Assembly: GCF_900105945.1 (NCBI RefSeq)
Contig: NZ_FNSO01000004.1
Span: 7,134,001 to 7,198,000 of the forward strand
Direction of reading: 5' to 3'
Length of the DNA stretch: 64,000 nucleotides
DNA from: Amycolatopsis tolypomycina
GTDB lineage: Bacteria; Actinomycetota; Actinomycetes; Mycobacteriales; Pseudonocardiaceae
Shown: in pieces, positions 1 through 64,000 of the stretch
Layout of the letters: the number at the start of each line of letters is the position of its first letter
Numbering within the stretch: position 1 is the first letter of the stretch
Made by a program: the position numbers and the translations under genes
The notes under the pieces: model-generated
Database searches by the model: none
What the model saw: only the letters and a program-made list of their open reading frames with translations
What the model was told of the DNA's origin: nothing

Positions 1-171
1 CGCGGCGACCTCCGCGGCCTCCTTCAGCGCCTCCTCGGCGCGCACCCGCCGAAAGGCGCCGATGACGCCGTCCGCCGCGGCGATCCGCTCGAGAGCCTCC
101 TCGGTGACCTGCACCGGATCGAGCTGCCCGGCGCGGACGGAAGCCGCGATTTCCCCTGCCGTGAGCACCAT
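1..171 (-). CDS. Amidase-signature hydrolase, N-terminal part only
   Basis: Reverse-strand reading frame of 57 codons that starts with ATG at 171 and runs off the left edge of the window. The visible N-terminus (MVLTAGEIAASVRAG, then VTEEALERIAAADG) has the pattern of amidase-signature enzymes, which open with a helix of the form 'E-I-x-x-x-V-R-x-G-x-x-x-P-V-x-V' followed by a second helix before the 'NAF' segment; here the latter is replaced by 'GAFRRV'. These enzymes hydrolyse amide bonds with a Ser-Ser-Lys triad; the catalytic region lies outside the window, so substrate and integrity cannot be judged. A dispersed palindromic repeat follows its start region on the right. Confidence 0.55.
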   Translation of the reverse strand, partial: MVLTAGEIAASVRAGQLDPVQVTEEALERIAAADGVIGAFRRVRAEEALKEAAEVAA

Positions 172-193
172 GACCGGACCCTAGCTGCCACAT

Positions 194-238
194 CCGGGGC
201 TCCGCCCCGGGCCGGGGGCTCCGCCACCCGGAACCCCC
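194..238. repeat. Dispersed GC-rich palindromic repeat, copy 1
   Basis: Two adjacent hairpins (CCGGGGCTCCGCCCCGG, then CCGGGGGCTCCGCCACCCGG followed by a C run) lie between the amidase start and the end of the LuxR-type gene. Almost the same sequence occurs at 17032-17074. Both copies are next to gene ends, which suggests a mobile or spreading transcription-terminator module; that role is inference. Confidence 0.7.
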
Positions 239-280
239 GAAAAGCATCTCGCGGAAAGGTGACAGTGGCAAAGAAACGTC

Positions 281-883
281 TCAGATCGCGCCGGCCCGCA
301 GCGCGTAGGCGACGGCGTGCGCGCGGTTGTTCAGGCCGCAGCGCGTCATCAGTCCGTAGAGGACGTTCTTCACGGTCCGCTCCGAGTAGCACAGCTTCGC
401 CGCGATCTCCTCCGTGCCGAAGCCCTCGGCGACCAGCCGCAGCACGTCGCACTCGCGCGCCGCGAGCCCCGAGAGCGTGAGCCCGTTCGGCTCCAGGACG
501 TCCTTGCGCATCCGCTGCACCTGGGCCAGCAGCGCGCCCTGCAGCCGCGGCGGCAGGTTGGCCGTGCCGTCACCCGCGGCGAGCACCGCCGTCACCAGCT
601 CGGCGCCGCCGGTCTCGCGGCGGGGCAGGATCGCCACCACGCCGCACTCCAGCGCCGCCATCAGGTCGCTTTCGCGGAAGTGCTCGACGACCAGCACGAC
701 GTGGGACGCCTTGGCCGCGCGGATCTCGCCGAGGACGGCCTCGGTGACGTGGTCCTCCATCACCAGCAGCACGTCCGGCACGAGGTCGGTCAGCCGGACG
801 TCGGGATGGTTGTCCAGCAGGCTCACCGCGCCGGCGTGCGTGATGGGGTCCGAGGCCAGGACGCTCACTTCGACGGGCTTCAT
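281..883 (-). CDS. Orphan LuxR/NarL-type response regulator-like protein
   Basis: A 200-residue cytoplasmic DNA-binding protein. Residues about 1-120 resemble a response-regulator receiver fold (beta strand 'VEVSVLASDP', later 'DVLLVMEDH' and 'SHVVLVVEH'), but the usual acidic pocket is not clear and no sensor kinase is adjacent. Residues about 135-197 are a LuxR/GerE helix-turn-helix ('LAARECDVLRLVAEG', 'LCYSERTVKNVLYGL'). It is closely related to the protein at 13730-14308; both share the unusual recognition helix 'LCYSERTVKNV' and the ending 'HAVAYA-RAG-I'. The ATG at 883 has only a weak ribosome site. Upstream lie a CTTCACG half-site (906-912) and a perfect palindrome (928-943) that may be its own operator. 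The preceding WXG100 pair is on the same strand, so co-transcription is possible. Confidence 0.85.
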   Translation of the reverse strand: MKPVEVSVLASDPITHAGAVSLLDNHPDVRLTDLVPDVLLVMEDHVTEAVLGEIRAAKASHVVLVVEHFRESDLMAALECGVVAILPRRETGGAELVTAVLAAGDGTANLPPRLQGALLAQVQRMRKDVLEPNGLTLSGLAARECDVLRLVAEGFGTEEIAAKLCYSERTVKNVLYGLMTRCGLNNRAHAVAYALRAGAI

Positions 884-905
884 GGGGGCAGTGTGGACGG
901 CGTGT

Positions 906-943
906 CTTCACGTCGTCCCTATTCCGCCTTCACGCGCGTGAAG
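906..943. promoter_or_regulatory. Candidate operator: CTTCACG half-site plus 16-bp palindrome
   Basis: CTTCACG at 906-912 and the perfect palindrome CTTCACGCGCGTGAAG at 928-943 lie 23-60 bp upstream of the LuxR-type gene starting at 883. The same half-site/palindrome arrangement is found upstream of its paralogue (14364-14411). Function is inferred from this shared placement; the palindrome overlaps the last codons of the WXG-type gene. Confidence 0.5.
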
Positions 944-1175
944 ACAGCTCCCCGAACGCCGCCCGCGCCCGCTCCAGGCACCCGGGCATCCGCTCGGCCG
1001 CGCGGGTCCAGTCGCGCCGGGCCTGCAGGTATTCCTCCCGCGCTTCCGGCGTCCAGCCGGCCAGGTCCGGCTCGACCCTGGCCTCCAGGTCGGCCAGCAG
1101 CGCGCCCAGCTCACCGGTGATCGCGCCCATCCGGTCGAGCACCAGATCGGCGAAGCTGAAGTCGAGCCGCGTCAC
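930..1175 (-). CDS. WXG100-like small helical protein (second of pair)
   Basis: An 81-residue, all-helical protein with the hairpin pattern of the WXG100/ESAT-6 family: helix 1 (about residues 8-38, 'VLDRMGAITGELGALLADL'), a turn with 'GWTPEA' in the place of the W-x-G motif, then helix 2 ('REEYLQARRDWTRAAERM'). Family members form dimers exported by type VII (ESX) secretion or serve as toxin-domain partners. The GTG start at 1175 overlaps the stop of the neighbouring WXG100 gene by 4 bp (GTGA), which implies translational coupling and a heterodimer. No ESX ATPase is present nearby. The W-x-P in place of W-x-G is a deviation. Confidence 0.65.
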   Translation of the reverse strand: MTRLDFSFADLVLDRMGAITGELGALLADLEARVEPDLAGWTPEAREEYLQARRDWTRAAERMPGCLERARAAFGELSSRA

Positions 1176-1426
1176 GGCAGGCGCGGCCGCGGCATCGGGC
1201 CGCCGGTCGCCTCCAGCAGCTGCGCCAGCCGCGACAGGATGACGTCGAACTCCTGCTCCCAGTCGCTCATCGCCTGGCCGAACCGCACCGACGCCTCGCC
1301 GCGCCACGACGCCTGCACCATGGCCATCTCGCTGTTGACGTCGCGAAGGCCCGACCGGGCCGCCTCGAGGGCGTGCGCGAAGCAGGCGGCGGCCCGCTGC
1401 ATGTCTTCGGTCGGCGCTGTCGCCAT
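1172..1426 (-). CDS. WXG100 family protein
   Basis: An 84-residue protein with two helices around a canonical W-x-G turn ('VQASWRGEASVRFG') near residue 42 and a following amphipathic helix ('AMSDWEQEFDVILSRLAQLLE'). This is the size and layout of ESAT-6/CFP-10-like WXG100 substrates of type VII secretion. The ATG at 1426 is chosen because GAGAGGAG lies just upstream; a longer frame to 1534 exists but has no good ribosome site and a non-family N-terminus. Its stop overlaps the next gene's GTG by 4 bp. The divergent AfsR-like gene starts 174 bp away, so the two probably share a promoter region. Confidence 0.8.
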   Translation of the reverse strand: MATAPTEDMQRAAACFAHALEAARSGLRDVNSEMAMVQASWRGEASVRFGQAMSDWEQEFDVILSRLAQLLEATGGPMPRPRLP

Positions 1427-1600
1427 TCGGGCGGCTCCTCTCGGGCTCCCCGAGCCTGACGCACGCGGTGGCGGCGCGGAACCCCGCCCGTGTGCCGTTG
1501 CCCGAATGTCCGCCATGATTGCCTGCCGGTTCACGACGTCCGCGTATGCTCACGGCAGGCATCCGGCGCGTGACGGTTCGTCGCGCACGAAGGGAGACCG

Positions 1601-4600
1601 ATGTCGGCCGCGGACGGCTCCGCACCGAGACTCCAGCTGCTGGGCCCCATGAAGGCCTGGCAAGGCGAAACGGAGCTCGACCTCGGCTCCGCGCACCGGC
1701 GGACGGTCCTCGCCGCACTGGCGATGCACCCGAACCGCACGGTTTCGCGCGAGGAGCTGATCGACGCCGTCTGGGGCGACGCGCCGCCGCAGAGCGCGCA
1801 GGGCTCCATCTACACCTACGTCTCCGGGCTGCGGCGCGCGCTCGAACCCGGCCGGGCCAAGGGCGAGGGCCCGCAGCTGCTCGCGTCGATCGGGTCCGGG
1901 TACTCGCTGCGCCTGGCCACCGAGGCGATCGACGTCCACCGGTTCGAAGCCCTGCGCGAGCAGGCGCACCGCAAGCACGCGGCCGGTGATCTCCGCGGTT
2001 CGCGCGAAGCCTTCGACGAGGCTTTGGCGCTCTGGCACGGCGTCCCGCTGTCGGGCTTGCCCGGGCCGTTCGCGGCCGCGCAGCGCGCCCGGCTGACCGA
2101 GCTGCGGCTCGCGACCGTCGAGCGGCGCGCCGAGGTCGTGCTGGAGTCGGGCGGGCACAGCGAACTCGTCGCCGAACTGACCGCGCTGACCCGCGAACAC
2201 CCGTTCCGCGAGACGCTGCGCGGGCTGCTCATGCGCGCACTGGTCCAAGCCGGACGGCGGACCGAGGCGATCGCGGTCTACGCCGACGTCCGCGCCCGGC
2301 TCGTCGAGTCGTCGGGCACCGAGCCCGGTCCGGCCCTGCGGCGGCTGCACGACGAGCTGCTGGCCAAGCCCGCCGCGGCCCCGGAACCGGCGCCGGTGGC
2401 CGCGGTGTCGCGGATGCCGGCCGCGGCGCTGCCGGAGCGGGCGGAGATCTTCGTCGGCCGGGAGGCGGAACTCGACCGGCTGCACGAAGCCGTCGTCGAG
2501 CTCGGCACCGGGGTGGGGCGGTCGGTGTGGCTGGAAGGCGAGCCGGGCAGCGGCCGGACCGCGCTGCTCGCCGAAGTCCTCGCCGCGGCGCGGGACTTCG
2601 GCCCGGCGTTCGCCGCCGCGGACGCGCTCGACCAGCGGTTCGCGCTGCGGCCGTTGCTCGACGCGCTGGGCGTGCACCCGCGTGCCGCCGACCCCCGCCG
2701 GGCCGCGCTGGCCGCCCGGCTCGCCGAGCAGCCCGGCGAAGACCCGGTCGACGGCGTACTCGCGCTGGTCCGCGAGCTGTGCGCGGAAGCCCCGCTCGTG
2801 CTCGTGGTCGACGACCTGCAGTGGGCCGACGACACCACGCTGAGCGTCTGGCGCTACCTGAGCCGGGAGACGCGGCAGCTGCCGTTGCTGCTGGTCGGCG
2901 CCTGCCGCCCGGTACCGCGGCCGGCCGCGCTGGACGACCTGCTTGACAACGATGACATCGCCGTCCTGCGGTTGCCGCCGCTGGCCGAGGACGCCACGCA
3001 CGAGCTGGCCACCGAACTGGCCGGCGCGCCACCCGGGCCGGGGCTGCAGTTGCTGGTCTCCTACGGGGCAGGCAATCCGCGCTACGTCCGGGAAATCGTC
3101 GAGACGCTGCTCGCGCAGTCGATGATCGTGCTCGACGGCGTCCACGCGCACCTGGACGGCAATTCGTGCCAGACGATCCCGGCGCCGCTGGGCGCGCGGA
3201 TCACGCAGTACCTGAGCTTCCTGTCCAGCGGCACCCGCGACGCGCTGCGCTGGGCGGCGCTGCTGGGCCGCGAGTTCTCGCCGTCGGACATCGCCGTCGC
3301 CACCGAGCGGCCGCCGACGGCGCTGGTCGGCGCGGTCGACGAGGCGATCACGTCCGGGGTGCTCGTCGAATCGGGTGACAGGCTGGCGTTCCGGCACCCG
3401 CTCGTGCGCCGGGTGCTCTACGAAAAGTCGCCCGCCGCGATGCGGGTCGCCCTGCACCGGCAGCTGGCCGAGGCCTTTGCCGCCGCGGGTGCGCCCGCGG
3501 AGCGTGTCGCCGAGCAGCTCGCCGCCGCGCCCGCGCAGGTCGACCCGTGGGTCACCGGGTGGCTGCTGGAGCACATCGGGACGGTCGCCACGCAGACCCC
3601 GCGGGTCGCGGTGGACCTGCTGCGCCACGCCGTCACGCAGGGGACACTGCCGCCGGGCGCGCGGGAGACGCTGACCGCGACCCTGGCCCGGCTGCTGTTC
3701 TGGCTCGGCCGGGAGCCGGAAGCCGAGGCGCGCTCGGTCGTCGCGCGGACGTCCGACAGCAGGCGCGCGGCCGAGATGCGCTGGATCCTGGCGTACGTCT
3801 ACTACCGCCGCGGCGATTTTTCGGAGGCGACCGCCGAGCTCAAGCGGACGCTCGACGACGCCGACGTCCCGGAGATGTGGCGCGGGCGGCACGAGGCACT
3901 GCTGGCCACGCTGGAGAAGCTCGGCGAAGAGACGGCGCTGGCTCCGGCCGGGCTGCACCCGCTGGACGACGCCGCGCTGGCCGTGCCGAACCTCGACAGC
4001 CTCGACGACGCCGCCGAGCCGCTCGACGCCGCCCGCCGGATCGCCGCGACACGCGCGGTGCCGGGCGAGATGCACCTGGCCGGCGCGGTGCACTACTACT
4101 GGCTGGGCCGCTGGCCGGAAGCGCTGGCCGAGCTGGACGCGGTAATCCGCGACGGCGCCGAGACGGCGTCGTACGTGCTGCGCAGCCCGGGTTCGGCGTT
4201 GCTGGTGCACGGCGTCGGCGCCCTGATCGCCGGACACCGCGGCGAGCCGGGCCAGGCGCGCACGCACCTCGACGCGGCCGAGCGGCAGCAGTGGCCACCG
4301 GGCCTGGAGCCCGACGGCGGCGACTTCCTGCTGGCGGCGCGGGCGTTGCTGGCCGAGCAGGAGGGCAGGCCGGAAGCGGCGCTGGCGGCGTTGTCGCCGT
4401 TGCTGGAGGACAACTACCCGCCCGCGGCCCGCCACCAGTGGCTGCCGGACCTGGTGCGGCTGGCGCTGGCCCTCGGCGACCGGCAGCGGGTGCACTCGGC
4501 GTTGCGCCTGCTCAAGCCGGAGGGCGAGATCCCACCGGCGCACGCGGCGGCGGCCGCGCACTGCCGCGGTCTCGCGACCGGGGACGCCGCACCGGTCCTG

Positions 4601-4846
4601 ACGGCGGCGGGCCACTACCGGGCGGCCGGCCGGGTGCTCAAGCAGGCGAAGGCCACGGAGGACGCGGCGATCCTGCTGGCGGAGGCGGGCGAGCTGGCGG
4701 AAGCACGGACGGCGTTCCGCGGCGCGTTGACGGCGTACACGGAGATGGGCGCGGTCTGGGACGTGCGGCGCGCGGAGGCCCGCATGGGGCCGTTCGGCAT
4801 CCGGCGCGCGCCTTCGGTGCGGCCACGGGCGGCCGCCGGAAGCTGA
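1601..4846 (+). CDS. AfsR/SARP-like regulator with BTAD and degenerate ATPase domain
   Basis: A 1081-residue cytoplasmic regulator. Residues about 8-100 form an OmpR-type winged helix ('LDLGSAHRRTVLAALAMHP', 'ELIDAVWGD', 'YVSGLRRALEPG'), about 105-255 a bacterial transcriptional activation domain (BTAD), about 280-470 an AAA/STAND ATPase, and the rest helical repeats of TPR type. The Walker A loop reads GEPGSGRT (residues 313-320), with Arg319 replacing the essential lysine; Walker B ('LVLVVDDLQWAD') is intact. Unlike the adjacent paralogue at 5168-8800 it has no C-terminal LuxR helix-turn-helix and ends after the repeats. Start at ATG 1601 after GAAGGGAGACCG. A 30-bp repeat array begins 14 bp after its stop. 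Targets are unknown; tandem duplication with loss of ATP binding is inferred. Confidence 0.88.
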   Translation: MSAADGSAPRLQLLGPMKAWQGETELDLGSAHRRTVLAALAMHPNRTVSREELIDAVWGDAPPQSAQGSIYTYVSGLRRALEPGRAKGEGPQLLASIGSGYSLRLATEAIDVHRFEALREQAHRKHAAGDLRGSREAFDEALALWHGVPLSGLPGPFAAAQRARLTELRLATVERRAEVVLESGGHSELVAELTALTREHPFRETLRGLLMRALVQAGRRTEAIAVYADVRARLVESSGTEPGPALRRLHDELLAKPAAAPEPAPVAAVSRMPAAALPERAEIFVGREAELDRLHEAVVELGTGVGRSVWLEGEPGSGRTALLAEVLAAARDFGPAFAAADALDQRFALRPLLDALGVHPRAADPRRAALAARLAEQPGEDPVDGVLALVRELCAEAPLVLVVDDLQWADDTTLSVWRYLSRETRQLPLLLVGACRPVPRPAALDDLLDNDDIAVLRLPPLAEDATHELATELAGAPPGPGLQLLVSYGAGNPRYVREIVETLLAQSMIVLDGVHAHLDGNSCQTIPAPLGARITQYLSFLSSGTRDALRWAALLGREFSPSDIAVATERPPTALVGAVDEAITSGVLVESGDRLAFRHPLVRRVLYEKSPAAMRVALHRQLAEAFAAAGAPAERVAEQLAAAPAQVDPWVTGWLLEHIGTVATQTPRVAVDLLRHAVTQGTLPPGARETLTATLARLLFWLGREPEAEARSVVARTSDSRRAAEMRWILAYVYYRRGDFSEATAELKRTLDDADVPEMWRGRHEALLATLEKLGEETALAPAGLHPLDDAALAVPNLDSLDDAAEPLDAARRIAATRAVPGEMHLAGAVHYYWLGRWPEALAELDAVIRDGAETASYVLRSPGSALLVHGVGALIAGHRGEPGQARTHLDAAERQQWPPGLEPDGGDFLLAARALLAEQEGRPEAALAALSPLLEDNYPPAARHQWLPDLVRLALALGDRQRVHSALRLLKPEGEIPPAHAAAAAHCRGLATGDAAPVLTAAGHYRAAGRVLKQAKATEDAAILLAEAGELAEARTAFRGALTAYTEMGAVWDVRRAEARMGPFGIRRAPSVRPRAAAGS

Positions 4847-4850
4847 CGGC

Positions 4851-5062
4851 CCCCAGCGCCCCAATGCGGCGTTCGGTGCATCCAACGCACCCAATGCGGC
4901 GTTCGGTGCATCCAACGCACCCAATGCGGCGTTCGGTGCATCCAACGCACCCAATGCGGCGTTCGGTGCATCCAACGCACCCAATGCGGCGTTCGGTGCA
5001 TCCAACGCACCCAATGCGGCGTTCGGTGCATCCAACGCACCCAACGCCACATTGGGGCGGTT
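4851..5062. repeat. Six-unit 30-bp tandem repeat enclosed by an inverted repeat, element A
   Basis: Six perfect copies of a 30-bp unit (first at 4861-4890, last ending 5040; unit begins CCAATGCGGCGTTCGGTGCA) are flanked by CCCAGCGCCCCAATGCGGC on the left and AACGCCACATTGGGGCGG on the right, which are complementary with one mismatch. Each unit contains GGTGC-ATCCAAC-GCACC, able to form a small hairpin, so a transcript could fold as a long closing stem enclosing six stem-loops. It starts right after the stop of the upstream gene. A related five-unit element is at 27187-27364, also right after a stop codon. A role in termination or mRNA 3' stabilisation is inference. This also accounts for most of the 320-bp gap between the two regulator genes. 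Confidence 0.9.
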
Positions 5063-5167
5063 GGGTGCGCGCAACCTTTCCGGGGTTGCCACGTCGGTAA
5101 GGTCACCTGAGTAGTAGTCCCTGGGGGATGGGGTCTGGGCGCGAGTCCCAGAGGGGACGGCAACGAC

Positions 5168-8100
5168 ATGCCAGGCGAAGACCCGGGCCTGCGGGTCGGG
5201 GTGCTCGGCCCGCTGCGGGCCTGGCGCGGGGCGGCCGAAATCGGCCTCGGCCCCGCCCGTCAGCGCGCCATCTTCGCGGTGCTCGCCGTCAACGCCGGCC
5301 GGCCCGTGCCGCGGGCCGAACTGATCGACGGTGTCTGGGGTGACTCCGCCCCGGCCAGCGTCGAAGGCAGCGTCCACACCTACGTCTCCGGGCTGCGGCG
5401 GGCGCTCGAGCCCGGCCGCTCGCGGTGGTCGGCCGCCAGCGTCCTCGTCTCGGACCCCGCCGGGTACTCGCTCCTGCTCGGCGAAGACGCGCTCGACGCG
5501 GCCCTCTTCGAACGGCACCGCGAACGCGCGCGACGGCACCTCGAGCAGGGTGACCCCGGGGCCGCCGTCGCCGAACTCGACGACGCTCTCGCGCTCTGGC
5601 AGGGCGAAGCCCTCTCCGGCGTGCCCGGCGGGTTCGCCGAACGGCACCGCGAATACCTGGCCGAACTCCGGCTGGACACCCTCGAACGGCGGGCCGAAGC
5701 CGTGCTCGCCCTCGGGGGGCACGTCGACCTCGCGCCGGAACTCGCCGTGCTGGCCGGGGAACACCCGCTGCGCGAGTCGCTGCGGGAATCGCTCATGCTC
5801 GCCCTCTACCGCAGCGGGCGGCCCGCCGACGCGCTCGACGTCTTCCGCGACGCCCGTGCCACGCTCGTCACGGAACTCGGCGTCGAACCCGGCGCCACGC
5901 TGCAACGGCTCCAGCGGCAGATCCTCGCCCAGGACCCCGCGCTCGACGCGCCCGCGCCGCCGGTCGTCGTCACCGGGCACCGGCTGTTCGGCCGGGAAGC
6001 CGAGCAGGCACGGCTCGCCGAGCTCGTCGCTGACGTCCGCGCCGGCCGGGGGCGGGCCGTCTGGATCGAAGGCGACGCCGGGATCGGCAAGTCCGCGCTG
6101 CTCACCTCCGCGCTGCCGGACGGCCCCGGCTTCCAGCGGCTCCAGGCGGCCGCCGACGAGCTGAGCACCCGGTTCCCGCTGCAGGTCGTGCTGGAGTGCC
6201 TGGCGATCGACGCGCACTCGCCCGACCCGCGGCGCGCGCGGGTGGCGAAGGAACTCGCGGGTGAAGGCCCGGCGCGGCGCAGCTGGGGCCCGGCCGACCC
6301 GGTGCTCGGCGCCGTCGACCGGCTGCTGGCCCTGGTCGACGAGCTGTGCGCGCAGTCGCCGCAGGTGCTGGTGCTCGACGACCTCCAGTGGGCCGACGAG
6401 GCTTCCGTGCTGGTCTGGCACCGGCTCTGCGCGGCGACCCGCCAGCTGCCGCTGCTGCTCGTGGCCGCGACGCGCCCGGCGCCGGACCGCGCCGAGCTCG
6501 CCCAGCTGCGGCGCGGCGTCCAGGCGCGGGACGGCGTCGTCCTCGACCTCGCGCCGCTGACCGGCGAGGACGTCGGCAGGCTGATCGAAGACCAGCTCGG
6601 GGCGCCGCCCGGGCCGGGGCTGCGCGAGCTGGCCGCCCGCGGTGCCGGGAACCCGTTGTACGTCAAGGAAATGGTCGACGTCCTGCGCCGCGCCGGCGCG
6701 GTGGAGGTGAGCGGCGGCCAGGCCGACGTCGACGACCCGGCGGAGTTCGAGGCCCCGCGGTCGCTGGTCGCCGCGGTCGACCGGCGGCTGGACTTCCTCA
6801 CGGCGCGGACCCAGGAAGTGCTGCGCTGGGGGGCGTTGCTGGGCATGGAGTTCGCCGTCGGCGACGTCGCCGCGGTGCTCGGCAGCCGGCCGTCCGACCT
6901 GCTGGCGCCGCTGGAAGAAGCCGTCGCGGCGAACGTGCTCATCGACACCGGGACGCAGCTGGCGTTCCGGCACCCGTTGCTGCGCCAGGCGTTGTACGAC
7001 CGGCTGCTGGCCGGGACGCGGGCGGCGCTGCACCGGCAGGCCGCCGAGGCGCTCGCCGGGATCGGCGCTCCCGTCAAGCGCGTGGCCGAGCAGCTGGTGG
7101 CCGCACCGGCCACAGTGGACGAATGGGTGCTGGACTGGCTCGCCGCGCACCACGCCGCCGTGTCGACCCGGGCCCCGCTGATCGCCGTCGAGCTGCTGGA
7201 ACGCGCGCTGGCCGCGTGCCCCGGCACCGACCCGCGCCGGGAGACGCTGCTCGTGGCCCTGGTCAAGGTGCTGTTCCGGCTGGAACGCAGCCCGGAAGCC
7301 CTGGCGCGGCAGGCACTCGACGTCGCCACCGAGCCGGACGCCGTCGAGGAGATGCGGCACGTGCTCGCGGCGCTGCGGCACCGCCGTGGCGACACCGAAG
7401 GCGCCGTCGCGACGCTGGCTGCCCAGGTCGACGACCCGGCCGTGCCGGAGCTCTGGCGGGTGAAACACCGGCAGCTCCTGGCGAACTTCCGCCGCGGCAG
7501 CCTGTCCGATTTGGACACCGCGGAGAAGACCGCGCACGAGACGAAAGCACGCGCCGGCGGCGACCGCTACCTGACCGCGCACGCGCTGCAGTCGTTGTGG
7601 CTGGTCGATTCGGTGCGCCGCGAGCACGACCGCGCGCTCGCCCACATCGACGCGGCGATCGAGGCCGTCGGCGACGAGCACGAGCTGGCCGACCTGCACC
7701 TGGACCTGCTCGACAACCGTGTCTTCACGCTGCAGAACCTCGACCGCCTTGCCGAGGCGGGCGAGGCCCTGCGCGCGGCGGGCGAAGTCGCGGCACGGCA
7801 CGCGTTGCCGGTCGGGCTGCAGGTGTCCGCCGCGGTGCACCGGTACTGGGAAGGCCGCTGGGACGAGGCGCTGGTCGAGCTGGACACGGTCATCGAGGAC
7901 GGCCCGGCGATCACGTTCTACGGCCTGCGCGAGCCGGGCCCGGCGGCGCTGCTGCTGCACGGCGTCGCGGCGCTGATCGCGGGCCGCCGCGACGACCGCG
8001 CCCAGGCGGCGGCCCACCTCGACGCGGCGGAGGAGTACGCGCCCGCCACCGGCGCCGAGCGCGAGAGCTTCGACTTCCTGCTGGTCGCCGACGCGCTGGC

Positions 8101-8800
8101 GGCCGAGCAGCGCGGCGACCGCGTCCGCGCGCTGGCGGTGCTGGAGCCGATCCTGAACCCGACGTACGCGCAGATGATGCTGCGCCACCAGTGGCTGCCG
8201 GCGTTCGTGCGGCTGGCGATGGAGCAGGACGACGTCGGCCGCGCCCGGCGCGCTTTGGCGGTGTGCGAGGAGGAAGCGGCGAAGGAGCGACGTCCGGCAC
8301 GGGCGCACGCGGCGGCGTCGTGGTGCCGCGGGCTGATCGAGGAGGACCCGGCGCCGGTGCTGGCGACGGCCGAGCACTTCCGCGCGGTCGGCCGCCGTCC
8401 GGAGCTGGCCTCGGCCCTGGAGGACGCGGCGGTGCTGCTGGCCCGCGCGGGCCGCCTGGACGCGGCGCACGCGGCATTCGAGGAGGCGGCCGAGCTGTAC
8501 ACGGCGCTGGCGGCGAGGTGGGACTTGCGGCGTGCGGAGACCCGGCTGCGCCGCCTGGGTGTCCGCCGGGGTGCCCTGTTCTCGCCGATCCGGCCGGGCC
8601 ACGGCTGGGAGTCGCTGACGCCGATCGAGGTCCGCATCGCCGGGCTGGTCGCGGAAGGCCGCTCCAACCCGGACATCGCGGCGGAGCTGTCCCTGCCGCG
8701 GCGGACGGTCCAGGCCCACGTGGCCCGCCTGCTGGGCAAGCTGGAGACGCCGTCACGTTCCGGCGTCGCCGACGCCGTCCGCCGGCGCGCGTCCGGCTGA
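5168..8800 (+). CDS. AfsR-like BTAD/ATPase regulator with C-terminal LuxR domain
   Basis: A 1210-residue regulator with an N-terminal winged helix (about 5-98), BTAD (about 103-250), an ATPase domain with a canonical Walker A (GDAGIGKS, residues 302-309) and Walker B ('VLVLDDLQWAD'), a long TPR-like region, and a LuxR/GerE helix-turn-helix at residues 1149-1210 ('SLTPIEVRIAGLVAEG', 'PRRTVQAHVARLLGKL'). It therefore carries two different DNA-binding domains, one at each end. Such STAND-type proteins act as ATP-dependent activators of secondary metabolism or stress genes. Start at ATG 5168 after AGAGGGGACGGC. It is a tandem paralogue of the gene at 1601-4846, which has lost both the Walker lysine and the LuxR domain. 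A 36-bp perfect palindrome follows the stop. Confidence 0.92.
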   Translation: MPGEDPGLRVGVLGPLRAWRGAAEIGLGPARQRAIFAVLAVNAGRPVPRAELIDGVWGDSAPASVEGSVHTYVSGLRRALEPGRSRWSAASVLVSDPAGYSLLLGEDALDAALFERHRERARRHLEQGDPGAAVAELDDALALWQGEALSGVPGGFAERHREYLAELRLDTLERRAEAVLALGGHVDLAPELAVLAGEHPLRESLRESLMLALYRSGRPADALDVFRDARATLVTELGVEPGATLQRLQRQILAQDPALDAPAPPVVVTGHRLFGREAEQARLAELVADVRAGRGRAVWIEGDAGIGKSALLTSALPDGPGFQRLQAAADELSTRFPLQVVLECLAIDAHSPDPRRARVAKELAGEGPARRSWGPADPVLGAVDRLLALVDELCAQSPQVLVLDDLQWADEASVLVWHRLCAATRQLPLLLVAATRPAPDRAELAQLRRGVQARDGVVLDLAPLTGEDVGRLIEDQLGAPPGPGLRELAARGAGNPLYVKEMVDVLRRAGAVEVSGGQADVDDPAEFEAPRSLVAAVDRRLDFLTARTQEVLRWGALLGMEFAVGDVAAVLGSRPSDLLAPLEEAVAANVLIDTGTQLAFRHPLLRQALYDRLLAGTRAALHRQAAEALAGIGAPVKRVAEQLVAAPATVDEWVLDWLAAHHAAVSTRAPLIAVELLERALAACPGTDPRRETLLVALVKVLFRLERSPEALARQALDVATEPDAVEEMRHVLAALRHRRGDTEGAVATLAAQVDDPAVPELWRVKHRQLLANFRRGSLSDLDTAEKTAHETKARAGGDRYLTAHALQSLWLVDSVRREHDRALAHIDAAIEAVGDEHELADLHLDLLDNRVFTLQNLDRLAEAGEALRAAGEVAARHALPVGLQVSAAVHRYWEGRWDEALVELDTVIEDGPAITFYGLREPGPAALLLHGVAALIAGRRDDRAQAAAHLDAAEEYAPATGAERESFDFLLVADALAAEQRGDRVRALAVLEPILNPTYAQMMLRHQWLPAFVRLAMEQDDVGRARRALAVCEEEAAKERRPARAHAAASWCRGLIEEDPAPVLATAEHFRAVGRRPELASALEDAAVLLARAGRLDAAHAAFEEAAELYTALAARWDLRRAETRLRRLGVRRGALFSPIRPGHGWESLTPIEVRIAGLVAEGRSNPDIAAELSLPRRTVQAHVARLLGKLETPSRSGVADAVRRRASG

Positions 8801-8820
8801 CCTGGAACTACTGGAAAACC

Positions 8821-8856
8821 CGGTGAGCACCGACCCGGCCGGGTCGGTGCTCACCG
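8821..8856. terminator. Bidirectional terminator, 36-bp perfect palindrome
   Basis: Two 18-bp arms (left arm CGGTGAGCACCGACCCGG) are exactly complementary with no loop and lie between two converging genes ending at 8800 and 8876. Position and symmetry fit a shared terminator; there is no clear T run, as is common in high-GC actinobacteria. Confidence 0.8.
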
Positions 8857-8875
8857 AACTACTGGCGTGCCCGTG

Positions 8876-9331
8876 TCAGCAGGGCGTGGCCGACAGCTGG
8901 ATGTACCAGACCGGATCCCAGTTGACGTAGTCGCCTGTCCCCGCCCACTGGCACCGGATCAGCCTGCCGTTCTGGTCGAGAAGCCGCATGCCCGCGTTCC
9001 CGGTTTGGCTGTTGACGACGGAGCCCGTGTCGCCGGTGAAGTTGTTCAGCGAATACGTGCCGTAGTTGTAGAACTGGAACTCCCAGCCACCGTTGGACCC
9101 CCAGCTCGGCGTGGCACAGGCGTAGCCGGTCGGGCAGTCGTGCACCTCGCCGACCGAGACCCAGACGCGCCGGGACGGAGCCGGCGACGTCGACGGCTCG
9201 GCGGCCGCGACGGACGCGGACTGAGCGGCGCCACTGACTGCGGGCGCGGCCTGCGCGGGCAGGACACCGGCGGCCAGGAAGCCCACCACGATTCCGATGA
9301 CCGCCACGATCCGGCGCTGTCGAATCCTCAC
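8876..9331 (-). CDS. Secreted peptidase inhibitor I36-like protein
   Basis: A 151-residue precursor. Residues 1-30 are a signal peptide ('RIRQRRIVAVIG' then a hydrophobic run ending 'LPAQA'). After an Ala/Ser/Pro-rich spacer, residues about 58-151 have the Cys-rich beta-crystallin-like pattern of inhibitor family I36: 'CPTGYACATPSWG', 'GWEFQFYNYGTYSLNNFTG' and 'GSVVNSQTGNAGMRLLDQNG'. Family members inhibit extracellular metalloproteases or act as secreted structural proteins. The GTG at 9331 is chosen because AGGGGG lies 8 bp upstream and it places the signal peptide at the N-terminus; a longer upstream frame has no signal. It is followed by the convergent terminator at 8821-8856. Confidence 0.7.
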   Translation of the reverse strand: MRIRQRRIVAVIGIVVGFLAAGVLPAQAAPAVSGAAQSASVAAAEPSTSPAPSRRVWVSVGEVHDCPTGYACATPSWGSNGGWEFQFYNYGTYSLNNFTGDTGSVVNSQTGNAGMRLLDQNGRLIRCQWAGTGDYVNWDPVWYIQLSATPC

Positions 9332-9405
9332 TGCATATCCCCCTAGGTTGGTGTGAACCGGACCGTACTGGCATTCCGGACGAAGATCAAGTTCGGAATC
9401 ACGGA

Positions 9406-10743
9406 TCACAGCGCGTTGGCCTTGGCGACCCGGCCCAGGTAGCGGCCCGACTCCTTGACCGTCCGCCGCTGGGTCTCGAAGTCGACGTGGACCAGGCCGA
9501 ACCGTTGCGTGTACCCCATCGCCCACTCGAAGTTGTCCAGCAGCGACCACGCGAAGTACCCGCGGACGTCGACCCCGAGGTCAAGGGCGTCGCGCACCGC
9601 CCGCAGGTGCTCCATGAAGTAGTTCACCCGGGCCGCGTCGTACACGCGGCCGTCCACGACGGTGTCCACAAAGGACGCTCCGTTTTCCGCCACCACCAGC
9701 GGGAGATCGGAACGCGAAGAAATCCACGTGAGCAGCGAAGTGAGCGTCGACGGCGACTGCTCCCAGCCGAACGCCGTCACCGGCGGCCGCGCCGGCAGGA
9801 CGTCCAAGCCGCGCAACGTCGGCAGCGGGCAGTTGCTCGGCGCCTGCGGGTCCTCGAGCGGCGTCACACGGGCCGGGGCGTAGTAGTTGACGCCCAGCCA
9901 GTCGATCGGGGCCGCGATGGTGTCCGTGTCGCCGTCGCGGACGCACTCGACGAACCGGCCCGCGGCCGCCACCACGTCCGAGGGGTAGCCGCGGCCCAGC
10001 ACCGGGTCCAGGAAGAACCGGTTGTGGATGCCGTCGAACTTCCGGGCCGCCTCGGCGTGCGCCGGTGACGAACCGTCCGCGATCGCCGGCGCGAAGTTCA
10101 GCGCCAGGGAGAACTCGTGACCCGGCCCGGTGAGCGCGCGGGTCGCCAGGCCGTGCGCCAGCAGCAGGTGGTGGGCCGCGACCAGCGCCGTGCCGTGGTC
10201 CTGGCCACCGGGTGCGTGCACGCCGCTGCCGTAGCCGAGGAACGCCGCGCAGAACGGCTCGTTGATCGTCGTCCACTGGCGCACGCGGTCGCCGAGCGCC
10301 GCGTGCACGACGGCGGCGTAGTCGGCGAACCGCGAAGCCGTGTCCCGCGAGGGCCAGCCGCCCGCGTCTTCGAGCGCCTGCGGCAGGTCCCAGTGGTAGA
10401 GCGTCAGCACCGGCACGATGTCCCGGCTCAGCAGCTCGTCGACCAGCCGGTCGTAGAAGGCGAGCCCGGCCGCGGACGGCGTCCGGCCGTCCGGCATCAC
10501 CCGCGGCCAGGCCACCGAAAACCGGTACGCGTTCAGGCCGAGGCCGGCCAGCAGGCCGATGTCGTCGGCGTAGCGGTGGTAGTGGTCGCAGGCGACGGCA
10601 CCGGTCGCACCGCCGAGCACCTTGCCTTCGGTCGCCGCGAAGGTGTCCCAGATGGACGGTCCGCGGCCGCCTTCGGTGACAGCGCCCTCGACCTGGTAGG
10701 ACGCGGTGGCCGCGCCCCACAGGAAGCCCGCCGGGAAGGTCAT
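9406..10743 (-). CDS. GH1 beta-glucosidase
   Basis: A 445-residue cytoplasmic family 1 glycoside hydrolase that hydrolyses beta-linked disaccharides such as cellobiose. It opens with the GH1 N-terminal signature 'FLWGAATASYQVEGA', has the acid/base Glu162 in 'TTINEP', the substrate-site Tyr in 'GVNYYAPARV' (about 287), the nucleophile Glu353 in 'VVAENGASF', and the C-terminal 'GYFAWSLLDNFEWAMGY'. Length and motifs match full-length family members. ATG 10743 follows AAAGGGG and overlaps the stop of the upstream permease by 4 bp (ATGA), making it the last gene of a sugar-uptake operon. No secretion signal is present, so imported oligosaccharide is cleaved inside the cell. The exact aglycone preference cannot be read from sequence. 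Confidence 0.95.
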   Translation of the reverse strand: MTFPAGFLWGAATASYQVEGAVTEGGRGPSIWDTFAATEGKVLGGATGAVACDHYHRYADDIGLLAGLGLNAYRFSVAWPRVMPDGRTPSAAGLAFYDRLVDELLSRDIVPVLTLYHWDLPQALEDAGGWPSRDTASRFADYAAVVHAALGDRVRQWTTINEPFCAAFLGYGSGVHAPGGQDHGTALVAAHHLLLAHGLATRALTGPGHEFSLALNFAPAIADGSSPAHAEAARKFDGIHNRFFLDPVLGRGYPSDVVAAAGRFVECVRDGDTDTIAAPIDWLGVNYYAPARVTPLEDPQAPSNCPLPTLRGLDVLPARPPVTAFGWEQSPSTLTSLLTWISSRSDLPLVVAENGASFVDTVVDGRVYDAARVNYFMEHLRAVRDALDLGVDVRGYFAWSLLDNFEWAMGYTQRFGLVHVDFETQRRTVKESGRYLGRVAKANAL

Positions 10744-11564
10744 ACCGGTGCCCCTTTCAGGATGCCCCGCACGACGTGGCGGCCCAGCAGCAGGAACAAC
10801 GCGATGACCGGCACGACGGCGACGGTCGCGCCGGTGAGCATCAGCGCGTAGTCCGTGTAGTAGCCGCTGGCCAGCTGGGACAGCGCGACCTGCACGGTCG
10901 GCGTCTCGTTGGGGTCGAGGACGACCAGCGGCCAGAAGTAGTCGTTCCAGGTGGCCATGAACGTCAGCATCGCGAGCACCGCGGCCGGTGCGCGCAGGGC
11001 CGGCACGGCCACGTGCCAGTAGGTGCGCAGGATCGAACAGCCGTCGACGGTCGCGGCGTCGACGAGGTCCGGGCTGATCGCGTTCTCGCACGCCTGCCGC
11101 ATCCAGAACACGCTGAACGCGCTGACCAGCGCCGGCACGATCACCGCTTCGAGCCGCCCGTACCAGCCGAGGTCGCCCACGACCAGGTACAGCGGGATGA
11201 CGCCGAGCTGCGCCGGCACCATCGCCGAGCCGACGACCAGCAGGAACAGCGTGTTGCGGCCCGGGAAGCGCAGCCGCGCGAAGGCGAACCCGGCGAGGCT
11301 CGCCAGCACGACGTTGGCCACCATGACCGTGGTCGCCACGATCAGCGAGTTCCCGATGGCCAGCCAGAAGTCGACGGTGTCGAAGACGCGCCGCACGTTC
11401 CCGGCCAGGTTCCCGCCCGGCAGCAGCAGCGGCGACGTCTCCCCGATCGCCGCGTTGTCGCGCGTGGCCACGACGAACGACCAGTACAGCGGGAACACCG
11501 ACGCGCCGAGCACCCCGGTCAGCACGGCGTACACCCAGCCGCCCGGCCGCCGCCGCGCCGTCAC
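10740..11564 (-). CDS. Carbohydrate ABC transporter permease (MalG type)
   Basis: A 274-residue inner-membrane permease with about six membrane segments (for example 'GWVYAVLTGVLGASVFPLYW', 'VMVANVVLASLAGFAFARL', 'VIALFLLLGRHVVRG') and the EAA-type cytoplasmic loop 'DAATVDGCSILRTYWHVAVP' that contacts the ATPase. It pairs with the permease at 11561-12457 and the binding protein at 12464-13720. No ATPase gene is in the operon, so it probably uses a shared MsiK-type ATPase, as Streptomyces sugar transporters do (inference). GTG 11564 overlaps the upstream stop (GTGA) and its own stop overlaps the beta-glucosidase start. Confidence 0.92.
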   Translation of the reverse strand: MTARRRPGGWVYAVLTGVLGASVFPLYWSFVVATRDNAAIGETSPLLLPGGNLAGNVRRVFDTVDFWLAIGNSLIVATTVMVANVVLASLAGFAFARLRFPGRNTLFLLVVGSAMVPAQLGVIPLYLVVGDLGWYGRLEAVIVPALVSAFSVFWMRQACENAISPDLVDAATVDGCSILRTYWHVAVPALRAPAAVLAMLTFMATWNDYFWPLVVLDPNETPTVQVALSQLASGYYTDYALMLTGATVAVVPVIALFLLLGRHVVRGILKGAPV

Positions 11565-12457
11565 GCCGCCCTCACGAACCGGCGCACCAGCCGGTAGTTG
11601 ACCAGCGCGAACAGCGCGCAGACCACGAACATCACCCAGGTCAACGCGGCCGCGTAACCGGCGTCGAGGTGCGTGAACCCCTTCTCGTACAGGTACATCA
11701 CCAGCGTCTGGAACTGGCGGTCGTTGCCGCCGGTGCCTGCCGAGCCGCCGGCGTCGAACAGCTGCGGCTCGGCGAACAGCTGCAGGCCGTTGACCGTGCC
11801 GGCGATCGCGGTGAAGGCCAGCGCGGGCCGGATACCCGGCACGGTGATCGACCAGAACGTCCGCCACCGCGAGGCGCCGTCGAGCTCCGCGGCTTCGTAC
11901 AGGTCGCCGGGGACGGCCTGCATCGCGGCCAGGTAGATCAGGGCGTTGTAGCCGGTCCAGCGCCAGAGCACCATGCTCGCCACGGCGAAGTGCGACGTCC
12001 AGGTCGACGCCCGCCAGTTGACCGGCCCGATGCCGAACCAGCCGAGGACCTCGTTGACGACGCCGTAGTCGCGGCTGAACAGCTGCCCGAACACCAGCCC
12101 GACGGCGACGACGGACACGACGTTCGGCAGCAGGACGCCGGTGCGCCACCAGGTCGCCGCGCGCAGCGGCCGGTCGAGCAGGGCCGCGATGCCCAGCGCC
12201 AGCAGGAATTCCGGGACCGCGGCGAGCAGGAAGATCGAGACCGTGTTGGCGAGCGCGTTGTAGAAGTGCGGATCGGTGAGCAGGTCGCCGTAGTTGGCGA
12301 GGCCGAAGCCACCTCGGTCGCCTTCGAGCAGGTTCCAGTCGTGCAGCGAAACCCACGCCGTGTACAGCAGCGGGAAGGCGCCGAAGACGACGAACAGGGC
12401 GAAGAAGGGCGCGACGAACAGCAACGGCGTGACCGTGCGGTCGAGGCGGTGCGGCAC
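11561..12457 (-). CDS. Carbohydrate ABC transporter permease (MalF type)
   Basis: A 298-residue permease with an N-terminal membrane segment ('VTPLLFVAPFFALFVVFGAF'), the periplasmic 'ANYGDLLTDPHFYNALANT' segment typical of MalF/UgpA-like subunits, and the EAA loop 'AAELDGASRWRTFWSITVP'. It forms the heterodimeric channel with the downstream permease, which its stop overlaps by 4 bp. The start at 12457 lies 6 bp after the end of the lipoprotein gene. The operon order (binding protein, MalF, MalG, beta-glucosidase) is typical for beta-glucoside or cello-oligosaccharide uptake. Confidence 0.92.
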   Translation of the reverse strand: MPHRLDRTVTPLLFVAPFFALFVVFGAFPLLYTAWVSLHDWNLLEGDRGGFGLANYGDLLTDPHFYNALANTVSIFLLAAVPEFLLALGIAALLDRPLRAATWWRTGVLLPNVVSVVAVGLVFGQLFSRDYGVVNEVLGWFGIGPVNWRASTWTSHFAVASMVLWRWTGYNALIYLAAMQAVPGDLYEAAELDGASRWRTFWSITVPGIRPALAFTAIAGTVNGLQLFAEPQLFDAGGSAGTGGNDRQFQTLVMYLYEKGFTHLDAGYAAALTWVMFVVCALFALVNYRLVRRFVRAA

Positions 12458-12463
12458 GCGCGG

Positions 12464-13720
12464 CTACTTCAGGGCGGCTTGGGCCTGCTGGACGGCTTCC
12501 GCCCAGGCCTGCTCGACGGTGTCGGTGCCTTCCTCGATGCGCCCGAGCGCGCGGCCGAATTCGGGCCGGACGTCGGCGTCGCGCAGGCCGCGGTAGTTCG
12601 GGCGCAGCTGCTCGGCGGACGCGGCGAAGATCCGCCCGATCGGGGCGTCGCCGAAATACGCATCCGTGTGCGCGACGACCTGCGGATCTTCGTAGACCAC
12701 GGGCTCGCTGGGCAGGATTCCGTCGGAGAGGAAGAGCTTCTTCTGCTGGTCCGGCGCGGTCAGCCACCGGGCGAGCTCGTAGGCCTGCTGCTGGTGTTCG
12801 CCCTGCTTCGGCACGGTCAGGAACGAACCGCCCTGGTTGCCGCTCTTGCCGGGCACGGTGGTGACGTCCCACTTCCCGCGGCCCGCGTCCCCGCCGGCTT
12901 CCTTGATCTGGCTGAGCATCCACGCGGGACAGGCGACGGTGGCGAAGGAACCCTGCTTGATCGCCACGTTCCACGCCTGGGTGAACGTGGTCGCCGCCGC
13001 TGTCTGCCCCTTCGCGGCCAGGCCGCCGGAGAGGAAGAAGGCGTTGCGCACGCTCGGGTTGCGGTCGGCGATGAAGGAGTCGTCGCGCTGGGAGAAGTAG
13101 TTCTCCGGCGACTGGTTGAGCATCGCCGTGTAGACGGTCCCCGCCGAGTCGGCGAACTTCACGCCCGGCGTCTTGGCGGTGAACCGCTCGGCGGTGGCGG
13201 CGTAGGCGGCCCAGTCCGGCATCAGCTTCGCGACCTCGTCGCGGCCGGTGGGCAGGCCCGCGGCCGCGAACAGGTCGCGGCGGTAGCAGAGGGCGAGGCT
13301 GCCCATGTCCGTGCCGAGGCCCAGCACGAAGGCGCCGTCCGTGCCCTGCGCCCACTTCCACGGCACCCACTGCTTTTCCAGCTCGCGGGCGCCGTAGCCG
13401 GCCAGGTCGGCGAACTTGTCCTTCGCCTTCCGGTACTGCGGCATGTACTGCTCTTCGATCGCGACGACGTCGGCGGCGCCGTGCCCGGTGGCCAGCTGCG
13501 TCGCGAGCCCCTTGTGGTGGGTGTCGAAGTCGGTGACGCGGTTCTGCACCGTGATGTCCGGGTGCAGCTTCTCGTACTCGGCGATCAGGGGCGCGTAGCC
13601 GAATTCGCCGAAGGTCGCGATGGTGAGCTTCGTCTTCCCCTCGGCGTCACCCGGACCGCAGGCGGCGAGCGGGATCAGCGCGGCGACCACGAGCGCGGTC
13701 CGGCGGGCGATCGTTCGCAA
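12464..13720 (-). CDS. Sugar-binding lipoprotein of ABC transporter
   Basis: A 418-residue extracellular solute-binding protein. Residues 1-20 form a lipoprotein signal with lipobox 'PLAAC' (Cys21); the mature part has the family 1 pattern ('LTIATFGEFGYAPLIAEYEK', 'ADVVAIEEQYMPQY', 'WEVAIKQG'-like segment near 250, and the C-terminal 'WAEAVQQAQAAL'). It captures the sugar and delivers it to the two permeases. The start is TTG at 13720, with AGGAAG placed 6-7 bp upstream. Only 9 bp separate it from the LuxR-type gene, so the regulator is probably the first gene of this operon. Ligand not determinable from sequence; the GH1 neighbour suggests a beta-glucoside. Confidence 0.9.
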   Translation of the reverse strand: MRTIARRTALVVAALIPLAACGPGDAEGKTKLTIATFGEFGYAPLIAEYEKLHPDITVQNRVTDFDTHHKGLATQLATGHGAADVVAIEEQYMPQYRKAKDKFADLAGYGARELEKQWVPWKWAQGTDGAFVLGLGTDMGSLALCYRRDLFAAAGLPTGRDEVAKLMPDWAAYAATAERFTAKTPGVKFADSAGTVYTAMLNQSPENYFSQRDDSFIADRNPSVRNAFFLSGGLAAKGQTAAATTFTQAWNVAIKQGSFATVACPAWMLSQIKEAGGDAGRGKWDVTTVPGKSGNQGGSFLTVPKQGEHQQQAYELARWLTAPDQQKKLFLSDGILPSEPVVYEDPQVVAHTDAYFGDAPIGRIFAASAEQLRPNYRGLRDADVRPEFGRALGRIEEGTDTVEQAWAEAVQQAQAALK

Positions 13721-13729
13721 CAGGCTTCC

Positions 13730-14308
13730 TCAGATCACACCGGCCCGCACGGCGTACGCGACCGCGTGCGGCCGGTTGCGCAGGTTGAGCCGGTTGGTCA
13801 TGGCGTAGATGACGTTCTTCACGGTCCGCTCCGAGTAGCAGAGCTTGCCCGCGATCTCGGCAGTGTCCCAGCCTTCGGCCATCAGGCGAAGCACATCCAC
13901 CTCGCGCGGCGTGAGTGCCGCGGCGCCGTGCTCGGCGGCGAGGGCCTCGACCTGCGCGCGCAGCGGGGAGGTGCGGCCCCTGGCCGCGGCGAGCACGTTC
14001 GCGGTGAGCCGGTCGAGCGCGGTCCGCGGCAGCACGGCCGAGACGTGGCAGTCGGCGAGCAGGCCGACGTGCGCGGGGTCGACGTGCCCCGCGACCAGCA
14101 CGATCGCGGCCGGCGACTCGGCGGCCGCGGCCCGCAGCGCGGCGACGGCCTCGCGGTCGACCTCGCCGACGGCGAACACCAGCACGGCGGCCTCGCCCCG
14201 GCGGGCGCGCGGCAGGACCAGCAGCTCCGGGCGGGACTTCAGGTGGTTGATCAGCCCGGCCAGTGCGATCGGGTCGGACGCCCACGCCGCCACTCGCACC
14301 TGGTCCAT
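13730..14308 (-). CDS. Orphan LuxR/NarL-type regulator, paralogue of the gene at 281-883
   Basis: A 192-residue protein with a degenerate receiver-like half ('VRVAAWASDPIALAGLINHL', 'AAVLVFAVGEVD', without the acidic pocket or phosphorylatable Asp expected of a true receiver) and a LuxR helix-turn-helix at about 130-190 ('LTPREVDVLRLMAEG', 'LCYSERTVKNVIYAM'). It is much like the regulator at 281-883 in both halves. It heads the sugar-uptake/GH1 operon, with only 9 bp to the binding-protein gene, and is divergent from the NagZ-like gene. The shared upstream region carries the CTTCACG-type sites at 14364-14411. Lack of phosphorylation chemistry suggests control by ligand or protein partner (inference). 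Confidence 0.85.
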   Translation of the reverse strand: MDQVRVAAWASDPIALAGLINHLKSRPELLVLPRARRGEAAVLVFAVGEVDREAVAALRAAAAESPAAIVLVAGHVDPAHVGLLADCHVSAVLPRTALDRLTANVLAAARGRTSPLRAQVEALAAEHGAAALTPREVDVLRLMAEGWDTAEIAGKLCYSERTVKNVIYAMTNRLNLRNRPHAVAYAVRAGVI

Positions 14309-14363
14309 CGAACCCTCCTCCGCCCACGACGATTCCTGACTCCGGCCAGTCTGCTGAGGACGC

Positions 14364-14411
14364 CTTCACGAATTCTCTACCGCACGCGACCACATTCTTC
14401 ACGCCGTGAAG
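14364..14411. promoter_or_regulatory. Candidate operator: CTTCACG half-site plus 15-bp palindrome
   Basis: CTTCACG at 14364-14370 and CTTCACGCCGTGAAG at 14397-14411 lie between the divergent LuxR-type gene (start 14308) and the GH3 gene (start 14461). The same pair of sites, spaced one helical turn (11 bp) closer, precedes the paralogous regulator at 906-943. Probable binding sites of these regulators; inferred. Confidence 0.5.
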
Positions 14412-14460
14412 TTGGACGTCGACTACGGTCGGGGGCACCCACGAACGAGTGAAGGGACCG

Positions 14461-15639
14461 ATGAACCGCCGATTTCTCGCCGCCTCCGGGGTGGCGTTCG
14501 CCGTCATAGCCGGGTGTTCGCTGGTCGCGGGCCTGCAACCGCGGACCGTGTCCGGGCTGGCGGTCCCCCGGACCGCCGACCGGCCGGTGCCCGACCCGGT
14601 GGCTCCCCCGCCCGCCGCTCCGGCGCCCACGTCCCGGCTCGCGCGGCCGGACGACTGCGCGTCACTGGCGGCCGGGCTCGACGACCGCGCGCAGGTCGCG
14701 CAGCTGGTCGTCGTGGGCGTCTCCGGCGACAACCCGGCGGCCACCGTGTCCCTGGTGCGCGACCACCAGGTCGGCGGGATCTTCGTCGGGGGTAACGCAA
14801 CAGCGTTGTTGAAAGACCGTTCGCTGGCCGCCGTCCAGGCGGTGGCCAAGGTGCCGGTGGCGGTGTCGGTCGACGAAGAGGGCGGCCGCGTCCAGCGCAT
14901 CGACGACCTCGACGGCGACCTGCCCTCGGCCAGGACGATGGCCGAGAAGAAGTCCCCGGCCGAGGTCCGCGAGCTGGCGGCCGAGCGGGGCCGCCAGCTG
15001 CGCGCCCGCGGGGTGACGGTGGACTTCGCCCCGGACACCGACGTCACGGACGCCCCCGACGGCGACGTGATCGGCGACCGGTCGTTCAGCCCCGACCCGG
15101 CGCGGGTGAAGACGTACGCGAAAGCGTTTGCGGAAGGCCTGCGCGACGCCGGGATCCAGCCGGTGCTGAAGCACTTCCCCGGCCACGGCCACGGCTCGGG
15201 CGACTCCCACAAGGGCACGGTCGTCACGCCGCCGCTCGGCAAGCTGCGCGCGGTCGACCTGGTGCCGTACCGGGGCATCGCCGACTACGGCCCGGTCGCG
15301 GTGATGGTCGGCCACCTCGACGTGCCGGACCTGACCGACGGCGTCCCGGCGTCCCTGTCGCCGGCCGCCTACCGGCTGCTGCGCGGCGAATTCGCGTTCG
15401 ACGGCCCGGTGGTGACCGACGACCTCGGCGCGATGAAGGCGATCACCGCGCAGTACCCGCTGCCGGAGGCGGTGCTGAAGGCGCTGCAGGCCGGCGCGGA
15501 CCAGGCGCTGTGGTCGTCCGGGGGCCGCGTGGACGTGGTGCTGGACCGGCTGGTCAAGGCCGTGCAGAGCGGGGAGCTGCCGAAGACGCGGGTGCAGGAG
15601 TCGGTCACGCGCGTGCTGCGGGGCAAGGGACTCTGCTGA
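14461..15639 (+). CDS. GH3 beta-N-acetylhexosaminidase (NagZ-like) lipoprotein
   Basis: A 392-residue family 3 glycoside hydrolase. Residues 1-19 form a lipoprotein signal ('GVAFAVIAGC', Cys19), so it is surface-anchored, unlike cytoplasmic enterobacterial NagZ. The catalytic barrel contains the NagZ signature 'KHFPGHG' (237-243) with the Asp248/His250 dyad of 'GDSHKG' that acts as acid/base in this subgroup, the 'SVDEEGGRVQR' strand, and the nucleophile-bearing 'VVTDDLGAMKAI'. It removes beta-linked N-acetylglucosamine from muropeptides or chito-oligomers. ATG 14461 is preferred over GTG 14449 because GAAGGGA lies upstream. It is divergent from the LuxR-type gene and may share its operator. 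Confidence 0.92.
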   Translation: MNRRFLAASGVAFAVIAGCSLVAGLQPRTVSGLAVPRTADRPVPDPVAPPPAAPAPTSRLARPDDCASLAAGLDDRAQVAQLVVVGVSGDNPAATVSLVRDHQVGGIFVGGNATALLKDRSLAAVQAVAKVPVAVSVDEEGGRVQRIDDLDGDLPSARTMAEKKSPAEVRELAAERGRQLRARGVTVDFAPDTDVTDAPDGDVIGDRSFSPDPARVKTYAKAFAEGLRDAGIQPVLKHFPGHGHGSGDSHKGTVVTPPLGKLRAVDLVPYRGIADYGPVAVMVGHLDVPDLTDGVPASLSPAAYRLLRGEFAFDGPVVTDDLGAMKAITAQYPLPEAVLKALQAGADQALWSSGGRVDVVLDRLVKAVQSGELPKTRVQESVTRVLRGKGLC

Positions 15640-15693
15640 GTTTCGCGGCCGAGCCTAAACTTTCCCGCGACGGCACCCGGACCAAGGAGCGGC

Positions 15694-16563
15694 ATGGCGG
15701 ACCTCGGCGGCACCTACCACCTCGGCGGCGAACTCCCGGTGACCCGCATGGGTTACGGCGCCATGCAGCTGGCCGGGCCCGGTGTCTGGGGACCGCCGAA
15801 GGACCACGACACCGCCGTCGCCGTGCTGCGGGAGGCCGTCGAGCGCGGGGTCACCCACCTCGACACCAGCGACTACTACGGCCCGCACACGGTGAACGCG
15901 CTGATCAAGGAAGCCCTGCACCCCTACCCCGAGTCGCTCGTCATCGTGACGAAGGTGGGCGCGCGGCGGAGCGAGGACAAGGGCTGGCCGGCCGCGCTGT
16001 CGGCCGCGGACCTCACCGAAGCCGTGCACGACAACCTGCGCAACCTCGGCGTCGACGCGCTCGACGTCGTCAACCTGCGGCTGAGCAACGCCGCTTTGGA
16101 CTACCCCGTGCCGATGTCGCTCGCCGAACCCTTCGGGGTGCTCGCCGAGCTGCGGGAGCAGGGGCTGATCCGGCACCTCGGCGTCAGCCACGTCAGCGCC
16201 GAGCAGCTCGACGAGGCGAAGGCGATCGCGCCGGTCGTCTGCGTGCAGAACCAGTACAACCTGGCCCACCGGGAGAGCGACGACCTCGTCGACAAGTGCG
16301 CCGCCGAGGGCATCGCCTTCGTGCCGTACTTCCCGCTCGGCGGCTTCAGCCCGCTGCAGTCGGGGCTGCTCGACGACTGCGCCGCCCGGGTGGGCGCCAC
16401 GCCGATGCAGGTCGCGCTCGCCTGGCTGCTGCAGCGGTCGCCGTCGATGCTGCTGATCCCCGGGACGTCGTCGCCCGCGCACCTGCGGGAGAACCTGGCT
16501 GCCGCTTCGCTCGAGCTGCCCCCGGACGTGCTGGCCGATCTGGACCGGATCGGCGCGGCCTGA
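15694..16563 (+). CDS. Aldo/keto reductase
   Basis: A 289-residue TIM-barrel NADPH-dependent oxidoreductase. Asp57 ('HLDTSDYYG'), Tyr62 and Lys87 ('IVTKVGA') of the catalytic tetrad are present; the usual histidine position at the end of strand 4 ('DVVNLRLSN', about 125-132) reads Arg/Asn instead, which may alter carbonyl activation. The cofactor end has 'LLIPGTSSPAHLRENLAAA', typical for the family. Start at ATG 15694 after AAGGAG. The stop codon lies inside a short tandem duplication (GCCTGATCGCTACG twice, about 16559-16587). Stand-alone gene; substrate unknown. Confidence 0.92.
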   Translation: MADLGGTYHLGGELPVTRMGYGAMQLAGPGVWGPPKDHDTAVAVLREAVERGVTHLDTSDYYGPHTVNALIKEALHPYPESLVIVTKVGARRSEDKGWPAALSAADLTEAVHDNLRNLGVDALDVVNLRLSNAALDYPVPMSLAEPFGVLAELREQGLIRHLGVSHVSAEQLDEAKAIAPVVCVQNQYNLAHRESDDLVDKCAAEGIAFVPYFPLGGFSPLQSGLLDDCAARVGATPMQVALAWLLQRSPSMLLIPGTSSPAHLRENLAAASLELPPDVLADLDRIGAA

Positions 16564-16619
16564 TCGCTACGGCCTGATCGCTACGCTGAGCGCTCGCACA
16601 GCACGAGAACGGAGAGACC

Positions 16620-17027
16620 GTGGCGGAGTGGGGCGATCTGGTCGCGTACATCAGGGAGTCGTACCGGGTGGTGCGCGACGAGCCCGACGAAATCCGCATC
16701 CGGCTCGTGTTCGGCGACGACCCCGACACCGAACAGCGCGCGCAGATCGTCGTGATCGCCCGCGAAATCCTCGACCAGCGCGAGGACTGGGTCCAGATCG
16801 CCACCCCGTTCGCCCGGCACGAGCAGGTCGACCTCCTCGAGGTGCTGACCGAGGTCGGCGACGCGATCGTGGTCGGCGGCCTCGCGGTGATGGGCGAGCA
16901 CGTCGTCCTGCGGCACTCGCTGCCCCTGATCAACCTCGACATCAACGAGTTCACCGACCCGCTGGAGCTGGTCGCCGGCGCGGCCGAGCTGCTGGAGCAG
17001 CAGTTCACCGGCCGCGACGACTACTGA
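16620..17027 (+). CDS. YbjN/T3SS-chaperone-fold-like conserved protein
   Basis: A 135-residue acidic cytoplasmic protein with alternating strands and helices ('EIRIRLVFGDD', 'AQIVVIAREIL', 'WVQIATPFA', 'GGLAVMGEHVVLRHSLPL', ending with a helix 'ELVAGAAELLEQQF'). This resembles the YbjN / type III secretion chaperone-like domain, whose members are small dimeric adaptors of unclear function. Start is GTG 16620 after CGGAGAG. Its 3' end overlaps that of the converging MFS gene by 23 bp, just before the palindromic repeat at 17032-17074. Confidence 0.6.
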   Translation: MAEWGDLVAYIRESYRVVRDEPDEIRIRLVFGDDPDTEQRAQIVVIAREILDQREDWVQIATPFARHEQVDLLEVLTEVGDAIVVGGLAVMGEHVVLRHSLPLINLDINEFTDPLELVAGAAELLEQQFTGRDDY

Positions 17028-18381
17028 TTTCCCGGGGCGCTGCCCCGGGCCGGGGGCTCCGCCACCCGGACCCCTCGCGAGTGGTGAGCGGAACAACGGC
17101 GACCGCGGCGGCCACCACGAGGGCGGCAGCAACGCCGAGCGCCGCGGCCACCGTCCCGGTCCCGAGGTAAAGCCCGCCGAGCGCGGCCACCCCGAGCGTG
17201 CCGCCGAGCTGCTGCACCGCGTTGAGCAGCCCGGCGGCCGAGCCCGTCTCGGCCGGCCGGACCCGGTGCAGGGCCGCGGTGAAGAACGGCACCGTGAAAG
17301 TCCCCATCCCGAGCCCGCACAGCGCCAGCGCCCACGGGTACGCGCCCGCCCCCGCCGTGAGGGCGGCCAGGATCCCCGTGAGCAGCAGGGCCAGCCCGGC
17401 GAACATCACGCGTGAACCGAACTTCGGCACCAGCCGGGCGCCGGCGACGTACGACGACACGGCGAGCCCGGCCGACAGCGGCAGCAGCGTCAGGCCCGCC
17501 GTCCGGACGTCGGCGCCCATGCCGAGCTGCAGCTGCATCGGCACCACCTGCATCAGGCCCGTCATCACGGCGAAGAACAGCAGCGACCCGGCCAGCGCGG
17601 CCGGGAAACCGCGGTGGGTGAACAGGCTCGGCTCGACCAGTGGCGCGGCCGCCCGGCGCTGGTGGAAGCCGAAGACGGCCAGCAGCACCGCGCCGGCGGC
17701 GAGCAGGCCCCAGTTCGGCCCCGCGGGGTCGATCAGCGGGTAGACGAGCAGCCCGGCGCCGGCGACGACGAGCGCCGTGCCGGCGAGGTCGAGCCGGGGC
17801 CGGGTGGCGGCCCGGTCCTCCCGCAGGAGGCGTGCGGCGAGAAGCACCGCGAGCCCGAGCGGGACGTTCACGAGGAACGCCGCCCGCCAGGAGACCGCCT
17901 GCGTCAGCAGCCCGCCGAGCAGCGGCCCGGTGACCGCGGACAGGCCCATCACCGGCCCGATGCCGCCGAGGGCCTTCGCGAGCTCGTCGCCGTCGAAGAG
18001 GGCGCGGATGAGGCCGATGGTCTGCGGGATGACCAGCGCGGCCGCGGCGCCCTGGACGGCACGGGCGCCGATCAGCAGCCCGGCGTCCGGCGCGGCCGCG
18101 CAGGCGAGCGACGCGAGGACGAAGGCGGCCACGCCGAGCTTGAACACCCTGGCCCGGCCGAGGACGTCGCCGAGCCGGCCGCCGGTGATGAGGAACGCGG
18201 CGAAGGGCAGCGTGTAGGCCGCGCTGAACCACGGGATGTCGGCGGCCGGGCCGGGGAGTTCGGCGTGTATGGCCGGCCCGGCGACCTGCACGATCGTGGC
18301 GTCGAGCAGGTTCATGGCCTCGGCGGCGAGCAGCACGGCGAGTGCGGCCCAGCGCCACCGGTGACGCGTCAGGGTGGGCAC
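17005..18381 (-). CDS. MFS drug-efflux transporter (DHA2/EmrB-QacA type)
   Basis: A 458-residue inner-membrane exporter with about 12-14 hydrophobic segments. It shows the family marker after TM1 ('MNLLDATIVQVAGPAI'), the motif A loop ('ITGGRLGDVLGRARVF') and the antiporter motif C-like 'GPVMGLSAVTGPLLGGLL'. The GTG at 18381 is chosen for AAAGGAGA upstream and a family-like N-terminus; a longer frame has no ribosome site. The last 18 or so residues ('REGSGWRSPRPGAAPREISS') are encoded by the dispersed palindromic repeat, so the original stop appears to have been displaced by the repeat. It is divergent from an Lrp-type regulator starting 110 bp away, which probably controls it. Substrate unknown. 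Confidence 0.9.
   Translation of the reverse strand: MPTLTRHRWRWAALAVLLAAEAMNLLDATIVQVAGPAIHAELPGPAADIPWFSAAYTLPFAAFLITGGRLGDVLGRARVFKLGVAAFVLASLACAAAPDAGLLIGARAVQGAAAALVIPQTIGLIRALFDGDELAKALGGIGPVMGLSAVTGPLLGGLLTQAVSWRAAFLVNVPLGLAVLLAARLLREDRAATRPRLDLAGTALVVAGAGLLVYPLIDPAGPNWGLLAAGAVLLAVFGFHQRRAAAPLVEPSLFTHRGFPAALAGSLLFFAVMTGLMQVVPMQLQLGMGADVRTAGLTLLPLSAGLAVSSYVAGARLVPKFGSRVMFAGLALLLTGILAALTAGAGAYPWALALCGLGMGTFTVPFFTAALHRVRPAETGSAAGLLNAVQQLGGTLGVAALGGLYLGTGTVAAALGVAAALVVAAAVAVVPLTTREGSGWRSPRPGAAPREISSRRGR
17032..17074. repeat. Dispersed GC-rich palindromic repeat, copy 2
   Basis: Two hairpins in the same order as at 194-238 (CCGGGGCGCTGCCCCGG, then CCGGGGGCTCCGCCACCCGG). The second hairpin is identical in the two copies. 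It sits between converging genes and inside the 3' end of the MFS coding frame, giving that protein a repeat-encoded tail. A terminator role is likely but inferred. Confidence 0.75.
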
Positions 18382-18490
18382 AGGAGGTCTCCTTTCGTTC
18401 GCGCCCACCCTCACTGCCGAGCATCGTTTCATTCCAGTTGTCCGCGCGAATTTGCTGATTTCTTCTATGTCTTGCGGTTCAATGAGGGAT

Positions 18491-19438
18491 ATGACCACCC
18501 TGGACGACGTCGACCGGGCGCTGGTCCACGCACTGCACCTCGACGGCCGGGCCCCGTTCACGAAGATCGGCGACGTCCTCGGCGTCTCGACGCAGACCGT
18601 GGCCCGGCGCTACCGCCGGCTCCGCGAGGAGGCGTCGCTTCGCGTGGTGGGCCTGCCGGATCCGCAGCGGGCGGGGCAGGCGGAGTGGATGGTCCGCCTG
18701 ACGGCGACGCCGCACACGGCACAGGACCTCGCCCAGGCGCTGGCCCGCCGCGCGGACACGGCGTGGATCAAGCTGATGTCGGGCGGCACGGAGATCTGCG
18801 TGAACGTCCACACCCCGGCGGCGAGCGACCACGCCCTGCTGCTGCGCGACATCCCGCGCACGGCGAGCATCACGGCGGTCTCGGCGCACCAGCTGCTGCA
18901 CCGCTACTTCGGCGGCCCGACGGCGTGGCTGGGGCGGGCCAACGCCCTCGACGCGGCCCAGATCGCGGCGCTCACCCCGGTCCGCCCGGGCCCGGGCAAG
19001 CCACTGACCCGGGAGGACGACGCCCTGATGGCGGCGTTGCAGCGCGACGGCCGCACGGGCTTGGCCGAGCTGGCCGCGGCCACGGGCTGGTCGCCGGCGA
19101 CCGTCGCCCGCCGGCTGGCCGACCTCCAGGCGGGCGGAACGGTGTTCTTCGACCTGGAGATCGCCCCGGAGCCACTGGGGGCGACCACACAGGCGCTGCT
19201 GTGGATGGCGGTGGCACCGGCCCGGCTGGACCGGGTGGCCCGGACGCTGGCCACCCACCCGGAGCTGGCCCTGGTGGCCGCAACGACCGGGCCGGCGAAC
19301 CTGGTGGCGCTGGCCCTCTGCCCGGACGCGGCGGCCCTGCACCGGTACTTGACGCGGCGGCTGGGGGCGCTGGACGCGATCCGGACGCTGGAGACGGCGC
19401 CGGTGCTGCGCACGGTGAAGGCGGCGGCTTCGCGCTGA
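18491..19438 (+). CDS. Lrp/AsnC family transcriptional regulator (double-length)
   Basis: A 315-residue regulator consisting of two AsnC-type units: helix-turn-helix 1 ('LDDVDRALVHALHLDGRAPF', 'STQTVARRYRRLREE') plus ligand-binding half to about residue 145, then helix-turn-helix 2 near 175-215 ('LTREDDALMAALQRDGR', 'SPATVARRLADLQAGG') plus a second alpha/beta domain. Such double-length Lrp proteins are common in actinobacteria. It is divergent from the MFS exporter and is its likely regulator. ATG 18491 gives the usual family N-terminus; ATG 18482 is an alternative, and neither has a well-spaced ribosome site. A 44-bp tandem repeat begins 5 bp after its stop. Confidence 0.88.
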   Translation: MTTLDDVDRALVHALHLDGRAPFTKIGDVLGVSTQTVARRYRRLREEASLRVVGLPDPQRAGQAEWMVRLTATPHTAQDLAQALARRADTAWIKLMSGGTEICVNVHTPAASDHALLLRDIPRTASITAVSAHQLLHRYFGGPTAWLGRANALDAAQIAALTPVRPGPGKPLTREDDALMAALQRDGRTGLAELAAATGWSPATVARRLADLQAGGTVFFDLEIAPEPLGATTQALLWMAVAPARLDRVARTLATHPELALVAATTGPANLVALALCPDAAALHRYLTRRLGALDAIRTLETAPVLRTVKAAASR

Positions 19439-19443
19439 GGGGG

Positions 19444-19596
19444 CGGCTTGCCGCAGGTCGCGGCTTCGCCCTGAGAGGCGGGGCGGGCGGCTTGCCGCAG
19501 GTCGCGGCTTCGCCCTGAGAGGCGGGGCGGGCGGCTTGCCGCAGGTCGCGGCTTCGCCCTGAGAGGCGGGGCGGGCGGCTTGGCGCAGGTCGCGAC
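19444..19596. repeat. 44-bp tandem repeat, three full copies and a partial
   Basis: Units start at 19444, 19488 and 19532 (each beginning CGGCTTGCCGCAGGTCGCGG), with a partial, diverged unit from 19576. Full units are identical. The array fills most of the space between the Lrp-type gene and the converging zinc-finger gene. The first unit also resembles the last bases of the Lrp coding region (GCTTCGC-CTGAG), suggesting the array grew by duplication from the gene end. Confidence 0.9.
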
Positions 19597-19680
19597 GGGT
19601 CACAGGAAGCCCGGTGTCCCGGAAACCGCAGTTCGGCCGTGGGCGCTCGCTCGGGACGAGCCGGCGCGCCCGTCGGTGTC

Positions 19681-19857
19681 CTAAGTGGACTTCACCTGGA
19701 CCAGGTGGTCGAGCATGCCGCGGACGGCCTCGAACTCCCGGACCTCCTGGCGGCAGTCCGGGCACGCCGAAAGGTGCCGCTCCACCCGTGCCGCGTCGGC
19801 GGCGTCGAGCAACCCCAGGCTGTACGCCCCGAGGTCGGTCCGGTCGTACCGGCCCAT
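19681..19857 (-). CDS. Short zinc-finger anti-sigma-like protein
   Basis: A 58-residue cytoplasmic protein with the zinc-binding anti-sigma pattern His28-x3-Cys32-x2-Cys35 ('VERHLSACPDCRQEV') preceded by the typical helix 'LGAYSLGLLDAADAARV'. Anti-sigma factors of this type usually continue into a membrane segment; this one stops about 20 residues after the zinc site, so it is a soluble minimal form. No sigma factor gene is adjacent. ATG 19857 follows GGAG by about 9 bp. Its partner is not identifiable from this window. Confidence 0.75.
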   Translation of the reverse strand: MGRYDRTDLGAYSLGLLDAADAARVERHLSACPDCRQEVREFEAVRGMLDHLVQVKST

Positions 19858-20170
19858 GGATCGCGTCTCCGTTCCGCGTCCCGCGAGGAACGCCCGCACT
19901 ACCCGATGCCTCCAGGGTGCTGAGACGGACGCGCCATCGGCGAAGTTCCACAGATTTCTACCCGAACGGCCGACAACTTCGGAGGGCCAACAGCCCATGT
20001 GAGTGACAGCGGTCGTCACGGATTTCACCCGTCCGAACACGGAAAGCTTTTGTGCCACGAACTTCGCCGATTCCGCGTCATGGCCCCCCGGCTCACCCGT
20101 CGGACTGGCGTCGGACCGGGATTTCCCGGGCTCGACCTGGGCAAGAAGGCGATCCGAAACGAGGAGAGCG
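19858..20170. other. Divergent intergenic region between zinc-finger gene and small ORF
   Basis: A 313-bp stretch with no convincing coding frame on either strand, less GC-rich than its surroundings near 19930-20060. It separates two divergent genes and must hold both promoters. No clear operator, hairpin or -10/-35 pair was found. Confidence 0.5.
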
Positions 20171-20419
20171 ATGACCGTACGGAGCCACCGGGCGGACGAC
20201 GTCGTGGACGAGGTCGGGGTGTGGCTGGCCGGGGAGTTCGCGGGGCGGCTCCCCGCCTCGGAGATCGACCGCGTCGTCCGGACGACGCGGATCGACCTCG
20301 AAGGGAGCATCGCGCCGGAGGAGCTCGGGGAGATGCTCCACCGGCTGGGCCGGGCCAGGCTGCTGCGCATCCTGCACCTCGCGCCGGCCGCGCAGCTGCG
20401 GATCCCGCAAGCGCGGTGA
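20171..20419 (+). CDS. Small helical protein (three-helix-bundle/DUF3562-like)
   Basis: An 82-residue helical protein ('DDVVDEVGVWLAGEFAGRLP', 'IDRVVRTTRIDLEGSI', 'RLGRARLLRILH'). The pattern 'A-x-x-F-A-G-R-L-P-x-x-x-I-D-x-V-V-R' resembles the actinobacterial three-helix-bundle dimerisation domain family, whose function is unknown. ATG 20171 follows GAGGAGAG closely. It stands alone, divergent from the zinc-finger protein, and is followed by a low-complexity region. Confidence 0.6.
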   Translation: MTVRSHRADDVVDEVGVWLAGEFAGRLPASEIDRVVRTTRIDLEGSIAPEELGEMLHRLGRARLLRILHLAPAAQLRIPQAR

Positions 20420-20855
20420 CGCGCCGGGCGGGCACGCGGCTCCCGCGCCGCGTCGCCCGCCCGCGGCTCCCGGCTCTCGGCTCCCGCGCCGCATCGCCCA
20501 CCCGCGACCCGCGGCCCCCGATGCCGCGGCTCCCGCCTCCCGGCTCCCCGGTGCCACGTCGCCCGCCCGCAGCCCGCGGCTGCCACAGCCGATCGCGCAC
20601 AGCCCCCGGCGCCACGTCGGCCACTCGCGGCCCGCGGCTACCGCAGCCGATCACGCACGGCCCCGGCGCCGTGTCCCCCGCCCGCGGCCCCCGGCTCCAC
20701 GTCGGCCACCCGCGGCCCCGGCCCCCGGCCCCGTCGACCACCCGCGGCCCCCGGCCCCCGGCGCCACGTCCCTGCCCGCAGCCCGCGGCCCCCGCAGCCG
20801 ATCGCGCACCGCGACAGGGACGTTCGCGCACAACCCTTGCCCACAGCCCCCGGCA
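20420..20855. repeat. Degenerate CCGCGGCYCC-rich low-complexity region
   Basis: About 435 bp built from imperfect reiterations of GCCCGCGGCTCCCGGC-like words and of a longer motif containing CAGCCGATCGCGCAC (seen near 20586, 20646 with one change, and 20799) and GCCACGTCGGCCAC (near 20611 and 20700). Frames are open on both strands simply because stop codons are rare in such sequence; there is no ribosome site or protein-like composition, so it is treated as noncoding. Confidence 0.75.
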
Positions 20856-20858
20856 ATC

Positions 20859-20889
20859 TTGACTGGACTAGACCAATCTGCTCTAGTGA
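20859..20889 (+). promoter_or_regulatory. Chitinase promoter with DasR-like operator
   Basis: ACTGGACTAGACCAAT at 20862-20877 closely matches the DasR-responsive element, a 16-bp palindrome of the form A(C/G)TGGTCTAGACCA(C/G)T known upstream of actinomycete chitinase genes. It overlaps a possible -35 (TTGACT, 20859-20864), with TAGTGA at 20884-20889 as a possible -10. The chitinase starts about 100 bp downstream. DasR is released by glucosamine-6-phosphate, so induction by chitin breakdown products is expected (inference from family knowledge). Confidence 0.65.
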
Positions 20890-20987
20890 CCGTTGTCACG
20901 TTCGTCTCGGCCGGATGAGCACACCCACCTTCGACGCCGGGCGCGCCAGCGTCCGGGTTCTGTCGTGGCCGAAGGAGTGAGCGAGTC

Positions 20988-22058
20988 TTGAGAAGACGTC
21001 TTGTCGCGGTCCTGTCCGCCGTCGCCGCCGTTGCCGGGCTCGTGTTCGGCGTTCCCGCCGTCAGCGGGCACGCCGCACAGGCCGCCGCCGCCGCGTGCAG
21101 TGCGCCGAACTGGGTCGCCGGCCAGTGGTACGACGTCGGCGCCGTCGTCCGCTACACCAACGGTGGCTACTACCGCGCCAAAAACGCCAATCCGGGCTAC
21201 GACCCGGTCATCAGCACCTGGTACTGGGAGCCCTACAGCTGTGACGGCGGGGGCGGCACCACCTGCAGCTACCCGAACTGGGTGGCCGGCCAGTGGTACG
21301 ACGTCGGCGCCGTCGTCCGCTACACCAACGGCGGCTACTACCGCGCCAAAAACGCCAATCCGGGCTACGACCCGGTCATCAGCACCTGGTACTGGGAGCC
21401 CTACAACTGCGGCGGCGGCACCGATCCCGGCAACCCGGGCGCGTTCGTGGTGAGCGAAACGCAGTTCAACCAGATCTTCCCGGGCCGGAACTCCTTCTAC
21501 ACCTACAGCGGCCTCACCGCGGCCCTGTCGGCGTACCCCGGCTTCGCGAACACCGGCAGCGACACGGTGAAGAAGCAGGAAGCCGCGGCGTTCCTCGCCA
21601 ACGTCAACCACGAAACCGGTGGCCTCGTCCACATCGTCGAGCAGAACACCGCGAACTACCCGCACTACTGCGACTGGAACCAGCCCTACGGCTGCCCGGC
21701 AGGCCAAGCCGCCTACTACGGCCGCGGCCCGATCCAGCTGAGCTGGAACTTCAACTACAAGGCCGCCGGCGACGCGCTCGGCATCGACCTGCTCGGCAAC
21801 CCGTGGCAGGTCGAGCAGAACTCGGCCGTCGCCTGGAAGACCGGGCTCTGGTACTGGAACACCCAGAGCGGCCCCGGCACCATGACCCCGCACAACGCGA
21901 TGGTCAACGGCCGCGGTTTCGGCGAGACCATCCGCAGCATCAACGGCTCCATCGAGTGCAACGGCGGCAACCCCGCCCAGGTGCAGAGCCGCGTCGACAA
22001 GTACCGCCAGATCACGGCGGTCCTCGGCGTCGACCCCGGCGCCAACCTGTACTGCTGA
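20988..22058 (+). CDS. Secreted GH19 chitinase with two CBM5/12 modules
   Basis: A 356-residue secreted enzyme: signal peptide (1-33), two nearly identical chitin-binding CBM5/12 modules (about 38-85 and 94-141, each 'NWVAGQWYDVGAVVRYTNGG' onward with the 'WYWEPY' end), a short Gly/Pro linker, and a GH19 domain (about 155-356). Glu209 in 'NVNHETGG' is the catalytic acid and 'YYGRGPIQLSWNFNY' is the GH19 signature. It cleaves chitin endo-wise outside the cell. The TTG start at 20988 is preceded by GAAGGAG (20971-20977). A DasR-like site lies upstream and a perfect hairpin follows the stop. The DNA of the two modules differs at only a few bases, a sign of recent duplication. Confidence 0.95.
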   Translation: MRRRLVAVLSAVAAVAGLVFGVPAVSGHAAQAAAAACSAPNWVAGQWYDVGAVVRYTNGGYYRAKNANPGYDPVISTWYWEPYSCDGGGGTTCSYPNWVAGQWYDVGAVVRYTNGGYYRAKNANPGYDPVISTWYWEPYNCGGGTDPGNPGAFVVSETQFNQIFPGRNSFYTYSGLTAALSAYPGFANTGSDTVKKQEAAAFLANVNHETGGLVHIVEQNTANYPHYCDWNQPYGCPAGQAAYYGRGPIQLSWNFNYKAAGDALGIDLLGNPWQVEQNSAVAWKTGLWYWNTQSGPGTMTPHNAMVNGRGFGETIRSINGSIECNGGNPAQVQSRVDKYRQITAVLGVDPGANLYC

Positions 22059-22063
22059 GCCGA

Positions 22064-22092
22064 GGGCGGGCGGGGTGTCACCCCGCCCGCCC
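22064..22092. terminator. Bidirectional terminator between chitinase and thioesterase genes
   Basis: Perfect 12-bp arms GGGCGGGCGGGG / CCCCGCCCGCCC with a 5-nt loop, located between two converging stop codons (22058 and 22095). Confidence 0.85.
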
Positions 22093-22094
22093 GC

Positions 22095-22841
22095 TCAGCC
22101 GGCCAGCCGCCGCGCGATCAGCTCGATGACCGCCGCGGCGTGGTTGTTGAGGTAGAAGTGCCCACCCGGGTACTTCTTCAGCTCGAACTCCGCCGACGTC
22201 CGCTGCGCCCACTGGCTCGCCTCGGCTTCGGTGACCTTCGGGTCGTCGTCCCCGATCAGCGCCACGATCGGGCAGCCGACGTCCGGCCCCGGCCGGTAGT
22301 GGTACAGCTCCGCGGCCTTGTAGTCGCTGCGCAGCGCCGGCAGCACCAGTGCGCGGATGTCTTCGTCGTCCAGCACCGCCGAGTCGGTGCCACCGAGCCG
22401 CTTGACCTCGGCCAGGAGTGCCTCGTCGCCCTTTTCGTGGATCCGCTCGTCGCGGACCGTCGAGGGCGCGCGGCGCCCGGAGACGAACAGCGTGAGCAGC
22501 CGCGTGCCCCGCGCCTCGAGCCGCCGCGCGACCTCGAACGCCAGGCTGGCGCCCATGCTGTGGCCGAAGAACGCGACCGGCCCGGTGACCTCGGGAGCGA
22601 GCACGTCCGCCAGCCGGTCGGCGAGCACGAACAGGTCGTCCACGGGGGCCTCGGCGTGCCTGTCCTGGCGGCCCGGGTACTGCACGGCGAGCACCTCCAC
22701 CGCGGGCGCCAGCGCCGCCGACACGGGGTGGAAGTAGCTCGCCGATCCGCCGGCGTACGGGAAGCACACGAGCCGCGCCGCCGCGGCGGGCGCCGGGTGG
22801 AAGCGCCGGACCCACTGCGAGGCGTCGAGCGAAATCGTCAT
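22095..22841 (-). CDS. Type II thioesterase (alpha/beta hydrolase)
   Basis: A 248-residue thioesterase of the kind that edits acyl groups from carrier proteins of polyketide or non-ribosomal peptide synthases. N-terminal 'LVCFPYAGGSASYF' forms the oxyanion strand, Ser95 in 'GHSMGA' is the nucleophile, the acid is in 'GDDDPKV' (about 198-200), and His228 in 'PGGHFYL' completes the triad. No synthase genes are in the window, so it acts in trans or belongs to a cluster elsewhere. ATG 22841 is chosen; a TTG at 22850 is an alternative. The perfect inverted repeat at 22925-22971 lies upstream. Confidence 0.92.
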   Translation of the reverse strand: MTISLDASQWVRRFHPAPAAAARLVCFPYAGGSASYFHPVSAALAPAVEVLAVQYPGRQDRHAEAPVDDLFVLADRLADVLAPEVTGPVAFFGHSMGASLAFEVARRLEARGTRLLTLFVSGRRAPSTVRDERIHEKGDEALLAEVKRLGGTDSAVLDDEDIRALVLPALRSDYKAAELYHYRPGPDVGCPIVALIGDDDPKVTEAEASQWAQRTSAEFELKKYPGGHFYLNNHAAAVIELIARRLAG

Positions 22842-22924
22842 GGCCCCCAATCTGGCAGGCCGCCGGGCCGCCGTCGACCCCCTAGCCTGCGCAGTCCGGA
22901 AGCCCGGCAGGCGTCGCCGATGCC

Positions 22925-22971
22925 ATGAAAGAGTCGTTCATGACGTCTGGTGTCATGAACGACTCTTTCAT
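22925..22971. repeat. Perfect 20-bp inverted repeat (hairpin)
   Basis: Arms ATGAAAGAGTCGTTCATGAC (22925-22944) and its exact complement (22952-22971) enclose a 7-nt loop. The arms are strikingly AT-richer than the surrounding DNA. It lies 26 bp downstream of the dioxygenase stop and about 84 bp upstream of the thioesterase start, both on the reverse strand. Likely a terminator for the dioxygenase gene or a small mobile palindrome; which is not clear. Confidence 0.8.
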
Positions 22972-22996
22972 GACGTTCGAGCCGCTGCCGGACCGG

Positions 22997-23812
22997 TCAC
23001 TCCGCCCGCCAGAGCGCCGGGACGGCCGGCGGTTCCCAGCCCGCCTGGGCGGTGTGCGGCTGCAGGCACACGTAACCGCGGCCGCCGTAGGTGACCCGCG
23101 TGCCCGCCGCGTACGCGGTGCCCACGGCCCAGGACGTGCCCCCGGGCGGGGTGGACGTGGACGTCGGCCGCGTCGACGTCGGGGTCTGCGGGACGTCGAG
23201 CACGAAGTCGAACGCGGCTTCCTTCGCCGACCCGTTGTCCCGCACGGTCATCAGCAGCCGCGCGTCGAAGATCGTGTCGGTGTTGTTGCGCGGCTCGCCG
23301 GGGAAGTAGAGCTGCGTGGTCAGCACCGGCCGGCCGGGTGCCTGCACCTTCACGTGGATGTGCCGGGTCCGGCCCGGGTAGAGGCCCGGCACGATCGTGG
23401 ACAGCGTGAACGCGCCCTGGGCGTTGGTGTACTGGTGCCCGCGGAAGGTGTAGCCGGTGTTGTCGTAGGCGCCGTTGACGTCCGCCTGCCAGAAGTCGAG
23501 CAGCGCGCGGTTGATCGGCAGGCACGCGCGGCCGAAGACGTACCCGGTGACGGTCAGCCGGGTGCCCGGCGTCCCGGGGGTGACGAGGTTGGTCCGTTCG
23601 GGCGAGTTCGGCTTGAAGTACGGTCCCTCGGTCTGCGCGATCGTCGGATCGTCGTCGTCGTGGCACGCCGGGGTCAGCTCCGGCGCGGTGCCGCCGGCGG
23701 CCGTGGTGCGGGCGAGCGCGGGGCCGCCGATCAACGCGACCGGCGCGGCGACACCCGCGGCGAGCGCGGCCTTCAGCACGGTCTTGCGGCTGAGCTTGTT
23801 CTCTTCGTCCAT
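22997..23812 (-). CDS. Secreted intradiol ring-cleavage dioxygenase with CBM5/12
   Basis: A 271-residue exported enzyme. The N-terminus 'LSRKTVLK' followed by a hydrophobic stretch resembles a Tat signal (RK in place of RR). The dioxygenase core has the Fe(III) ligands Tyr116 ('DVNGAYDN'), Tyr145 ('VPGLYPGRTR'), His151 and His153 ('RHIHVKV'), with a shortened loop between the second Tyr and the His pair. After a Pro/Thr linker ('TPTSTRPTSTSTPPGG') comes a C-terminal CBM5/12 ('WAVGTAYAAGTRVTYGG', 'GWEPP'). Secreted catechol dioxygenases with such modules are known in biomass-degrading Streptomyces (SACTE_2871 type) and open aromatic rings near polysaccharide. ATG 23812 follows AGGAGC. The AraC-type gene is just upstream on the same strand. 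Confidence 0.9.
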   Translation of the reverse strand: MDEENKLSRKTVLKAALAAGVAAPVALIGGPALARTTAAGGTAPELTPACHDDDDPTIAQTEGPYFKPNSPERTNLVTPGTPGTRLTVTGYVFGRACLPINRALLDFWQADVNGAYDNTGYTFRGHQYTNAQGAFTLSTIVPGLYPGRTRHIHVKVQAPGRPVLTTQLYFPGEPRNNTDTIFDARLLMTVRDNGSAKEAAFDFVLDVPQTPTSTRPTSTSTPPGGTSWAVGTAYAAGTRVTYGGRGYVCLQPHTAQAGWEPPAVPALWRAE

Positions 23813-23896
23813 GCCTGCTCCTGGTGGGCGGGGGGAAGATCCGGGATCACCTCGAACGTAGGCAGGCACCGGCCGGGCGGCGATGGACTGGACCGG

Positions 23897-24787
23897 TCAG
23901 TCGTGGTGCTTCTCCCCGCCACGGCGGAAGTCGCCAGGGCTCAACCCGGTTTCCCGGCGGAAGAACCGGCAGAAGTAGGCGGGATCGGCGAAACCGACCC
24001 GGCTCGCCACCTGCCGGACCGTCAGGTCCGTCCGGAGCAGGAACCGTTGCGCCTCCCGGATCCGCGTCTCCCGCAACAGCTGCGCGGCCGTGCGGCCGGT
24101 CGCCGCCTTCACCGCTTCGGTGAGGTGGCCGGGCGTGACGCCGAGGCGTTCGGCGTGCGCGCTCACCGACCACAGGCCGGGTTCGGGGTGGCCGGCGAGC
24201 CGGACGAACTCCGCCGCCAGCGCGCCCGCGGGCGCCGGCCGTGGCGTGCCCAGCAGGCGGCCCGCGCGCACGACCAGGACGTGCACCAGCGCCCGCAGCA
24301 CCGACTCGGTCCCCTCGCCGCCGCCGCGGAACTCCTCCTCCAGGTCGGCGATCAGCCGCCTGACACCGGCGTCGGCGTGGGCGTCCAGGCGCAGCCACGG
24401 CCGTTCGCCCAGCCGCCGCAGGAGCTCGCGGTCGGCCGGGTGGTCGAGGAGGAAGTCGTCGGTGAACAGCACGACGTGGCCGGTGAGGCCCGCGACGCCC
24501 GCCCACTGGTGCACCTGGCCGGGCGCGATGACGCCGAGGTGCGGCGGCCGCAGCGGCCAGCGCGCGGTGTCGACGACGTGCGCGCCCGTGCCGCCGGTGA
24601 CGTGGACGAGCTCGTAGAACGTGTGCCGGTGCGGGAAATCCGCGCGGGACAGCGGCCCGATCGCGTCGAACGTGCCGACGGCGAACGGCGGCGCGTGCGG
24701 TGCGGGCACCTCGAGGCGGTGCAGCGGCAGCTCCCCCGGCCGCGGGGTCCGGCAGGGCGTCCCTGGCGGAACGGTCGTACCGCGCAT
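23897..24787 (-). CDS. AraC family transcriptional regulator
   Basis: A 296-residue regulator with an N-terminal cupin-type ligand domain ('PHRHTFYELVHVTGGTG', 'LGVIAPGQVHQW') and a C-terminal pair of helix-turn-helices ('HAERLGVTPGHLTEAVKAAT', 'VRQVASRVGFADPAYFCRFF', 'SPGDFRR'). It lies 84 bp upstream of the dioxygenase gene in the same orientation and is its probable activator. A near-palindrome GACTGGACCGGTCAGTC (23886-23902) overlaps its stop codon and precedes the dioxygenase. No ribosome site stands out at ATG 24787. Confidence 0.92.
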   Translation of the reverse strand: MRGTTVPPGTPCRTPRPGELPLHRLEVPAPHAPPFAVGTFDAIGPLSRADFPHRHTFYELVHVTGGTGAHVVDTARWPLRPPHLGVIAPGQVHQWAGVAGLTGHVVLFTDDFLLDHPADRELLRRLGERPWLRLDAHADAGVRRLIADLEEEFRGGGEGTESVLRALVHVLVVRAGRLLGTPRPAPAGALAAEFVRLAGHPEPGLWSVSAHAERLGVTPGHLTEAVKAATGRTAAQLLRETRIREAQRFLLRTDLTVRQVASRVGFADPAYFCRFFRRETGLSPGDFRRGGEKHHD

Positions 24788-24872
24788 GGCCCGGAAGTCT
24801 AGATCGGTTCGCGGGCGGTTCGCCGGTTTTGCCCCGATGATCGCAATCCGATCGTCGGGTACCGGACACGAA

Positions 24873-24905
24873 AACGGGGCCGGTCCACAGTGGACCAGCC
24901 CCGTT
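24873..24905 (-). terminator. Intrinsic-type terminator after thioester-domain gene
   Basis: On the reverse strand a 16-bp stem (AACGGGGCTGGTCCAC with one mismatch in the partner arm) is followed by TTTTCG. It begins 14 bp after the stop of the gene at 24919. Confidence 0.8.
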
Positions 24906-24918
24906 CGGTGGTACTGCG

Positions 24919-26067
24919 TTACGCGCGGCTGCGGCGGCGGTTCACCAGCAGCATCAGCGCGCCGCCGCCGAGCAGCAGGCCGCCGATGGCGAACGGAACC
25001 GCGGCGTCGACACCGGTGTTGGCGAGGTCGCCGCCACCGGACGGGGCGCCACCGGGCGTGCTGGGCGCGGTGGTGGCCGGGGCACCGGCCTCGGTCCAGC
25101 TGGCGGACGCCTTTGCGGCCACCTGGGTCTTCTCCGAGTCGGCGACGATCAGCGACTGCGCCGGCTGGCTCGCGTAGTTCTCCGCGACGAAGAGGCGGCC
25201 GGTGGCCAGCTCGCCGGTGACCTTCAGGGCGAACGAGCCCTTGCCCGGCTTGGTGCCGGCCGGGACGTCGAGGAACAGCTTGCTGCCGTCCTTGACGTCG
25301 GCGGTCTTCAGCTCCTTGCCGTCCTTGTCGGTGACCTTGACGCCCTCGGGCAGCTCGGTGGTCAGCGACGTGATGTCACCCGAGGTGGCGACGTCGAACG
25401 GGCCGATCTTGGTGCCGGCCTTGCCCTCGGTCTTCGGGCCCGCGATGTTCAGGGTCGGCTTCGGCTGCGCGCCGATGCCCTTGTTCTGGTCGCCGATCAG
25501 GTAGCTGTACAGCGCGGCGACGTCGGCGTTGTTCTCGGCCGGGTTGGGCTCGGCCAGCGGCTTCTTCAGGTCGAGGTTCACGTTGTCGCTGAAGTGCCAC
25601 ACCGCGGCCTGCGTCGCGGCGATGCCCTCGCGCTCGGAGATGCCGTCGTGGACCTTGATGCCCTGCTTGGCGAGGGCGGCTTCCACGTCGGCGAGCTTGA
25701 GGCCCGGGTAGCCGTGGTGCAGCACCCAGTTGAGCTTGTCGCTGTTGTCGTTGAAGGCCGCCTTGGCCTTCGGGTACTTGTTCCAGGGCGTCTCGACCAT
25801 GTCGACGTCGGTGCGCATGGCGACGGTGATCTCGACGCAGTAGAGCTTGAGCGACTTGCCGTCCGACAGCTTGAAGCCGAACAGCTTGGCGATGGGGTCG
25901 CCGCCACCTTCGAGGTTGATCCGGTAGCCGACCGTGCCCGCCTCTTCGATGACGCGGCCGCGCGCGGCGCCGTCGTCCGCGAGGGCGGCGGGGGCGCCGA
26001 CCATGACCGCGGCGGCCGCGGCGAGCACCGCGATCCCGCCACGCACCAGAGCTGACCTGACCTGCAT
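24919..26067 (-). CDS. Cell-wall-anchored thioester-domain (TQXA) adhesin-like protein
   Basis: A 382-residue surface protein. Residues 1-30 are a signal peptide ending 'PAALA'. A thioester domain spans about 35-190: Cys77 in 'KLYCVEI' and Gln153 in 'ATQAAVWHFSD' are the residues that form the Cys-Gln internal thioester in this family. A beta-sandwich follows (about 205-330), then a Ala/Thr/Pro-rich linker, the sortase signal LANTG (348-352, class E type), a hydrophobic helix and the tail 'NRRRSRA'. Such proteins attach covalently to surfaces or host molecules. ATG 26067 follows AGGAG. Flanked by a good terminator; no sortase gene is adjacent. Confidence 0.9.
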   Translation of the reverse strand: MQVRSALVRGGIAVLAAAAAVMVGAPAALADDGAARGRVIEEAGTVGYRINLEGGGDPIAKLFGFKLSDGKSLKLYCVEITVAMRTDVDMVETPWNKYPKAKAAFNDNSDKLNWVLHHGYPGLKLADVEAALAKQGIKVHDGISEREGIAATQAAVWHFSDNVNLDLKKPLAEPNPAENNADVAALYSYLIGDQNKGIGAQPKPTLNIAGPKTEGKAGTKIGPFDVATSGDITSLTTELPEGVKVTDKDGKELKTADVKDGSKLFLDVPAGTKPGKGSFALKVTGELATGRLFVAENYASQPAQSLIVADSEKTQVAAKASASWTEAGAPATTAPSTPGGAPSGGGDLANTGVDAAVPFAIGGLLLGGGALMLLVNRRRSRA

Positions 26068-26260
26068 AAATCTCCTATCCGAGCCCGAACCACACCGGAG
26101 GGACCCCGTGGGATCACAATCCCCGACCACGGCGGCCACTGATTCGGGTGAGTGATCACCCGGTCAAGCGATACCGGAGCATACACAGACCTCACAGGGC
26201 TACTCAGGGTGCCCCCATAAACACGATTCCACTCGGAAAGCCCCTGAATAGGGGGCGGAT

Positions 26261-27100
26261 TTACGTGTGGAAATACCCGCCGAACAGGATTTCGGCGATC
26301 TTCGTGGTGGTCTCCCGGCCGACCGCGTCACCGCCGGAGACGACTCGGGTGTCGTTCATCAGGGCGAGGGTGTACCGCTCGCCGGGGCCCGCGAAACCGA
26401 CGGAGTTCATGATCCACGAGCCGTCGTCGTTGTCATCCGACCAGCCGTTCTTGTTCCCGGGCCGCGCGGCCGCCCCGGCACCCCAGACGCCCCACTGCTG
26501 GTTGGGGTCCACGGTCCGCAGTTCCCCGGCGAGGTGATCGCGGTGCCGGCCGGCCAGGACGTACCCGATCAGCCGGTCCAGGTCGTTCGCCGTGGTGCGG
26601 ATCCAGCCCCAGTGGTGGGGGTGGCGATCGCTGAACCGCATGTCGGTCATTCCGTATGCCGGAAACCGCCGGCCGAATTCGGCTTCGCCACCAAAACGGG
26701 TCCACAACGCGTGGGCGGCGTCATCGTCACTCGAATGGAGCATTCGGTGCAGCAGATCGCGATCTTCCGCGGTCAAGGTGACGGCTTTGGCGTCTTCGCG
26801 CTCCAGCAGGTCGACGGCCATGGCGAGTTTCGGCGTCGAGCAGGCCCAGATCAGCGTGCCCGCGGCCGGGCTGCGGTAGACGGCGCCGGTGGAGCGGTCC
26901 CGGAGGACGATGCCGGTCACCCCGGGCCGGCTGTCGGCGTAGGCCTGCGCCCGGCCGATGCGCGCGCGCAGGTCGGCACCGAAGGGATCAGCGGCGGCCG
27001 GCTCGGGCCGGTCGGCGGCCGAGCCGGACCGGTCGGCGGGCCCCGGCGACGGCGCCAGGGCGAACGCCGCCAGCAGCGCGGTGAGCAGGAGCTTGCCCAT
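26261..27100 (-). CDS. Secreted class A beta-lactamase-like serine hydrolase
   Basis: A 279-residue precursor with a signal peptide (1-about 22). The penicillin-binding fold motifs are S88-T-P-K91 ('IWACSTPKLAMA') for SxxK, 'HSSDDDAAHAL' (124-127) in the SDN position, and 'GNKNGWSDD' in the KTG region, where the usual K-T/S-G is not exact. The last point argues against an efficient beta-lactamase and for a related transpeptidase or esterase-like wall enzyme. Start ATG 27100. The downstream intergenic space (26068-26260) separates it from the thioester protein; the 30-bp repeat element B lies just upstream. Confidence 0.85.
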   Translation of the reverse strand: MGKLLLTALLAAFALAPSPGPADRSGSAADRPEPAAADPFGADLRARIGRAQAYADSRPGVTGIVLRDRSTGAVYRSPAAGTLIWACSTPKLAMAVDLLEREDAKAVTLTAEDRDLLHRMLHSSDDDAAHALWTRFGGEAEFGRRFPAYGMTDMRFSDRHPHHWGWIRTTANDLDRLIGYVLAGRHRDHLAGELRTVDPNQQWGVWGAGAAARPGNKNGWSDDNDDGSWIMNSVGFAGPGERYTLALMNDTRVVSGGDAVGRETTTKIAEILFGGYFHT

Positions 27101-27186
27101 GGAGGTCCCCCGGGTGCCGGAGCGGGTGTTGGCGCCCTGAAGACTCGCACGGACGGCGGCCGGGAGGCGAGCGCCGCCGGTCCCCA

Positions 27187-27364
27187 GCGCCCCAATGTGG
27201 CGTTCGGTGCGTTGAGCGCACCCAATGTGGCGTTCGGTGCATCCAACGCACCCAAAGTGGCGTTCGGTGCATCCAACGCACCCAATGTGGCGTTCGGTGC
27301 ATCCAACGCAACCAATGTGGCGTTCGGTGCATCCAACGCAACCAACGCCACATTGGGGCGCTTG
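27187..27364. repeat. Five-unit 30-bp tandem repeat enclosed by an inverted repeat, element B
   Basis: Five 30-bp units (27191-27340; standard unit starts CCCAATGTGGCGTTCGGTGC) with small changes: unit 1 has GCGTTGAGCGCA at its end, unit 3 has AAAG for AATG, unit 5 starts ACC. The ends CAGCGCCCCAATGTGGCGTT and AACGCCACATTGGGGCGCTTG are complementary over 20 bp with one mismatch. It is the same family as element A at 4851-5062 (unit differs mainly GCGG versus GTGG), and again starts about 10 bp after a stop codon, here that of the cellulase on the reverse strand. Confidence 0.9.
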
Positions 27365-27373
27365 GAGCGAGCC

Positions 27374-28894
27374 TTACGGGACGACCGTCAGGAGGTGGGC
27401 CCGGTAGCCCTCGCCGTAGGTCTTGGTCGGCGTGCCGGTGTAGTCCTCGATCAGCACGTTGCCGCCACTGCAGCCCCACGGGTTCCACGTCCAGGCGGTG
27501 TAGCCGAGGTCGTGCGCGTCCAGCCAGGCCATGACCTGGTCGAGGTAGTCGTGAGCGCAGCTGTTCTGGCCGATTTCCCCGGCCTGCACCGGAACCTGCG
27601 CGGCGACCGTCCCGATCTGGCTGTCCCAGCAGGACGCCGTGACGCACGCGTTGAAGTTGTACGAGTGCCAGGACGCCACCAGGTTGCCCGCCGGGTCCGC
27701 CGGCTTGTACGCCAGCCACTGGGTGAGGTCGTTGGTCCAGGTCAGACCGCCGGTCATCACCACGTTCCGCGCGCCGGTCGCGCGGACGGCGTCGACGAGC
27801 TCCTGCATGCCCGCCACCGGGTAGCCGATCCCGGTGCACGTGCCGCCGTCACGCAGGCACTTCCACGCGGCGGCCGCGTCCGACCAGTTGGCGGCCGCGT
27901 CCGGGTAGGGCTCGTTGAACAGGTCGAACACCACGGCGTTGTCGCCCTTGAACGCGGTGGCCACCTGGGTCCAGAACGTCGGCGTGTACTGCCGGTTCGG
28001 CATCGGCTTCTGGCAGGTCGCGTTGACGTCGGTGCAGGCGGAGCTCGTGCCGGTGTACTGGCCGTGCGTCCAGTGCAGGTCGAGTACCGGGTTGATCCCG
28101 TTGGCCACCAGCAGTTTCGCGTAGTCCTTGACGGCCTGCTGGTAGGGGGCGCCACTGGGCGAGCCGGAGAGGCCGAGCCAGCAGTCCTCGTTCAGCGGGA
28201 TCCGCACGGCGCGGATGTGCCACGCCTTCATCGCGTCGACCGACGCCTGGTCGACCGGCCCGCTGTCCCACATGCCCTTGCCCTGCACGCAGGCGAACTC
28301 GCCGCTGGCGCGGTTGACGCCGAGCAGCCGGTAGGCCTTGCCGTCGGCGGTGAGCAGCTTGTTGCCCGAGACGTGCAACGCGGGCGCCGGCCCGGGCGGC
28401 GGTGGCGTGCTGGTCGTGGTCGTCGGCTTGGTGATCGGGGTCGTCTCCGTGGGCGGCGGCGTTCCGGTGCACGCGGCGCCGTTGACCGCGAAGTCGGTGG
28501 GCGTGGTGTTGGTGCCGCTGTAGGAGAAGTTCGCGCCGGCGCTGACGGAACCGCCGGCCGGGATGGCGCCGTTCCAGCTCGCGTTGGTCACGGTGATCCG
28601 CTTGCCGGACTGCGACCACGTGCCCATCCAGCCGTTCTGGAGGGTCTGGTTCCCGGCGTAGGAGTAGGTCAGCGTCCAGCCGTCGACCGCGGCCGGGCCG
28701 ACGTTCGCGATGCCGACGGTGACGCCGAACCCGCTTCCCCAGTCATTGGCCGAGTAGGTGACGCGGCAGGCGAAGGCCGCACTCGGCTGGTACGCCGCCG
28801 ACACGGCGGTCGTCGAGGTGACGACGACCCCGGCGGCGGCCGCGAGCCCGGCCACCGCCAGCACGGCAGGACGTTTTCCGGCTCTTCCCCACAT
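27374..28894 (-). CDS. Secreted endoglucanase: CBM2 plus GH5
   Basis: A 506-residue secreted cellulase. Signal peptide (1-33), CBM2 cellulose-binding module (about 36-142, with 'WGSGFGVTVGIANVG', 'WTLTYSYAGNQTLQNGW' and bracketing Cys43 and Cys142), Pro/Thr linker (143-172), and a GH5 barrel (about 175-506). Glu328 in 'FDLFNEP' is the acid/base and Glu440 in 'QAGEIGQN' the nucleophile. It cuts beta-1,4-glucan chains internally; products could feed the GH1/ABC operon at 9.4-13.7 kb. ATG 28894 follows AAGGGAG. A CebR-like box lies 35-48 bp upstream of the start, and repeat element B follows the stop. Confidence 0.95.
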   Translation of the reverse strand: MWGRAGKRPAVLAVAGLAAAAGVVVTSTTAVSAAYQPSAAFACRVTYSANDWGSGFGVTVGIANVGPAAVDGWTLTYSYAGNQTLQNGWMGTWSQSGKRITVTNASWNGAIPAGGSVSAGANFSYSGTNTTPTDFAVNGAACTGTPPPTETTPITKPTTTTSTPPPPGPAPALHVSGNKLLTADGKAYRLLGVNRASGEFACVQGKGMWDSGPVDQASVDAMKAWHIRAVRIPLNEDCWLGLSGSPSGAPYQQAVKDYAKLLVANGINPVLDLHWTHGQYTGTSSACTDVNATCQKPMPNRQYTPTFWTQVATAFKGDNAVVFDLFNEPYPDAAANWSDAAAAWKCLRDGGTCTGIGYPVAGMQELVDAVRATGARNVVMTGGLTWTNDLTQWLAYKPADPAGNLVASWHSYNFNACVTASCWDSQIGTVAAQVPVQAGEIGQNSCAHDYLDQVMAWLDAHDLGYTAWTWNPWGCSGGNVLIEDYTGTPTKTYGEGYRAHLLTVVP

Positions 28895-28928
28895 CGGCAC
28901 TCCCTTGTGCACACTCGGGCGAAGCCTC

Positions 28929-28942
28929 TGGGAGCGTTCCCA
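28929..28942 (-). promoter_or_regulatory. CebR-like operator of the cellulase gene
   Basis: TGGGAGCGTTCCCA differs at one base from TGGGAGCGCTCCCA, the cellobiose-responsive CebR site known from Streptomyces and Thermobifida cellulase genes. It lies 35-48 bp upstream of the cellulase ATG. Repression relieved by cello-oligosaccharides is inferred from that family knowledge; no CebR gene is in the window. Confidence 0.75.
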
Positions 28943-29073
28943 GACGCCGTCCACACGTTCGCTGCCCGGGTCCCGGGTTGTCAATCACCGATGTGGAGAA
29001 AGCGCTTTATTCGAGCGAACAGCGTCCGGCGCGTTCGCCCATCGAACGCAGCCGTTACCGCCGGGCGGCGGCC

Positions 29074-29969
29074 TCAGCCGGTGGTGTACTCGGCGAAGAT
29101 CTCGCCGAGGACGCGCCGCCCTTCGGCGGCCTCCTCCCCGGTCCGCGTGCAGGCGACGAGCGTTTTCCACAACGCCCAGCCGCGGCCGCGCGCCCAGGTG
29201 TCCTCGTCGACGCGCAGGCGTGCCCGGAACGCCCGGCGGCCCTCGGCGGTCAGCAGCGTCCACGCGATGGCCGTGTCGCAGGCCGGGTCGCCGACCCCGC
29301 AGGTCCCGAAGTCGATCACCGCCGCCAGTTCGCCGCCGGCCAGCAGGAGGTTGCCCGGGGCCACGTCGCCGTGGAACCAGACGTCCCGGCCGTCCCCCAG
29401 CGCGCGGCCAGCGCGGTCTGCCAAATTTCGCGGGCCAGGGTGACGTCGAGCTCGCCCTCCAGTGCGGTCAGCGCGCGCTCGGCCGGGCCTTCGTAGGTGC
29501 GCAGGGTGGCCCCGCGGAACCAGTTGTGCTTGCCCGGCTGGGGACCGGCCGCGGCGTCGACGTCCTGCAGGGCAGCCAGGTCGACGGCGAAGCGAACGGG
29601 ATCGGAAATCCGGTCCTGGCGGGCGGTTTCGCCGTCGAGCCACGGATAAACCGACCACGGGAACGGGTAGCCCGCCGCGGGATCCCCTTTCGCCAGCGGA
29701 ACCGGGACGGGCAGCGGCAGCCGCGGCGCCAGCACCGGAAGCCACCGGTGCTACTTCTCGACGGCCAGCGCGTATTCGGCCGCGCTGGGCAGCCGCGCCA
29801 CCATTCCTTCGCCGAGGTGGAAGGTGAAGTTGTCCCACCCGCCGTGGGTCACCGGCCGGACCGGGAGGCCGGCCCACCGCGGGAACTGCCCGGCGATCAG
29901 CCGGCGCACCTGCTCCGCGTCGACGGCGATGCGGCGGGGCACGGGACCGAGATCAGGTGTGCTGGTCAA
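29074..29969 (-). pseudogene. Broken aminoglycoside/macrolide phosphotransferase-like gene
   Basis: Three conserved segments of one APH-type kinase lie in two frames: 'THGGWDNFTFHLGEGMVARLP' region in the first 72 codons, a central part ('YPWLDGETA', 'GKHNWFRGATLRTYEG'), and the catalytic part 'WFHGDVAPGNLLL' with 'AVIDFGTCGVGDPACD' (Brenner and Mg-binding motifs). Two lesions separate them: an in-frame TAG at 29751-29753 where the context expects GAG (Glu), and loss of one G in the run at 29394-29398 that shifts frame just before the catalytic loop. The total length of 896 bp is one base short of whole codons, in agreement. It starts with TTG at 29969. Either a genuine pseudogene or sequencing errors. 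Confidence 0.85.
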
Positions 29970-30023
29970 GGCGCCATCGTCGCATATGCCCGCGATATGT
30001 CACGCTGTTTACGCTCACGCACC

Positions 30024-31103
30024 GTGAACAGGCGCCCCGGGCTCAGCGCGCGGCTCAAACTCACCATCAGCTACGCCGGGTTCCTCGTGCTCGCCGGCGT
30101 CGTCATGCTCGTCGTGGTCCGGGGCTACCTGCTGCGGTACGTGCCCGACAACGACCAGGGCCTGCTCGGCATCGCCCCCAACCGGTACCTGCTCGTGCGC
30201 ACCTTCGCGCCCGCCGCGGCGACCGCGCTCGGCTTCCTCCTCGTGTTCGGCGTCCTGGGCGGCTGGCTGCTGGCCGGCCGGATGCTCGCCCCGCTCACCC
30301 GGATCGCGGACGCCGCCCGGCTGGCCGCGCACGGGTCGCTGGCGCACCGCGTCCGGCTGGCCGGGCCCGCCGACGAGTTCCGCGAGCTCGCCGACGTCTT
30401 CGACACGATGCTCGCCCGGCTCGAATCCCAGGTCGGCGAACAGCAGCGGTTCGCCGCCAACGCTTCGCACGAGCTGCGCACCCCGCTGGCCATTTCGCAG
30501 GCCATCCTCGACGTCGCCGTCAAGGACCCCACCTACCCGCGGGACGAGCTCATCGACCGCCTCCGCACGGTGAACACGCGGGCGATCGACCTCACGGAGG
30601 CCCTCCTGCTGCTCGGCCGCAGCGACCGGCGGCACTTCACCCGCGAGCCCGTCGACCTGTCGCTCGTCGCCGAAGAAGCCGCGGAAACGCTGCTGTCACT
30701 GGCCGAGCAGCGCGGGACCACGCTCGAGGTCACCGGCGAGCCCGCGCCCGCGGCCGGCTCCGCGGCGCTGCTGCTGCGCATGGCCGAGAACCTCGTCCAG
30801 AACGCGATCGTGCACAACCTCCCGGCGGGCGGCACCGTCAGGGTCCACACCGAACGACGGCGCTACGCGAGCGTGCTGCGCGTCGAGAACACCGGACGGC
30901 CCCTGCCGCCGGAGCTGGTCCCGACCCTGACCGAGCCCTTCGAACGCGGGACCGGGCGCACGCGCGGTGAGGGGCACGACGGCGTCGGCCTCGGGCTGGC
31001 GATCGTGCACAGCGTCGTCCGGGCCCACGACGGGATGCTGGAACTCGCCGCGCGCCCGGGCGGCGGCCTCCTGGTCACGGTCCGGCTGCCCGCCGGCCGG
31101 TAG
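30024..31103 (+). CDS. Sensor histidine kinase without adjacent response regulator
   Basis: A 359-residue membrane kinase. Two membrane segments (about 13-33 and 63-85) flank a short outer loop of some 28 residues; then HAMP (about 86-138), the dimerisation/phosphoacceptor region with His149 in 'NASHELRTPLA', and an HATPase domain with N box 'NLVQNAIVHN' and G boxes 'DGVGLGLAIV' and 'PGGGLLVTV'. It autophosphorylates and passes phosphate to a response regulator, but none is encoded next to it; the upstream neighbour is the divergent broken phosphotransferase. GTG 30024 is the annotated start; in-frame ATG 29997 is an alternative, and neither has a good ribosome site, so a leaderless transcript is possible. 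Confidence 0.9.
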   Translation: MNRRPGLSARLKLTISYAGFLVLAGVVMLVVVRGYLLRYVPDNDQGLLGIAPNRYLLVRTFAPAAATALGFLLVFGVLGGWLLAGRMLAPLTRIADAARLAAHGSLAHRVRLAGPADEFRELADVFDTMLARLESQVGEQQRFAANASHELRTPLAISQAILDVAVKDPTYPRDELIDRLRTVNTRAIDLTEALLLLGRSDRRHFTREPVDLSLVAEEAAETLLSLAEQRGTTLEVTGEPAPAAGSAALLLRMAENLVQNAIVHNLPAGGTVRVHTERRRYASVLRVENTGRPLPPELVPTLTEPFERGTGRTRGEGHDGVGLGLAIVHSVVRAHDGMLELAARPGGGLLVTVRLPAGR

Positions 31104-31139
31104 CCGACGGCCGAAAATTCTTCGGGATCGATTCAGTGA

Positions 31140-32498
<1,359 letters not shown>

Positions 32499-32507
32499 CC
32501 ACCCGCG

Positions 32508-32536
32508 GGCCCGGAGGCTTTCGCCGCCTCCGGGCC
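32508..32536. terminator. Bidirectional terminator between enolase and binding-protein genes
   Basis: Arms GGCCCGGAGGC / GCCTCCGGGCC with a 7-nt loop, placed between converging stops at 32498 and 32547. Confidence 0.85.
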
Positions 32537-32546
32537 GGCCTGGTCG

Positions 32547-33674
32547 TCAGGCGCCCTGGGTGCCGTTCGCGTCGACCGGGTAAAGGCCGAGCTTGCCGTC
32601 GGGATCGGCGGGGTTGACGCCCTGGACGTCACCGACGTACAGCGTGATGCGCGCCTTGTAGCGGTCGAGCGCGGTGCGGTCGCTCATGAACCTGCCGAGG
32701 CCGAGCGGGTTCATGTTCGGGTAGGCGAAGATGTTCTCGGCGCCGGCGGGCGGGGCGACGTCGGTGCGCGCGCTCCAGGTGCCGATGTCGTTCCGCTGCG
32801 CGTCGCGGGACAGCAGCCAGCTCAGGTACAGCTTCGCGGCGGCCTGGTGGGGCGCCTGCTTGAGGATCGCCGCGGTCTGCGGCCAGGCCACCCACGGGCT
32901 CTGCGCGGGGTAGGTCTGCTGGGCCAGGCCGGCGCGCCCGCCCGAGGTGCCGAAGCTCGCGACATAGGGGGCGGTGCCGACCAGGTCGGCGGAGTCCTGG
33001 GTGCCGCGGACGAACTTCGGGTGCTGGGCGAGCAGCTTCTGCAGGTAGGCGAAGCCGTACTTGTCGGTGAGCTGCTTGAAGTAGTAGAGGACGGCGTCGT
33101 CGTCGTTCGGGTAGGTGAAGACGAGCTTGTCCTTGAACTCCGGCTTGAGGAAGTCCGCGGCCTCGACCGGGGCGTTGCTGCCGAGCGTCGTCGCGGTGAC
33201 GTTCGAGAAGGCGAAGAAGAAGACGCCGGTGTAGTAGCCGTCGCGGTCCTTGACCTGGTCGTAGACCTTGTCCCAGCCGGCCGGCTTGTACTGCTGCAGG
33301 ACGCCTTCGCGCTTCCAGCGCGGGAAGTCGTCGATGGTCTGCAGGTGCACGACGTCGGCGACGACCTTGCCCTCGGCGACCTGGTTGTCGACGCGGGCGT
33401 CGTGGTTCTTGCTGAAGTCCACGATCACGTTCGCCTTGATCTTCGGGAACTTCTTCACGAACGCGTCCCGCAGGTAGTCGGCCTGGCCGGGCTTGTCGCC
33501 GCCGGCGTAGACGACAAGGTCACCCCCTTCGGCGACGGCCTGCTCGTAAAGCTTCTGCAGTTGTGTCTCTTCGCGGTTGCCCGTGTCATTCGTGGCGGCG
33601 GCCGCGGTGGCGCCGCTCGCGGCCAGCACGCTCGCGGCGACGATCGCGAGGACCGCCTTGCGGGGAGACTGCAC
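32547..33674 (-). CDS. Extracellular solute-binding protein (Fe(III)/FutA-like)
   Basis: A 375-residue exported protein with a signal peptide ('AVLAIVAASVLAASGATAAA'). The mature part has the type 2 periplasmic-binding fold used for iron or polyanions: 'GGDLVVYAGGDKPGQADYL', 'VADVVHLQTIDDFPRWKREG', 'GYYTGVFFFAFSNV', and C-terminal 'YLSWLLSRDAQRNDIGTW', which match FutA/AfuA-like proteins. No permease or ATPase gene is adjacent, so it is a solitary binding protein. GTG 33674 is chosen because GAAGGAG lies 7 bp upstream and it gives a proper signal peptide; a TTG at 33704 lies within an inverted repeat. Ligand uncertain. Confidence 0.85.
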   Translation of the reverse strand: MQSPRKAVLAIVAASVLAASGATAAAATNDTGNREETQLQKLYEQAVAEGGDLVVYAGGDKPGQADYLRDAFVKKFPKIKANVIVDFSKNHDARVDNQVAEGKVVADVVHLQTIDDFPRWKREGVLQQYKPAGWDKVYDQVKDRDGYYTGVFFFAFSNVTATTLGSNAPVEAADFLKPEFKDKLVFTYPNDDDAVLYYFKQLTDKYGFAYLQKLLAQHPKFVRGTQDSADLVGTAPYVASFGTSGGRAGLAQQTYPAQSPWVAWPQTAAILKQAPHQAAAKLYLSWLLSRDAQRNDIGTWSARTDVAPPAGAENIFAYPNMNPLGLGRFMSDRTALDRYKARITLYVGDVQGVNPADPDGKLGLYPVDANGTQGA

Positions 33675-33691
33675 GACAAGCTCCTTCGAAG

Positions 33692-33705
33692 GTTGATTTT
33701 TCAAC
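33692..33705. promoter_or_regulatory. Inverted repeat GTTGA-N4-TCAAC upstream of binding-protein gene
   Basis: A 14-bp symmetric element made only of weak-pairing centre (TTTT) and 5-bp arms, 18-31 bp upstream of the GTG start. It lies where a repressor would block transcription or translation. No regulator is adjacent; role inferred. Confidence 0.4.
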
Positions 33706-33829
33706 TACTTGCCCCGAACACGGCGACCGGTGCGGATGTTCCACGGGTGAGGCGGCTCACGCCCCAGCCGGCCGGCCCGGACGTTGTTAACCTGGGATTC
33801 ACCTTGACGATCATCGGACGGGGGTTGCG

Positions 33830-34114
33830 GTGTCCGTGCCCGGCGAACAGCAGGTCCCGCGGTCGGTGGCGGAGCTCGCCACCGACCCGGCGTGGACGGT
33901 CACCCGCACCGGGACGACCGGCCAGTGGCTCACCGCCGAGCGGGTCGTCGAGCACGACGGGCACCGCAGGCTCATCGGCCTGACCCCGATCGGCCCCGGC
34001 GCCGTCGCCCTGATGCTGTGGTCCGGCGGTGAGGTCGTCGAGCACGTCCGCGGCACCGAAGCGGAGGTCTGCGCGACCGCCCACCGCTGGGCCACCGAGG
34101 TCCCGGCCGGATGA
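33830..34114 (+). CDS. Conserved small protein of unknown function
   Basis: A 94-residue protein with a mostly beta pattern ('WTVTRTGTTGQWLTAERVVE', 'RRLIGLTPIGPGAVALMLWS') and a C-terminal helix. No known domain recognised, no membrane segment or signal. GTG 33830 has a GGGGG run about 6 bp upstream. Its stop overlaps the start of the next gene by 4 bp (ATGA), so the two products are made together and may interact. Confidence 0.6.
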   Translation: MSVPGEQQVPRSVAELATDPAWTVTRTGTTGQWLTAERVVEHDGHRRLIGLTPIGPGAVALMLWSGGEVVEHVRGTEAEVCATAHRWATEVPAG

Positions 34115-34452
34115 CCGACGCCGACCCGCACATCCACGTCGAGCGGAAGGTGCTGGAAGCCGGCCCGGAGGTCCGCAACCTGATCTCGTCGATGCTGGGC
34201 CGGGCGACCGACGCCCCGAGCGTCGTGACCACCGGCTGCGGCCGGCAGGTGCCGTATGCGATGACGTCTCCCCGGCCGGAGAGCGTCACCTGCGTCGCCT
34301 GCCGGGAGCACGCGCACCGGGAATACGTGCGGTTCGCCGAGCAGTTCGAGCGCCTGGGCCGGGGTCCGCTGCCGGGCGTGGCCGTGTCCGCCGAGCAGGT
34401 GGCCGCGGCGGTGGAACGGCTTCGGGACCTGGCGAAGCGGTTCGCCAGCTGA
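34111..34452 (+). CDS. Conserved small protein with CxxC, unknown function
   Basis: A 113-residue cytoplasmic protein. It contains Cys43 ('VVTTGCGRQVPYAM') and a Cys-x2-Cys pair ('SVTCVACREHAHREYV'), which together with the nearby His residues could bind a metal, followed by two helices. No family recognised with confidence. It is translationally coupled to the preceding gene (ATGA overlap) and its stop directly abuts the stop of the converging epimerase gene. Confidence 0.6.
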   Translation: MTDADPHIHVERKVLEAGPEVRNLISSMLGRATDAPSVVTTGCGRQVPYAMTSPRPESVTCVACREHAHREYVRFAEQFERLGRGPLPGVAVSAEQVAAAVERLRDLAKRFAS

Positions 34453-35397
34453 TCAGTGCGCGCCGAGCAGGTGCCCGAGCGCGTCCGCCAGCCGCGGGTG
34501 CCGGAACTCGTGACCGGCCGCCACCAGCCGCCGCGGCGCCACCCGCTGGTCGGCGACCTCGAGTTCCGCGGCCCCGTCCGAGCCGAGCAGCGACCGGGCA
34601 GCGCCCGCGGGCCCGGCCGGCGTCGGCCGCTTGAGCACGTCGCCCAGGACACGCACGTACTCCGCGTTCCGCACGGGCTCGGGACTCACCGCGTTGACCG
34701 GTCCACAAAGGACCGGATCAGTCAACGCCCGCAAGTAGACGTCGGCCAGATCGTCGATCCCGATCCACGGCATCCACTGCCGTCCCGTGCCGAGCGGGGC
34801 GCCGAGGCCCGCCGCGAACAGCGGGTACTGCTGCCGCAGCAAGCCACCCCACGGGCTCAGCACCAGGCCCGTGCGGACCCGGACCACCCGGACGCCCGCG
34901 GCCGCCGCCGGTTCGGTCGCCGCCTCCCGCGCGGCGACGACCTCCGCCACACTCCCTTGCCCGCGCGGGCTTTCCTCGGTGCAGACCTCGTCGCCGCGGC
35001 CGGGCCCGTAGTAGCCGACCGCCGACGCCGCCACGAACACCCCCGTCGTGCGCGCGGCCAAAGCGGCCGAAGTGGCCAAAGCCGCCGAAGCCCGGGTGGT
35101 GACCGGCGCCAGGTGCACGACCGCGTCGACACCGTCGAGCAGGTCCGGGGCCGGTTCCGCCGGCCGCCACGTCCGCTCGCCAGGCGCCTCGGCGGGGCGC
35201 CGCACCAGCCGGACGACCCGGTGGCCGCCGAGGGTGAGCAGGGCCGTCAGCGCCGTCCCGACGAGGCCGCTCGACCCGGTCACCGCCACCGTCAGCGGCT
35301 CGCTCGAGTACCGCCGGTGCGCGGCCAGGTCGGCCGCCCGCTGCCGGTCACGGTGGGTGGCCAGCGCGCGCAGGTAGGCCTCCGGGACTTCGGCCAC
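34453..35397 (-). CDS. TIGR01777-type NAD-dependent epimerase (SDR39U1-like)
   Basis: A 314-residue Rossmann-fold protein. The dinucleotide-binding loop is 'VTGSSGLVGTALTALL' (about 37-52) and the family segments 'VFVAASAVGYYGPGRG', 'VVRVRTGLVLSPWGG', 'MPWIGIDDLADVYLRAL' and C-terminal 'RRLVAAGHEFRHPRLADAL' are all present. Actinobacterial relatives often carry an N-terminal SRPBCC domain; here only about 35 residues precede the Rossmann fold, so that domain is absent. GTG 35397 is chosen for GAGAGG upstream. The family has been called a cell-division inhibitor on weak evidence; the reaction is unknown. Confidence 0.88.
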   Translation of the reverse strand: MAEVPEAYLRALATHRDRQRAADLAAHRRYSSEPLTVAVTGSSGLVGTALTALLTLGGHRVVRLVRRPAEAPGERTWRPAEPAPDLLDGVDAVVHLAPVTTRASAALATSAALAARTTGVFVAASAVGYYGPGRGDEVCTEESPRGQGSVAEVVAAREAATEPAAAAGVRVVRVRTGLVLSPWGGLLRQQYPLFAAGLGAPLGTGRQWMPWIGIDDLADVYLRALTDPVLCGPVNAVSPEPVRNAEYVRVLGDVLKRPTPAGPAGAARSLLGSDGAAELEVADQRVAPRRLVAAGHEFRHPRLADALGHLLGAH

Positions 35398-35464
35398 GAT
35401 CACCCTCTCGACGTGCGGACGACGCCCAGGGTACGAGAACGATCGCCACCGCGCCCGGTGACCC

Positions 35465-35830
35465 TCAGTAGCTGAACGTCGTCGCCGGCTCGTCCCCGAT
35501 CCACTTCCACAGCGGGATCGTGCCGTTGAGCTCCGCACCGGGGATGAGCGTCTCGGCGTCGAGGTGCTTGGCGTTGAAGCAGATCGGGCAGACGTAGTAG
35601 CGCCCGCCCGCGTCCTCGTAGCGCTTGAACAGGTCCGCCAGCGGCGGGCAGCCGTCGCACGCCGCGCCCACCGCGGTGCCGGGCAACGCGAGCCGGACGG
35701 CTTCCTTGGTCAGGAACATCAGCGTTTCCCGCCCGGTCTCGGCGGCCCCCACCGCGACCAGGAACGCGACGGTCACCTTCTCCGCGTCCTCGAGCCCCGT
35801 CGACAGGCTGATGACGGCTTTGTTCGACAT
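35465..35830 (-). CDS. DsrE/DsrF-like family protein
   Basis: A 121-residue cytoplasmic protein of the DsrE sulfur-relay fold ('KAVISLSTGLEDAEKVTVAF', 'ETLMFLTKEAVRLALPG', 'PPLADLFKRYEDAGGRYYVC'). It has four cysteines in two pairs, 'ACDGC' and 'CPIC', the second in the place where active relatives carry the persulfide cysteine. Such proteins carry or sense sulfane sulfur. ATG 35830 follows GGGAG. It lies downstream of the HD-GYP/LuxR gene on the same strand. Confidence 0.85.
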   Translation of the reverse strand: MSNKAVISLSTGLEDAEKVTVAFLVAVGAAETGRETLMFLTKEAVRLALPGTAVGAACDGCPPLADLFKRYEDAGGRYYVCPICFNAKHLDAETLIPGAELNGTIPLWKWIGDEPATTFSY

Positions 35831-35874
35831 GATCCGCTCCCTTCGCCGGAAAACCAGGACGGTAGGAGCGGACG

Positions 35875-35894
35875 ACGCCCGTGTCGTCGGGCGT
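35875..35894. terminator. Small hairpin between HD-GYP gene and DsrE gene
   Basis: Arms ACGCCCG / CGGGCGT with a 6-nt loop, 21-40 bp downstream of the HD-GYP/LuxR stop. Possible terminator or attenuator ahead of the DsrE gene. Confidence 0.45.
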
Positions 35895-35915
35895 TCTCCC
35901 TACGGAACTGCGCAG

Positions 35916-37457
35916 CTACAGGTCGAGCGGGTCGAGCAGGCCGTTGCGCAGCGCGAACAGCGTCGCGGTCGCACGCGACGACGCCCCGGTCTTCGTGTAG
36001 ATCCGCTCGATGTGCGTGCCCGCGGTCCGGCGCGAGATCCCCAGCCGCTCGGCGACTTCGCCGGTCTGCGCGCCGCGCGAGATCAGGATCAGCACCTCGA
36101 CCTCGCGCGGGGTGAGCCCGGCCGGGCCGGACACCCGGCGCCGGCCGCCGTTGCCCGCGGCGGCGAGGACGGCTTCCGCCGCGTCGCCGTCGAGCTTGCC
36201 CGCGCGGGCCTCGGCGCGCACCGCCGCGGTGGCCTGCTTGTCCGTCAGCGCCGCCCGGTGGGCGCGCGGCTCGAGCATCGCCCGGTACGCGCACGCCGCG
36301 GCCAGCACGCGGCCGGTCATCGGCAGGGCCGCGCCCGCCAGGCCGCGGTGGTAGCCGCTGCCGTCCATGCGCTCGTGCGCCAGCGCCGCGATCGCGCCCG
36401 GCCGGGCCAGCGCCGCGGGCCGGGCGAGGACGCGCTCGGTGTAGTACGAGCTGAGCCGCACCCGCTCCCAGTCGGTCGGCGACAGCGGCCCGGGCCGGTC
36501 GAGGACCGGCACCGGCACCCCGTGCAGCCCGACGTCGTGCAGCAGGCCCGCACGCCGGGTGGCGACGACGTCGACGGCGGGCAGCCCCAGCTTCCGAGCC
36601 GCCGCGCCGGCCAGCTCGGCGACCCCGCGGGAGTGCCCGGCCCGCGAGCCGCAGCGCAGGTCGGTGAAGTCGGCCAGCGCTTCCAGTGCGGTGTCCAGCT
36701 CGCCCTCGGTCAGCGGGTGCCGGTCCGCCGCGACCAGGTCGCTCTCGGCCGCGGACAGCACGTCGGGGGCGTGCGCGAGGAACGCGTCGACGACGTCGGG
36801 GGCGAACTGGCGGCCACGCCGGGCGCGCGCGACCTCGCGCGCGCCGTCGATCCCGCCGAGCCGGTGCCGGACCTCGACGACGTCGGCCAGGTGCAGCAGC
36901 CGGACGACCGGCGCGATGTCCGTGCCGCCGACACCCGGCGGCACCCCGCGCCCGTCCCAGCGGGTGAAGAACTGCCGCAGCGCCGTCACCACGTCCGGGC
37001 CGAGCCCGAGCCGTTCGGCCAGCGTCGACGTCGTCAGGCAGTGCGACTGCATGCCGCGCACGATGCGGTGGCCGCCGGTGCGCAGGATCGTGGTCACCAC
37101 CCGCAGCCGGTGCCAGGCCGGCCCGCCTCGGCCGGCGTGGCCCAGGAAGAACCCGAACCCGGCCAGTCCCGCGAGGTCGACGTCGTAGCTGTCCGCGCGG
37201 AAGGCGATGTCGTCACCGAACGTCCCGGCCACTTCCGGGGAGTCCGCGACACAGCCGACCCAGGCGAGCATCGAGACGGGGAACAGCGCCTGCCGCTGCT
37301 CGGCGGGCAGCCCGGTGTGGACGGCGAGCCGGTCGGCGATCCGCCACGACCGGAGCACGTGCTCCATCGGCTGGCCCAGCCCGAGGTCCGTGGCCAGCGA
37401 GAACGCCGCCAGCAGCTCGGCCAGGCCGATCCCGGCGTCCCGATCGGCGAACTCCAC
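35916..37457 (-). CDS. HD-GYP domain protein fused to LuxR helix-turn-helix
   Basis: A 513-residue cytoplasmic regulator. The second half holds an HD-GYP-type metal site: His307-Asp308 ('AGLLHDVGLHG') and 'HERMDGSGYHRG' (361-372), where the GYP proline is replaced by His. The first half repeats the layout in degenerate form (His140 region, 'RWDGRGVPPG' at 167-175, 'RLLHLADVVEV'). Residues about 447-510 are a LuxR/GerE helix-turn-helix ('LTPREVEVLILISRG', 'SRRTAGTHIERIYTKTG'). HD-GYP domains hydrolyse cyclic di-GMP; direct linkage to a DNA-binding domain suggests nucleotide-controlled transcription (inference). GTG 37457 is chosen with no strong ribosome site. The gene lies 35 bp after the chromate transporter gene. 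Confidence 0.85.
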   Translation of the reverse strand: MEFADRDAGIGLAELLAAFSLATDLGLGQPMEHVLRSWRIADRLAVHTGLPAEQRQALFPVSMLAWVGCVADSPEVAGTFGDDIAFRADSYDVDLAGLAGFGFFLGHAGRGGPAWHRLRVVTTILRTGGHRIVRGMQSHCLTTSTLAERLGLGPDVVTALRQFFTRWDGRGVPPGVGGTDIAPVVRLLHLADVVEVRHRLGGIDGAREVARARRGRQFAPDVVDAFLAHAPDVLSAAESDLVAADRHPLTEGELDTALEALADFTDLRCGSRAGHSRGVAELAGAAARKLGLPAVDVVATRRAGLLHDVGLHGVPVPVLDRPGPLSPTDWERVRLSSYYTERVLARPAALARPGAIAALAHERMDGSGYHRGLAGAALPMTGRVLAAACAYRAMLEPRAHRAALTDKQATAAVRAEARAGKLDGDAAEAVLAAAGNGGRRRVSGPAGLTPREVEVLILISRGAQTGEVAERLGISRRTAGTHIERIYTKTGASSRATATLFALRNGLLDPLDL

Positions 37458-37492
37458 CCGCGCAGCGTAGCCCGGATCGGCGGCCTCGCCGG

Positions 37493-38662
37493 TCAGCTCG
37501 GGACGGCGACCCCGAGCAGCGCGAGCACCGTGCCCGCGGCCGCCGCGGCGAGCAGCGTCGTCACCACGCCCCGCCGCAGGGCCAGCAGCACCACGGCGGC
37601 ACCGGCCAGCACGAGGTACTGCCAGAGCTGGGTGAGGCCGAGGGCCAGCGGGACGGCCGAGCCGAGGATCGCGCCGACCGCCGCCGGGCCGGCGCCGTCG
37701 AGGAACGCCCGGACGTTCGGGTTGCCGCGCAGGCGGTCGAAGTGGCGCGCCCCGAACAGGATGAAGGCGAACGACGGCGTGAACGCCACCAGCGAAGCGA
37801 GCACGCCGCCGGCGAGCCCGGCGGCGGCGTAGCCGACGACCGCGACGGTCTGCACCACCGGGCCCGGGGTGATCTGCCCGAGCGCGACCGCGTTGAGGAA
37901 CTGCCCGGCGGACATCCAGTGGTACGTGTCGACGGCGTCGGTCCGCATCAGCGGGATGATCACGAACCCGCCGCCGTAGGACAGCGCGCCGACCTTGAGC
38001 GCCACCCAGGCGATCGACAGGAACACCCCGGCGCCCGCCACCCCGGCGGCCAGTGACTTGACGGGCACGGCCAGCAGCGCCGGCCCCCGGCCGCCCCGGT
38101 GCACGGTGAGTTCGACGGCACCGCAGCCGAGCAGCACGAGCACCAGCCACGGCCCGACCGTCGCGGCCGCGACGGCGCCCGCGACGACGTACAGGACCCA
38201 GCGGAGCCGGCTCGTCGAGGCCGCGCGCCGCCAGCCCGCCGGGACCAGCCCGACCCCGGCGTGCACCGCGACGGCCGCCACCGCGGCCCCCGCGCCCGCC
38301 CCCGCGCCGCGCACCCAGGCCGGCGGGGAGCCGGCCAGGAACAGCGCGGCCAGTGCGAGGATCACGACGAGACCCGGCACGATGAACGCCGCGCCCCCGA
38401 CCAGCGCGCCGGCCCGGCCGCGGACGCGCCAGGCGGTGAAGATCGCCAGCTGCGTCGACGCCGGTCCGGGCAGCAGGTTGCAGGCGGCGATCGCGTCCTC
38501 GAACTCCTGCTCCGACAACCACTTGCGCTTTTCGACGCACAGCACGCGCAGGAGGGCGATGTGCGTGGGCGGGCCGCCGAAGCCGATGCACCCGATCCGG
38601 CCCCATTCGCGGAGCACGGTACCGAGACCCGGCCGGGTGTCCTTTGTGGACGAGGAGGTCAT
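37493..38662 (-). CDS. chrA: Chromate ion transporter, ChrA family
   Basis: A 389-residue membrane exporter with two homologous halves. Half 1 begins 'WGRIGCIGFGGPPTHIALL' and contains 'EFEDAIAACNLLPGPASTQL'; half 2 has 'KVGALSYGGGFVIIPLM' and 'FLNAVALGQITPGPVVQT'. These G-F-G-G-P and L-P-G-P / T-P-G-P signatures define long-chain CHR proteins, which expel chromate and some oxyanions. ATG 38662 overlaps the stop of the ArsR-ArsC fusion gene by 4 bp (ATGA), so the two are co-expressed under the ArsR-type operator at 39390-39411. Confidence 0.93.
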   Translation of the reverse strand: MTSSSTKDTRPGLGTVLREWGRIGCIGFGGPPTHIALLRVLCVEKRKWLSEQEFEDAIAACNLLPGPASTQLAIFTAWRVRGRAGALVGGAAFIVPGLVVILALAALFLAGSPPAWVRGAGAGAGAAVAAVAVHAGVGLVPAGWRRAASTSRLRWVLYVVAGAVAAATVGPWLVLVLLGCGAVELTVHRGGRGPALLAVPVKSLAAGVAGAGVFLSIAWVALKVGALSYGGGFVIIPLMRTDAVDTYHWMSAGQFLNAVALGQITPGPVVQTVAVVGYAAAGLAGGVLASLVAFTPSFAFILFGARHFDRLRGNPNVRAFLDGAGPAAVGAILGSAVPLALGLTQLWQYLVLAGAAVVLLALRRGVVTTLLAAAAAGTVLALLGVAVPS

Positions 38663-39378
38663 CGGACGTCGGCCGCCGTCAGGAAGCCGATCCGCGTGTC
38701 CAGCTCCGCGGCCACGCGCTGGAACGCCGGAAAGCCGTCGGCGTCCCGCGCCGGGTCCGGGATGCTCCAGTGGACCACCCGCGGACGGCCGGGGAACTCC
38801 GGGGCGACCTCGCGCACCCGGTCGCACAGGCTGATCACCCACTCGAACCGGCGCCGCCGCACGGAATCCAGGTGCGTCGGCTCGTGGGTGAGGGTGATGC
38901 CGTATTCGGCCATGGCGCGCACGGCGTGCGGGTTCAGCGGCTTCGGGTGGCTGCCGGCGCTGGCCGCTTCGGCGCCGGTGCGGTGCCGCAGCAGGGCCGC
39001 GGCCATCGGGGACCGGCCGCTGTTCCCGGTGCAGAGGAACAGCACGCGCGGCCGGCCCGGTTTCCGTTCGGCACCACCGGTTCCGAGCGCGGGGTGCAGT
39101 GCGGTGCCTGCCTCGGCCAGCGCGTCGGCACAGCGGCGCAGGTCGAGGTGGTAGTAGGTGTCACGGCCGTCGAAGCTGCTGCGCCGGGCGGTGACGAGCT
39201 CGGCGGTCCGCAGCTTCCGCAGGTGGTAGGAGACCAGGTTCTGCGGCTGGCTGACCGCGTCGACCAGCTCCCGCACCCGGCGGTCGCTGCGCGCGAGCTC
39301 CTGCAGCAGCCGCCAGCGCAGGGGGTCGCTCGCCAGCCGCACGAACGGCGGCGGCGTGGAGGCGTCGAAGTCCGGCAC
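38659..39378 (-). CDS. ArsR repressor fused to low-molecular-weight phosphatase-type arsenate reductase
   Basis: A 239-residue fusion. Residues about 10-95 form an ArsR-type winged helix ('DPLRWRLLQELARSDRRV', 'QNLVSYHLRKLRTAEL'). Residues about 110-235 form an LMW phosphatase/ArsC domain with P-loop Cys116-TGNSG-Arg122 ('VLFLCTGNSGRSPMAAALL') and the acid loop 'WSIPDPARD'. The protein would both sense a thiol-reactive oxyanion and reduce arsenate. The GTG start at 39378 has no well-spaced ribosome site and may be leaderless. A 22-bp ArsR-like operator lies immediately upstream, giving autoregulation. It overlaps chrA, linking it to oxyanion export rather than to an ArsB/Acr3 pump. Confidence 0.92.
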   Translation of the reverse strand: MPDFDASTPPPFVRLASDPLRWRLLQELARSDRRVRELVDAVSQPQNLVSYHLRKLRTAELVTARRSSFDGRDTYYHLDLRRCADALAEAGTALHPALGTGGAERKPGRPRVLFLCTGNSGRSPMAAALLRHRTGAEAASAGSHPKPLNPHAVRAMAEYGITLTHEPTHLDSVRRRRFEWVISLCDRVREVAPEFPGRPRVVHWSIPDPARDADGFPAFQRVAAELDTRIGFLTAADVR

Positions 39379-39389
39379 GCTCCGGACAA

Positions 39390-39411
39390 TACATCAACTC
39401 AACTTGATGTA
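39390..39411 (-). promoter_or_regulatory. ArsR/SmtB-type operator
   Basis: TACATCAA and TTGATGTA are exact complements separated by 6 bp, 12 bp upstream of the ArsR-ArsC start. This matches the imperfect 12-2-12-like AT-rich operators of ArsR/SmtB repressors and stands out in the GC-rich context. Confidence 0.8.
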
Positions 39412-39420
39412 CCTACGGCG

Positions 39421-40056
39421 TCAGCAGCAGTGCTCGCCCCGCCAGGCTTCGCGGCCCTCCTTGACCGCCACGGCCGCGATGACCAGCGCGACCACCGGGT
39501 CGGCCCACGACCAGCCGAACCAGGCGTTGAGCAGCAGCCCGGCCAGGAGCACGCCGGAGAGGTAGGTGCACAGCAGCGTCTGCTTCGAGTCGGCGACCGC
39601 GCTGGCCGAGCCGAGTTCGCGCCCGGCCCGCCGCTGGGCGTGGGACAGCACCGGCATCACGAGCAGCGACACCGCGGCCAGCACGATGCCGACTCCCGAT
39701 TCCCCGGCCGCCGCGCCGCCGAACAGCGCGCGGGCCGACTCGACGGTCACGTAAGCGGCCAGGGCGAAGAACGACACCGCGATGACCTTCAGCGCGGTCC
39801 GTTCCCGCGCTCCGGGGTCCGTCCCGGAGAACTGCCACGCCACGGCCGCCGCGGACGCGACCTCGATCACCGAGTCGAGCCCGAAGCCGATCAGCGCGGT
39901 CGAGCCCGCGACGGTGCCCGCGGCGAGGGCGATGACGGCTTCGACGACGTTGTAGGCGATGGTGGCGGCGACCAGCCACCGCACCCGGCGCGTGAGCACC
40001 GCCCGCCGGCGCGGCTCGACCGCGGCGGGCGCGCAGCAGCCGTCCGCGCAGGTCAC
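39421..40056 (-). CDS. Cation diffusion facilitator-like transporter
   Basis: A 211-residue membrane protein with about six membrane segments. The first segments show the CDF pattern ('VEAVIALAAGTVAGSTALIGFGLDSVIEV' region, with the metal-site Asp in 'GFGLDSVIEV') and later 'ADSKQTLLCTYLSG', where an Asp and Lys replace the usual H-x-x-x-D pair. The N-terminus (CADGCC) and C-terminus (GEHCC) are Cys-rich and may collect thiophilic metals. It lacks the long cytoplasmic C-terminal domain of classic CDFs. GTG 40056 overlaps the stop of the CmtR gene (GTGA), so it is the effector of that Cd/Pb sensor. Confidence 0.88.
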   Translation of the reverse strand: MTCADGCCAPAAVEPRRRAVLTRRVRWLVAATIAYNVVEAVIALAAGTVAGSTALIGFGLDSVIEVASAAAVAWQFSGTDPGARERTALKVIAVSFFALAAYVTVESARALFGGAAAGESGVGIVLAAVSLLVMPVLSHAQRRAGRELGSASAVADSKQTLLCTYLSGVLLAGLLLNAWFGWSWADPVVALVIAAVAVKEGREAWRGEHCC

Positions 40057-40373
40057 CGCGGCACCTCGCATTCCTCGCGGGGTTCGACGGCGAGCACGAC
40101 CTGCACCAGCTCGCCGAGGGCGCGGGCGAGGTGCGGGTCGGCCAGCGCGTACCGCACCTGACGGCCTTCGTAGGTCGCGACGACCAGGCCGCAGCCGCGC
40201 AGGCAGGACAGGTGGTTCGAGACGTTCGAGCGGGTGAGGCCGAGCTGCTCGGCGAGCCGGGCGGGGTACTGGACGCCGTCCAGCAGCGCCACCAGGATCC
40301 GGCAGCGCGTCGGGTCCGCCAGCGCCCGCCCCAGCCGGGCGAGCGCCGATTCCCGGGTCTCACAGGTCAGCAT
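40053..40373 (-). CDS. cmtR: CmtR-type Cd(II)/Pb(II)-sensing ArsR repressor
   Basis: A 106-residue winged-helix repressor. Sequence closely follows Mycobacterium tuberculosis CmtR as known: start 'MLTCETRESALARLGRALAD', DNA-recognition part 'LTRSNVSNHLSCLRGCGLV', and the three metal ligands at the same numbers, Cys57 and Cys61 in the recognition helix and Cys102 near the C-terminus. Metal binding releases it from DNA. In mycobacteria it controls a P-type ATPase; here the coupled downstream gene is a CDF-like transporter (4-bp overlap). The C-terminal tail after Cys102 is short (4 residues). Confidence 0.93.
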   Translation of the reverse strand: MLTCETRESALARLGRALADPTRCRILVALLDGVQYPARLAEQLGLTRSNVSNHLSCLRGCGLVVATYEGRQVRYALADPHLARALGELVQVVLAVEPREECEVPR

Positions 40374-40403
40374 GCACGGAATAGTACAGCGCTGGGTGAA
40401 CGA

Positions 40404-41171
40404 TTAGGCCGAGCCGTACCACTGGGCGTCGAGGTCCTCGACCTTCTTCGCCAGCACCGCCCGCCGGTGCGTGGCCCCCCGGTCGAGGGCGATGCGCTCC
40501 CGCAGGCCGGCCAGCAGCTGCCGGCCCTCGGGAGCCTCCTCTTCGAACAGCTCCGCCATGTGCGGGTGGTCGACGAGGTCGAAGTACTGCTTGAGCAGCA
40601 CGGCGAAGTCGGGATCGGGCGGGTGGGCGTCGAGCGTTTCGTCCGCCGGGCCGACGAGGTGCCGCTCCGGGTTTTCCAGCATCCAGCCCACGAGCAGGCC
40701 GTCGGCGAACAACAGGTCGAACTCGTCGGTCACCCGCAGCCGCAGGGGCTCGGCAGGCACCCCCACGGCCGGGCCGTACAGGCCCGCGAGCACGCTGCCG
40801 TCCTCGGCACACCACCGCTCGGCGGCCACGTCGGTGGCGAACGCCTTCTGGTCCGTGCGGCGGGGCACCCCGGCCACGGGCGGGAGCGCCAGCCACGAGG
40901 CAAGGGCGCCGGGATCGGCGAGGTTGTCCTCGGGCAGGTGCACCGACAGGCTCTCCAGCAGCCCGGTCGTGGCGTCGAACCGGAACTCGTCCCCCTCGGT
41001 CCACAGCCCCCACGCGTTGCCGTGCGTCCGCAGCAGGTAGTCCTCGTAGCCGCCTGGGCCGTCAGCGGCCCAGGCGGAGACGACGAGCCCGTCGAGGGCC
41101 AGCAGGGCAGGCTCGCGCAGCCGGCTGCCGGGGACCACTTCGGCCGCAGCGCCGTCGGCGAGGTACAGCAC
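40404..41171 (-). CDS. Unknown protein, probable immunity protein for the upstream toxin-like gene
   Basis: A 255-residue acidic cytoplasmic protein with no signal peptide or membrane segment. Visible stretches ('YEDYLLRTHGNAWGLWTEGD', 'LFADGLLVGWMLENPERHLV', 'ERIALDRGATHRRAVLAKKV') show alternating strands and helices, but no known family is recognised with confidence. It starts 3 bp after the stop of the giant secreted protein gene, the usual place for an immunity gene in polymorphic toxin loci. Immunity function is inferred from position and acidity only. Confidence 0.6.
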   Translation of the reverse strand: MLYLADGAAAEVVPGSRLREPALLALDGLVVSAWAADGPGGYEDYLLRTHGNAWGLWTEGDEFRFDATTGLLESLSVHLPEDNLADPGALASWLALPPVAGVPRRTDQKAFATDVAAERWCAEDGSVLAGLYGPAVGVPAEPLRLRVTDEFDLLFADGLLVGWMLENPERHLVGPADETLDAHPPDPDFAVLLKQYFDLVDHPHMAELFEEEAPEGRQLLAGLRERIALDRGATHRRAVLAKKVEDLDAQWYGSA

Positions 41172-41174
41172 CGG

Positions 41175-44100
41175 TCACTTCCCTCTTTCGTACATCGTCT
41201 TGGCGGCGGGCAGGAAACCGCCGTTGGTGTCGCGGACCTGGCCCCCGACGATCATTTCATGGGTGATCGGCAGGCCCGGGTCCGACGGATCCCCGCCGAA
41301 GATCTCCGCCCCGCTCTTGCCCCGCGGCCCGGACGGCCCGTAGCTGGTGAACACCCGACCGCGTTCGGAACCCACCCCGATCGTGACCACGATGTCCGAG
41401 CCCTTCCGGAACACGAAATACCCCAGCTTGCCCTCGGAAAGGTAGATCGCGTCCGGATTGGCCAGGATGTCGGTCTCGACCGTGCGGGGCAGCCGGCCGT
41501 GGTACCCCTGACGGGGTTTCTGGTTCGCCCTGGCCGGAATCTCCTTGGCCTCGTTGACCTTCCCGGCCTTCGCGTCGTCGCTCGTCCGCAGCGCCTGCTT
41601 CAAGGCGCGTTCGCAGTTGTCACGACCAGCGGCGGCCTGCGCGAAAGCCGACACCCCGTTGGGGGCGGCGCCGCCCACCACGCAGCCGGATGCCGCCGCC
41701 GCCAGGATTTCCGCTTCCTCCGTCAGCACCGCCTTCACCTCGGGGGCGAGGTGGGCCGACTGGAGAGCGGCGAGGGCGGGCTTGACGTCCCGGCCCGCGG
41801 CGATCGCCATCCGGAGCTCGCGGATGGTCTGCGCGGCCGCCCGGAGTTCCTCGACCCCGACGAACAGCGACGCCGTCCACAAGCAGCCGGACACCTTGAG
41901 GTTGCCGCAGTCCCGCATGTCGGACAGGATCTGGAAGACCAGGTTGGGGATGAAGTTCTCGATGAACTCCTTGGCGCTGCTCAACAGGTACCTGGCGACG
42001 TCCGCGCGGGTGATGTGGATCGTGCGCTCGACCGGGAAGTCCGCGATCTCCTGGCGGTCGATCTGGTCCTCGTCGACGTTGCCCGCGCAGTCCCGCACCG
42101 CGACGCCGGGCAGCTTGCAGGTGACCGCCCAGTAGAAGACGACCCCGGAGAAGTGCACCCGCATCCGCACGTCACACGACGCGTTCGGATCGCTCAGGTT
42201 CATCTCGCACCGGTCGAGCTGCTCGTAGGACGTCCGGGACAGCCCGCTGAGGTCGACCCGGATGTTGGCGCCGTCGATCCCGCCCGGACCGGCCTCGCCG
42301 AGCGCGGCGGTCTCGTCCCGGTTCCGCTGCTCCTGCTCGGCACGCTTGGCCGCGTCTTCGGCCTCCTGCGCGAGGTTCCGGGCGTTGGCGGCGGCCGCCT
42401 CGGCGGCGGCCGCGTCCCGCTCGGCCTGGTCCGCGGCGCTCTTCGCGGCATCGGCGTCGGCCGCGGCGGCGTCGGCGGCCTTGCGGGCCGAAACCGCGTC
42501 CTTCTCGGCCTCGGTCGCGGCGCTCGCCGCCTCGACCGCGTCGGCACGGGCGTCCCGCGCGGCCACCCCGGCCCAGAAGGCGTCGTCCTGGGCCTGCTGG
42601 TCGATCGCCTTGGTGGCGTCGGCGGCTCGCTGCGTCGCCTGGGCGTCCGCGGCCGCGGCGGCGGCGGACGCCTGGGCGGCCGCGACCGACCGCAGCGCCG
42701 ATTCGGAGTCGGCGGCGGCCGTGGCCGCGGACTGCGCCGCCGCCTTGGCCGACACGTCGGCGTTCCGGGCGGCTTCGGCGGCGGCACGGGCCGCGCGGGC
42801 GGCTTCGTCCGAACGTGCCTTGGCCGCATTGGCTTGTTGCTGCGCAAGGGTTTCCGCGGTCTGGCCGACGAGCACCGCCATGCCGGCGGAGGAGTCGGTC
42901 AGCTGGAACGGGCTGCCCAGCCGGATCGAGGCGTTGGACGCCGTCGCGGTCGCGGCCGCGGAGTCGCGTGCGGCGGCGGCCGCCTCGGCCGCGGCGAAGG
43001 CGTGCCCGGCCGTCGTGGCCGCGTCCGCCGTGGCCTGGTCGGCTTCGGTGCGTGCGGTGGCGGCGTCGGCCTTGGCCTGCGCCGACGCGGCATCGGCCTT
43101 GGCCGCTTCGGCCTTGGCCGCCTCGACGTTGCGCGCGGCCTGGTCCGCGGCCACGATCGCGTCGGCCGCCGCGGCGTGCGCGGCCATCATGGCGGCCCGG
43201 CTGGTGGTGGCCGACGACGTGGCGGAATCCGCGGCCGCCTCGGCCCGTGACGCCGCCCCGTCGGCTTCCGTGGCCGCGGCCCGCGCCGCCACCGCCGCGG
43301 CACCGGCCCGGTCCGCGGCGGACTGCGCGCTCGCCGCCGCGCCGGCCGCCTGGTCCGCGGCCGACCTGGCCTGGGTGGCGGCGGTCCGCGCGCCCTCCGC
43401 GGCGTCGGTGCCTTCGGCCGCCGCGGCCCACGCCTCGCACGCGGCCGCGCGTGACTGCGCGGCGTCCCGCGCGTAGGCCGCGGCCACCGCGTTGTTGCGC
43501 GCGAGCGTGGCCCGGGATTCGGCGTTCTCCGCGGCCTGGCGCTTCTGCGCCGCGGTACCGGCGGCCGCTTCGGCGTCGGCCCGCCTGGCGGCCGCCGTCT
43601 GGGCCTGCGCCTGTGCGTCCGCCTCGGCCTGACGCGCGGTGGCGCGCTGGTTCTCGGCCTCCGTCTTGGCCGCGCCGGCCCTGGCCCGCTCGGCTTCCGC
43701 GATCCCGCGCTGGGTGTGCGCGTCACCCGCGGCGACCTGGGCCGTCTGCTGCGCGCGCTCGGCCGTCTCCCGGTCCTGGTGCGCCCGGGCCGCCGCGGCG
43801 GCGGCCTGCGCGGCCTGGGTGGCGGCGGCCGCGGCCGCCGCGTGCGCCTGGTCGGCGGCCTGCTTCGCGGCGGCCTGCCGGAACGCCGCCTGGGTGGCGT
43901 GCGCCTGCGCGGAGGCGCTGGCCCACAACGCGGCGGCGTCACTGGCCGCGGCCTTGCTGGCGTTGAACGCCGTCTGCACCGCCGAGGCCGACGCCTGCGC
44001 GGCGGCCGCGGAGGCCGCGGCGACCTGGGCGGACTGCTGCGCGTAAGCCAGGCCCCGGCCGTACGGCGTGCCGTTGGCGGCCGCGATGGCCGCCGCCTGG

Positions 44101-45233
44101 GCCTGTGCGGCGAGGGCGGTGTCCGACTGTGCCTTCGCCGAGTCCGCCGCCCGCTGCGCCACCGAAACCTGTGCGGCGACCCGGCTCTTGGCGGTCGCCA
44201 TGTCGTTGGCCGCCCGGGTGCGCAGTGCCTGCGAGGGGTAGCGCGGGTCGGTCGGCGCCGGCCAGCTCCGCTGCCAGTCCAGCAGCTTGCTCACGACCGC
44301 GGCCTGGCCGACGGCCTCGATCATCGCGTTCGTGGCCGACTCGAGGTCCTTCGACGCCTGCAGCTCGGCCGTGACCAGGGCGGCCCGCTGCGGTGCCTGC
44401 GCGGCGAGCTCGGCGTTCCACTCGGTGTCGGCGGCCGTGACGACGGCGCCGAGCACCTGGTTCGGGTCCGCCGGGTTTTCGCTGTCGCAGCCGGCGTACC
44501 GGATCTTGAGCGCCTCGACCTCCAGCCGGAACTCCGCGGACGCGGGCACCGGGGCGGTCGTGGCGAAGCCGCCGTACTGGAGGAACTGCCGGATGTCGTC
44601 GGCGGACCGGCCGTTGACCACCATGTCGCCGAAGTAGAAGACGGCCGGGTCGCCTGCTTCCTTCTTCCGGTTGAGGACCACCGTCGCCGCGTCGACCGCC
44701 GGCTGGGCCGCCCTCGCCACGAGGTCGGCGTGGACGGCGGCGTCGGCCATGGTCTGGCGCTTGTTCTTGTAGTCGAGGAGGTCCGCCTCGAACCGGGGGA
44801 TGAGGGCGCCCGAATAGGGCTTCAGCACCGCTTCCCACGCCGCGTGCTGGTTGGCCGACGCCTCGTTCTCCGCGACGATGGCCTCGCCGTCCCGGCGGTA
44901 GGCGTCACCGATCGTGCCGAGCTCGAACTCCAGGCCGTAGGCCGCCGAGCGGAGATCGGCGTCCGATCCGGCCAGCGCCGCACCCGCGGCGGCCTTGAAC
45001 TGCGGGCCGCCGGCGTGCATCACCCGCCCGACGCGGCACCGGTCGGTCCTCGCCTGGGTGCCCAGCGGCGAGCGCAACCCGGGGGTGTCCGCCTGCTGCG
45101 CGGCCGCCGCGGGGCTGCTCGCCATCGATGCGGCGTTCGACTCCGACGCCACGCACAGGGCCGTCAACGTCATGGCCAGAGCGGCCAGCCCGCTTCTCTT
45201 TTTGCGCGCGCGAAAAAGGGCAGCTCTCGTCAT
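41175..45233 (-). CDS. Giant secreted Ala-rich ALF-repeat-like protein with C-terminal toxin-like domain
   Basis: A 1352-residue exported protein. Basic N-terminus and hydrophobic signal (about 15-36, 'LAALAMTLTALCVASESNAA'); an N-terminal domain (about 60-330) with ALF-like helical units ('ADDIRQFLQYGGFATT'); a very long Ala-rich helical/coiled-coil region (about 360-960) rich in A, Q, D, E and R; a Cys-containing domain (about 975-1110, 'CEMNLSDPNASCDVRMRV', 'AVTCKLPGVAVRDCAGNV'); a helical spacer; and a C-terminal domain of about 115 residues ('GYHGRLPRTVETDIL', 'GYFVFRKGSDIVVTIG', 'GPSGPRGKSGAEIFGG', 'LPITHEMIVGG'). That architecture fits polymorphic toxins of Streptomyces and relatives. 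ATG 45233 follows GGGGGG. The next gene is a likely immunity gene. Confidence 0.8.
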   Translation of the reverse strand: MTRAALFRARKKRSGLAALAMTLTALCVASESNAASMASSPAAAAQQADTPGLRSPLGTQARTDRCRVGRVMHAGGPQFKAAAGAALAGSDADLRSAAYGLEFELGTIGDAYRRDGEAIVAENEASANQHAAWEAVLKPYSGALIPRFEADLLDYKNKRQTMADAAVHADLVARAAQPAVDAATVVLNRKKEAGDPAVFYFGDMVVNGRSADDIRQFLQYGGFATTAPVPASAEFRLEVEALKIRYAGCDSENPADPNQVLGAVVTAADTEWNAELAAQAPQRAALVTAELQASKDLESATNAMIEAVGQAAVVSKLLDWQRSWPAPTDPRYPSQALRTRAANDMATAKSRVAAQVSVAQRAADSAKAQSDTALAAQAQAAAIAAANGTPYGRGLAYAQQSAQVAAASAAAAQASASAVQTAFNASKAAASDAAALWASASAQAHATQAAFRQAAAKQAADQAHAAAAAAATQAAQAAAAAARAHQDRETAERAQQTAQVAAGDAHTQRGIAEAERARAGAAKTEAENQRATARQAEADAQAQAQTAAARRADAEAAAGTAAQKRQAAENAESRATLARNNAVAAAYARDAAQSRAAACEAWAAAAEGTDAAEGARTAATQARSAADQAAGAAASAQSAADRAGAAAVAARAAATEADGAASRAEAAADSATSSATTSRAAMMAAHAAAADAIVAADQAARNVEAAKAEAAKADAASAQAKADAATARTEADQATADAATTAGHAFAAAEAAAAARDSAAATATASNASIRLGSPFQLTDSSAGMAVLVGQTAETLAQQQANAAKARSDEAARAARAAAEAARNADVSAKAAAQSAATAAADSESALRSVAAAQASAAAAAADAQATQRAADATKAIDQQAQDDAFWAGVAARDARADAVEAASAATEAEKDAVSARKAADAAAADADAAKSAADQAERDAAAAEAAAANARNLAQEAEDAAKRAEQEQRNRDETAALGEAGPGGIDGANIRVDLSGLSRTSYEQLDRCEMNLSDPNASCDVRMRVHFSGVVFYWAVTCKLPGVAVRDCAGNVDEDQIDRQEIADFPVERTIHITRADVARYLLSSAKEFIENFIPNLVFQILSDMRDCGNLKVSGCLWTASLFVGVEELRAAAQTIRELRMAIAAGRDVKPALAALQSAHLAPEVKAVLTEEAEILAAAASGCVVGGAAPNGVSAFAQAAAGRDNCERALKQALRTSDDAKAGKVNEAKEIPARANQKPRQGYHGRLPRTVETDILANPDAIYLSEGKLGYFVFRKGSDIVVTIGVGSERGRVFTSYGPSGPRGKSGAEIFGGDPSDPGLPITHEMIVGGQVRDTNGGFLPAAKTMYERGK

Positions 45234-45426
45234 GGCGTTCCCCCCAAGGACGAACCGGACACCACGTCCGATCCGGATTGATCGGGGACACTAGCGATCA
45301 ACGGCACAAAGCGGCAATACCTGAACCAGGATTACGCCGGACGACGCACGTCGCCCGGCGGTCCGGAAGCCGTTCGGCCCAACTCTCTACAGAGGACAGT
45401 GAAAAATTGTCCATGCCGGACAGTGT

Positions 45427-47652
45427 TCAGTGGGCACCGGCCTTGCCGAAGCTCCGCAGCCGCAGGCTGTTGCCGACGACGAACACCGAGCTGAACGCCA
45501 TCGCCGCGCCCGCGATCATCGGGTTCAGCAAGCCGGCCGCCGCCAGCGGCAGCGCGGCGAGGTTGTAGGCGAACGCCCAGAACAGGTTGCCCTTGATCGT
45601 CCGCAGTGTCCGCCGGGACAGCCGGATCGCGTCGGCCACCGCCCGCAGGTCACCCCGGACCAGCGTGATGTCACTGGCCTCGATCGCGACGTCCGTGCCG
45701 GTGCCCATCGCCAGCCCGAGGTCGGCCTGTGCCAAAGCGGGGGCGTCGTTCACGCCGTCACCGACCATCGCGACGACCTTGCCCTCGTCCTGCAGCCGCT
45801 TGACGACGTCGAGCTTGTCCGCGGGCAGCACCTCCGCGATCACCTCGTCGATCCCCACCTCCGCCGCCACCGCGCGCGCGACGGCCGAGTTGTCGCCGGT
45901 CAGCAGCACCGGGGTCAGCCCGAGTTCGCGCAGCTGGGCGATCGCCTCCTTCGAGGTGGGCTTGACGACGTCGGCGACGACCAGGACGCCGCGGGCCGCG
46001 CCGTCCCACGCCACCGCGACCGCGGTGTGGCCGCGCTCTTCGGCTTCGGCCTTGGCCGCGGCGAGGTCGTCGGTCAGCGGCTGGCTCCAGTCCGCCAGCA
46101 ACGCCGTCCGGCCGACCAGAACCGCGTGCCCGTCGACGATCCCTTGCACGCCGAGGCCTTCCACGTTCGTGAAGTCCTCGACCGCGGGCAGCTCGACACG
46201 TTCCCGGGCACCGCGGGCGATCGCGGTGGCGATCGGGTGCTCGGACGCGTCCTCCAGCGCACCGGCCAGCCGCAGCAGCTCGCTCTCGTCGACGCTCTCG
46301 CCCGTGTGGACGCCCACCAGCGTCATCCGCCCGGCAGTGACGGTGCCGGTCTTGTCGAGCACGACGGTGTCGACGCGGCGGGTGGACTCCAGGACCTCCG
46401 GGCCCTTGATCAGCACCCCGAGCTGGGCGCCGCGGCCGGTCCCGACGAGCAGCGCCGTCGGCGTCGCCAAGCCGAGCGCGCACGGGCAGGCGATGATCAG
46501 CACCGCGACCGCGGCGGTGAACGCCGCCGCCGTGCCGACCCCGCTGCCCAGCCAGAAGCCGAGCGTGGCCACGGCCAGGCCGATCACGATCGGCACGAAC
46601 ACCCCGGACACGCGGTCGGCCAGCCGTTGCACGTCGGCCTTGCCGCTCTGGGCGTCCTCGACGAGCTTGGCCATCTGCGCCAGCTGCGTGTCCGCCCCGA
46701 CCCGGGTGGCCCGCACGACCAGCCGCCCACCGGCGTTGACCGTCGCCCCGGTCACCGCGTCGCCTTCGCCGACCTCGACCGGCACCGACTCGCCGGTGAG
46801 CATCGACGCGTCGACGGCGGACTTGCCGTCCTCGACCACGCCGTCGGTGGCGATCTTCTCGCCCGGTCGCACGACGAACCGGTCGCCGACCTTGAGCTCC
46901 GCCGTCGGGATGCGGACTTCGGCGCCGTCGCGCAGCACGGCGACTTCCTTCGCCCCGAGCTCCAGCAGGGCCCGCAACGCGGCACCCGCACGGCGCTTGG
47001 ACCGCGCCTCGAAGTACCGGCCGGCCAGGATGAACGTGGTGACGCCGGCGGCGACCTCGAGGTAGATGTTGCCCGCCCCGTCGGACGGCGCGATGGTCAG
47101 CTCGAACGGGTGCACCATCCCCGGCGTCCCGGCCGTGCCGAACAGCAGCGCCCACACCGACCACGCGAACGCGGCCAGCACTCCCATCGACACCAGCGTG
47201 TCCATGGTCGCGGCGCCGTGGCGCAGGTTCGTCCAGGCCGCCCGGTGGAACGGCCACGCGCCCCAGGTGACCACCGGCGCGGCCAGCGTCAGTGAAATCC
47301 ACTGCCAGTACGTGAACTGCAGCGCGGGAACCATCGCGAGCAGGATCACGGGCACGGCGAGTGCCGCGCTGGTGATCAGCCGCTGCCGCAACGGATCCGC
47401 GGCTTCTTGTTCGGGCTCCTCCCGTTCGGGCAACGCGGCGAGGTACCCGGCGGCCTCGACCGTCGCCACCAGGGTGGCCGGGTCGACGCCCTCGGGGGCC
47501 TGCACCCGCGCCTTTTCCGTGGCGTAGTTGACCGACGCGGTGACGCCGTCGAGCTTGTTCAGCTTGCGCTCGATGCGGTTGGCGCAGGACGCGCAGGTCA
47601 TGCCACCGATCGCGAGTTCGATCTCGGTCACCGTGTCGCTGGTGTTCGGCAT
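45427..47652 (-). CDS. copA: Copper-exporting P-type ATPase
   Basis: A 741-residue P1B ATPase. One N-terminal heavy-metal domain with Cys20-x2-Cys23 ('[15 protein letters not shown]'), eight membrane segments, actuator 'TGES' (286-289), the transmembrane Cys389-Pro-Cys391 ('[15 protein letters not shown]'), the phosphorylation site Asp433 in 'DKTGT', 'SEHPIATAI' and '[17 protein letters not shown]', which together mark Cu(I) exporters. ATG 47652 follows AAGGAGA. It is the last gene of the copper operon (CopZ, secreted copper protein, CopA) that sits behind a CsoR-type box. Confidence 0.97.
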
Positions 47653-47670
47653 GATCGTCTCCTTCCGCGG

Positions 47671-48588
47671 TCAGTGGCCGTGGCCGTCGGCGGGCTCGGG
47701 CTTGGGCTCCGGCGCTGCCGGGGTCCCGGCGGTCGGCACGGTGAACTCGGCGGTCCGCACGACCCCGCCGTGCCGGAAGTCGAGGAACAGCCGGTAGGTC
47801 CCGGCGCTGGGCACCTCGGCGGCGAACTTGATCTCCGGCCCGGCGGCGGTCTTGCCGTCACCGGGTGCGCCCTCGGGGTGGACGTGCAGGTAGGCGAGGT
47901 CGCCGCCGCGCAGGGCCACCAGGTGCCCGTAGGCGCCGAGGTAGGGCTGCAGGTCGGTGACCGGAACACCGCCCCGGCTGACTTTCAGCGCCAGCGGCGA
48001 CGTCTTCCCCGCGACCAGGTCGCCGTCGAGTTCGACGGTGTAGCCGTCGACGTTCGCGGTGCGGCTGGGCGCGTAGGTGGCGGGCTGGTAGTTCCCGGCG
48101 ACGGAGAAGTCGACGCCGAGGGTCATCGGCGTTCCGCCGGTCGGCGCGAAGTCGGCGAAGGCGCGGTAGGCCCCGGCGGCGGGCAGGGTGAGCGGGACGC
48201 TCCAGGTGCCGTCCGGCGCCAGTTCGGGGTGGACGTGCCGGAAGCCCGACGTGTCCCGGCGGACGACGATGAGGTGCAGCTTCTTCTCGTGCTCGACGTC
48301 GAACGCGGTGACGGGCTTGCCGTCCGGGCCGGTGATGGTGAACGAGAACCGCCCGGCTTCCGTGGTGGGACCGGTGAAGGTGTAGCCGTCCTTGCTGGCG
48401 GCAAGCCCGCCGGGCAGCGCGTCCACGGCGGCCATCTCGGCGTGGCCGGGCATGCCGCCGGCGGTTTCACCGGCAGCGGTTTCACTGGCGGCGGCTTCCG
48501 GGCCGGCGGTCTTGCCGACGGCGAAGCCACCGGCGGCGAGCAGCGCGAGAGCGCCACCGAACAGGGCAAGGCGGGCAGGGGTTTTCAT
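47671..48588 (-). CDS. Secreted copper-resistance-associated protein
   Basis: A 305-residue exported protein. Signal/anchor segment (about 8-27, 'LALFGGALALLAAGGFAVG'), then a Glu/Ala/Met-rich spacer ('GGMPGHAEM'), then two beta-sandwich repeats with His-rich metal-capable motifs: 'KKLHLIVVRRDTSGFRHVHP' and, in the second repeat, 'AYGHLVALRGGDLAYLHVHP'. It ends with 'ADGHGH'. Its place between CopZ and CopA, together with the His/Met motifs, suggests extracytoplasmic copper binding. ATG 48588 is chosen with AGGG 9 bp upstream; ATG 48597 is too close to that ribosome site. Confidence 0.82.
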   Translation of the reverse strand: MKTPARLALFGGALALLAAGGFAVGKTAGPEAAASETAAGETAGGMPGHAEMAAVDALPGGLAASKDGYTFTGPTTEAGRFSFTITGPDGKPVTAFDVEHEKKLHLIVVRRDTSGFRHVHPELAPDGTWSVPLTLPAAGAYRAFADFAPTGGTPMTLGVDFSVAGNYQPATYAPSRTANVDGYTVELDGDLVAGKTSPLALKVSRGGVPVTDLQPYLGAYGHLVALRGGDLAYLHVHPEGAPGDGKTAAGPEIKFAAEVPSAGTYRLFLDFRHGGVVRTAEFTVPTAGTPAAPEPKPEPADGHGH

Positions 48589-48617
48589 GGTCGGCATCCC
48601 TGGATCGAGGCCGGCGA

Positions 48618-48833
48618 TCAGCCGGCGAGCTGGTAACCAGCCTCTTCGACGGCGGCGCGGACACGCGTCTCGTCGATGGGCTCGGCACTGGTGACGGTGA
48701 CGGCTCCGGAGGGCAGGTCGACCACGACGTCGCTGACGCCGTCGATGGCACCGACCTCCTCGCTGACCGAGGCAACGCAGTGCGAGCAGGTCATGCCGGT
48801 GACGCTGTAGGTGCGCTGGGTTCGTCCGTTCAT
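48618..48833 (-). CDS. copZ: Copper chaperone (CopZ-like heavy-metal domain protein)
   Basis: A 71-residue ferredoxin-like fold with the metal loop 'TGMTCSHCVASVSEEV' (Met-x-Cys-x2-Cys) and the closing 'AAVEEAGYQLA'. It hands Cu(I) to the N-terminal domain of CopA. First gene of the operon; its ATG at 48833 lies 10 bp from the CsoR-type operator at 48844-48858. Confidence 0.93.
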   Translation of the reverse strand: MNGRTQRTYSVTGMTCSHCVASVSEEVGAIDGVSDVVVDLPSGAVTVTSAEPIDETRVRAAVEEAGYQLAG

Positions 48834-48843
48834 GCCTTCAACA

Positions 48844-48858
48844 TACCCCTAGGGGGTA
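48844..48858 (-). promoter_or_regulatory. CsoR-type copper operator
   Basis: TACCCCTAGGGGGTA is a nearly perfect palindrome of the form TACCCC-N-GGGGTA, the known pattern bound by the copper-sensing repressor CsoR. It lies directly upstream of the CopZ-like start. No CsoR gene is in the window. Confidence 0.85.
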
Positions 48859-48883
48859 GCGGTATCAACCCGGGGTACGAAAA

Positions 48884-48916
48884 GAGGGCTGCCCCCGCAT
48901 CGCGGAGACAGCCCTC
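48884..48916 (-). terminator. Terminator after small secreted protein gene
   Basis: On the reverse strand arms GAGGGCTG / CAGCCCTC enclose a 17-nt loop and are followed by TTTTCG, 17 bp after the stop of the gene at 48933. It isolates that gene from the copper operon. Confidence 0.75.
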
Positions 48917-48932
48917 GAGGAAAAGCGGGCGA

Positions 48933-49313
48933 TCAGGCCCAGACGGTGCAGTGGTACTGGTTGTTGCCCACGTTCACGCAGGCCCGCCAGGCCGTGCCCT
49001 GCCGGCTCAGGATGGCGGTGCTGCCGTTGCCGCCGCCGAGCGGACCGTCCCAGCCACCCGCCTTGGCGCGGTCGAGGTGGACGGGCCGGCCCAGGCTGTC
49101 CGTACCCTGCATCTTGTAGTCGGCACCGGCACTCGCCGGCGGGTAGGTGTAGAGGCGGAGCTCCCCACCACTACCGGGATACGCGGTACAGATCCGGGTC
49201 TCGTTCGGCTGCTTCCAGCATTCGTCGGCGAACGCCCCCGGCGCGGCAACCAACATCCCGCCGATCGTCGCCGCCCCGACCACGGCAGCCGAAACCTTCG
49301 TGCGCAAAGACAT
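48933..49313 (-). CDS. Small secreted protein of unknown function
   Basis: A 126-residue precursor with a signal peptide (1-30, 'VSAAVVGAATIGGMLVAAPG' then 'AFA'). The mature part has four cysteines ('DECWKQPNETRICTAY' and 'WRACVNVGNNQYHCTVW'), so two disulfides are likely, and a beta-rich middle ('GGELRLYTYPPASAGADYKM'). The family was not recognised; the size and Cys pattern resemble small secreted actinobacterial inhibitors or binding proteins. ATG 49313 follows GGGGAAC. It is followed by a good terminator and preceded by a GTTTCA-N8-TGAAAC inverted repeat near 49399-49418. Confidence 0.65.
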   Translation of the reverse strand: MSLRTKVSAAVVGAATIGGMLVAAPGAFADECWKQPNETRICTAYPGSGGELRLYTYPPASAGADYKMQGTDSLGRPVHLDRAKAGGWDGPLGGGNGSTAILSRQGTAWRACVNVGNNQYHCTVWA

Positions 49314-49430
49314 TTTGTTCCCCAATTCTCAAGCCCGCCCCACCCGGACAACAGGGCCCAGCCATGGTTCCAAGCCGAAATCCGCCACGACAACGGTTTC
49401 AGGCATACGTGAAACGCCTTGACACGGCTT

Positions 49431-49907
49431 TCAGCTCCGGGCAGCACGCTCCGGCCAGACGACCGTGACGTCCAGCCCCCGCGCCCTCGCCGCACCGACG
49501 ACATCCGCGGTGCCACCATGCCCACCGGACGGCCCGCCGTCCCAGACGGCAACCACCTTGTCCACTATGGACAGAAGATGCTCACTGGCGGCCATGTAGG
49601 CATCGCCGTTCGACTCGGCAAAAGGCATGGTGCGAACGCTCGCGACGGCGATCAGGCTGTCGAAGTCGGCCACGTTGCCGGGCTCGACCTTGCGCTCACG
49701 GTAGTCCGCGGCCGGCAGCACGACCTCGAGCGCACCGCCGAGCTCCAGCACGACCCGGGCGAAAACCTGATCGGCACCCCGCGCGAGGCAGGTGACACCG
49801 ACGAGGCGGTCGGGCTGGCCGGAGAGAATCTCCCGCAGCTCTGCCGCCACGAGTTCGGCAGTGGCGTCGGTGAGGTTCGTGTGGCCGGTGATCCCGATGC
49901 GCACCAC
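49431..49907 (-). CDS. SLOG-like Rossmann-fold protein at the mobile-element junction
   Basis: A 158-residue cytoplasmic protein. Strand-loop 'VRIGITGHTNL', 'GVTCLARGADQVFARVVLEL', 'ALEVVLPAADYRER' and 'DKVVAVWDGGPSGGHGGTAD' form a nucleotide-binding Rossmann-like fold of the SLOG/DprA-like superfamily (GG-x-G-T-A-D near the end is typical). Such proteins bind or process nucleotides, sometimes in stress or anti-phage settings; the role here is unknown. GTG 49907 (or 49904) is chosen for AGAGGACGACA upstream. The 3' half of the serine-recombinase frame runs across the first 256 bp of this gene in another frame, which suggests that it lies just outside, or at, the element's end. Confidence 0.65.
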   Translation of the reverse strand: MVRIGITGHTNLTDATAELVAAELREILSGQPDRLVGVTCLARGADQVFARVVLELGGALEVVLPAADYRERKVEPGNVADFDSLIAVASVRTMPFAESNGDAYMAASEHLLSIVDKVVAVWDGGPSGGHGGTADVVGAARARGLDVTVVWPERAARS

Positions 49908-51847
49908 TGTCGTCCTCTTCCCAGGTGGTGCCCCCGACGGGATGCCACGCAAACCATCATCGAAGAAGACGTGCTTGAGCTGGCCATCTGCTGGCCCTCC
50001 TTCGATGTGGCGGAACTGTCTGCGATCTCGACCGGCAGCGGGACGACGTTCGAGCGGTTGAGCACCTGCGTGACCGCGGCCAGGCTCTCGCCGACGAGGG
50101 TGACCCGGCACGTTGCCTTCTGGGTCGCGTGGTCGTAGCGGATCTCCAAGCGAAGAGCCTCGAACAGCTGCCGAGACAGCTCATCAGGCAGGCCGTCCAA
50201 CCGCACGGCGCCGAGCGGCAGCTCGTGCAGCAGGTCGGCGTTGGGTGCCTGGCGAGCTGTCTCCTCGGCCTCTTCGAGCTGGGCTTCGAGGCTCGCCTTC
50301 TCGACCTTGAGCTCGGCACGACGCTCGTTGATGTCCCGCACCATCTCCTTGCTGACGTCGTCAGCGACTTCCAGGGTCCGGAGGAGGTTCTTGCTCTTCG
50401 TCGCGTTGTCGGCGAGCGCGCGCTCCAGCGCGCGGATGCGGTCGACTCGGTTTCGGCGGCCGGCGTGGTCGAGGTCCTTCAGGTTCCGATCCAGGAGGTC
50501 CTGCCGGTAAGCCCCGAAGAGCCGCGAGTCCAGGAAGGATTCGAGCGCTTCGAGCAGCGAGTCCTCCCGGACGCGGCAGATCGTCGGATGCCCCTCTGGC
50601 CGCCATGCGCGCTTCGGCGCGCACGCGTAGTAGCGAAGCGCCGTCGGCTTGTTGCCGCACATCCGGCGGCCGCACAGCTCGCAGTAGACGAAGCTGCGGA
50701 GCGGATAAACCACCTTCGCCTGCGGGTCCCTGCTCTTGCCGGGCGACGTCCGCGAGCGCTCGCGCTGCGGCGCGACCTGCTGAGCGAGGACGAACGTCTC
50801 CAAGTCGACAAGTGCCTCGTGCGACGGCTTCGGCGACCACACCCACTCGGTCGGCGGGTTCAGCTTGTTCTTGCCGTTCCCCTTCCGGGCCCGCCGGTTC
50901 CACACCATGTGCCCGGTGTGCTTCGGGTTGGTGAGCACCTCGCGCACGCTCGAATACGTCCAGACCCCGACGGCGCGAGTCGGATCCACCGGGACCGGCG
51001 GCGGGTTGGTCGTCAGGTCCTTGTTGAGCCGGTCGGCGATCGCCTGATACCCGAGACGTTCCGACACGCGCCACTCGTACACCTTCCGCACGACTGCGCC
51101 CTCGACCTCGTGGACCTTCAGCTTGGTCTTCTTCATCCCCTTGGCACGCTTGGCCGGCACCGGGTGCTTAATGTGGTCGGCTCGGTAGCCGTAGCACGGC
51201 TTGCCGACGTTGTAGCCCTGGTCGGTGTGCGTTTCGAACCCGTCCCAGCTCTTTTCGAGCATCTCGGTGACGTACCACTCGGCGACACCTTGCTTGACGC
51301 GCCGGGTCAGGATCTGGGTCGCGGTCTTCGTCCTCTTCCCCGGCTCGCTGATCCGCACGCCTTCGTCGACCGCGAACAGCGGGACGCCGAGTTGTTCGAG
51401 CTGATGCTCGATCTGGGTGCCGATGTACGTCCGCCGTGCGATCCGGGAGATGTCCTCGCAGATGACGACGTCGAAGCGGCGGCCCGGACGCGCGGCCTCG
51501 TCGAGCAGTTCCTGGATACCGCCGTCGCGCGGGATGTCGATGTCGAACATCTCGTGCGCGCGGCTCCCGCTGCGCACGTCGGCTTCTTTCCGCCCCGACT
51601 CGATGTCGTAGAAGTAGGCGGTGAGGGTGGCGTTCTCCGGCAGAGCCGCGACACAGTTGCGGAACTGGCGTGGCAGCGAAAGCGTCGGGTCCTGCTGGTC
51701 ATACGTCGACGTCCGGCCGAGGAAGGCGACTCGGATGACGGCGGGCTCGAGCTGCACCGCCGTCGGCGACTGCCCGACGAACGCGCTGACGCGGTCTACG
51801 CGGCGCGGTCCGGCCCATTCCCGGATTGCGTCTGGGCCGTGAGCCAT
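49652..51847 (-). CDS. Large serine recombinase (site-specific integrase), read-through C-terminus
   Basis: A 731-residue frame. Residues about 37-190 form the resolvase catalytic domain with nucleophile Ser47 ('VAFLGRTSTYDQQDPTLSLP') and 'DVVICEDISRIARRTYIG'; about 215-340 is the recombinase domain ('CYGYRADHIKHPV', 'EVLTNPKHTGHMVWNRRA'); then a zinc ribbon ('YCELCGRRMCG', later 'YYACAPKR') and a coiled coil ('ERRAELKVEKASLEAQLEEA'). It integrates and, with a directionality factor, excises the element. The family-like part ends near residue 645 ('VVPLPVEIADSSATS'); the remaining 85 residues are Ser/Arg/Pro-rich and overlap the SLOG gene out of frame, so the native stop seems replaced by chromosomal sequence. 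ATG 51847 follows GGGAGG. Confidence 0.9.
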   Translation of the reverse strand: MAHGPDAIREWAGPRRVDRVSAFVGQSPTAVQLEPAVIRVAFLGRTSTYDQQDPTLSLPRQFRNCVAALPENATLTAYFYDIESGRKEADVRSGSRAHEMFDIDIPRDGGIQELLDEAARPGRRFDVVICEDISRIARRTYIGTQIEHQLEQLGVPLFAVDEGVRISEPGKRTKTATQILTRRVKQGVAEWYVTEMLEKSWDGFETHTDQGYNVGKPCYGYRADHIKHPVPAKRAKGMKKTKLKVHEVEGAVVRKVYEWRVSERLGYQAIADRLNKDLTTNPPPVPVDPTRAVGVWTYSSVREVLTNPKHTGHMVWNRRARKGNGKNKLNPPTEWVWSPKPSHEALVDLETFVLAQQVAPQRERSRTSPGKSRDPQAKVVYPLRSFVYCELCGRRMCGNKPTALRYYACAPKRAWRPEGHPTICRVREDSLLEALESFLDSRLFGAYRQDLLDRNLKDLDHAGRRNRVDRIRALERALADNATKSKNLLRTLEVADDVSKEMVRDINERRAELKVEKASLEAQLEEAEETARQAPNADLLHELPLGAVRLDGLPDELSRQLFEALRLEIRYDHATQKATCRVTLVGESLAAVTQVLNRSNVVPLPVEIADSSATSKEGQQMASSSTSSSMMVCVASRRGHHLGRGRQWCASGSPATRTSPTPLPNSWRQSCGRFSPASPTASSVSPASRGVPIRFSPGSCWSSAVRSRSCCRPRTTVSARSSPATWPTSTA

Positions 51848-51975
51848 GCCAGAACCTCCCGTATCGCGTGCGCCTGCGCTCTCGCAAGGCGCTCGCCGTC
51901 AGCACCCGTCACGACTCGGACCTCGAAGTCGACGTGAGTTCCGTCCGCCGCGACGAACGACTCGTCGCCGCTCAT
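51796..51975 (-). CDS. Small ORF coupled between acetyltransferase and recombinase
   Basis: A 59-residue acidic protein ('SGDESFVAADGTHVDFEVRV' then a helix 'RLARAQAHAIREVLAWLTAQ'). No family recognised. Its ATG overlaps the acetyltransferase stop by 4 bp (ATGA at 51972-51975), and its 3' end overlaps the recombinase start by 52 bp. The coupling supports real translation; a role as recombination directionality factor is possible from position and size but is only a guess. Confidence 0.5.
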   Translation of the reverse strand: MSGDESFVAADGTHVDFEVRVVTGADGERLARAQAHAIREVLAWLTAQTQSGNGPDRAA

Positions 51976-52502
51976 CGATTTTTGCCAGCTGTACCAGCTG
52001 AAACAGCTGTCCGACAAGACGGTTCACCTGGCACGGCGACGAGCTCCCGCGGCTTCGCGCAGATCTCCCACCGAGTTCGCCGGACGCCATCGACACCGTG
52101 CGACTCCCGTGGCCGGGCCGCGGTCGTCCATCCCGACCGCGGCGGAAGCTCCGCGACGGGCTGCAGGCCGGCCGCACGGAGGCTGGCACCGCTCTCGCCT
52201 TCTTGCGTGTAGGTGATCAGACGGCGGTAGCCCATCGCTCGCGCCGCTCGCCAAGCGGCGCCGTACAGCTTCGAGTTCGCGTTCGGCTCGCCGACGGTGC
52301 AGGTCCGCGTGACTTCGATCGTGACGCCGTCGTCGAGGTGGCGCGCGACAGGACGCCCCGCCGTGGCGACGCCGACCAGTCCGTCATCGCTAATCACGCC
52401 GATCGCGAACTTCATCCCACGGGGCGGCCGGTGGTGGCGGTGGTGAGCTTCGATGAACTGGCACGCTCGGCGGAAGGTGACGGGCACGATCGTCAGGCTC
52501 AC
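51972..52502 (-). CDS. XF1762-type GNAT-like acetyltransferase
   Basis: A 176-residue protein with a GNAT-like fold: 'FRRACQFIEAHHRHHRPPRG' (the hallmark of the XF1762 family), 'KFAIGVISDDGLVGVATAGR', 'TIEVTRTCTVGEPNANSKLY' and 'RRLITYTQEGESGASLRAAG', the last being the acyl-CoA-binding loop equivalent. This family is common on phages and integrative elements; its substrate is unknown. GTG 52502 overlaps the stop of the upstream recombinase-domain gene (GTGA), and its own stop overlaps the next small ORF, so it belongs to a tightly packed operon ending with the integrase. Confidence 0.85.
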   Translation of the reverse strand: MSLTIVPVTFRRACQFIEAHHRHHRPPRGMKFAIGVISDDGLVGVATAGRPVARHLDDGVTIEVTRTCTVGEPNANSKLYGAAWRAARAMGYRRLITYTQEGESGASLRAAGLQPVAELPPRSGWTTAARPRESHGVDGVRRTRWEICAKPRELVAVPGEPSCRTAVSAGTAGKNR

Positions 52503-53113
52503 AGCCCCACCCCCGCCCGCAGCTGGGCGAGCTCGAAACGTCGCTCGTCGATCAACGGCTCGTGCGCGTTCGGCGCCGAGGTCACCCACTGCTCGGCAGG
52601 AGCAGGACGACCGGCCGCAGTGCGAGCCCAAACCTGGCGCCCCGTGTACTTGACGTTGGTGACGATCCGCCGGACGGCTTTCGCCGTCCACCGCCCGCTG
52701 GGCGCCGGGTACTGGCGAAGGTCGGCGTTCAGGCGTGCCGCGATGGCGGCGAACGTCAAGCCGTCGTCGGCTCGCCACACGAAGATCTGCTTCACGACCG
52801 CTGCGGTCTGCCAGTCAGGAACCAGGACCGCGCGCAGCTTGCTGCGTCCGCTGGGATCGGTGACGCGGATGCGCAGCGCGCGGTAGCCGTAGGGCGGAGG
52901 TCCGATCTGGAAGCCGGCGCGGGCGATTTCGATCATCGCCTCGCGGGCGCGACGGGTTGTTTCGGCATGGTGCAGGGCAAGCGCGTCCCGGCCCTCTTTG
53001 GCGATGCCAGATCGTTTTGTCCACAGGTTTGCCCACAGCCGGGACCAGCGCTGTGGACGGGTCTCGGCCACTGGTGTGCCTGTGCGTTCGCCGACGGATA
53101 AGCGAGTCGTCAT
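52499..53113 (-). CDS. Recombinase-domain protein lacking the catalytic domain
   Basis: A 204-residue protein with the recombinase (DNA-binding) domain of large serine integrases: 'GFQIGPPPYGYRALRIRV', 'VVKQIFVWRADDGLTFAAIA', 'AVRRIVTNVKYTGRQVW', 'DERRFELAQ'. The N-terminal 65 residues replace the usual resolvase domain and contain no catalytic Ser motif; upstream of ATG 53113 (GGAGG ribosome site) the frame is only a shadow of the methyltransferase-like gene, so this is not a simple truncation with remnants. It may bind attachment sites or modulate the full integrase at 49652-51847. Coupled by 4-bp overlaps on both sides. Confidence 0.85.
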   Translation of the reverse strand: MTTRLSVGERTGTPVAETRPQRWSRLWANLWTKRSGIAKEGRDALALHHAETTRRAREAMIEIARAGFQIGPPPYGYRALRIRVTDPSGRSKLRAVLVPDWQTAAVVKQIFVWRADDGLTFAAIAARLNADLRQYPAPSGRWTAKAVRRIVTNVKYTGRQVWARTAAGRPAPAEQWVTSAPNAHEPLIDERRFELAQLRAGVGL

Positions 53114-54015
53114 GCAGCTCGCCTCCGTCCTGCGTGGACGGGGCCGTTGACGGCGAGCCGAGTCGGCCGCGGACCGCCGCTTGCTGCCGCGGCGGCAAGC
53201 TCGACGTCGTGGGCGAGTCCAAAGACGAGCACCTCGTGGTGCGTCGGCAGTGCGGTCGGCAGGCCGGCGGCACGAGCTCGGGCAGAAGCCCGACGGGCAG
53301 CGAGCGAGGCGCGGGTGACCAGCCGGCTGCCGCGCAGTCCGGCGGTCAGGGCCACGCACCGCTCGACCGGCGCCAGCCCGGCCGTGGCCGCGGCGGCGAT
53401 GAGCGGGGTGGCCAGGTCGGCCAACGTGCCGTCCGGACGTCGGCGCGGTCTTGCGACGATGACGAAGTGGCCGCCTGAGCGCAGCAGCGATTCGCCGTAG
53501 AACATCGTCGCGGCGACGCCAGCGAGCGCGGACTCGACAAGGTCGCGGTCTGGACCGTTCGCTGACCCCGCCTCCGTCCGCAGGGCGGTTAGCACGAGTC
53601 CAACTCGCCCGATCAAGCCAGCGGCTCGGGCGGTCGCGAGGACCTTCGGACGGGCATCGAGGACCGAGCCGTCGCGCCACGCGCCCGCAGTCTTGGCAGC
53701 GGTGACGTTGGCGCGGGCAAGGGACCACCACCGGGTGCGGCCGGTCAAGCCAAGCGCGTCCCGGCCGGCGCTCAGCGCCGCGGCCAGTACGGTCCCCGCA
53801 CCGCAATCAGGATCGAGAACGAGGTCGCCGGGTTGGCTGTAGACGGCGATCGCGTGCGCGGCGACTGCAGGAGGAATCCGCTCGTCGTCGATCTCGGTGC
53901 CAGGCACACACCCGGCGTCGCGCAGCTGTTCAAGCGGGCTCCGCTGCCCGGTTGGCCAGACCGAAAGAGGCAGCCCGGCGACCGACGATCCAAGTGATTC
54001 CAGCTGGTCATTCAT
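53110..54015 (-). CDS. DNA-methyltransferase-fold protein 1 (degenerate motif IV)
   Basis: A 301-residue protein. 'HAIAVYSQPGDLVLDPDCGA' and the following 'GTVLAAALSAGRDALGL' form an intact S-adenosylmethionine-binding motif I, as in N4/N6 DNA methylases. The catalytic DPPY-type motif IV is not present: the expected strand reads 'GLVLTALRTEAGS'. The tail ('LLRSGGHFVIVARPRRRPDG', 'ATAGLAPVERCVALTAGLRG') matches the last strands of the fold. It is likely to bind the cofactor but may not methylate. ATG 54015 overlaps the stop of the related upstream gene by 8 bp, and its own stop overlaps the next start. Function on the element unknown. Confidence 0.7.
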   Translation of the reverse strand: MNDQLESLGSSVAGLPLSVWPTGQRSPLEQLRDAGCVPGTEIDDERIPPAVAAHAIAVYSQPGDLVLDPDCGAGTVLAAALSAGRDALGLTGRTRWWSLARANVTAAKTAGAWRDGSVLDARPKVLATARAAGLIGRVGLVLTALRTEAGSANGPDRDLVESALAGVAATMFYGESLLRSGGHFVIVARPRRRPDGTLADLATPLIAAAATAGLAPVERCVALTAGLRGSRLVTRASLAARRASARARAAGLPTALPTHHEVLVFGLAHDVELAAAAASGGPRPTRLAVNGPVHAGRRRAA

Positions 54016-54964
54016 CAGAGGTCTTCTCCCCTGCCGCGGTGGCCTTGGAGACCGGCTTGCGGGCGAATACCAAGAGGTCGTCGTGCACCCGGGCGTGCCG
54101 CGCAGGCGGCACAGCAGGCTGCGCGGGCGGTGCCGCGGCAGCGAGCGCCCCGTTACGAACCGGCGCGCGCAGCAGGGCGATGCGATCGAGATAACGCAGG
54201 CCGGCGTCCTGCGCGGCGCGCACGAACGAGCCTGCGGGATCGATGAGCCGACCCTCCACTCGATCACCATGCGTGATCACGGCGAGTATGCCGGTCGGGT
54301 TGAGCGCATCGGCCCAATCGGCCGGTCGGAACCAGTCGCCGGGCCGCGGTCCGGGCGCGGTGATGATGAGGTCGTAGCGCTCCGGACCGACGACGGTCGC
54401 GGTCGTGTCCAGCCCGGACCGATCGCGCGCAGGCGGTGCACCGACCCCGACGCCGGTCGGACCGCCCGAGCCGGGTCGGGGTCCGGACTCCGACTTGGCC
54501 AACGCCCGCCCGCGGTGTTCGCCAATCGGCTCCTGGGGCGCGACAGCGGTCTGGGTTTGGACGCGACGGCCCAGTCGGACCACGGTCCAGCTGGCTTCGT
54601 GCAGCCCGCCGTACGGACCGGGCCGGGACCGGTTTCGAGCGCCGATTGGCGAAGACGAAGTGGAGGGTCCGAGGTAGGGCGCGGGCGCGAGCAAGAGCAC
54701 CCGCTGGCCCGGCTGAGTGTAGGCGGTGACGATCTTTACGACCGCAGTCAGCAACCAGCTCGCGAGCAGCCCGGTGCCTCCGAGGAGCTCGTCTTGCGCG
54801 CACGTCCAGACGGTGCTCGGCCGGACCGTTCGCGAACGGCGCACGGTGCGCAGACGCCGCGCTCGCCGACGCTGCGGAAGCAGGATCGGGACGGTCGGCG
54901 GGTCGGCGGGAGCGTGCTTCGGCGAGCCATCCTCTGGACGTTCGTTGTCGTATGCCGGGGTCAT
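54008..54964 (-). CDS. DNA-methyltransferase-fold protein 2 (motifs I and IV altered)
   Basis: A 318-residue protein that mirrors the layout of its downstream neighbour. 'IVTAYTQPGQRVLLLAPAPY' aligns with motif I but lacks the D-P-x-C-G-x-G-T residues. 'RYDLIITAPGPRPGDWF' sits where functional enzymes have D-P-P-Y, here A-P-G-P. The end ('GILAVITHGDRVEGRLIDPA', 'AAQDAGLRYLDRIALLRAPV') matches the final strands. A low-complexity insert lies in the middle (about 95-200). It is the first gene of the leftward operon; ATG 54964 follows GGAGGAGA. Probably a paralogue turned into a non-catalytic partner; inferred. Confidence 0.65.
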   Translation of the reverse strand: MTPAYDNERPEDGSPKHAPADPPTVPILLPQRRRARRLRTVRRSRTVRPSTVWTCAQDELLGGTGLLASWLLTAVVKIVTAYTQPGQRVLLLAPAPYLGPSTSSSPIGARNRSRPGPYGGLHEASWTVVRLGRRVQTQTAVAPQEPIGEHRGRALAKSESGPRPGSGGPTGVGVGAPPARDRSGLDTTATVVGPERYDLIITAPGPRPGDWFRPADWADALNPTGILAVITHGDRVEGRLIDPAGSFVRAAQDAGLRYLDRIALLRAPVRNGALAAAAPPAQPAVPPARHARVHDDLLVFARKPVSKATAAGEKTSDE

Positions 54965-55300
54965 CGTGGATCTCCTCCGACGGAAGGGTGCTGCGTGTTC
55001 TGACACCCCTTAACTCCGGCTGGAGGACCGATTTTGGACACACTTTCAAGAAATCGCCGGGCACCTCAACGAGGACACCGCGCCGCCTACTAGAGAACTA
55101 CTACAAACACAGGTCAGTCATAATTTTCAATTTCAACTAGTCGATCTTCAGTTCGGACGACCGCCGAGCCGAATAGTAGGCCTCTAGCAGCGCAAAGGCA
55201 GTCACTAGTCGACTCCAAGCAATAGCACGGTATTTCCCTGGTATCGGTCGTGGATTCATGACGTCGTTGTTGTTCACATCGACGCCGCGGGAGTCACGAC
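54965..55300. promoter_or_regulatory. AT-richer divergent control region of the mobile element
   Basis: A 336-bp region with no convincing gene, separating the leftward integrase operon and the rightward conjugation operon. Between about 55090 and 55260 it is clearly less GC-rich than any neighbour, with words such as CATAATTTTCAATTTCAACT. Two similar sites, CAACTAGTCGATC (about 55134) and TCACTAGTCGACT (about 55203), each contain ACTAGT. It must contain both promoters and is a candidate for an operator or transfer origin; which of these cannot be told from sequence alone. Confidence 0.6.
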
Positions 55301-56278
55301 ATGGCAACTCAATCCGCTTTTCGTCGCCGTCACGACGAGGCCACCCTGAACTCTCTGGACATCGCCCGGAACACGTTCACCTGGCTGGTGACGGGACCGC
55401 ATCCGGTGTCGCTGAACGGCCAGCTCTTCGCCGGCTTCCCGGACCGGCATGTCCCGCTCGACGAGGTCCGCGATCGCCTGCTGGCGCGCAGGTGCCCGCA
55501 AGCGACGCGCGACGCGGTGTGGGCGCATCTGGTGTTGCGCTCGCGAACCGAAGGAGCGACCTGGACGGTCGCCGCGGTGGGTGTGGCGCTGCCCGCGCTG
55601 ACGTCGGCGGCGGCCACCTTGTCTCATCGGTTCGCCGGCGATCCGGCCGACGTTCACGCCGAGGTGTTGCGCGGCTTCCTGACTGCGTTGTCGACGATCG
55701 ACCTCCGGCCGCCGCGGATCATGCTGCGGCTGCGGTGGGCCGCCTACCGGGCCGGCTACGACGCGCTCACCGAAGCGTTGGCCGGTCCGACTCCGGTCGC
55801 ACCGGGCTTCCGATCCACCCCGCCGCACGCGCCATGGGGACACCCGGATCTCGTCCTTGCCCGCGCCGTCGCGGACGGAGTCCTGACCCGGACTGAGGCA
55901 GCGCTCATCGGCGCAACCCGGCTCGAGAACATGCCGGTGACGGAATGGGCCGCGCAGCACCAGGCCGGTGAATGGGCCGCCTACAAGACGCGCAAGCGCG
56001 CCGAGCGCCGGCTTGCCGAATACCTGCGCGAGGGCGCAGCCACGGCCGATCCGGCCGACCCGCTGATCGACCAGGTGGCCACCGCGGTGGCCCTGGCACG
56101 CCCCGTCACACCCGCTCACGAGACACCGTGTTCGTCACCTTCCGTGTCCGACGCCAACGGCGAATCCGGGCGGAAAGTTCGGCGCCGCATGTCCAAAACG
56201 GACGCGGATTCCGGAGTTCAGGGCTGCGGGACGAACCCGCGCTCATCCCGAACTTCGGAGGTGACCCAATGCGCGTGA
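55301..56278 (+). CDS. Sigma-factor-like regulatory protein of the mobile element
   Basis: A 325-residue basic protein. Around residues 115-165 'DPADVHAEVLRGFLTALSTI' and the following 'RLRWAAYRAGYDAL' resemble sigma region 2; residues about 195-250 hold a region 4-like helix-turn-helix ('GVLTRTEAALIGATRLENMP', 'WAAYKTRKRAERRLAEYL'). The C-terminal 60 residues are Ser/Arg-rich and disordered. No exact family is recognised; it may direct transcription of the conjugation operon that it heads. ATG 55301 has GGGAG about 8 bp upstream. Its end overlaps the pilin gene by 10 bp. Confidence 0.6.
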   Translation: MATQSAFRRRHDEATLNSLDIARNTFTWLVTGPHPVSLNGQLFAGFPDRHVPLDEVRDRLLARRCPQATRDAVWAHLVLRSRTEGATWTVAAVGVALPALTSAAATLSHRFAGDPADVHAEVLRGFLTALSTIDLRPPRIMLRLRWAAYRAGYDALTEALAGPTPVAPGFRSTPPHAPWGHPDLVLARAVADGVLTRTEAALIGATRLENMPVTEWAAQHQAGEWAAYKTRKRAERRLAEYLREGAATADPADPLIDQVATAVALARPVTPAHETPCSSPSVSDANGESGRKVRRRMSKTDADSGVQGCGTNPRSSRTSEVTQCA

Positions 56279-56745
56279 TCGATGCCGAGAGCGGGCCGCG
56301 TAATGCTCGTCTCGACGGCGACCCACAGCCGCCGGACCAGACCGCCGATGCGAGTCCGACCCCGTCCAATGCTCCGATCATTAAGCCAGGCGACTCAATT
56401 CCGGCTCGCCACCGGCGGTGGTCGCACGTGGTGCTGGTGGTCGAGCTGTCGGCCATCGCGTTGCTGGCCTCGGCGTCGGCCGGACACGCCGACACGATGG
56501 TCGTCGCCCTCGCCGGGTCGGTCACCGACGTCCTGAACAACGTCCGCAACTGGATCATGGGCATCCTGGCCGGCCTGGCCACGGTGTTCCTGTCCATCGG
56601 CGGCGTCCGCTACGTGATGGGCGGCGCCGACCCCGGCGAGGTCGAGAAGGCCAAGACGGCCTTCAAATCCGCGGGGTGGGGCTACGGCCTGGCGGCGCTC
56701 GCGCCGCTGGTCGTGGAGATCCTCAAAGGGATCGTGGGGGCCTGA
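56269..56745 (+). CDS. VirB2/TrbC-type pilin-like membrane protein
   Basis: A 158-residue protein. After a disordered 50-residue leader, a membrane segment/signal ('VVLVVELSAIALLASASAGH') precedes a mature part with two hydrophobic helices ('WIMGILAGLATVFLSIGGVR' and 'YGLAALAPLVVEILKGIVGA') joined by the short loop 'GGADPGEVEKAKTA', the typical pattern of type IV secretion pilins in Gram-positive elements. ATG 56269 follows GGAGGTGA. The next gene begins 3 bp after its stop. Confidence 0.8.
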   Translation: MRVIDAESGPRNARLDGDPQPPDQTADASPTPSNAPIIKPGDSIPARHRRWSHVVLVVELSAIALLASASAGHADTMVVALAGSVTDVLNNVRNWIMGILAGLATVFLSIGGVRYVMGGADPGEVEKAKTAFKSAGWGYGLAALAPLVVEILKGIVGA

Positions 56746-56748
56746 CCG

Positions 56749-58683
56749 ATGGCCGTCAGCACCCTGCCCACCGTTCGCCCGGACCGTCGGTCCTGCAGCC
56801 AGCCCGAGACCGCTGCAGCGGTGGATCGACCGATGCTCGCCCCCGTCCGGCAGGTCTCCATCCGACGGCGGCGCCGGCGAGCGGGCTGGCTGCTGGTGCT
56901 GACCGTAGTGCTCCTGGCCGGCATCCTCGCCGTCAACGCGTGGGCTTCGCCGACGGCGCCACGACAGCCGCCGGCGGACCCGCCGCTGCCTCCCCCGACC
57001 GCGCTGCCCACGCCCACGACGTGCAGTTTTCCCGGCCAGCTCGGCTGCACCTCGCCGACGCCGACCACGACACCGAGCAAGCCGTGCACGGGCGAGGACT
57101 GCATTCCGCAGCCGACTCCGCCGGCACCGAGCACGAACCCGCAGCAGCCGGGCACCGGCAGCGGTGACAGCGACTCGGCCTGCGGCATCACCGACGTCGG
57201 CGCGTGCATCACCGAGGCCATCAACTCGGCGTTCCGCAGTGTCGTCGACGACGCGCTGGATCCGATCCTCGAGCTGATCGGCCACACCGCGCTATCCACG
57301 CCGACGATCAGCGACCTGCCCGGTATCGGCGAGCTGTGGAACAGCTCCTGGGAGATCGTGGTCGCCGCCTACGGATTGCTCATCCTGCTCGGCGGCATCC
57401 TGCTGATGGGCCACGAGACCGTCCAGACGCGCTACTCGATCAAGGAGATCGGGCCGCGCATCCCGACCGCATTCATCGCCTCGGCGCTCTCGCTCTTCTT
57501 CGCCGACAAGCTCATCCGGCTGGCCAACGGCCTGACCCTGGGTGTCCTCGGAGACGGAGTCAACGCGCCCTCGCTGGGCAACACCTTGCAGGAGGCCGTC
57601 CAAGGCATCCAAACCGGCGGACTGTTCATCATCCTGGTCGCGCTCGTGCTGGTGGTCCTCGGCCTCGGCCTCCTGGTCGTCTACGTCGTCCGGATCGTCA
57701 TCACCCTCGTCCTGATCATCAGCGCGCCGTTCTTCCTGATGTGCCACGGGCTGCCCCACACCGAGCCGCTGGCGCACTGGTGGTGGAAGGCGATCACCGT
57801 GACGACAGGGGTTCAGTTCGCCCAGGCGCTGGTGCTGATCACCGCGGTACGCACGTTCCTGTCCGGCGGCGTGCACCTGTTCGGCTCGACGCTGTCCGCG
57901 CTCGGCACGCTGATCGCCGCGATCGCTCTGTTCTTCGTCCTGTTCAAGATCCCGTTCTGGATGCTGAAGGCCGTCAAGGTCGGCTCCGGCCGTTCCTTCC
58001 TCGGCGGGTTGGCTCGCGCGTACATCGCGGCGAAAACCTTCGGCATGGTCGCCGGCAAGACCGGTGCGTTCGGCAAGGCCGGCGCCGCCGGTGCGACGAA
58101 GAACGCCGGTCGCGGCGGCGGCGCGGCGGCTGATCCACCGTGGCCGGCACAGCCGCGTTTTGCGCCCAACCCCGAAGCGGTGAACCGGCGGCTCAAGGAG
58201 GCCCACGACGCCGAGCGTGCCCGCGCAGCTCAGCGGCCGACGTTGCCCTCGCAGGCGCCGCATTTCCTGCAGCCCTCGCCCCAAGACAGCACCCACGACC
58301 CCGCCGTGATCCCGGGGAACCAGGGACCGACCATGCCCGAATTCAGTTCCGCGCCGACGCCTGTCTCCCCCACGCCACAGCGAAGGCCACGGTCGGCAAC
58401 TCCGCATTTTCAAGCCGCCGGCGGCCCGCGTCGACGCGGCGCCACATCGCCATCGGCTCGCCCGATCCGCACGGCATCGGTGCCGCCACAACTGCAGTTC
58501 CGACCGGCGACGCCGCCCGCACCACAACCACTCCCGGCCAAACCGGCCTCCGCACCTGCCGCGCCGGCGTTTCGGCAGGCGACGCCGGAGCCCCGCCTCG
58601 GTGATGCCCATCGGCGCACCCAGTCCGTTCCGCCGCCGACGTTCCGCGCGCCGAACCCAGCCCCAGGAGGTGAGGCGAATTGA
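56749..58683 (+). CDS. TrbL/VirB6-like type IV secretion channel protein
   Basis: A 644-residue polytopic membrane protein. An N-terminal signal-like segment (about 46-65) is followed by a Pro/Thr-rich outer stretch with paired cysteines ('TTCSFPGQLGC', 'KPCTGEDC', 'SACGITDVGAC'), then about six membrane segments (about 200-430, including 'IVVAAYGLLILLGGILLMGH' and 'GTLIAAIALFFVLFKIPFWM'), and a 210-residue Pro/Arg/Ala-rich cytoplasmic tail. The membrane core matches TrbL/VirB6 channel subunits. Stop overlaps the TTG start of the next gene. Confidence 0.85.
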   Translation: MAVSTLPTVRPDRRSCSQPETAAAVDRPMLAPVRQVSIRRRRRRAGWLLVLTVVLLAGILAVNAWASPTAPRQPPADPPLPPPTALPTPTTCSFPGQLGCTSPTPTTTPSKPCTGEDCIPQPTPPAPSTNPQQPGTGSGDSDSACGITDVGACITEAINSAFRSVVDDALDPILELIGHTALSTPTISDLPGIGELWNSSWEIVVAAYGLLILLGGILLMGHETVQTRYSIKEIGPRIPTAFIASALSLFFADKLIRLANGLTLGVLGDGVNAPSLGNTLQEAVQGIQTGGLFIILVALVLVVLGLGLLVVYVVRIVITLVLIISAPFFLMCHGLPHTEPLAHWWWKAITVTTGVQFAQALVLITAVRTFLSGGVHLFGSTLSALGTLIAAIALFFVLFKIPFWMLKAVKVGSGRSFLGGLARAYIAAKTFGMVAGKTGAFGKAGAAGATKNAGRGGGAAADPPWPAQPRFAPNPEAVNRRLKEAHDAERARAAQRPTLPSQAPHFLQPSPQDSTHDPAVIPGNQGPTMPEFSSAPTPVSPTPQRRPRSATPHFQAAGGPRRRGATSPSARPIRTASVPPQLQFRPATPPAPQPLPAKPASAPAAPAFRQATPEPRLGDAHRRTQSVPPPTFRAPNPAPGGEAN

Positions 58684-59855
58684 GCCAGCCCGTCCGGATT
58701 CCCGCCGACGTCGACCGCGAAGACCGAGTGATCGGTCCGCTCACCGCGCGACAGCTGCTCATCCTGACCGTCACCGGGATCGTGCTGTACGGCACGTACA
58801 CGGTCACCCGCGCGTTCATCCCGCTGGCGGTGTTCCTGGTCATCGCTATCCCGATCGGCGTGACCGCCGCGTTCCTCGCGTTAGGCCAGCGCGACGGCAT
58901 CTCCCTCGACCGGCTCGTGCTGGCGGCGCTGAGCCAGCGGATGAACCCTCAGCACCAAGTTGCCGCGCCGGAAGGCGTCCGGCCCGCACCCGAGTGGATT
59001 GAGCAGACCGCGAGCACAACCAGTTCTTCGGCCTCGGCAATCTCACCGGCCGCGCTGCGACTGCCCGCAGAAGGGATCACCGACACCGGCGTCATCGATC
59101 TCGGCAAGGACGGCGCCGCCGCGGTCGCGGTCTGCTCCACGATCAACTTCGGGCTGCGCACGCCTGCCGAACAGGAGGCGCTCGTCACCTCATTCGGCCG
59201 ATACCTGCACTCACTGACCGCGCCGGTCCAGGTGCTCGTCCGAGCCGAACGGCTGGACCTGTCGGGGCAGATCGCGGAACTTCGCGAACAGGCCGGCGGG
59301 CTGCCGCACCCCGCGTTGGAACGGGCCGCACGCGAGCACGCCGAGTACCTCGACCAGCTCGGCCGCGCCACCGACCTGCTGCGGCGCCAGGTCCTGCTGA
59401 TCGTGCGAGAGCCACTGCGAACCAGCAGCCCAACCGACGGACTGGGCGGCGCCTCGCCGCTGGCCGCGTTGTCAGCGCGACGAAGGGCAGCGAAGCAGGC
59501 CGCATCGATCGACGACGCCGCCCGACGCGCCGCCGAAGCGCGCTTGGTGCGCCGGCTGGGCGAGGCGGTGGAACTGCTCTCAACGTCCGGGATCGTAGTC
59601 ACCCCGCTGGACGCCGGTCAGGCCACCGCGGTCCTCGCCGCAGCGTGCAACCCCGACAGCTTGATCCCGCCGAACTCCGATCTCGCCGGTTCCGACGAAG
59701 TCATCACCACCGCCCCGGACGAGAGCTGGAACGACACCGCGTTCGGCCGCACCACGTTCGCCACCGAAGACGCGCTCGGCGCTGCCGAGCCCGGGTGGGA
59801 GGACGACGAAGACCCCGACGACTACGACGACGTCGCAAGGAGGGACCGCCGATGA
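58680..59855 (+). CDS. PrgI-type type IV secretion protein (VirB3-like) with extended C-terminus
   Basis: A 391-residue protein. The first 75 residues are PrgI-like: 'VRIPADVDREDRVIGPLTAR' followed by two membrane helices ('LLILTVTGIVLYGTYTV', 'IPLAVFLVIAIPIGVTAAFL'). The remaining cytoplasmic part ('AVCSTINFGLRTPAEQEALV', 'YLHSLTAPVQVLVRAERLDL') is like the N-terminal domain of VirB4-class ATPases and probably docks to VirB4 encoded next. TTG 58680 follows GGAGGTGA and overlaps the previous stop; its own stop overlaps the VirB4 start. Confidence 0.88.
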   Translation: MSQPVRIPADVDREDRVIGPLTARQLLILTVTGIVLYGTYTVTRAFIPLAVFLVIAIPIGVTAAFLALGQRDGISLDRLVLAALSQRMNPQHQVAAPEGVRPAPEWIEQTASTTSSSASAISPAALRLPAEGITDTGVIDLGKDGAAAVAVCSTINFGLRTPAEQEALVTSFGRYLHSLTAPVQVLVRAERLDLSGQIAELREQAGGLPHPALERAAREHAEYLDQLGRATDLLRRQVLLIVREPLRTSSPTDGLGGASPLAALSARRRAAKQAASIDDAARRAAEARLVRRLGEAVELLSTSGIVVTPLDAGQATAVLAAACNPDSLIPPNSDLAGSDEVITTAPDESWNDTAFGRTTFATEDALGAAEPGWEDDEDPDDYDDVARRDRR

Positions 59856-61687
59856 AGAAGACCAGGCACCGCGACGCCGCAAGCAGGCAGGCACCCGGCA
59901 GGCAGGCCGGCGCATTCACCCCGGACGCCATCTCCGTGCTGCCTCGAGCGCTCGAAGTCGGAGGCGAATGGGTCGCGTCATTCGCCGTCACCGGCTACCC
60001 ACGCGAAGTTCACCCGGGCTGGCTGCAACCCCTGCTGACCTATCTCGGACGAGTCGACGTCTCGCTGCACATCGAGCCGATCGACCCCGTCACCGCGGCC
60101 AACCGGCTGAAGAAGCAGCTGTCGAAGCTGGAGTCCGGCCGCCGGCACACCAGCGACAAGGGACGGCTGATCGACCCCCAGGTCGAAGCAGCCACCGAGG
60201 ACGCCTACGACCTGTCCGCGCGAGTCGCCCGCGGCGAGGGAAAGCTCTACCGGCTCGGGCTCTACCTCACCGTGCACGCCACGACTGAGGAGGCGCTCGG
60301 CGACGAGGTAGCCGCGATCCGGTCGCTGGCGGCCTCGCTCCTGCTGGACTGTAAGCCCACCACCTACCGGAGCCTGCAGGGCTGGATCACCAGCCTGCCG
60401 ATGGGCCTGGACCTGGTCGGCATGCGCCGCACCTTCGACACCAGCGCGCTGTCCGCGGCGTTTCCGTTCACCTCGCCGGACCTGCCGCCGCCGGACCCGA
60501 CCTCGGTCGGTGCGCCGAGCGGGGTGCTCTACGGGTTCAACGTCGGCAGCCAGGGCCTGGTGCACCACGACCGGTTTGCCCTCGACAACCACAACAGCGT
60601 GATCCTCGGCCGGTCCGGCGCCGGCAAGTCATACCTGGTGAAGCTGGAGCTCCTGCGCAGCCTGTACCGCGGCATCGAGATCCACGTCATCGACCCGGAA
60701 GACGAGTACGCCCGTCTGGCCGCCGCGGTCGGTGGCACCTACGTCCACCTCGGCGCCGAGCAGGTCCGCCTCAACCCGCTCGACCTGCCGATCCACACCC
60801 GCCCGGATGGGCGCCGCACCGCTCCCCGAGACGCGCTCATCCGCCGGTCGCTGTTCCTGCACACCGTCATCTCGGTTCTGCTCGGCAACGAGCTCGCAGG
60901 GACCGAACGGGCCGTGCTGGACCGGGCGATCACGGCGACTTACCAGCGCGTCGGGATCACCTCGGATCCGCGGACCTGGACCCGACCTGCGCCGCTGCTG
61001 GCCGACCTGGCCGAGGCCCTCTCCGACACCGGCGATCCAGCCGGAGCCGAACTCGCGGCGCGGCTGCACCCGTACATCACGGGCGCGTTCTCCGGCCTGT
61101 TCTCCGGGCCGACCACGACGCGCCCGCAAGGTCACCTGGTGGTGTTCTCGCTGCGCGACCTCGCCGACGAGCTCAAGCCGATCGGCACCCTGCTGACCCT
61201 CGACGCGGTGTGGCGGCAGGTCTCCAACCCGGCTATCCGCAAACCGCGCCTGGTCGTGGTCGACGAAGCCTGGCTGCTCATGAAGGAGCCCGCGGGCGCG
61301 GAGTTCCTGTTCCGGATGGCCAAGGCCAGCCGGAAACACTGGGCCGGCCTGACCGTGGCCACCCAGGACACCGCGGACGTCCTGGGCTCGGACTTGGGCA
61401 AGGCGGTCGTCGCAAACGCGGCCACCCAGATCCTCCTCCGGCAGGCCTCGCAGGCGATCGACGAGATCACCCGCGCCTTCGACCTGTCCATGGGCGAACG
61501 CCAGTTCCTCCTGTCCGCCGACCGCGGCCAAGGACTGCTCAGCACCGGCACTCAGCGCGTGGCGTTCCAGTCCATCGCGTCACCTGTCGAACACCACCTC
61601 GTGACGTCGAATCCCGCGGAGATCGCGGAGTACGCCGACGCCTCGCCCGAAGTCGAAAGCTCCTTCGTCGAACTCGACGCCGCCTGA
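59852..61687 (+). CDS. VirB4/TraC-type conjugation ATPase
   Basis: A 611-residue cytoplasmic/peripheral membrane ATPase that powers pilus biogenesis and substrate transfer. Walker A is GRSGAGKS (253-260, 'SVILGRSGAGKSYLVKLELL'); 'IHVIDPEDEYARLAA' follows; Walker B is 'RLVVVDEAWLLM' (about 470-480); and the C-terminal 'GLTVATQDTADVL' and 'FQSIASPVEHHLVTSNPAE' are typical. ATG 59852 follows AAGGAGGGA and overlaps the PrgI-type stop by 4 bp. Confidence 0.93.
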   Translation: MKKTRHRDAASRQAPGRQAGAFTPDAISVLPRALEVGGEWVASFAVTGYPREVHPGWLQPLLTYLGRVDVSLHIEPIDPVTAANRLKKQLSKLESGRRHTSDKGRLIDPQVEAATEDAYDLSARVARGEGKLYRLGLYLTVHATTEEALGDEVAAIRSLAASLLLDCKPTTYRSLQGWITSLPMGLDLVGMRRTFDTSALSAAFPFTSPDLPPPDPTSVGAPSGVLYGFNVGSQGLVHHDRFALDNHNSVILGRSGAGKSYLVKLELLRSLYRGIEIHVIDPEDEYARLAAAVGGTYVHLGAEQVRLNPLDLPIHTRPDGRRTAPRDALIRRSLFLHTVISVLLGNELAGTERAVLDRAITATYQRVGITSDPRTWTRPAPLLADLAEALSDTGDPAGAELAARLHPYITGAFSGLFSGPTTTRPQGHLVVFSLRDLADELKPIGTLLTLDAVWRQVSNPAIRKPRLVVVDEAWLLMKEPAGAEFLFRMAKASRKHWAGLTVATQDTADVLGSDLGKAVVANAATQILLRQASQAIDEITRAFDLSMGERQFLLSADRGQGLLSTGTQRVAFQSIASPVEHHLVTSNPAEIAEYADASPEVESSFVELDAA

Positions 61688-61713
61688 CATTCGTATGCAC
61701 CGAGGAGATATCC

Positions 61714-62514
61714 ATGTCTGCTTCAGCTGCTCGCCGTCCTGCCAGGTTGCTGACCCAGAACAGTGAGATGCGCCAGATCGGCGTCTGGAACTGGTCGCTG
61801 CCGGCATGGGCCGGGCGACTGGCCGATGGCCGCACCTACAACACATGCCCGAGCGCCGGGGTCTGCGCGCAAGCCTGCTACGCCCGGCACGGCACGTACA
61901 CGTGGCCCGTTGTCCGCGCCAAGCACCAGGCGAACCTGATGTACGTCCTCGACGACCTGTCCGGCTGGCGAGCCGCGATGGTCGACGAACTCGGCGCGGC
62001 GAGGTTCCGCGGTAGCTGGATCAGGATCCACGACAGCGGCGACTTCTTCTCCGACGACTACCTGCTGGCCTGGCTCGACATCTGCAGGACCCGCCCGGAC
62101 ACGAACTTCTACGCGTACACCAAGGAGGTTTCCCGGTTCCGGTCCCTCGTCGAGCCTGATCCGCCGGCGAACTTCTTGTGGGTCTACTCGTACGGCGGCA
62201 AGCAGGACGCCGCGCTGAACCCGGCCGTGGACCGCGTCGCCGACGTGTTCCCGGACGAAGCGGCGATCGTCGAGGCGGGGTGGGCGTCGCAGGAAGCCAG
62301 CGACCTCCTCGCGGTCCTCGGCCCGCAGCTGGTCGGTGTGCCGGCAAACCGGATTCCGAGCTACCTCAAGCGCCTGGCTGGCCGCCGGTTCTCCGAATGG
62401 CAGGCCGAAGTCGACGCCGCACGTTCCGCTCGCCGCACGCGCCTGCGGCTGGTCGTCGACAACACCCGTTCCGAGGCGCGGCCTGAGCGAGGCGGCGAGC
62501 CGCGAGCTGCCTGA
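61714..62514 (+). CDS. GP88 family protein
   Basis: A 266-residue protein matching the phage/ICE 'gene product 88' family: 'LLTQNSEMRQIGVWNWSLPA', 'TYNTCPSAGVCAQACYARHG' (Cys-x4-Cys-x3-Cys, a possible metal or Fe-S site), 'WIRIHDSGDFFSDDYLLAWL' and 'FYAYTKEVSRF'. The spacing of cysteines and the H-D-S-G-D-F motif suggest a radical-SAM-like or metal-dependent fold, but the activity is unknown. ATG 61714 follows GAGGAGATATCC. It is set within the conjugation operon between the VirB4 and VirD4 type genes. Confidence 0.88.
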   Translation: MSASAARRPARLLTQNSEMRQIGVWNWSLPAWAGRLADGRTYNTCPSAGVCAQACYARHGTYTWPVVRAKHQANLMYVLDDLSGWRAAMVDELGAARFRGSWIRIHDSGDFFSDDYLLAWLDICRTRPDTNFYAYTKEVSRFRSLVEPDPPANFLWVYSYGGKQDAALNPAVDRVADVFPDEAAIVEAGWASQEASDLLAVLGPQLVGVPANRIPSYLKRLAGRRFSEWQAEVDAARSARRTRLRLVVDNTRSEARPERGGEPRAA

Positions 62515-62546
62515 TCCAGCGCTCCAACTCACGTTCGGAGGTCTTG

Positions 62547-64000
62547 ATGTCCTGGCCGTTCGCCCTGTCCACCTCTCTCGCCTCCCCTGCCGGCGACTAC
62601 CTGCGCGACCCGCTCGGTGCGTTCAAGGCCGTGCTGGCGCACCTTCGCGATCTCGTCTTCACCTGGGGTCCGATCGCCGGGCCGGTGCTGGGGGTCGCGA
62701 CGACCGCCGCAGTGATCGCTCGACGCCGCTGGCGCCGCCGCTTCCACGAGAGCCTGGTCAGCGACGCCCGGTTGGTCACCGTGCTGGCGCCGCCGACCGT
62801 CGACCCATCCGGCGCGATCACCGTGTGGTCCAACCTGGTCGGCCTGCTGCGACCAGGCTGGCGGCGGCGCTTCGGCGGGCAACCTCACCTGGCTTTCGAG
62901 TTGACGTTCACCGACGACGGCGTGCAGATCCGCTTGTGGGTGCCTGGCCTGGTGCCGCCGGGGATGGTCGAGCGCGCCATCGAGGCCGCTTGGCCCGGCG
63001 CGCACACCCGCACGACGCCGGCCAAGCCCCCGATCCCCACCGCCTCCGCAGCGGACCGGCGAATCGAAGCGGTCGGCGGCGAGCTGCGGCTAGCTCGCTC
63101 GGAAGCACTCCCGATCCGAACCGAGCACCCCGCCGACCCGATCCGGGCCCTGCTCGGCGCCCCGGTCGGGCTCGGCCCCCACGAGCGGGCCTGCGTGCAG
63201 ATCCTCGCCCGTCCCGTCGCCGGGCACCGCGTGACCAAGGCGCGGCGCGCGGCGAAGCGGGTGCACGCGAGCAGCTCGGTCAACCTGGCCGGGCGGCTGC
63301 TGGACGTCGTGACGCCGGGCAAGACCGCAAAGCCGTCGTCCAGTTCGCGGACACCAGGGCTCGATCGGCAAACCAGCCTGGAGTTTGCCGCGCAGGACCG
63401 CGCCGTCGTGGAGAAGCTGCGGCAGAACCAGTTCGAGACCTGCATCCGATACGCGGTCGCCACCACGGTCCCCGAGCACGCGACGACCGCCGAGGTCCAA
63501 GCGGTCCGGGACGTGCTGCGGGGACGCGGCCACGCGATCGCCTCGGCGTTCGCCGCCTTCTCCGAGCACAACTACTTCCGCCGGATCCGGCTCCGGCGGG
63601 CCCCAGTCCAGGTGCTGGCCGAACGCCGTTTCGACAACGGCGACCTGCTCTCGATCCCGGAACTGGCCGCGCTCGCGCACCTGCCGATCGACGAAGCCAC
63701 GCCCGGCCTCCAGCGCGCCGGCGCGAAGGCCGTACCGCCGCCGCCCGGCATCGCCACGGCTGGCGACTTGATCAAGCCGCTCGGCTTGTCGGACTCGGGG
63801 CACTCCCGGCCGGTCGGCCTGCACGTCGCCGACGCGCGTCATCACCTGCACATCCTCGGCGCGACCGGCTCCGGCAAGTCGGAGCTGATGGCCCGCCTGA
63901 TCCTGAACGACGCCGAGGCCGGCCGCGGCGTGGTGGTCGTCGACCCGAAGGGCGACCTCGTGTCGGACCTGCTGATGCGCATCCCCGAGGAGCTCGGTGA
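62547..64000 (+). CDS. VirD4/TraG-like conjugation coupling ATPase, 3' end outside window
   Basis: At least 484 residues. One N-terminal membrane segment (about 40-58, 'GPIAGPVLGVATTAAVIA') followed by 'RRRWRRR', then an alpha/beta domain (about 70-400), and a P-loop domain with Walker A GATGSGKS (438-445) and 'RGVVVVDPKGDLVSDLL' (462-478) as in HerA/VirD4-type DNA pumps. It couples the DNA to the type IV channel. ATG 62547 follows CGGAGGTC. The frame is open at the right edge, so the length and C-terminal features are unknown. Confidence 0.88.
   Translation, partial: MSWPFALSTSLASPAGDYLRDPLGAFKAVLAHLRDLVFTWGPIAGPVLGVATTAAVIARRRWRRRFHESLVSDARLVTVLAPPTVDPSGAITVWSNLVGLLRPGWRRRFGGQPHLAFELTFTDDGVQIRLWVPGLVPPGMVERAIEAAWPGAHTRTTPAKPPIPTASAADRRIEAVGGELRLARSEALPIRTEHPADPIRALLGAPVGLGPHERACVQILARPVAGHRVTKARRAAKRVHASSSVNLAGRLLDVVTPGKTAKPSSSSRTPGLDRQTSLEFAAQDRAVVEKLRQNQFETCIRYAVATTVPEHATTAEVQAVRDVLRGRGHAIASAFAAFSEHNYFRRIRLRRAPVQVLAERRFDNGDLLSIPELAALAHLPIDEATPGLQRAGAKAVPPPPGIATAGDLIKPLGLSDSGHSRPVGLHVADARHHLHILGATGSGKSELMARLILNDAEAGRGVVVVDPKGDLVSDLLMRIPEELG

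Follow-up and report, generated by a model that had tools for sequence, protein, structure and literature searches.

Background

EFAR repeats of Enterococcus faecalis are modular palindromic repeats that lie between convergent genes, and they have been shown to be bidirectional terminators. The Rickettsia palindromic elements (RPE) insert in frame into protein-coding genes. REPs are palindromic, reach high copy numbers and are located mainly behind or between convergent or unidirectional ORFs; they are targets of insertion sequences and some occur in genes, according to the available text of PMC3733652 and PMC1525189. RAYT transposases have been described as their obligate partners (available text of PMC2817692), and a CGTC tag has been reported for the RPE of R. 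conorii (available text of PMC3733652). The species A. mediterranei is listed among satellite-bearing genomes in the available text of PMC6749651. Among the literature matches listed for Amycolatopsis and Actinobacteria, titles and opening abstracts describe no family like the one reported here, which we call F1, and its 13-base arm was not found among the matches listed for F1 sequence words.

F1 resembles the REP, BIME and REPIN repeats in that it consists of short, high-copy intergenic palindromes behind genes, with some genic copies, use as an insertion sequence target and complementary changes in the arms (compared with the available text of PMC3733652, PMC2817692 and PMC3116915). In contrast to these, F1 has tandem, same-orientation 30-bp units, from one to 17 of them, within a single pair of closing arms. 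It is a large, species-patchy family of palindromes, and a search of 80 genomes of the genus detected no Y1 transposase, which makes F1 a clean case for studying how such repeats copy themselves. We give a probability of about three in four to the reading that the two elements described below belong to a REP-like mobile palindrome that is independent of RAYT, amplifies its inner unit locally, is kept where it does little harm and probably forms hairpins at 3′ ends.

Elements A and B

The window, i.e. the whole stretch of 64,000 nucleotides that was analysed, hosts two elements that the original prediction had described as arrays of six and five 30-bp units. Both are present, with these features and neighbours:

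4844..4846, + strand: stop codon TGA of a BTAD/AAA regulator gene, 1601-4846 (gene model, Pfam)
4856..5059, + strand: element A (family F1), with outer arm GCGCC, six 30-bp units and closing arm AACGCCACATTGGGGCG
4862..5041, + strand: the six 30-bp units of A, loop ATCCAA in 6/6
5042..5059, + strand: closing arm of A
5168..8800, + strand: BTAD/AAA/LuxR-type regulator gene downstream of A (gene model, Pfam)
27187..27361, + strand: element B (family F1), five units between outer arms
27193..27342, + strand: the five 30-bp units of B, first loop GTTGAG, other four ATCCAA
27374..28864, − strand: cellulase (GH5 + CBM2) gene, stop at 27374-27376 (gene model, Pfam)
26261..27100, − strand: Beta-lactamase2-family gene on B's other side, its start 86 nt from B (gene model, Pfam)

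The period is 30 in both elements, with 98% matches in A and 92% in B (Tandem Repeats Finder). All 13 matches of the pattern CCAATGYGGCGTTCGGTGC in the window, at up to three mismatches, fall within A and B, and the dinucleotide-shuffled window has a mean of 0.09. The units are contiguous at 30 bp, without spacers, in A, B and the sampled arrays, as expected of something that is not a CRISPR. Three of the finer claims were only partly correct. The closing inverted repeat is present, but the units of A have a C (AATGC) where the closing arm has an A (CCACATTG), which leaves one C-A mismatch in A's closing stem. A GGTGC/GCACC hairpin had been proposed for every unit, but it is imperfect in the last two units of B because these end in GCAACC. 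Finally, A does directly follow a stop on its own strand, nine nt away, but B is 12 nt from the stop of the minus-strand cellulase gene and thus follows that stop on the other strand. The window as a whole is rich in tandem repeats, and it has no Rfam 15 match above the gathering score.

A patchy, genome-wide family

A and B are members of a genome-wide family with the architecture GCGCCC-(CAATGYGGCGTT-hairpin)n-AACGCCACATTG-GGGCGC. The expected further copies were found, with 323+255 matches at up to two mismatches in 10.36 Mb (control 0+1), and the F1 end sequences have 152+153 matches in the genome (control 1+0). Our sample consists of 80 loci picked for intact end sequences and taken in list order; two units are carried by 68 of 102 sampled elements. 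Among the 68, one sequence occurs eight times and another four times. Internal units are 96% identical within arrays and 87% between arrays. This homogeneity, and the six and five units of A and B as compared with two in the F1-bearing relatives at these sites, agree with the proposal that the inner unit amplifies locally.

The unit pattern matches in 41/80 genomes of the genus. A broader pattern gave matches in 41/346 genomes at the level of the family, again patchily distributed: one genome of genus g27 (G189) has 128 matches, and the seven other sampled g27 genomes have 0-2. As for carriage on mobile replicons, one two-unit element was without a match in 72,556 plasmid and 50,697 phage records. 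One exact F1 unit is located in each of three viral contigs.

Presence and absence at orthologous sites

Judged by relatives, F1 comes and goes. At 30 loci orthologous to site A we found F1 in four (with two units in the three relatives), other hairpins in 11, an empty site in three and none of these states in 12. The region just 5′ of the downstream regulator gene (from about GCGCAACC) is also present in the orthologs with an empty site. Presence and absence are likewise seen at site B, the lipB site, the pepA site and the linker of a 2-oxoacid dehydrogenase E2 gene, and other hairpins replace F1 at orthologous 3′ sites. What happened in the E2 linker and at the 3′ sites could be described equally well as replacement or as insertion. 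Contig C3 of the genome that contains the window was compared with genome G057 (420 kb against 400 kb, with 94.5% identity in aligned blocks); each of the two showed a single F1 element, which does not suffice for surveying paired sites.

Placement and a proposed role at 3′ ends

The preference for sites behind stop codons, noted initially for A and B, proved to be a strong bias across the 91 intergenic elements of the sample. Of these, 85 follow one gene or more, and 61 are within 30 bp of a stop (expected 13.0, maximum 27); 50 are located between convergent genes (expected 15.3, maximum 28 in 2000 draws) and just 6 in divergent gaps (expected 30.2, minimum 12 in 2000 draws). F1 shares this niche with other hairpins: a perfect hairpin of at least 10 bp is found in 51/70 convergent gaps (25-300 bp, without F1), compared with 12/181 divergent gaps and 0/70 shuffled convergent gaps.

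The elements were originally pictured as a stem enclosing a row of hairpins. The computed energies speak against this fold, at −78.6 (A) and −60.3 kcal/mol (B) versus minima of −115.6 and −106.7 kcal/mol, and the predicted minimum structure of both is a long interrupted rod. When longer flanks are included the folds have z = −6.6 (A) and −8.1 (B), and that of A leaves its outer arms unpaired with each other. Between genomes the arms change together: the number of double-change cells is 24, whereas shuffles give 13.8 (0/500 as high) and slid pairings of the arms 0-8. Two of five covariation measures are unremarkable, namely the number of double-change pairs (5, reached by 34/500 shuffles) and of pair types (7, reached by 415/500).

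These results can also be read as the signature of a functional bidirectional terminator or mRNA 3′-end stabilizer under selection, with sequence homogeneity produced by gene conversion among the functional copies and not by mobility. The bias to convergent ends close to stops, the other hairpins that share the niche and replace F1 there, the very stable folds and the arms that keep pairing while their sequence changes would all be accounted for. We nonetheless regard this as a possible account and not the favoured one, given that nine sampled copies are in frame within ORFs, that three of the 30 site-A orthologs are empty, that 39 convergent pairs have a gap of less than 25 bp and that 39/80 genomes of the genus lack a unit-pattern match, although at least one of these (G013) has 13 matches to the broader pattern. 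In tandem gene pairs the orientation of F1 is unbiased, 18 same versus 16 opposite. An intrinsic terminator with a U-tract was rejected: A and B have no terminator-like matches, in line with the earlier view that they are not ordinary terminators, and TTTT occurs within 20 nt of just 4/35 tandem elements. Selection on the RNA through G-U pairs is not apparent either, since there is no excess in the transcribed sense (11 G-U versus 13 A-C mismatches). The lack of a U-tract, of terminator matches and of a G-U excess, the empty orthologs of A and the copies in translated genes also argue against the 3′-end role that our own preferred reading includes. The differing hairpins and empty sites found at one post-stop position make it testable whether such hairpins act as terminators or are just tolerated.

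A broader scheme, which we consider unlikely, is that several palindromic families are swapped at the same tolerant post-stop and linker sites by a shared, RAYT-independent copying process that recognizes hairpins. F1 would then be the member that has acquired a slippage-prone inner unit, grows in place and receives an insertion sequence of its own.

Insertion sequences and mobilizing machinery

An insertion sequence sits inside the F1 arms at 14/14 ends among the own-genome loci scanned. A MITE derived from a DDE-type insertion sequence, with terminal inverted repeats and target duplication, would share with F1 the long terminal inverted repeat, the many copies, the patchy occurrence and, as far as seen, the non-autonomous nature. 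Such an origin is improbable. No target-site duplication was seen above shuffled flanks at k = 4-8, on which grounds a MITE with target duplication was rejected; the insertion mechanism is thus not visible. The associated insertion sequence has different ends (GAGGTTTTCTCAGTAG) and lies within the arms, so F1 is its target and not its derivative. Two pairs of neighbouring F1 copies, about 1 kb apart, were inspected for an autonomous element and neither is one: at L061 an insertion sequence has divided a single F1, and the L087 pair flanks sequence that shows no clear similarity to L061.

Still less probable is that F1 is a classical REP/BIME mobilized, now or formerly, by a RAYT (Y1 tyrosine transposase). 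Its palindromes, copy number, 3′-end bias, role as an insertion sequence target and occasional genic copies are all REP traits in the available text of PMC3733652 and PMC1525189, but Y1_Tnp (PF01797) was detected in 0/80 genomes of the genus, with 5/14 control genomes positive. Neither tag is enriched in the F1 flanks: GTAG/CTAC is found in 9/102 versus 6 control flanks, CGTC/GACG in 8/102 versus 38, and the units are tandem in one orientation where a REP/BIME would alternate. The transposase search and the tag test led us to reject this candidate. The abundance of tandem repeats in the window might suggest that A and B are unrelated products of chance, or of simple-sequence expansion by mutation. 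This is ruled out by hundreds of dispersed genomic matches with the same arms, near-zero counts in shuffles and the presence of the family across species.

Under the mobile-palindrome reading that we prefer, F1 would be copied to new sites as an entire element, in most cases with two units and about 85-95 bp long, by machinery other than Y1 (RAYT), as suggested by identical copies at scattered positions, by orthologous sites found empty and by the patchy distribution. Against this reading, no mobilizer was found, the Y1 search of the 80 genomes being negative, and target-site duplication is absent. The inner 30-bp unit may then expand or shrink in place, probably by slippage on the hairpin; here the evidence is the homogeneity of the arrays. 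Copies would persist where harm is small: behind stops, with convergent gene pairs foremost, and within certain genes whose reading frame they keep. Behind stops F1 would stand in for terminator-like hairpins, and in RNA it is predicted to form a long hairpin of high stability, with a probable influence on 3′ ends. EFAR repeats differ in host and in unit architecture, and termination, which was shown for them, is something we infer for F1.

Copies inside genes

The nine coding copies in the sample leave their ORFs open. Palindromic repeats in frame within protein genes are also what likens F1 to the RPE (named in the available text of PMC3733652), a comparison made by description only; the RPE belong to another phylum, and the CGTC tag of the R. 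conorii RPE is not enriched at F1 ends. Such copies are a source of new protein sequence, partly in enzymes of the antibiotic-making type: eight of the nine are in PKS/NRPS genes, and the remaining one is in the E2 linker.

Elements A and B and their predicted structure

Direct reading of the sequence confirms the original prediction of two related elements in the window, with six 30-bp units in A and five in B. The window has 13 near matches to the unit pattern (0.09 expected), every one of them within A or B. Both elements belong to a palindromic repeat family, here F1, whose elements follow the formula GCGCCC-(A h)n-A'-GGGCGC, where A is CAATGYGGCGTT, A' is AACGCCACATTG and h is the hairpin CGGTGCG-N5-CGCACC. 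Gene models and Pfam place the two copies as follows.

Element A: 9 nt 3' of the stop codon of a BTAD/AAA regulator gene, followed by a second regulator gene of the same orientation
Element B: 12 nt from the stop codon of a cellulase gene on the minus strand; a beta-lactamase2-family gene starts 86 nt away

The window also contains a near-perfect 44-bp tandem repeat of 3.5 copies (19441-19594, in the convergent gap 19438-19681), and a 168-bp tandem duplication (96%, 21105-21418) within the gene at 21042-22058.

A stem enclosing a row of hairpins had been proposed for these elements. The predicted folds do not support this, as such a row lies 37 (A) and 46 (B) kcal/mol above the predicted long interrupted rods. 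A canonical two-unit element is predicted to form one long hairpin (-66.7 kcal/mol).

For the pairing of the arms we aligned 42 of the 43 distinct listed 45-base hairpin sites, from 20 genomes, each with one unit and a closing arm; the number of own-genome sites among those listed was capped. Paired cells reach 91.5%, versus 89.7% in shuffles, an upper value because candidates with the right arm outside a loose pattern were left out, including flipped closing arms (L034, L303). Cells changed on both sides number 24 versus 13.8 in shuffles, none of 500 reaching as many, a test in which the kinship of sequences alone can surpass such shuffles without structure; slid pairings give 0-8 such cells. 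Two counts speak against a covariation signal: at least 5 pairs with a double change, as observed, occur in 34 of 500 shuffles, and at least 7 pair types, as observed, in 415 of 500. The pairing of column 11 with 35 is GC in 21 sites, CG in 9, AU in 4 and GU in 2, with 6 unpaired. In tandem elements the sense strand has similar numbers of G-U (11) and A-C (13) mismatches. Arm pairing can be maintained at the DNA level.

Copy number in the genome

Further copies in the source genome (10.36 Mb, four contigs), which the original prediction called for, are abundant: at up to two mismatches the unit pattern has 323+255 matches (control 0+1), more than there are units because closing arms match on the reverse strand too. 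The end pattern has 152+153 matches (control 1+0) and one element can match it at both ends, therefore we infer, very roughly, 150-250 elements.

We sampled 80 stretches of 20 kb around listed unit- and end-pattern matches, about 100 per pattern ordered by fewest mismatches and then coordinate, an order that skews the sample to intact sequences and to contigs C1, C2, C3 and the first 5.6 Mb of C4. Gene context played no part in the choice. Together with the window these stretches cover 1.664 Mb (1452 gene models, 89% coding) and hold 102 elements with at least two arms; 60 single-arm clusters, 47 of them within gene models, were excluded as likely chance. Two units are usual (68 elements), with one in 8, three in 11 and a maximum of 17.

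One region of contig C3 (2000-421999), highly syntenic with the related genome G057, has a single element in 420 kb, a density below that suggested by the rest of the genome, and is possibly a conserved core region that excludes F1. Opposite C3, contig C1 of G057 carries stretches of about 55-75 bp with the palindrome GGGGGTCCGGGTGGCGGAGCCCC, absent at the same places here (joined positions 169309, 217134, 288516, 344845 and 397518).

Placement at gene ends

The sampled elements are strongly biased towards gene ends: 50 lie between convergent genes, 35 between tandem and 6 between divergent genes, and 11 overlap a gene model. The 91 intergenic elements were compared with 2000 draws of random insertion into the same gaps, elements removed. 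Convergent placement is in excess (50 vs 15.3 expected, draw maximum 28) and divergent placement is depleted (6 vs 30.2, draw minimum 12). The proposed position after stop codons is upheld, with a stop within 30 bp of 61 elements versus 13.0 expected (draw maximum 27). Orientation between tandem genes is random (18 same vs 16 opposite). F1 has a putative function at 3' ends.

The niche is common to other hairpins. Among F1-less gaps of 25-300 bp, a perfect hairpin of at least 10 bp occurs in 51 of 70 convergent gaps and in none of the 70 once shuffled; in F1-less divergent and tandem gaps the counts are 12 of 181 and 58 of 405. A further 39 convergent pairs have a gap below 25 bp. Other gene-end repeats in 2.06 Mb of the genome's sequence include the ATGAACGACTCTTTC/GAATGACTCATTC type (24 sites), the CACTTTCACGTGAAAGTG type (24 sites), the GTGAGTGGTAAGGC type (6 sites) and nine CGCGTGATTG arrays; examples lie at L055 13559-13641, L105 3719-3768 and L065 3188-3442.

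Orthologous sites and distribution

Occupancy by F1 is not constant, and occupants vary between species, as seen at four sites where repeat families were assigned by reading. The site A query matches in 80 of 80 genus genomes, and the best 30 loci were fetched and mapped. F1 is present in four, with six units in the source genome and two each in G070, G017 and G057 (the last with arms of the GGCCTT form and its closing arm flipped). Eleven carry one of four other hairpin types, among them GTGAATGGCACATTG, which has no site in the own-genome sample; three are empty, the stop running into a conserved region preceding the next gene, and the remaining 12 have none of these arrangements. For site B, 13 of the 30 loci fetched could be mapped. 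F1 has five units there in the source genome and two in G057 (GGCCTT), one locus has a hairpin of another type, and ten have none of these. The lipB site has F1-type elements in the source genome and in 3 of the 17 loci L121-L137 (L124, L125, L131); a different perfect hairpin, 11 bp or longer, stands in 13 of the other 14. The pepA site, covered in 12 of the 17, holds F1 in L125 and L131, F1 interrupted by an insertion sequence in L124 and L127 (the latter with a hairpin of another type close by), repeats of other types in L123, L126 and L137, and none of these in five.

At up to one mismatch the unit pattern matches in 41 of 80 genus genomes, from 1 match to 444 in the source genome. Dialects exist (GGCCTT in G006, GGCATT in G009), and G013 has 0 matches to this pattern and 13 to a broader one; therefore a zero in this survey means absence of that dialect only. 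The broader pattern matches in 41 of 346 family genomes and 12 of 46 genera; several of these genomes have a single match that may be chance. At least nine matches in a genome are found in the source genus (g1) and in g20, g27, g28 and g41; within g27 the genome G189 has 128, versus 0-2 in seven others. A two-unit element used as query had no match in plasmid or phage records.

Probable copying, and insertion sequences

Internal units of the 26 arrays with at least three units share 96.1% identity within an array, where 49% of pairs are identical; between arrays the figures fall to 87.3% and 6.9%. The 68 two-unit elements comprise 55 distinct sequences, the commonest seen eight times and another four times. 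This homogeneity and these repeated sequences fit whole-element copying combined with expansion of the units in place. The sampled elements show no target duplication.

An insertion sequence with ends GAGGTTTTCTCAGTAG interrupts F1 arms: all 14 of its ends in the scanned own-genome loci, and all 4 in two relatives (L124, L127), lie within one, although other targets may be missed because the loci were centred on F1. Its ends are mostly about 0.95 kb apart (0.4-2.3 kb overall), with a probable ATT duplication. The genome has 23 such ends, and at least one is present in 27 of 80 genus genomes, among them G003, with no F1 match. A second repeat is nested within F1 loops; its core has seven sites in the 2.06 Mb and stands alone at two places where G057 is without it.

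GAGGTTTTCTCAGTAG-ended insertion sequence: L061 9480-10445; ends also in L045, L047, L063, L071, L072 and L084
Nested TCCATCCATGCCCCCGCC...GGAGGCGCTTCGCGCCGC repeat: L029 and L112 10220-10285 (own genome); L125 12203-12346; L127 17177-17382

Publications on REPs report placement like that of F1 (PMC3733652), targeting by insertion sequences (PMC1525189) and association with RAYTs (PMC2817692). F1 resembles REPs in gene-end placement and as an insertion-sequence target. However, a Y1 transposase has no match in the 80 genus genomes and the F1 flanks show no enrichment of GTAG or CGTC; because these two defining features fail, we do not class F1 as a REP. F1 is noteworthy for its missing transposase, its coding copies and the differing hairpins that share its sites.

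Copies inside genes

Nine of the 11 elements that overlap a gene model sit inside it in frame; the others are an overlap with an ORF end (L108) and a C-terminal tail (L100). Rickettsia palindromic elements likewise have in-frame copies. By Pfam, eight of the nine occupy ORFs longer than 2200 aa that encode a PKS or NRPS, and position relative to domains was determined for three. The L107 copy spans about residues 585-617, after the KS-AT linker domain (521-585) and ahead of the AT domain, which starts at 622. The L086 copy (about 397-428) separates AT from KS. The L111 copy (about 1199-1231) runs into the beginning of a partial Rossmann-domain match (1218-1322) and so is no clean linker.

The ninth copy lies between the lipoyl and E3-binding domains of a 2-oxoacid dehydrogenase E2, with the following Pfam domains.

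6-78: lipoyl
168-203: E3-binding
221-449: catalytic

All 80 genus genomes have a match to the E2 gene. Among 30 fetched loci, assigned by reading, the linker is Ala/Pro-rich in 25, an F1 peptide such as PNVALVASNAPNATLG in three (the source genome, G049 and G033) and a different repeat-like sequence in two (G071, G079). G057, the relative compared across 400 kb, has the Ala/Pro linker.
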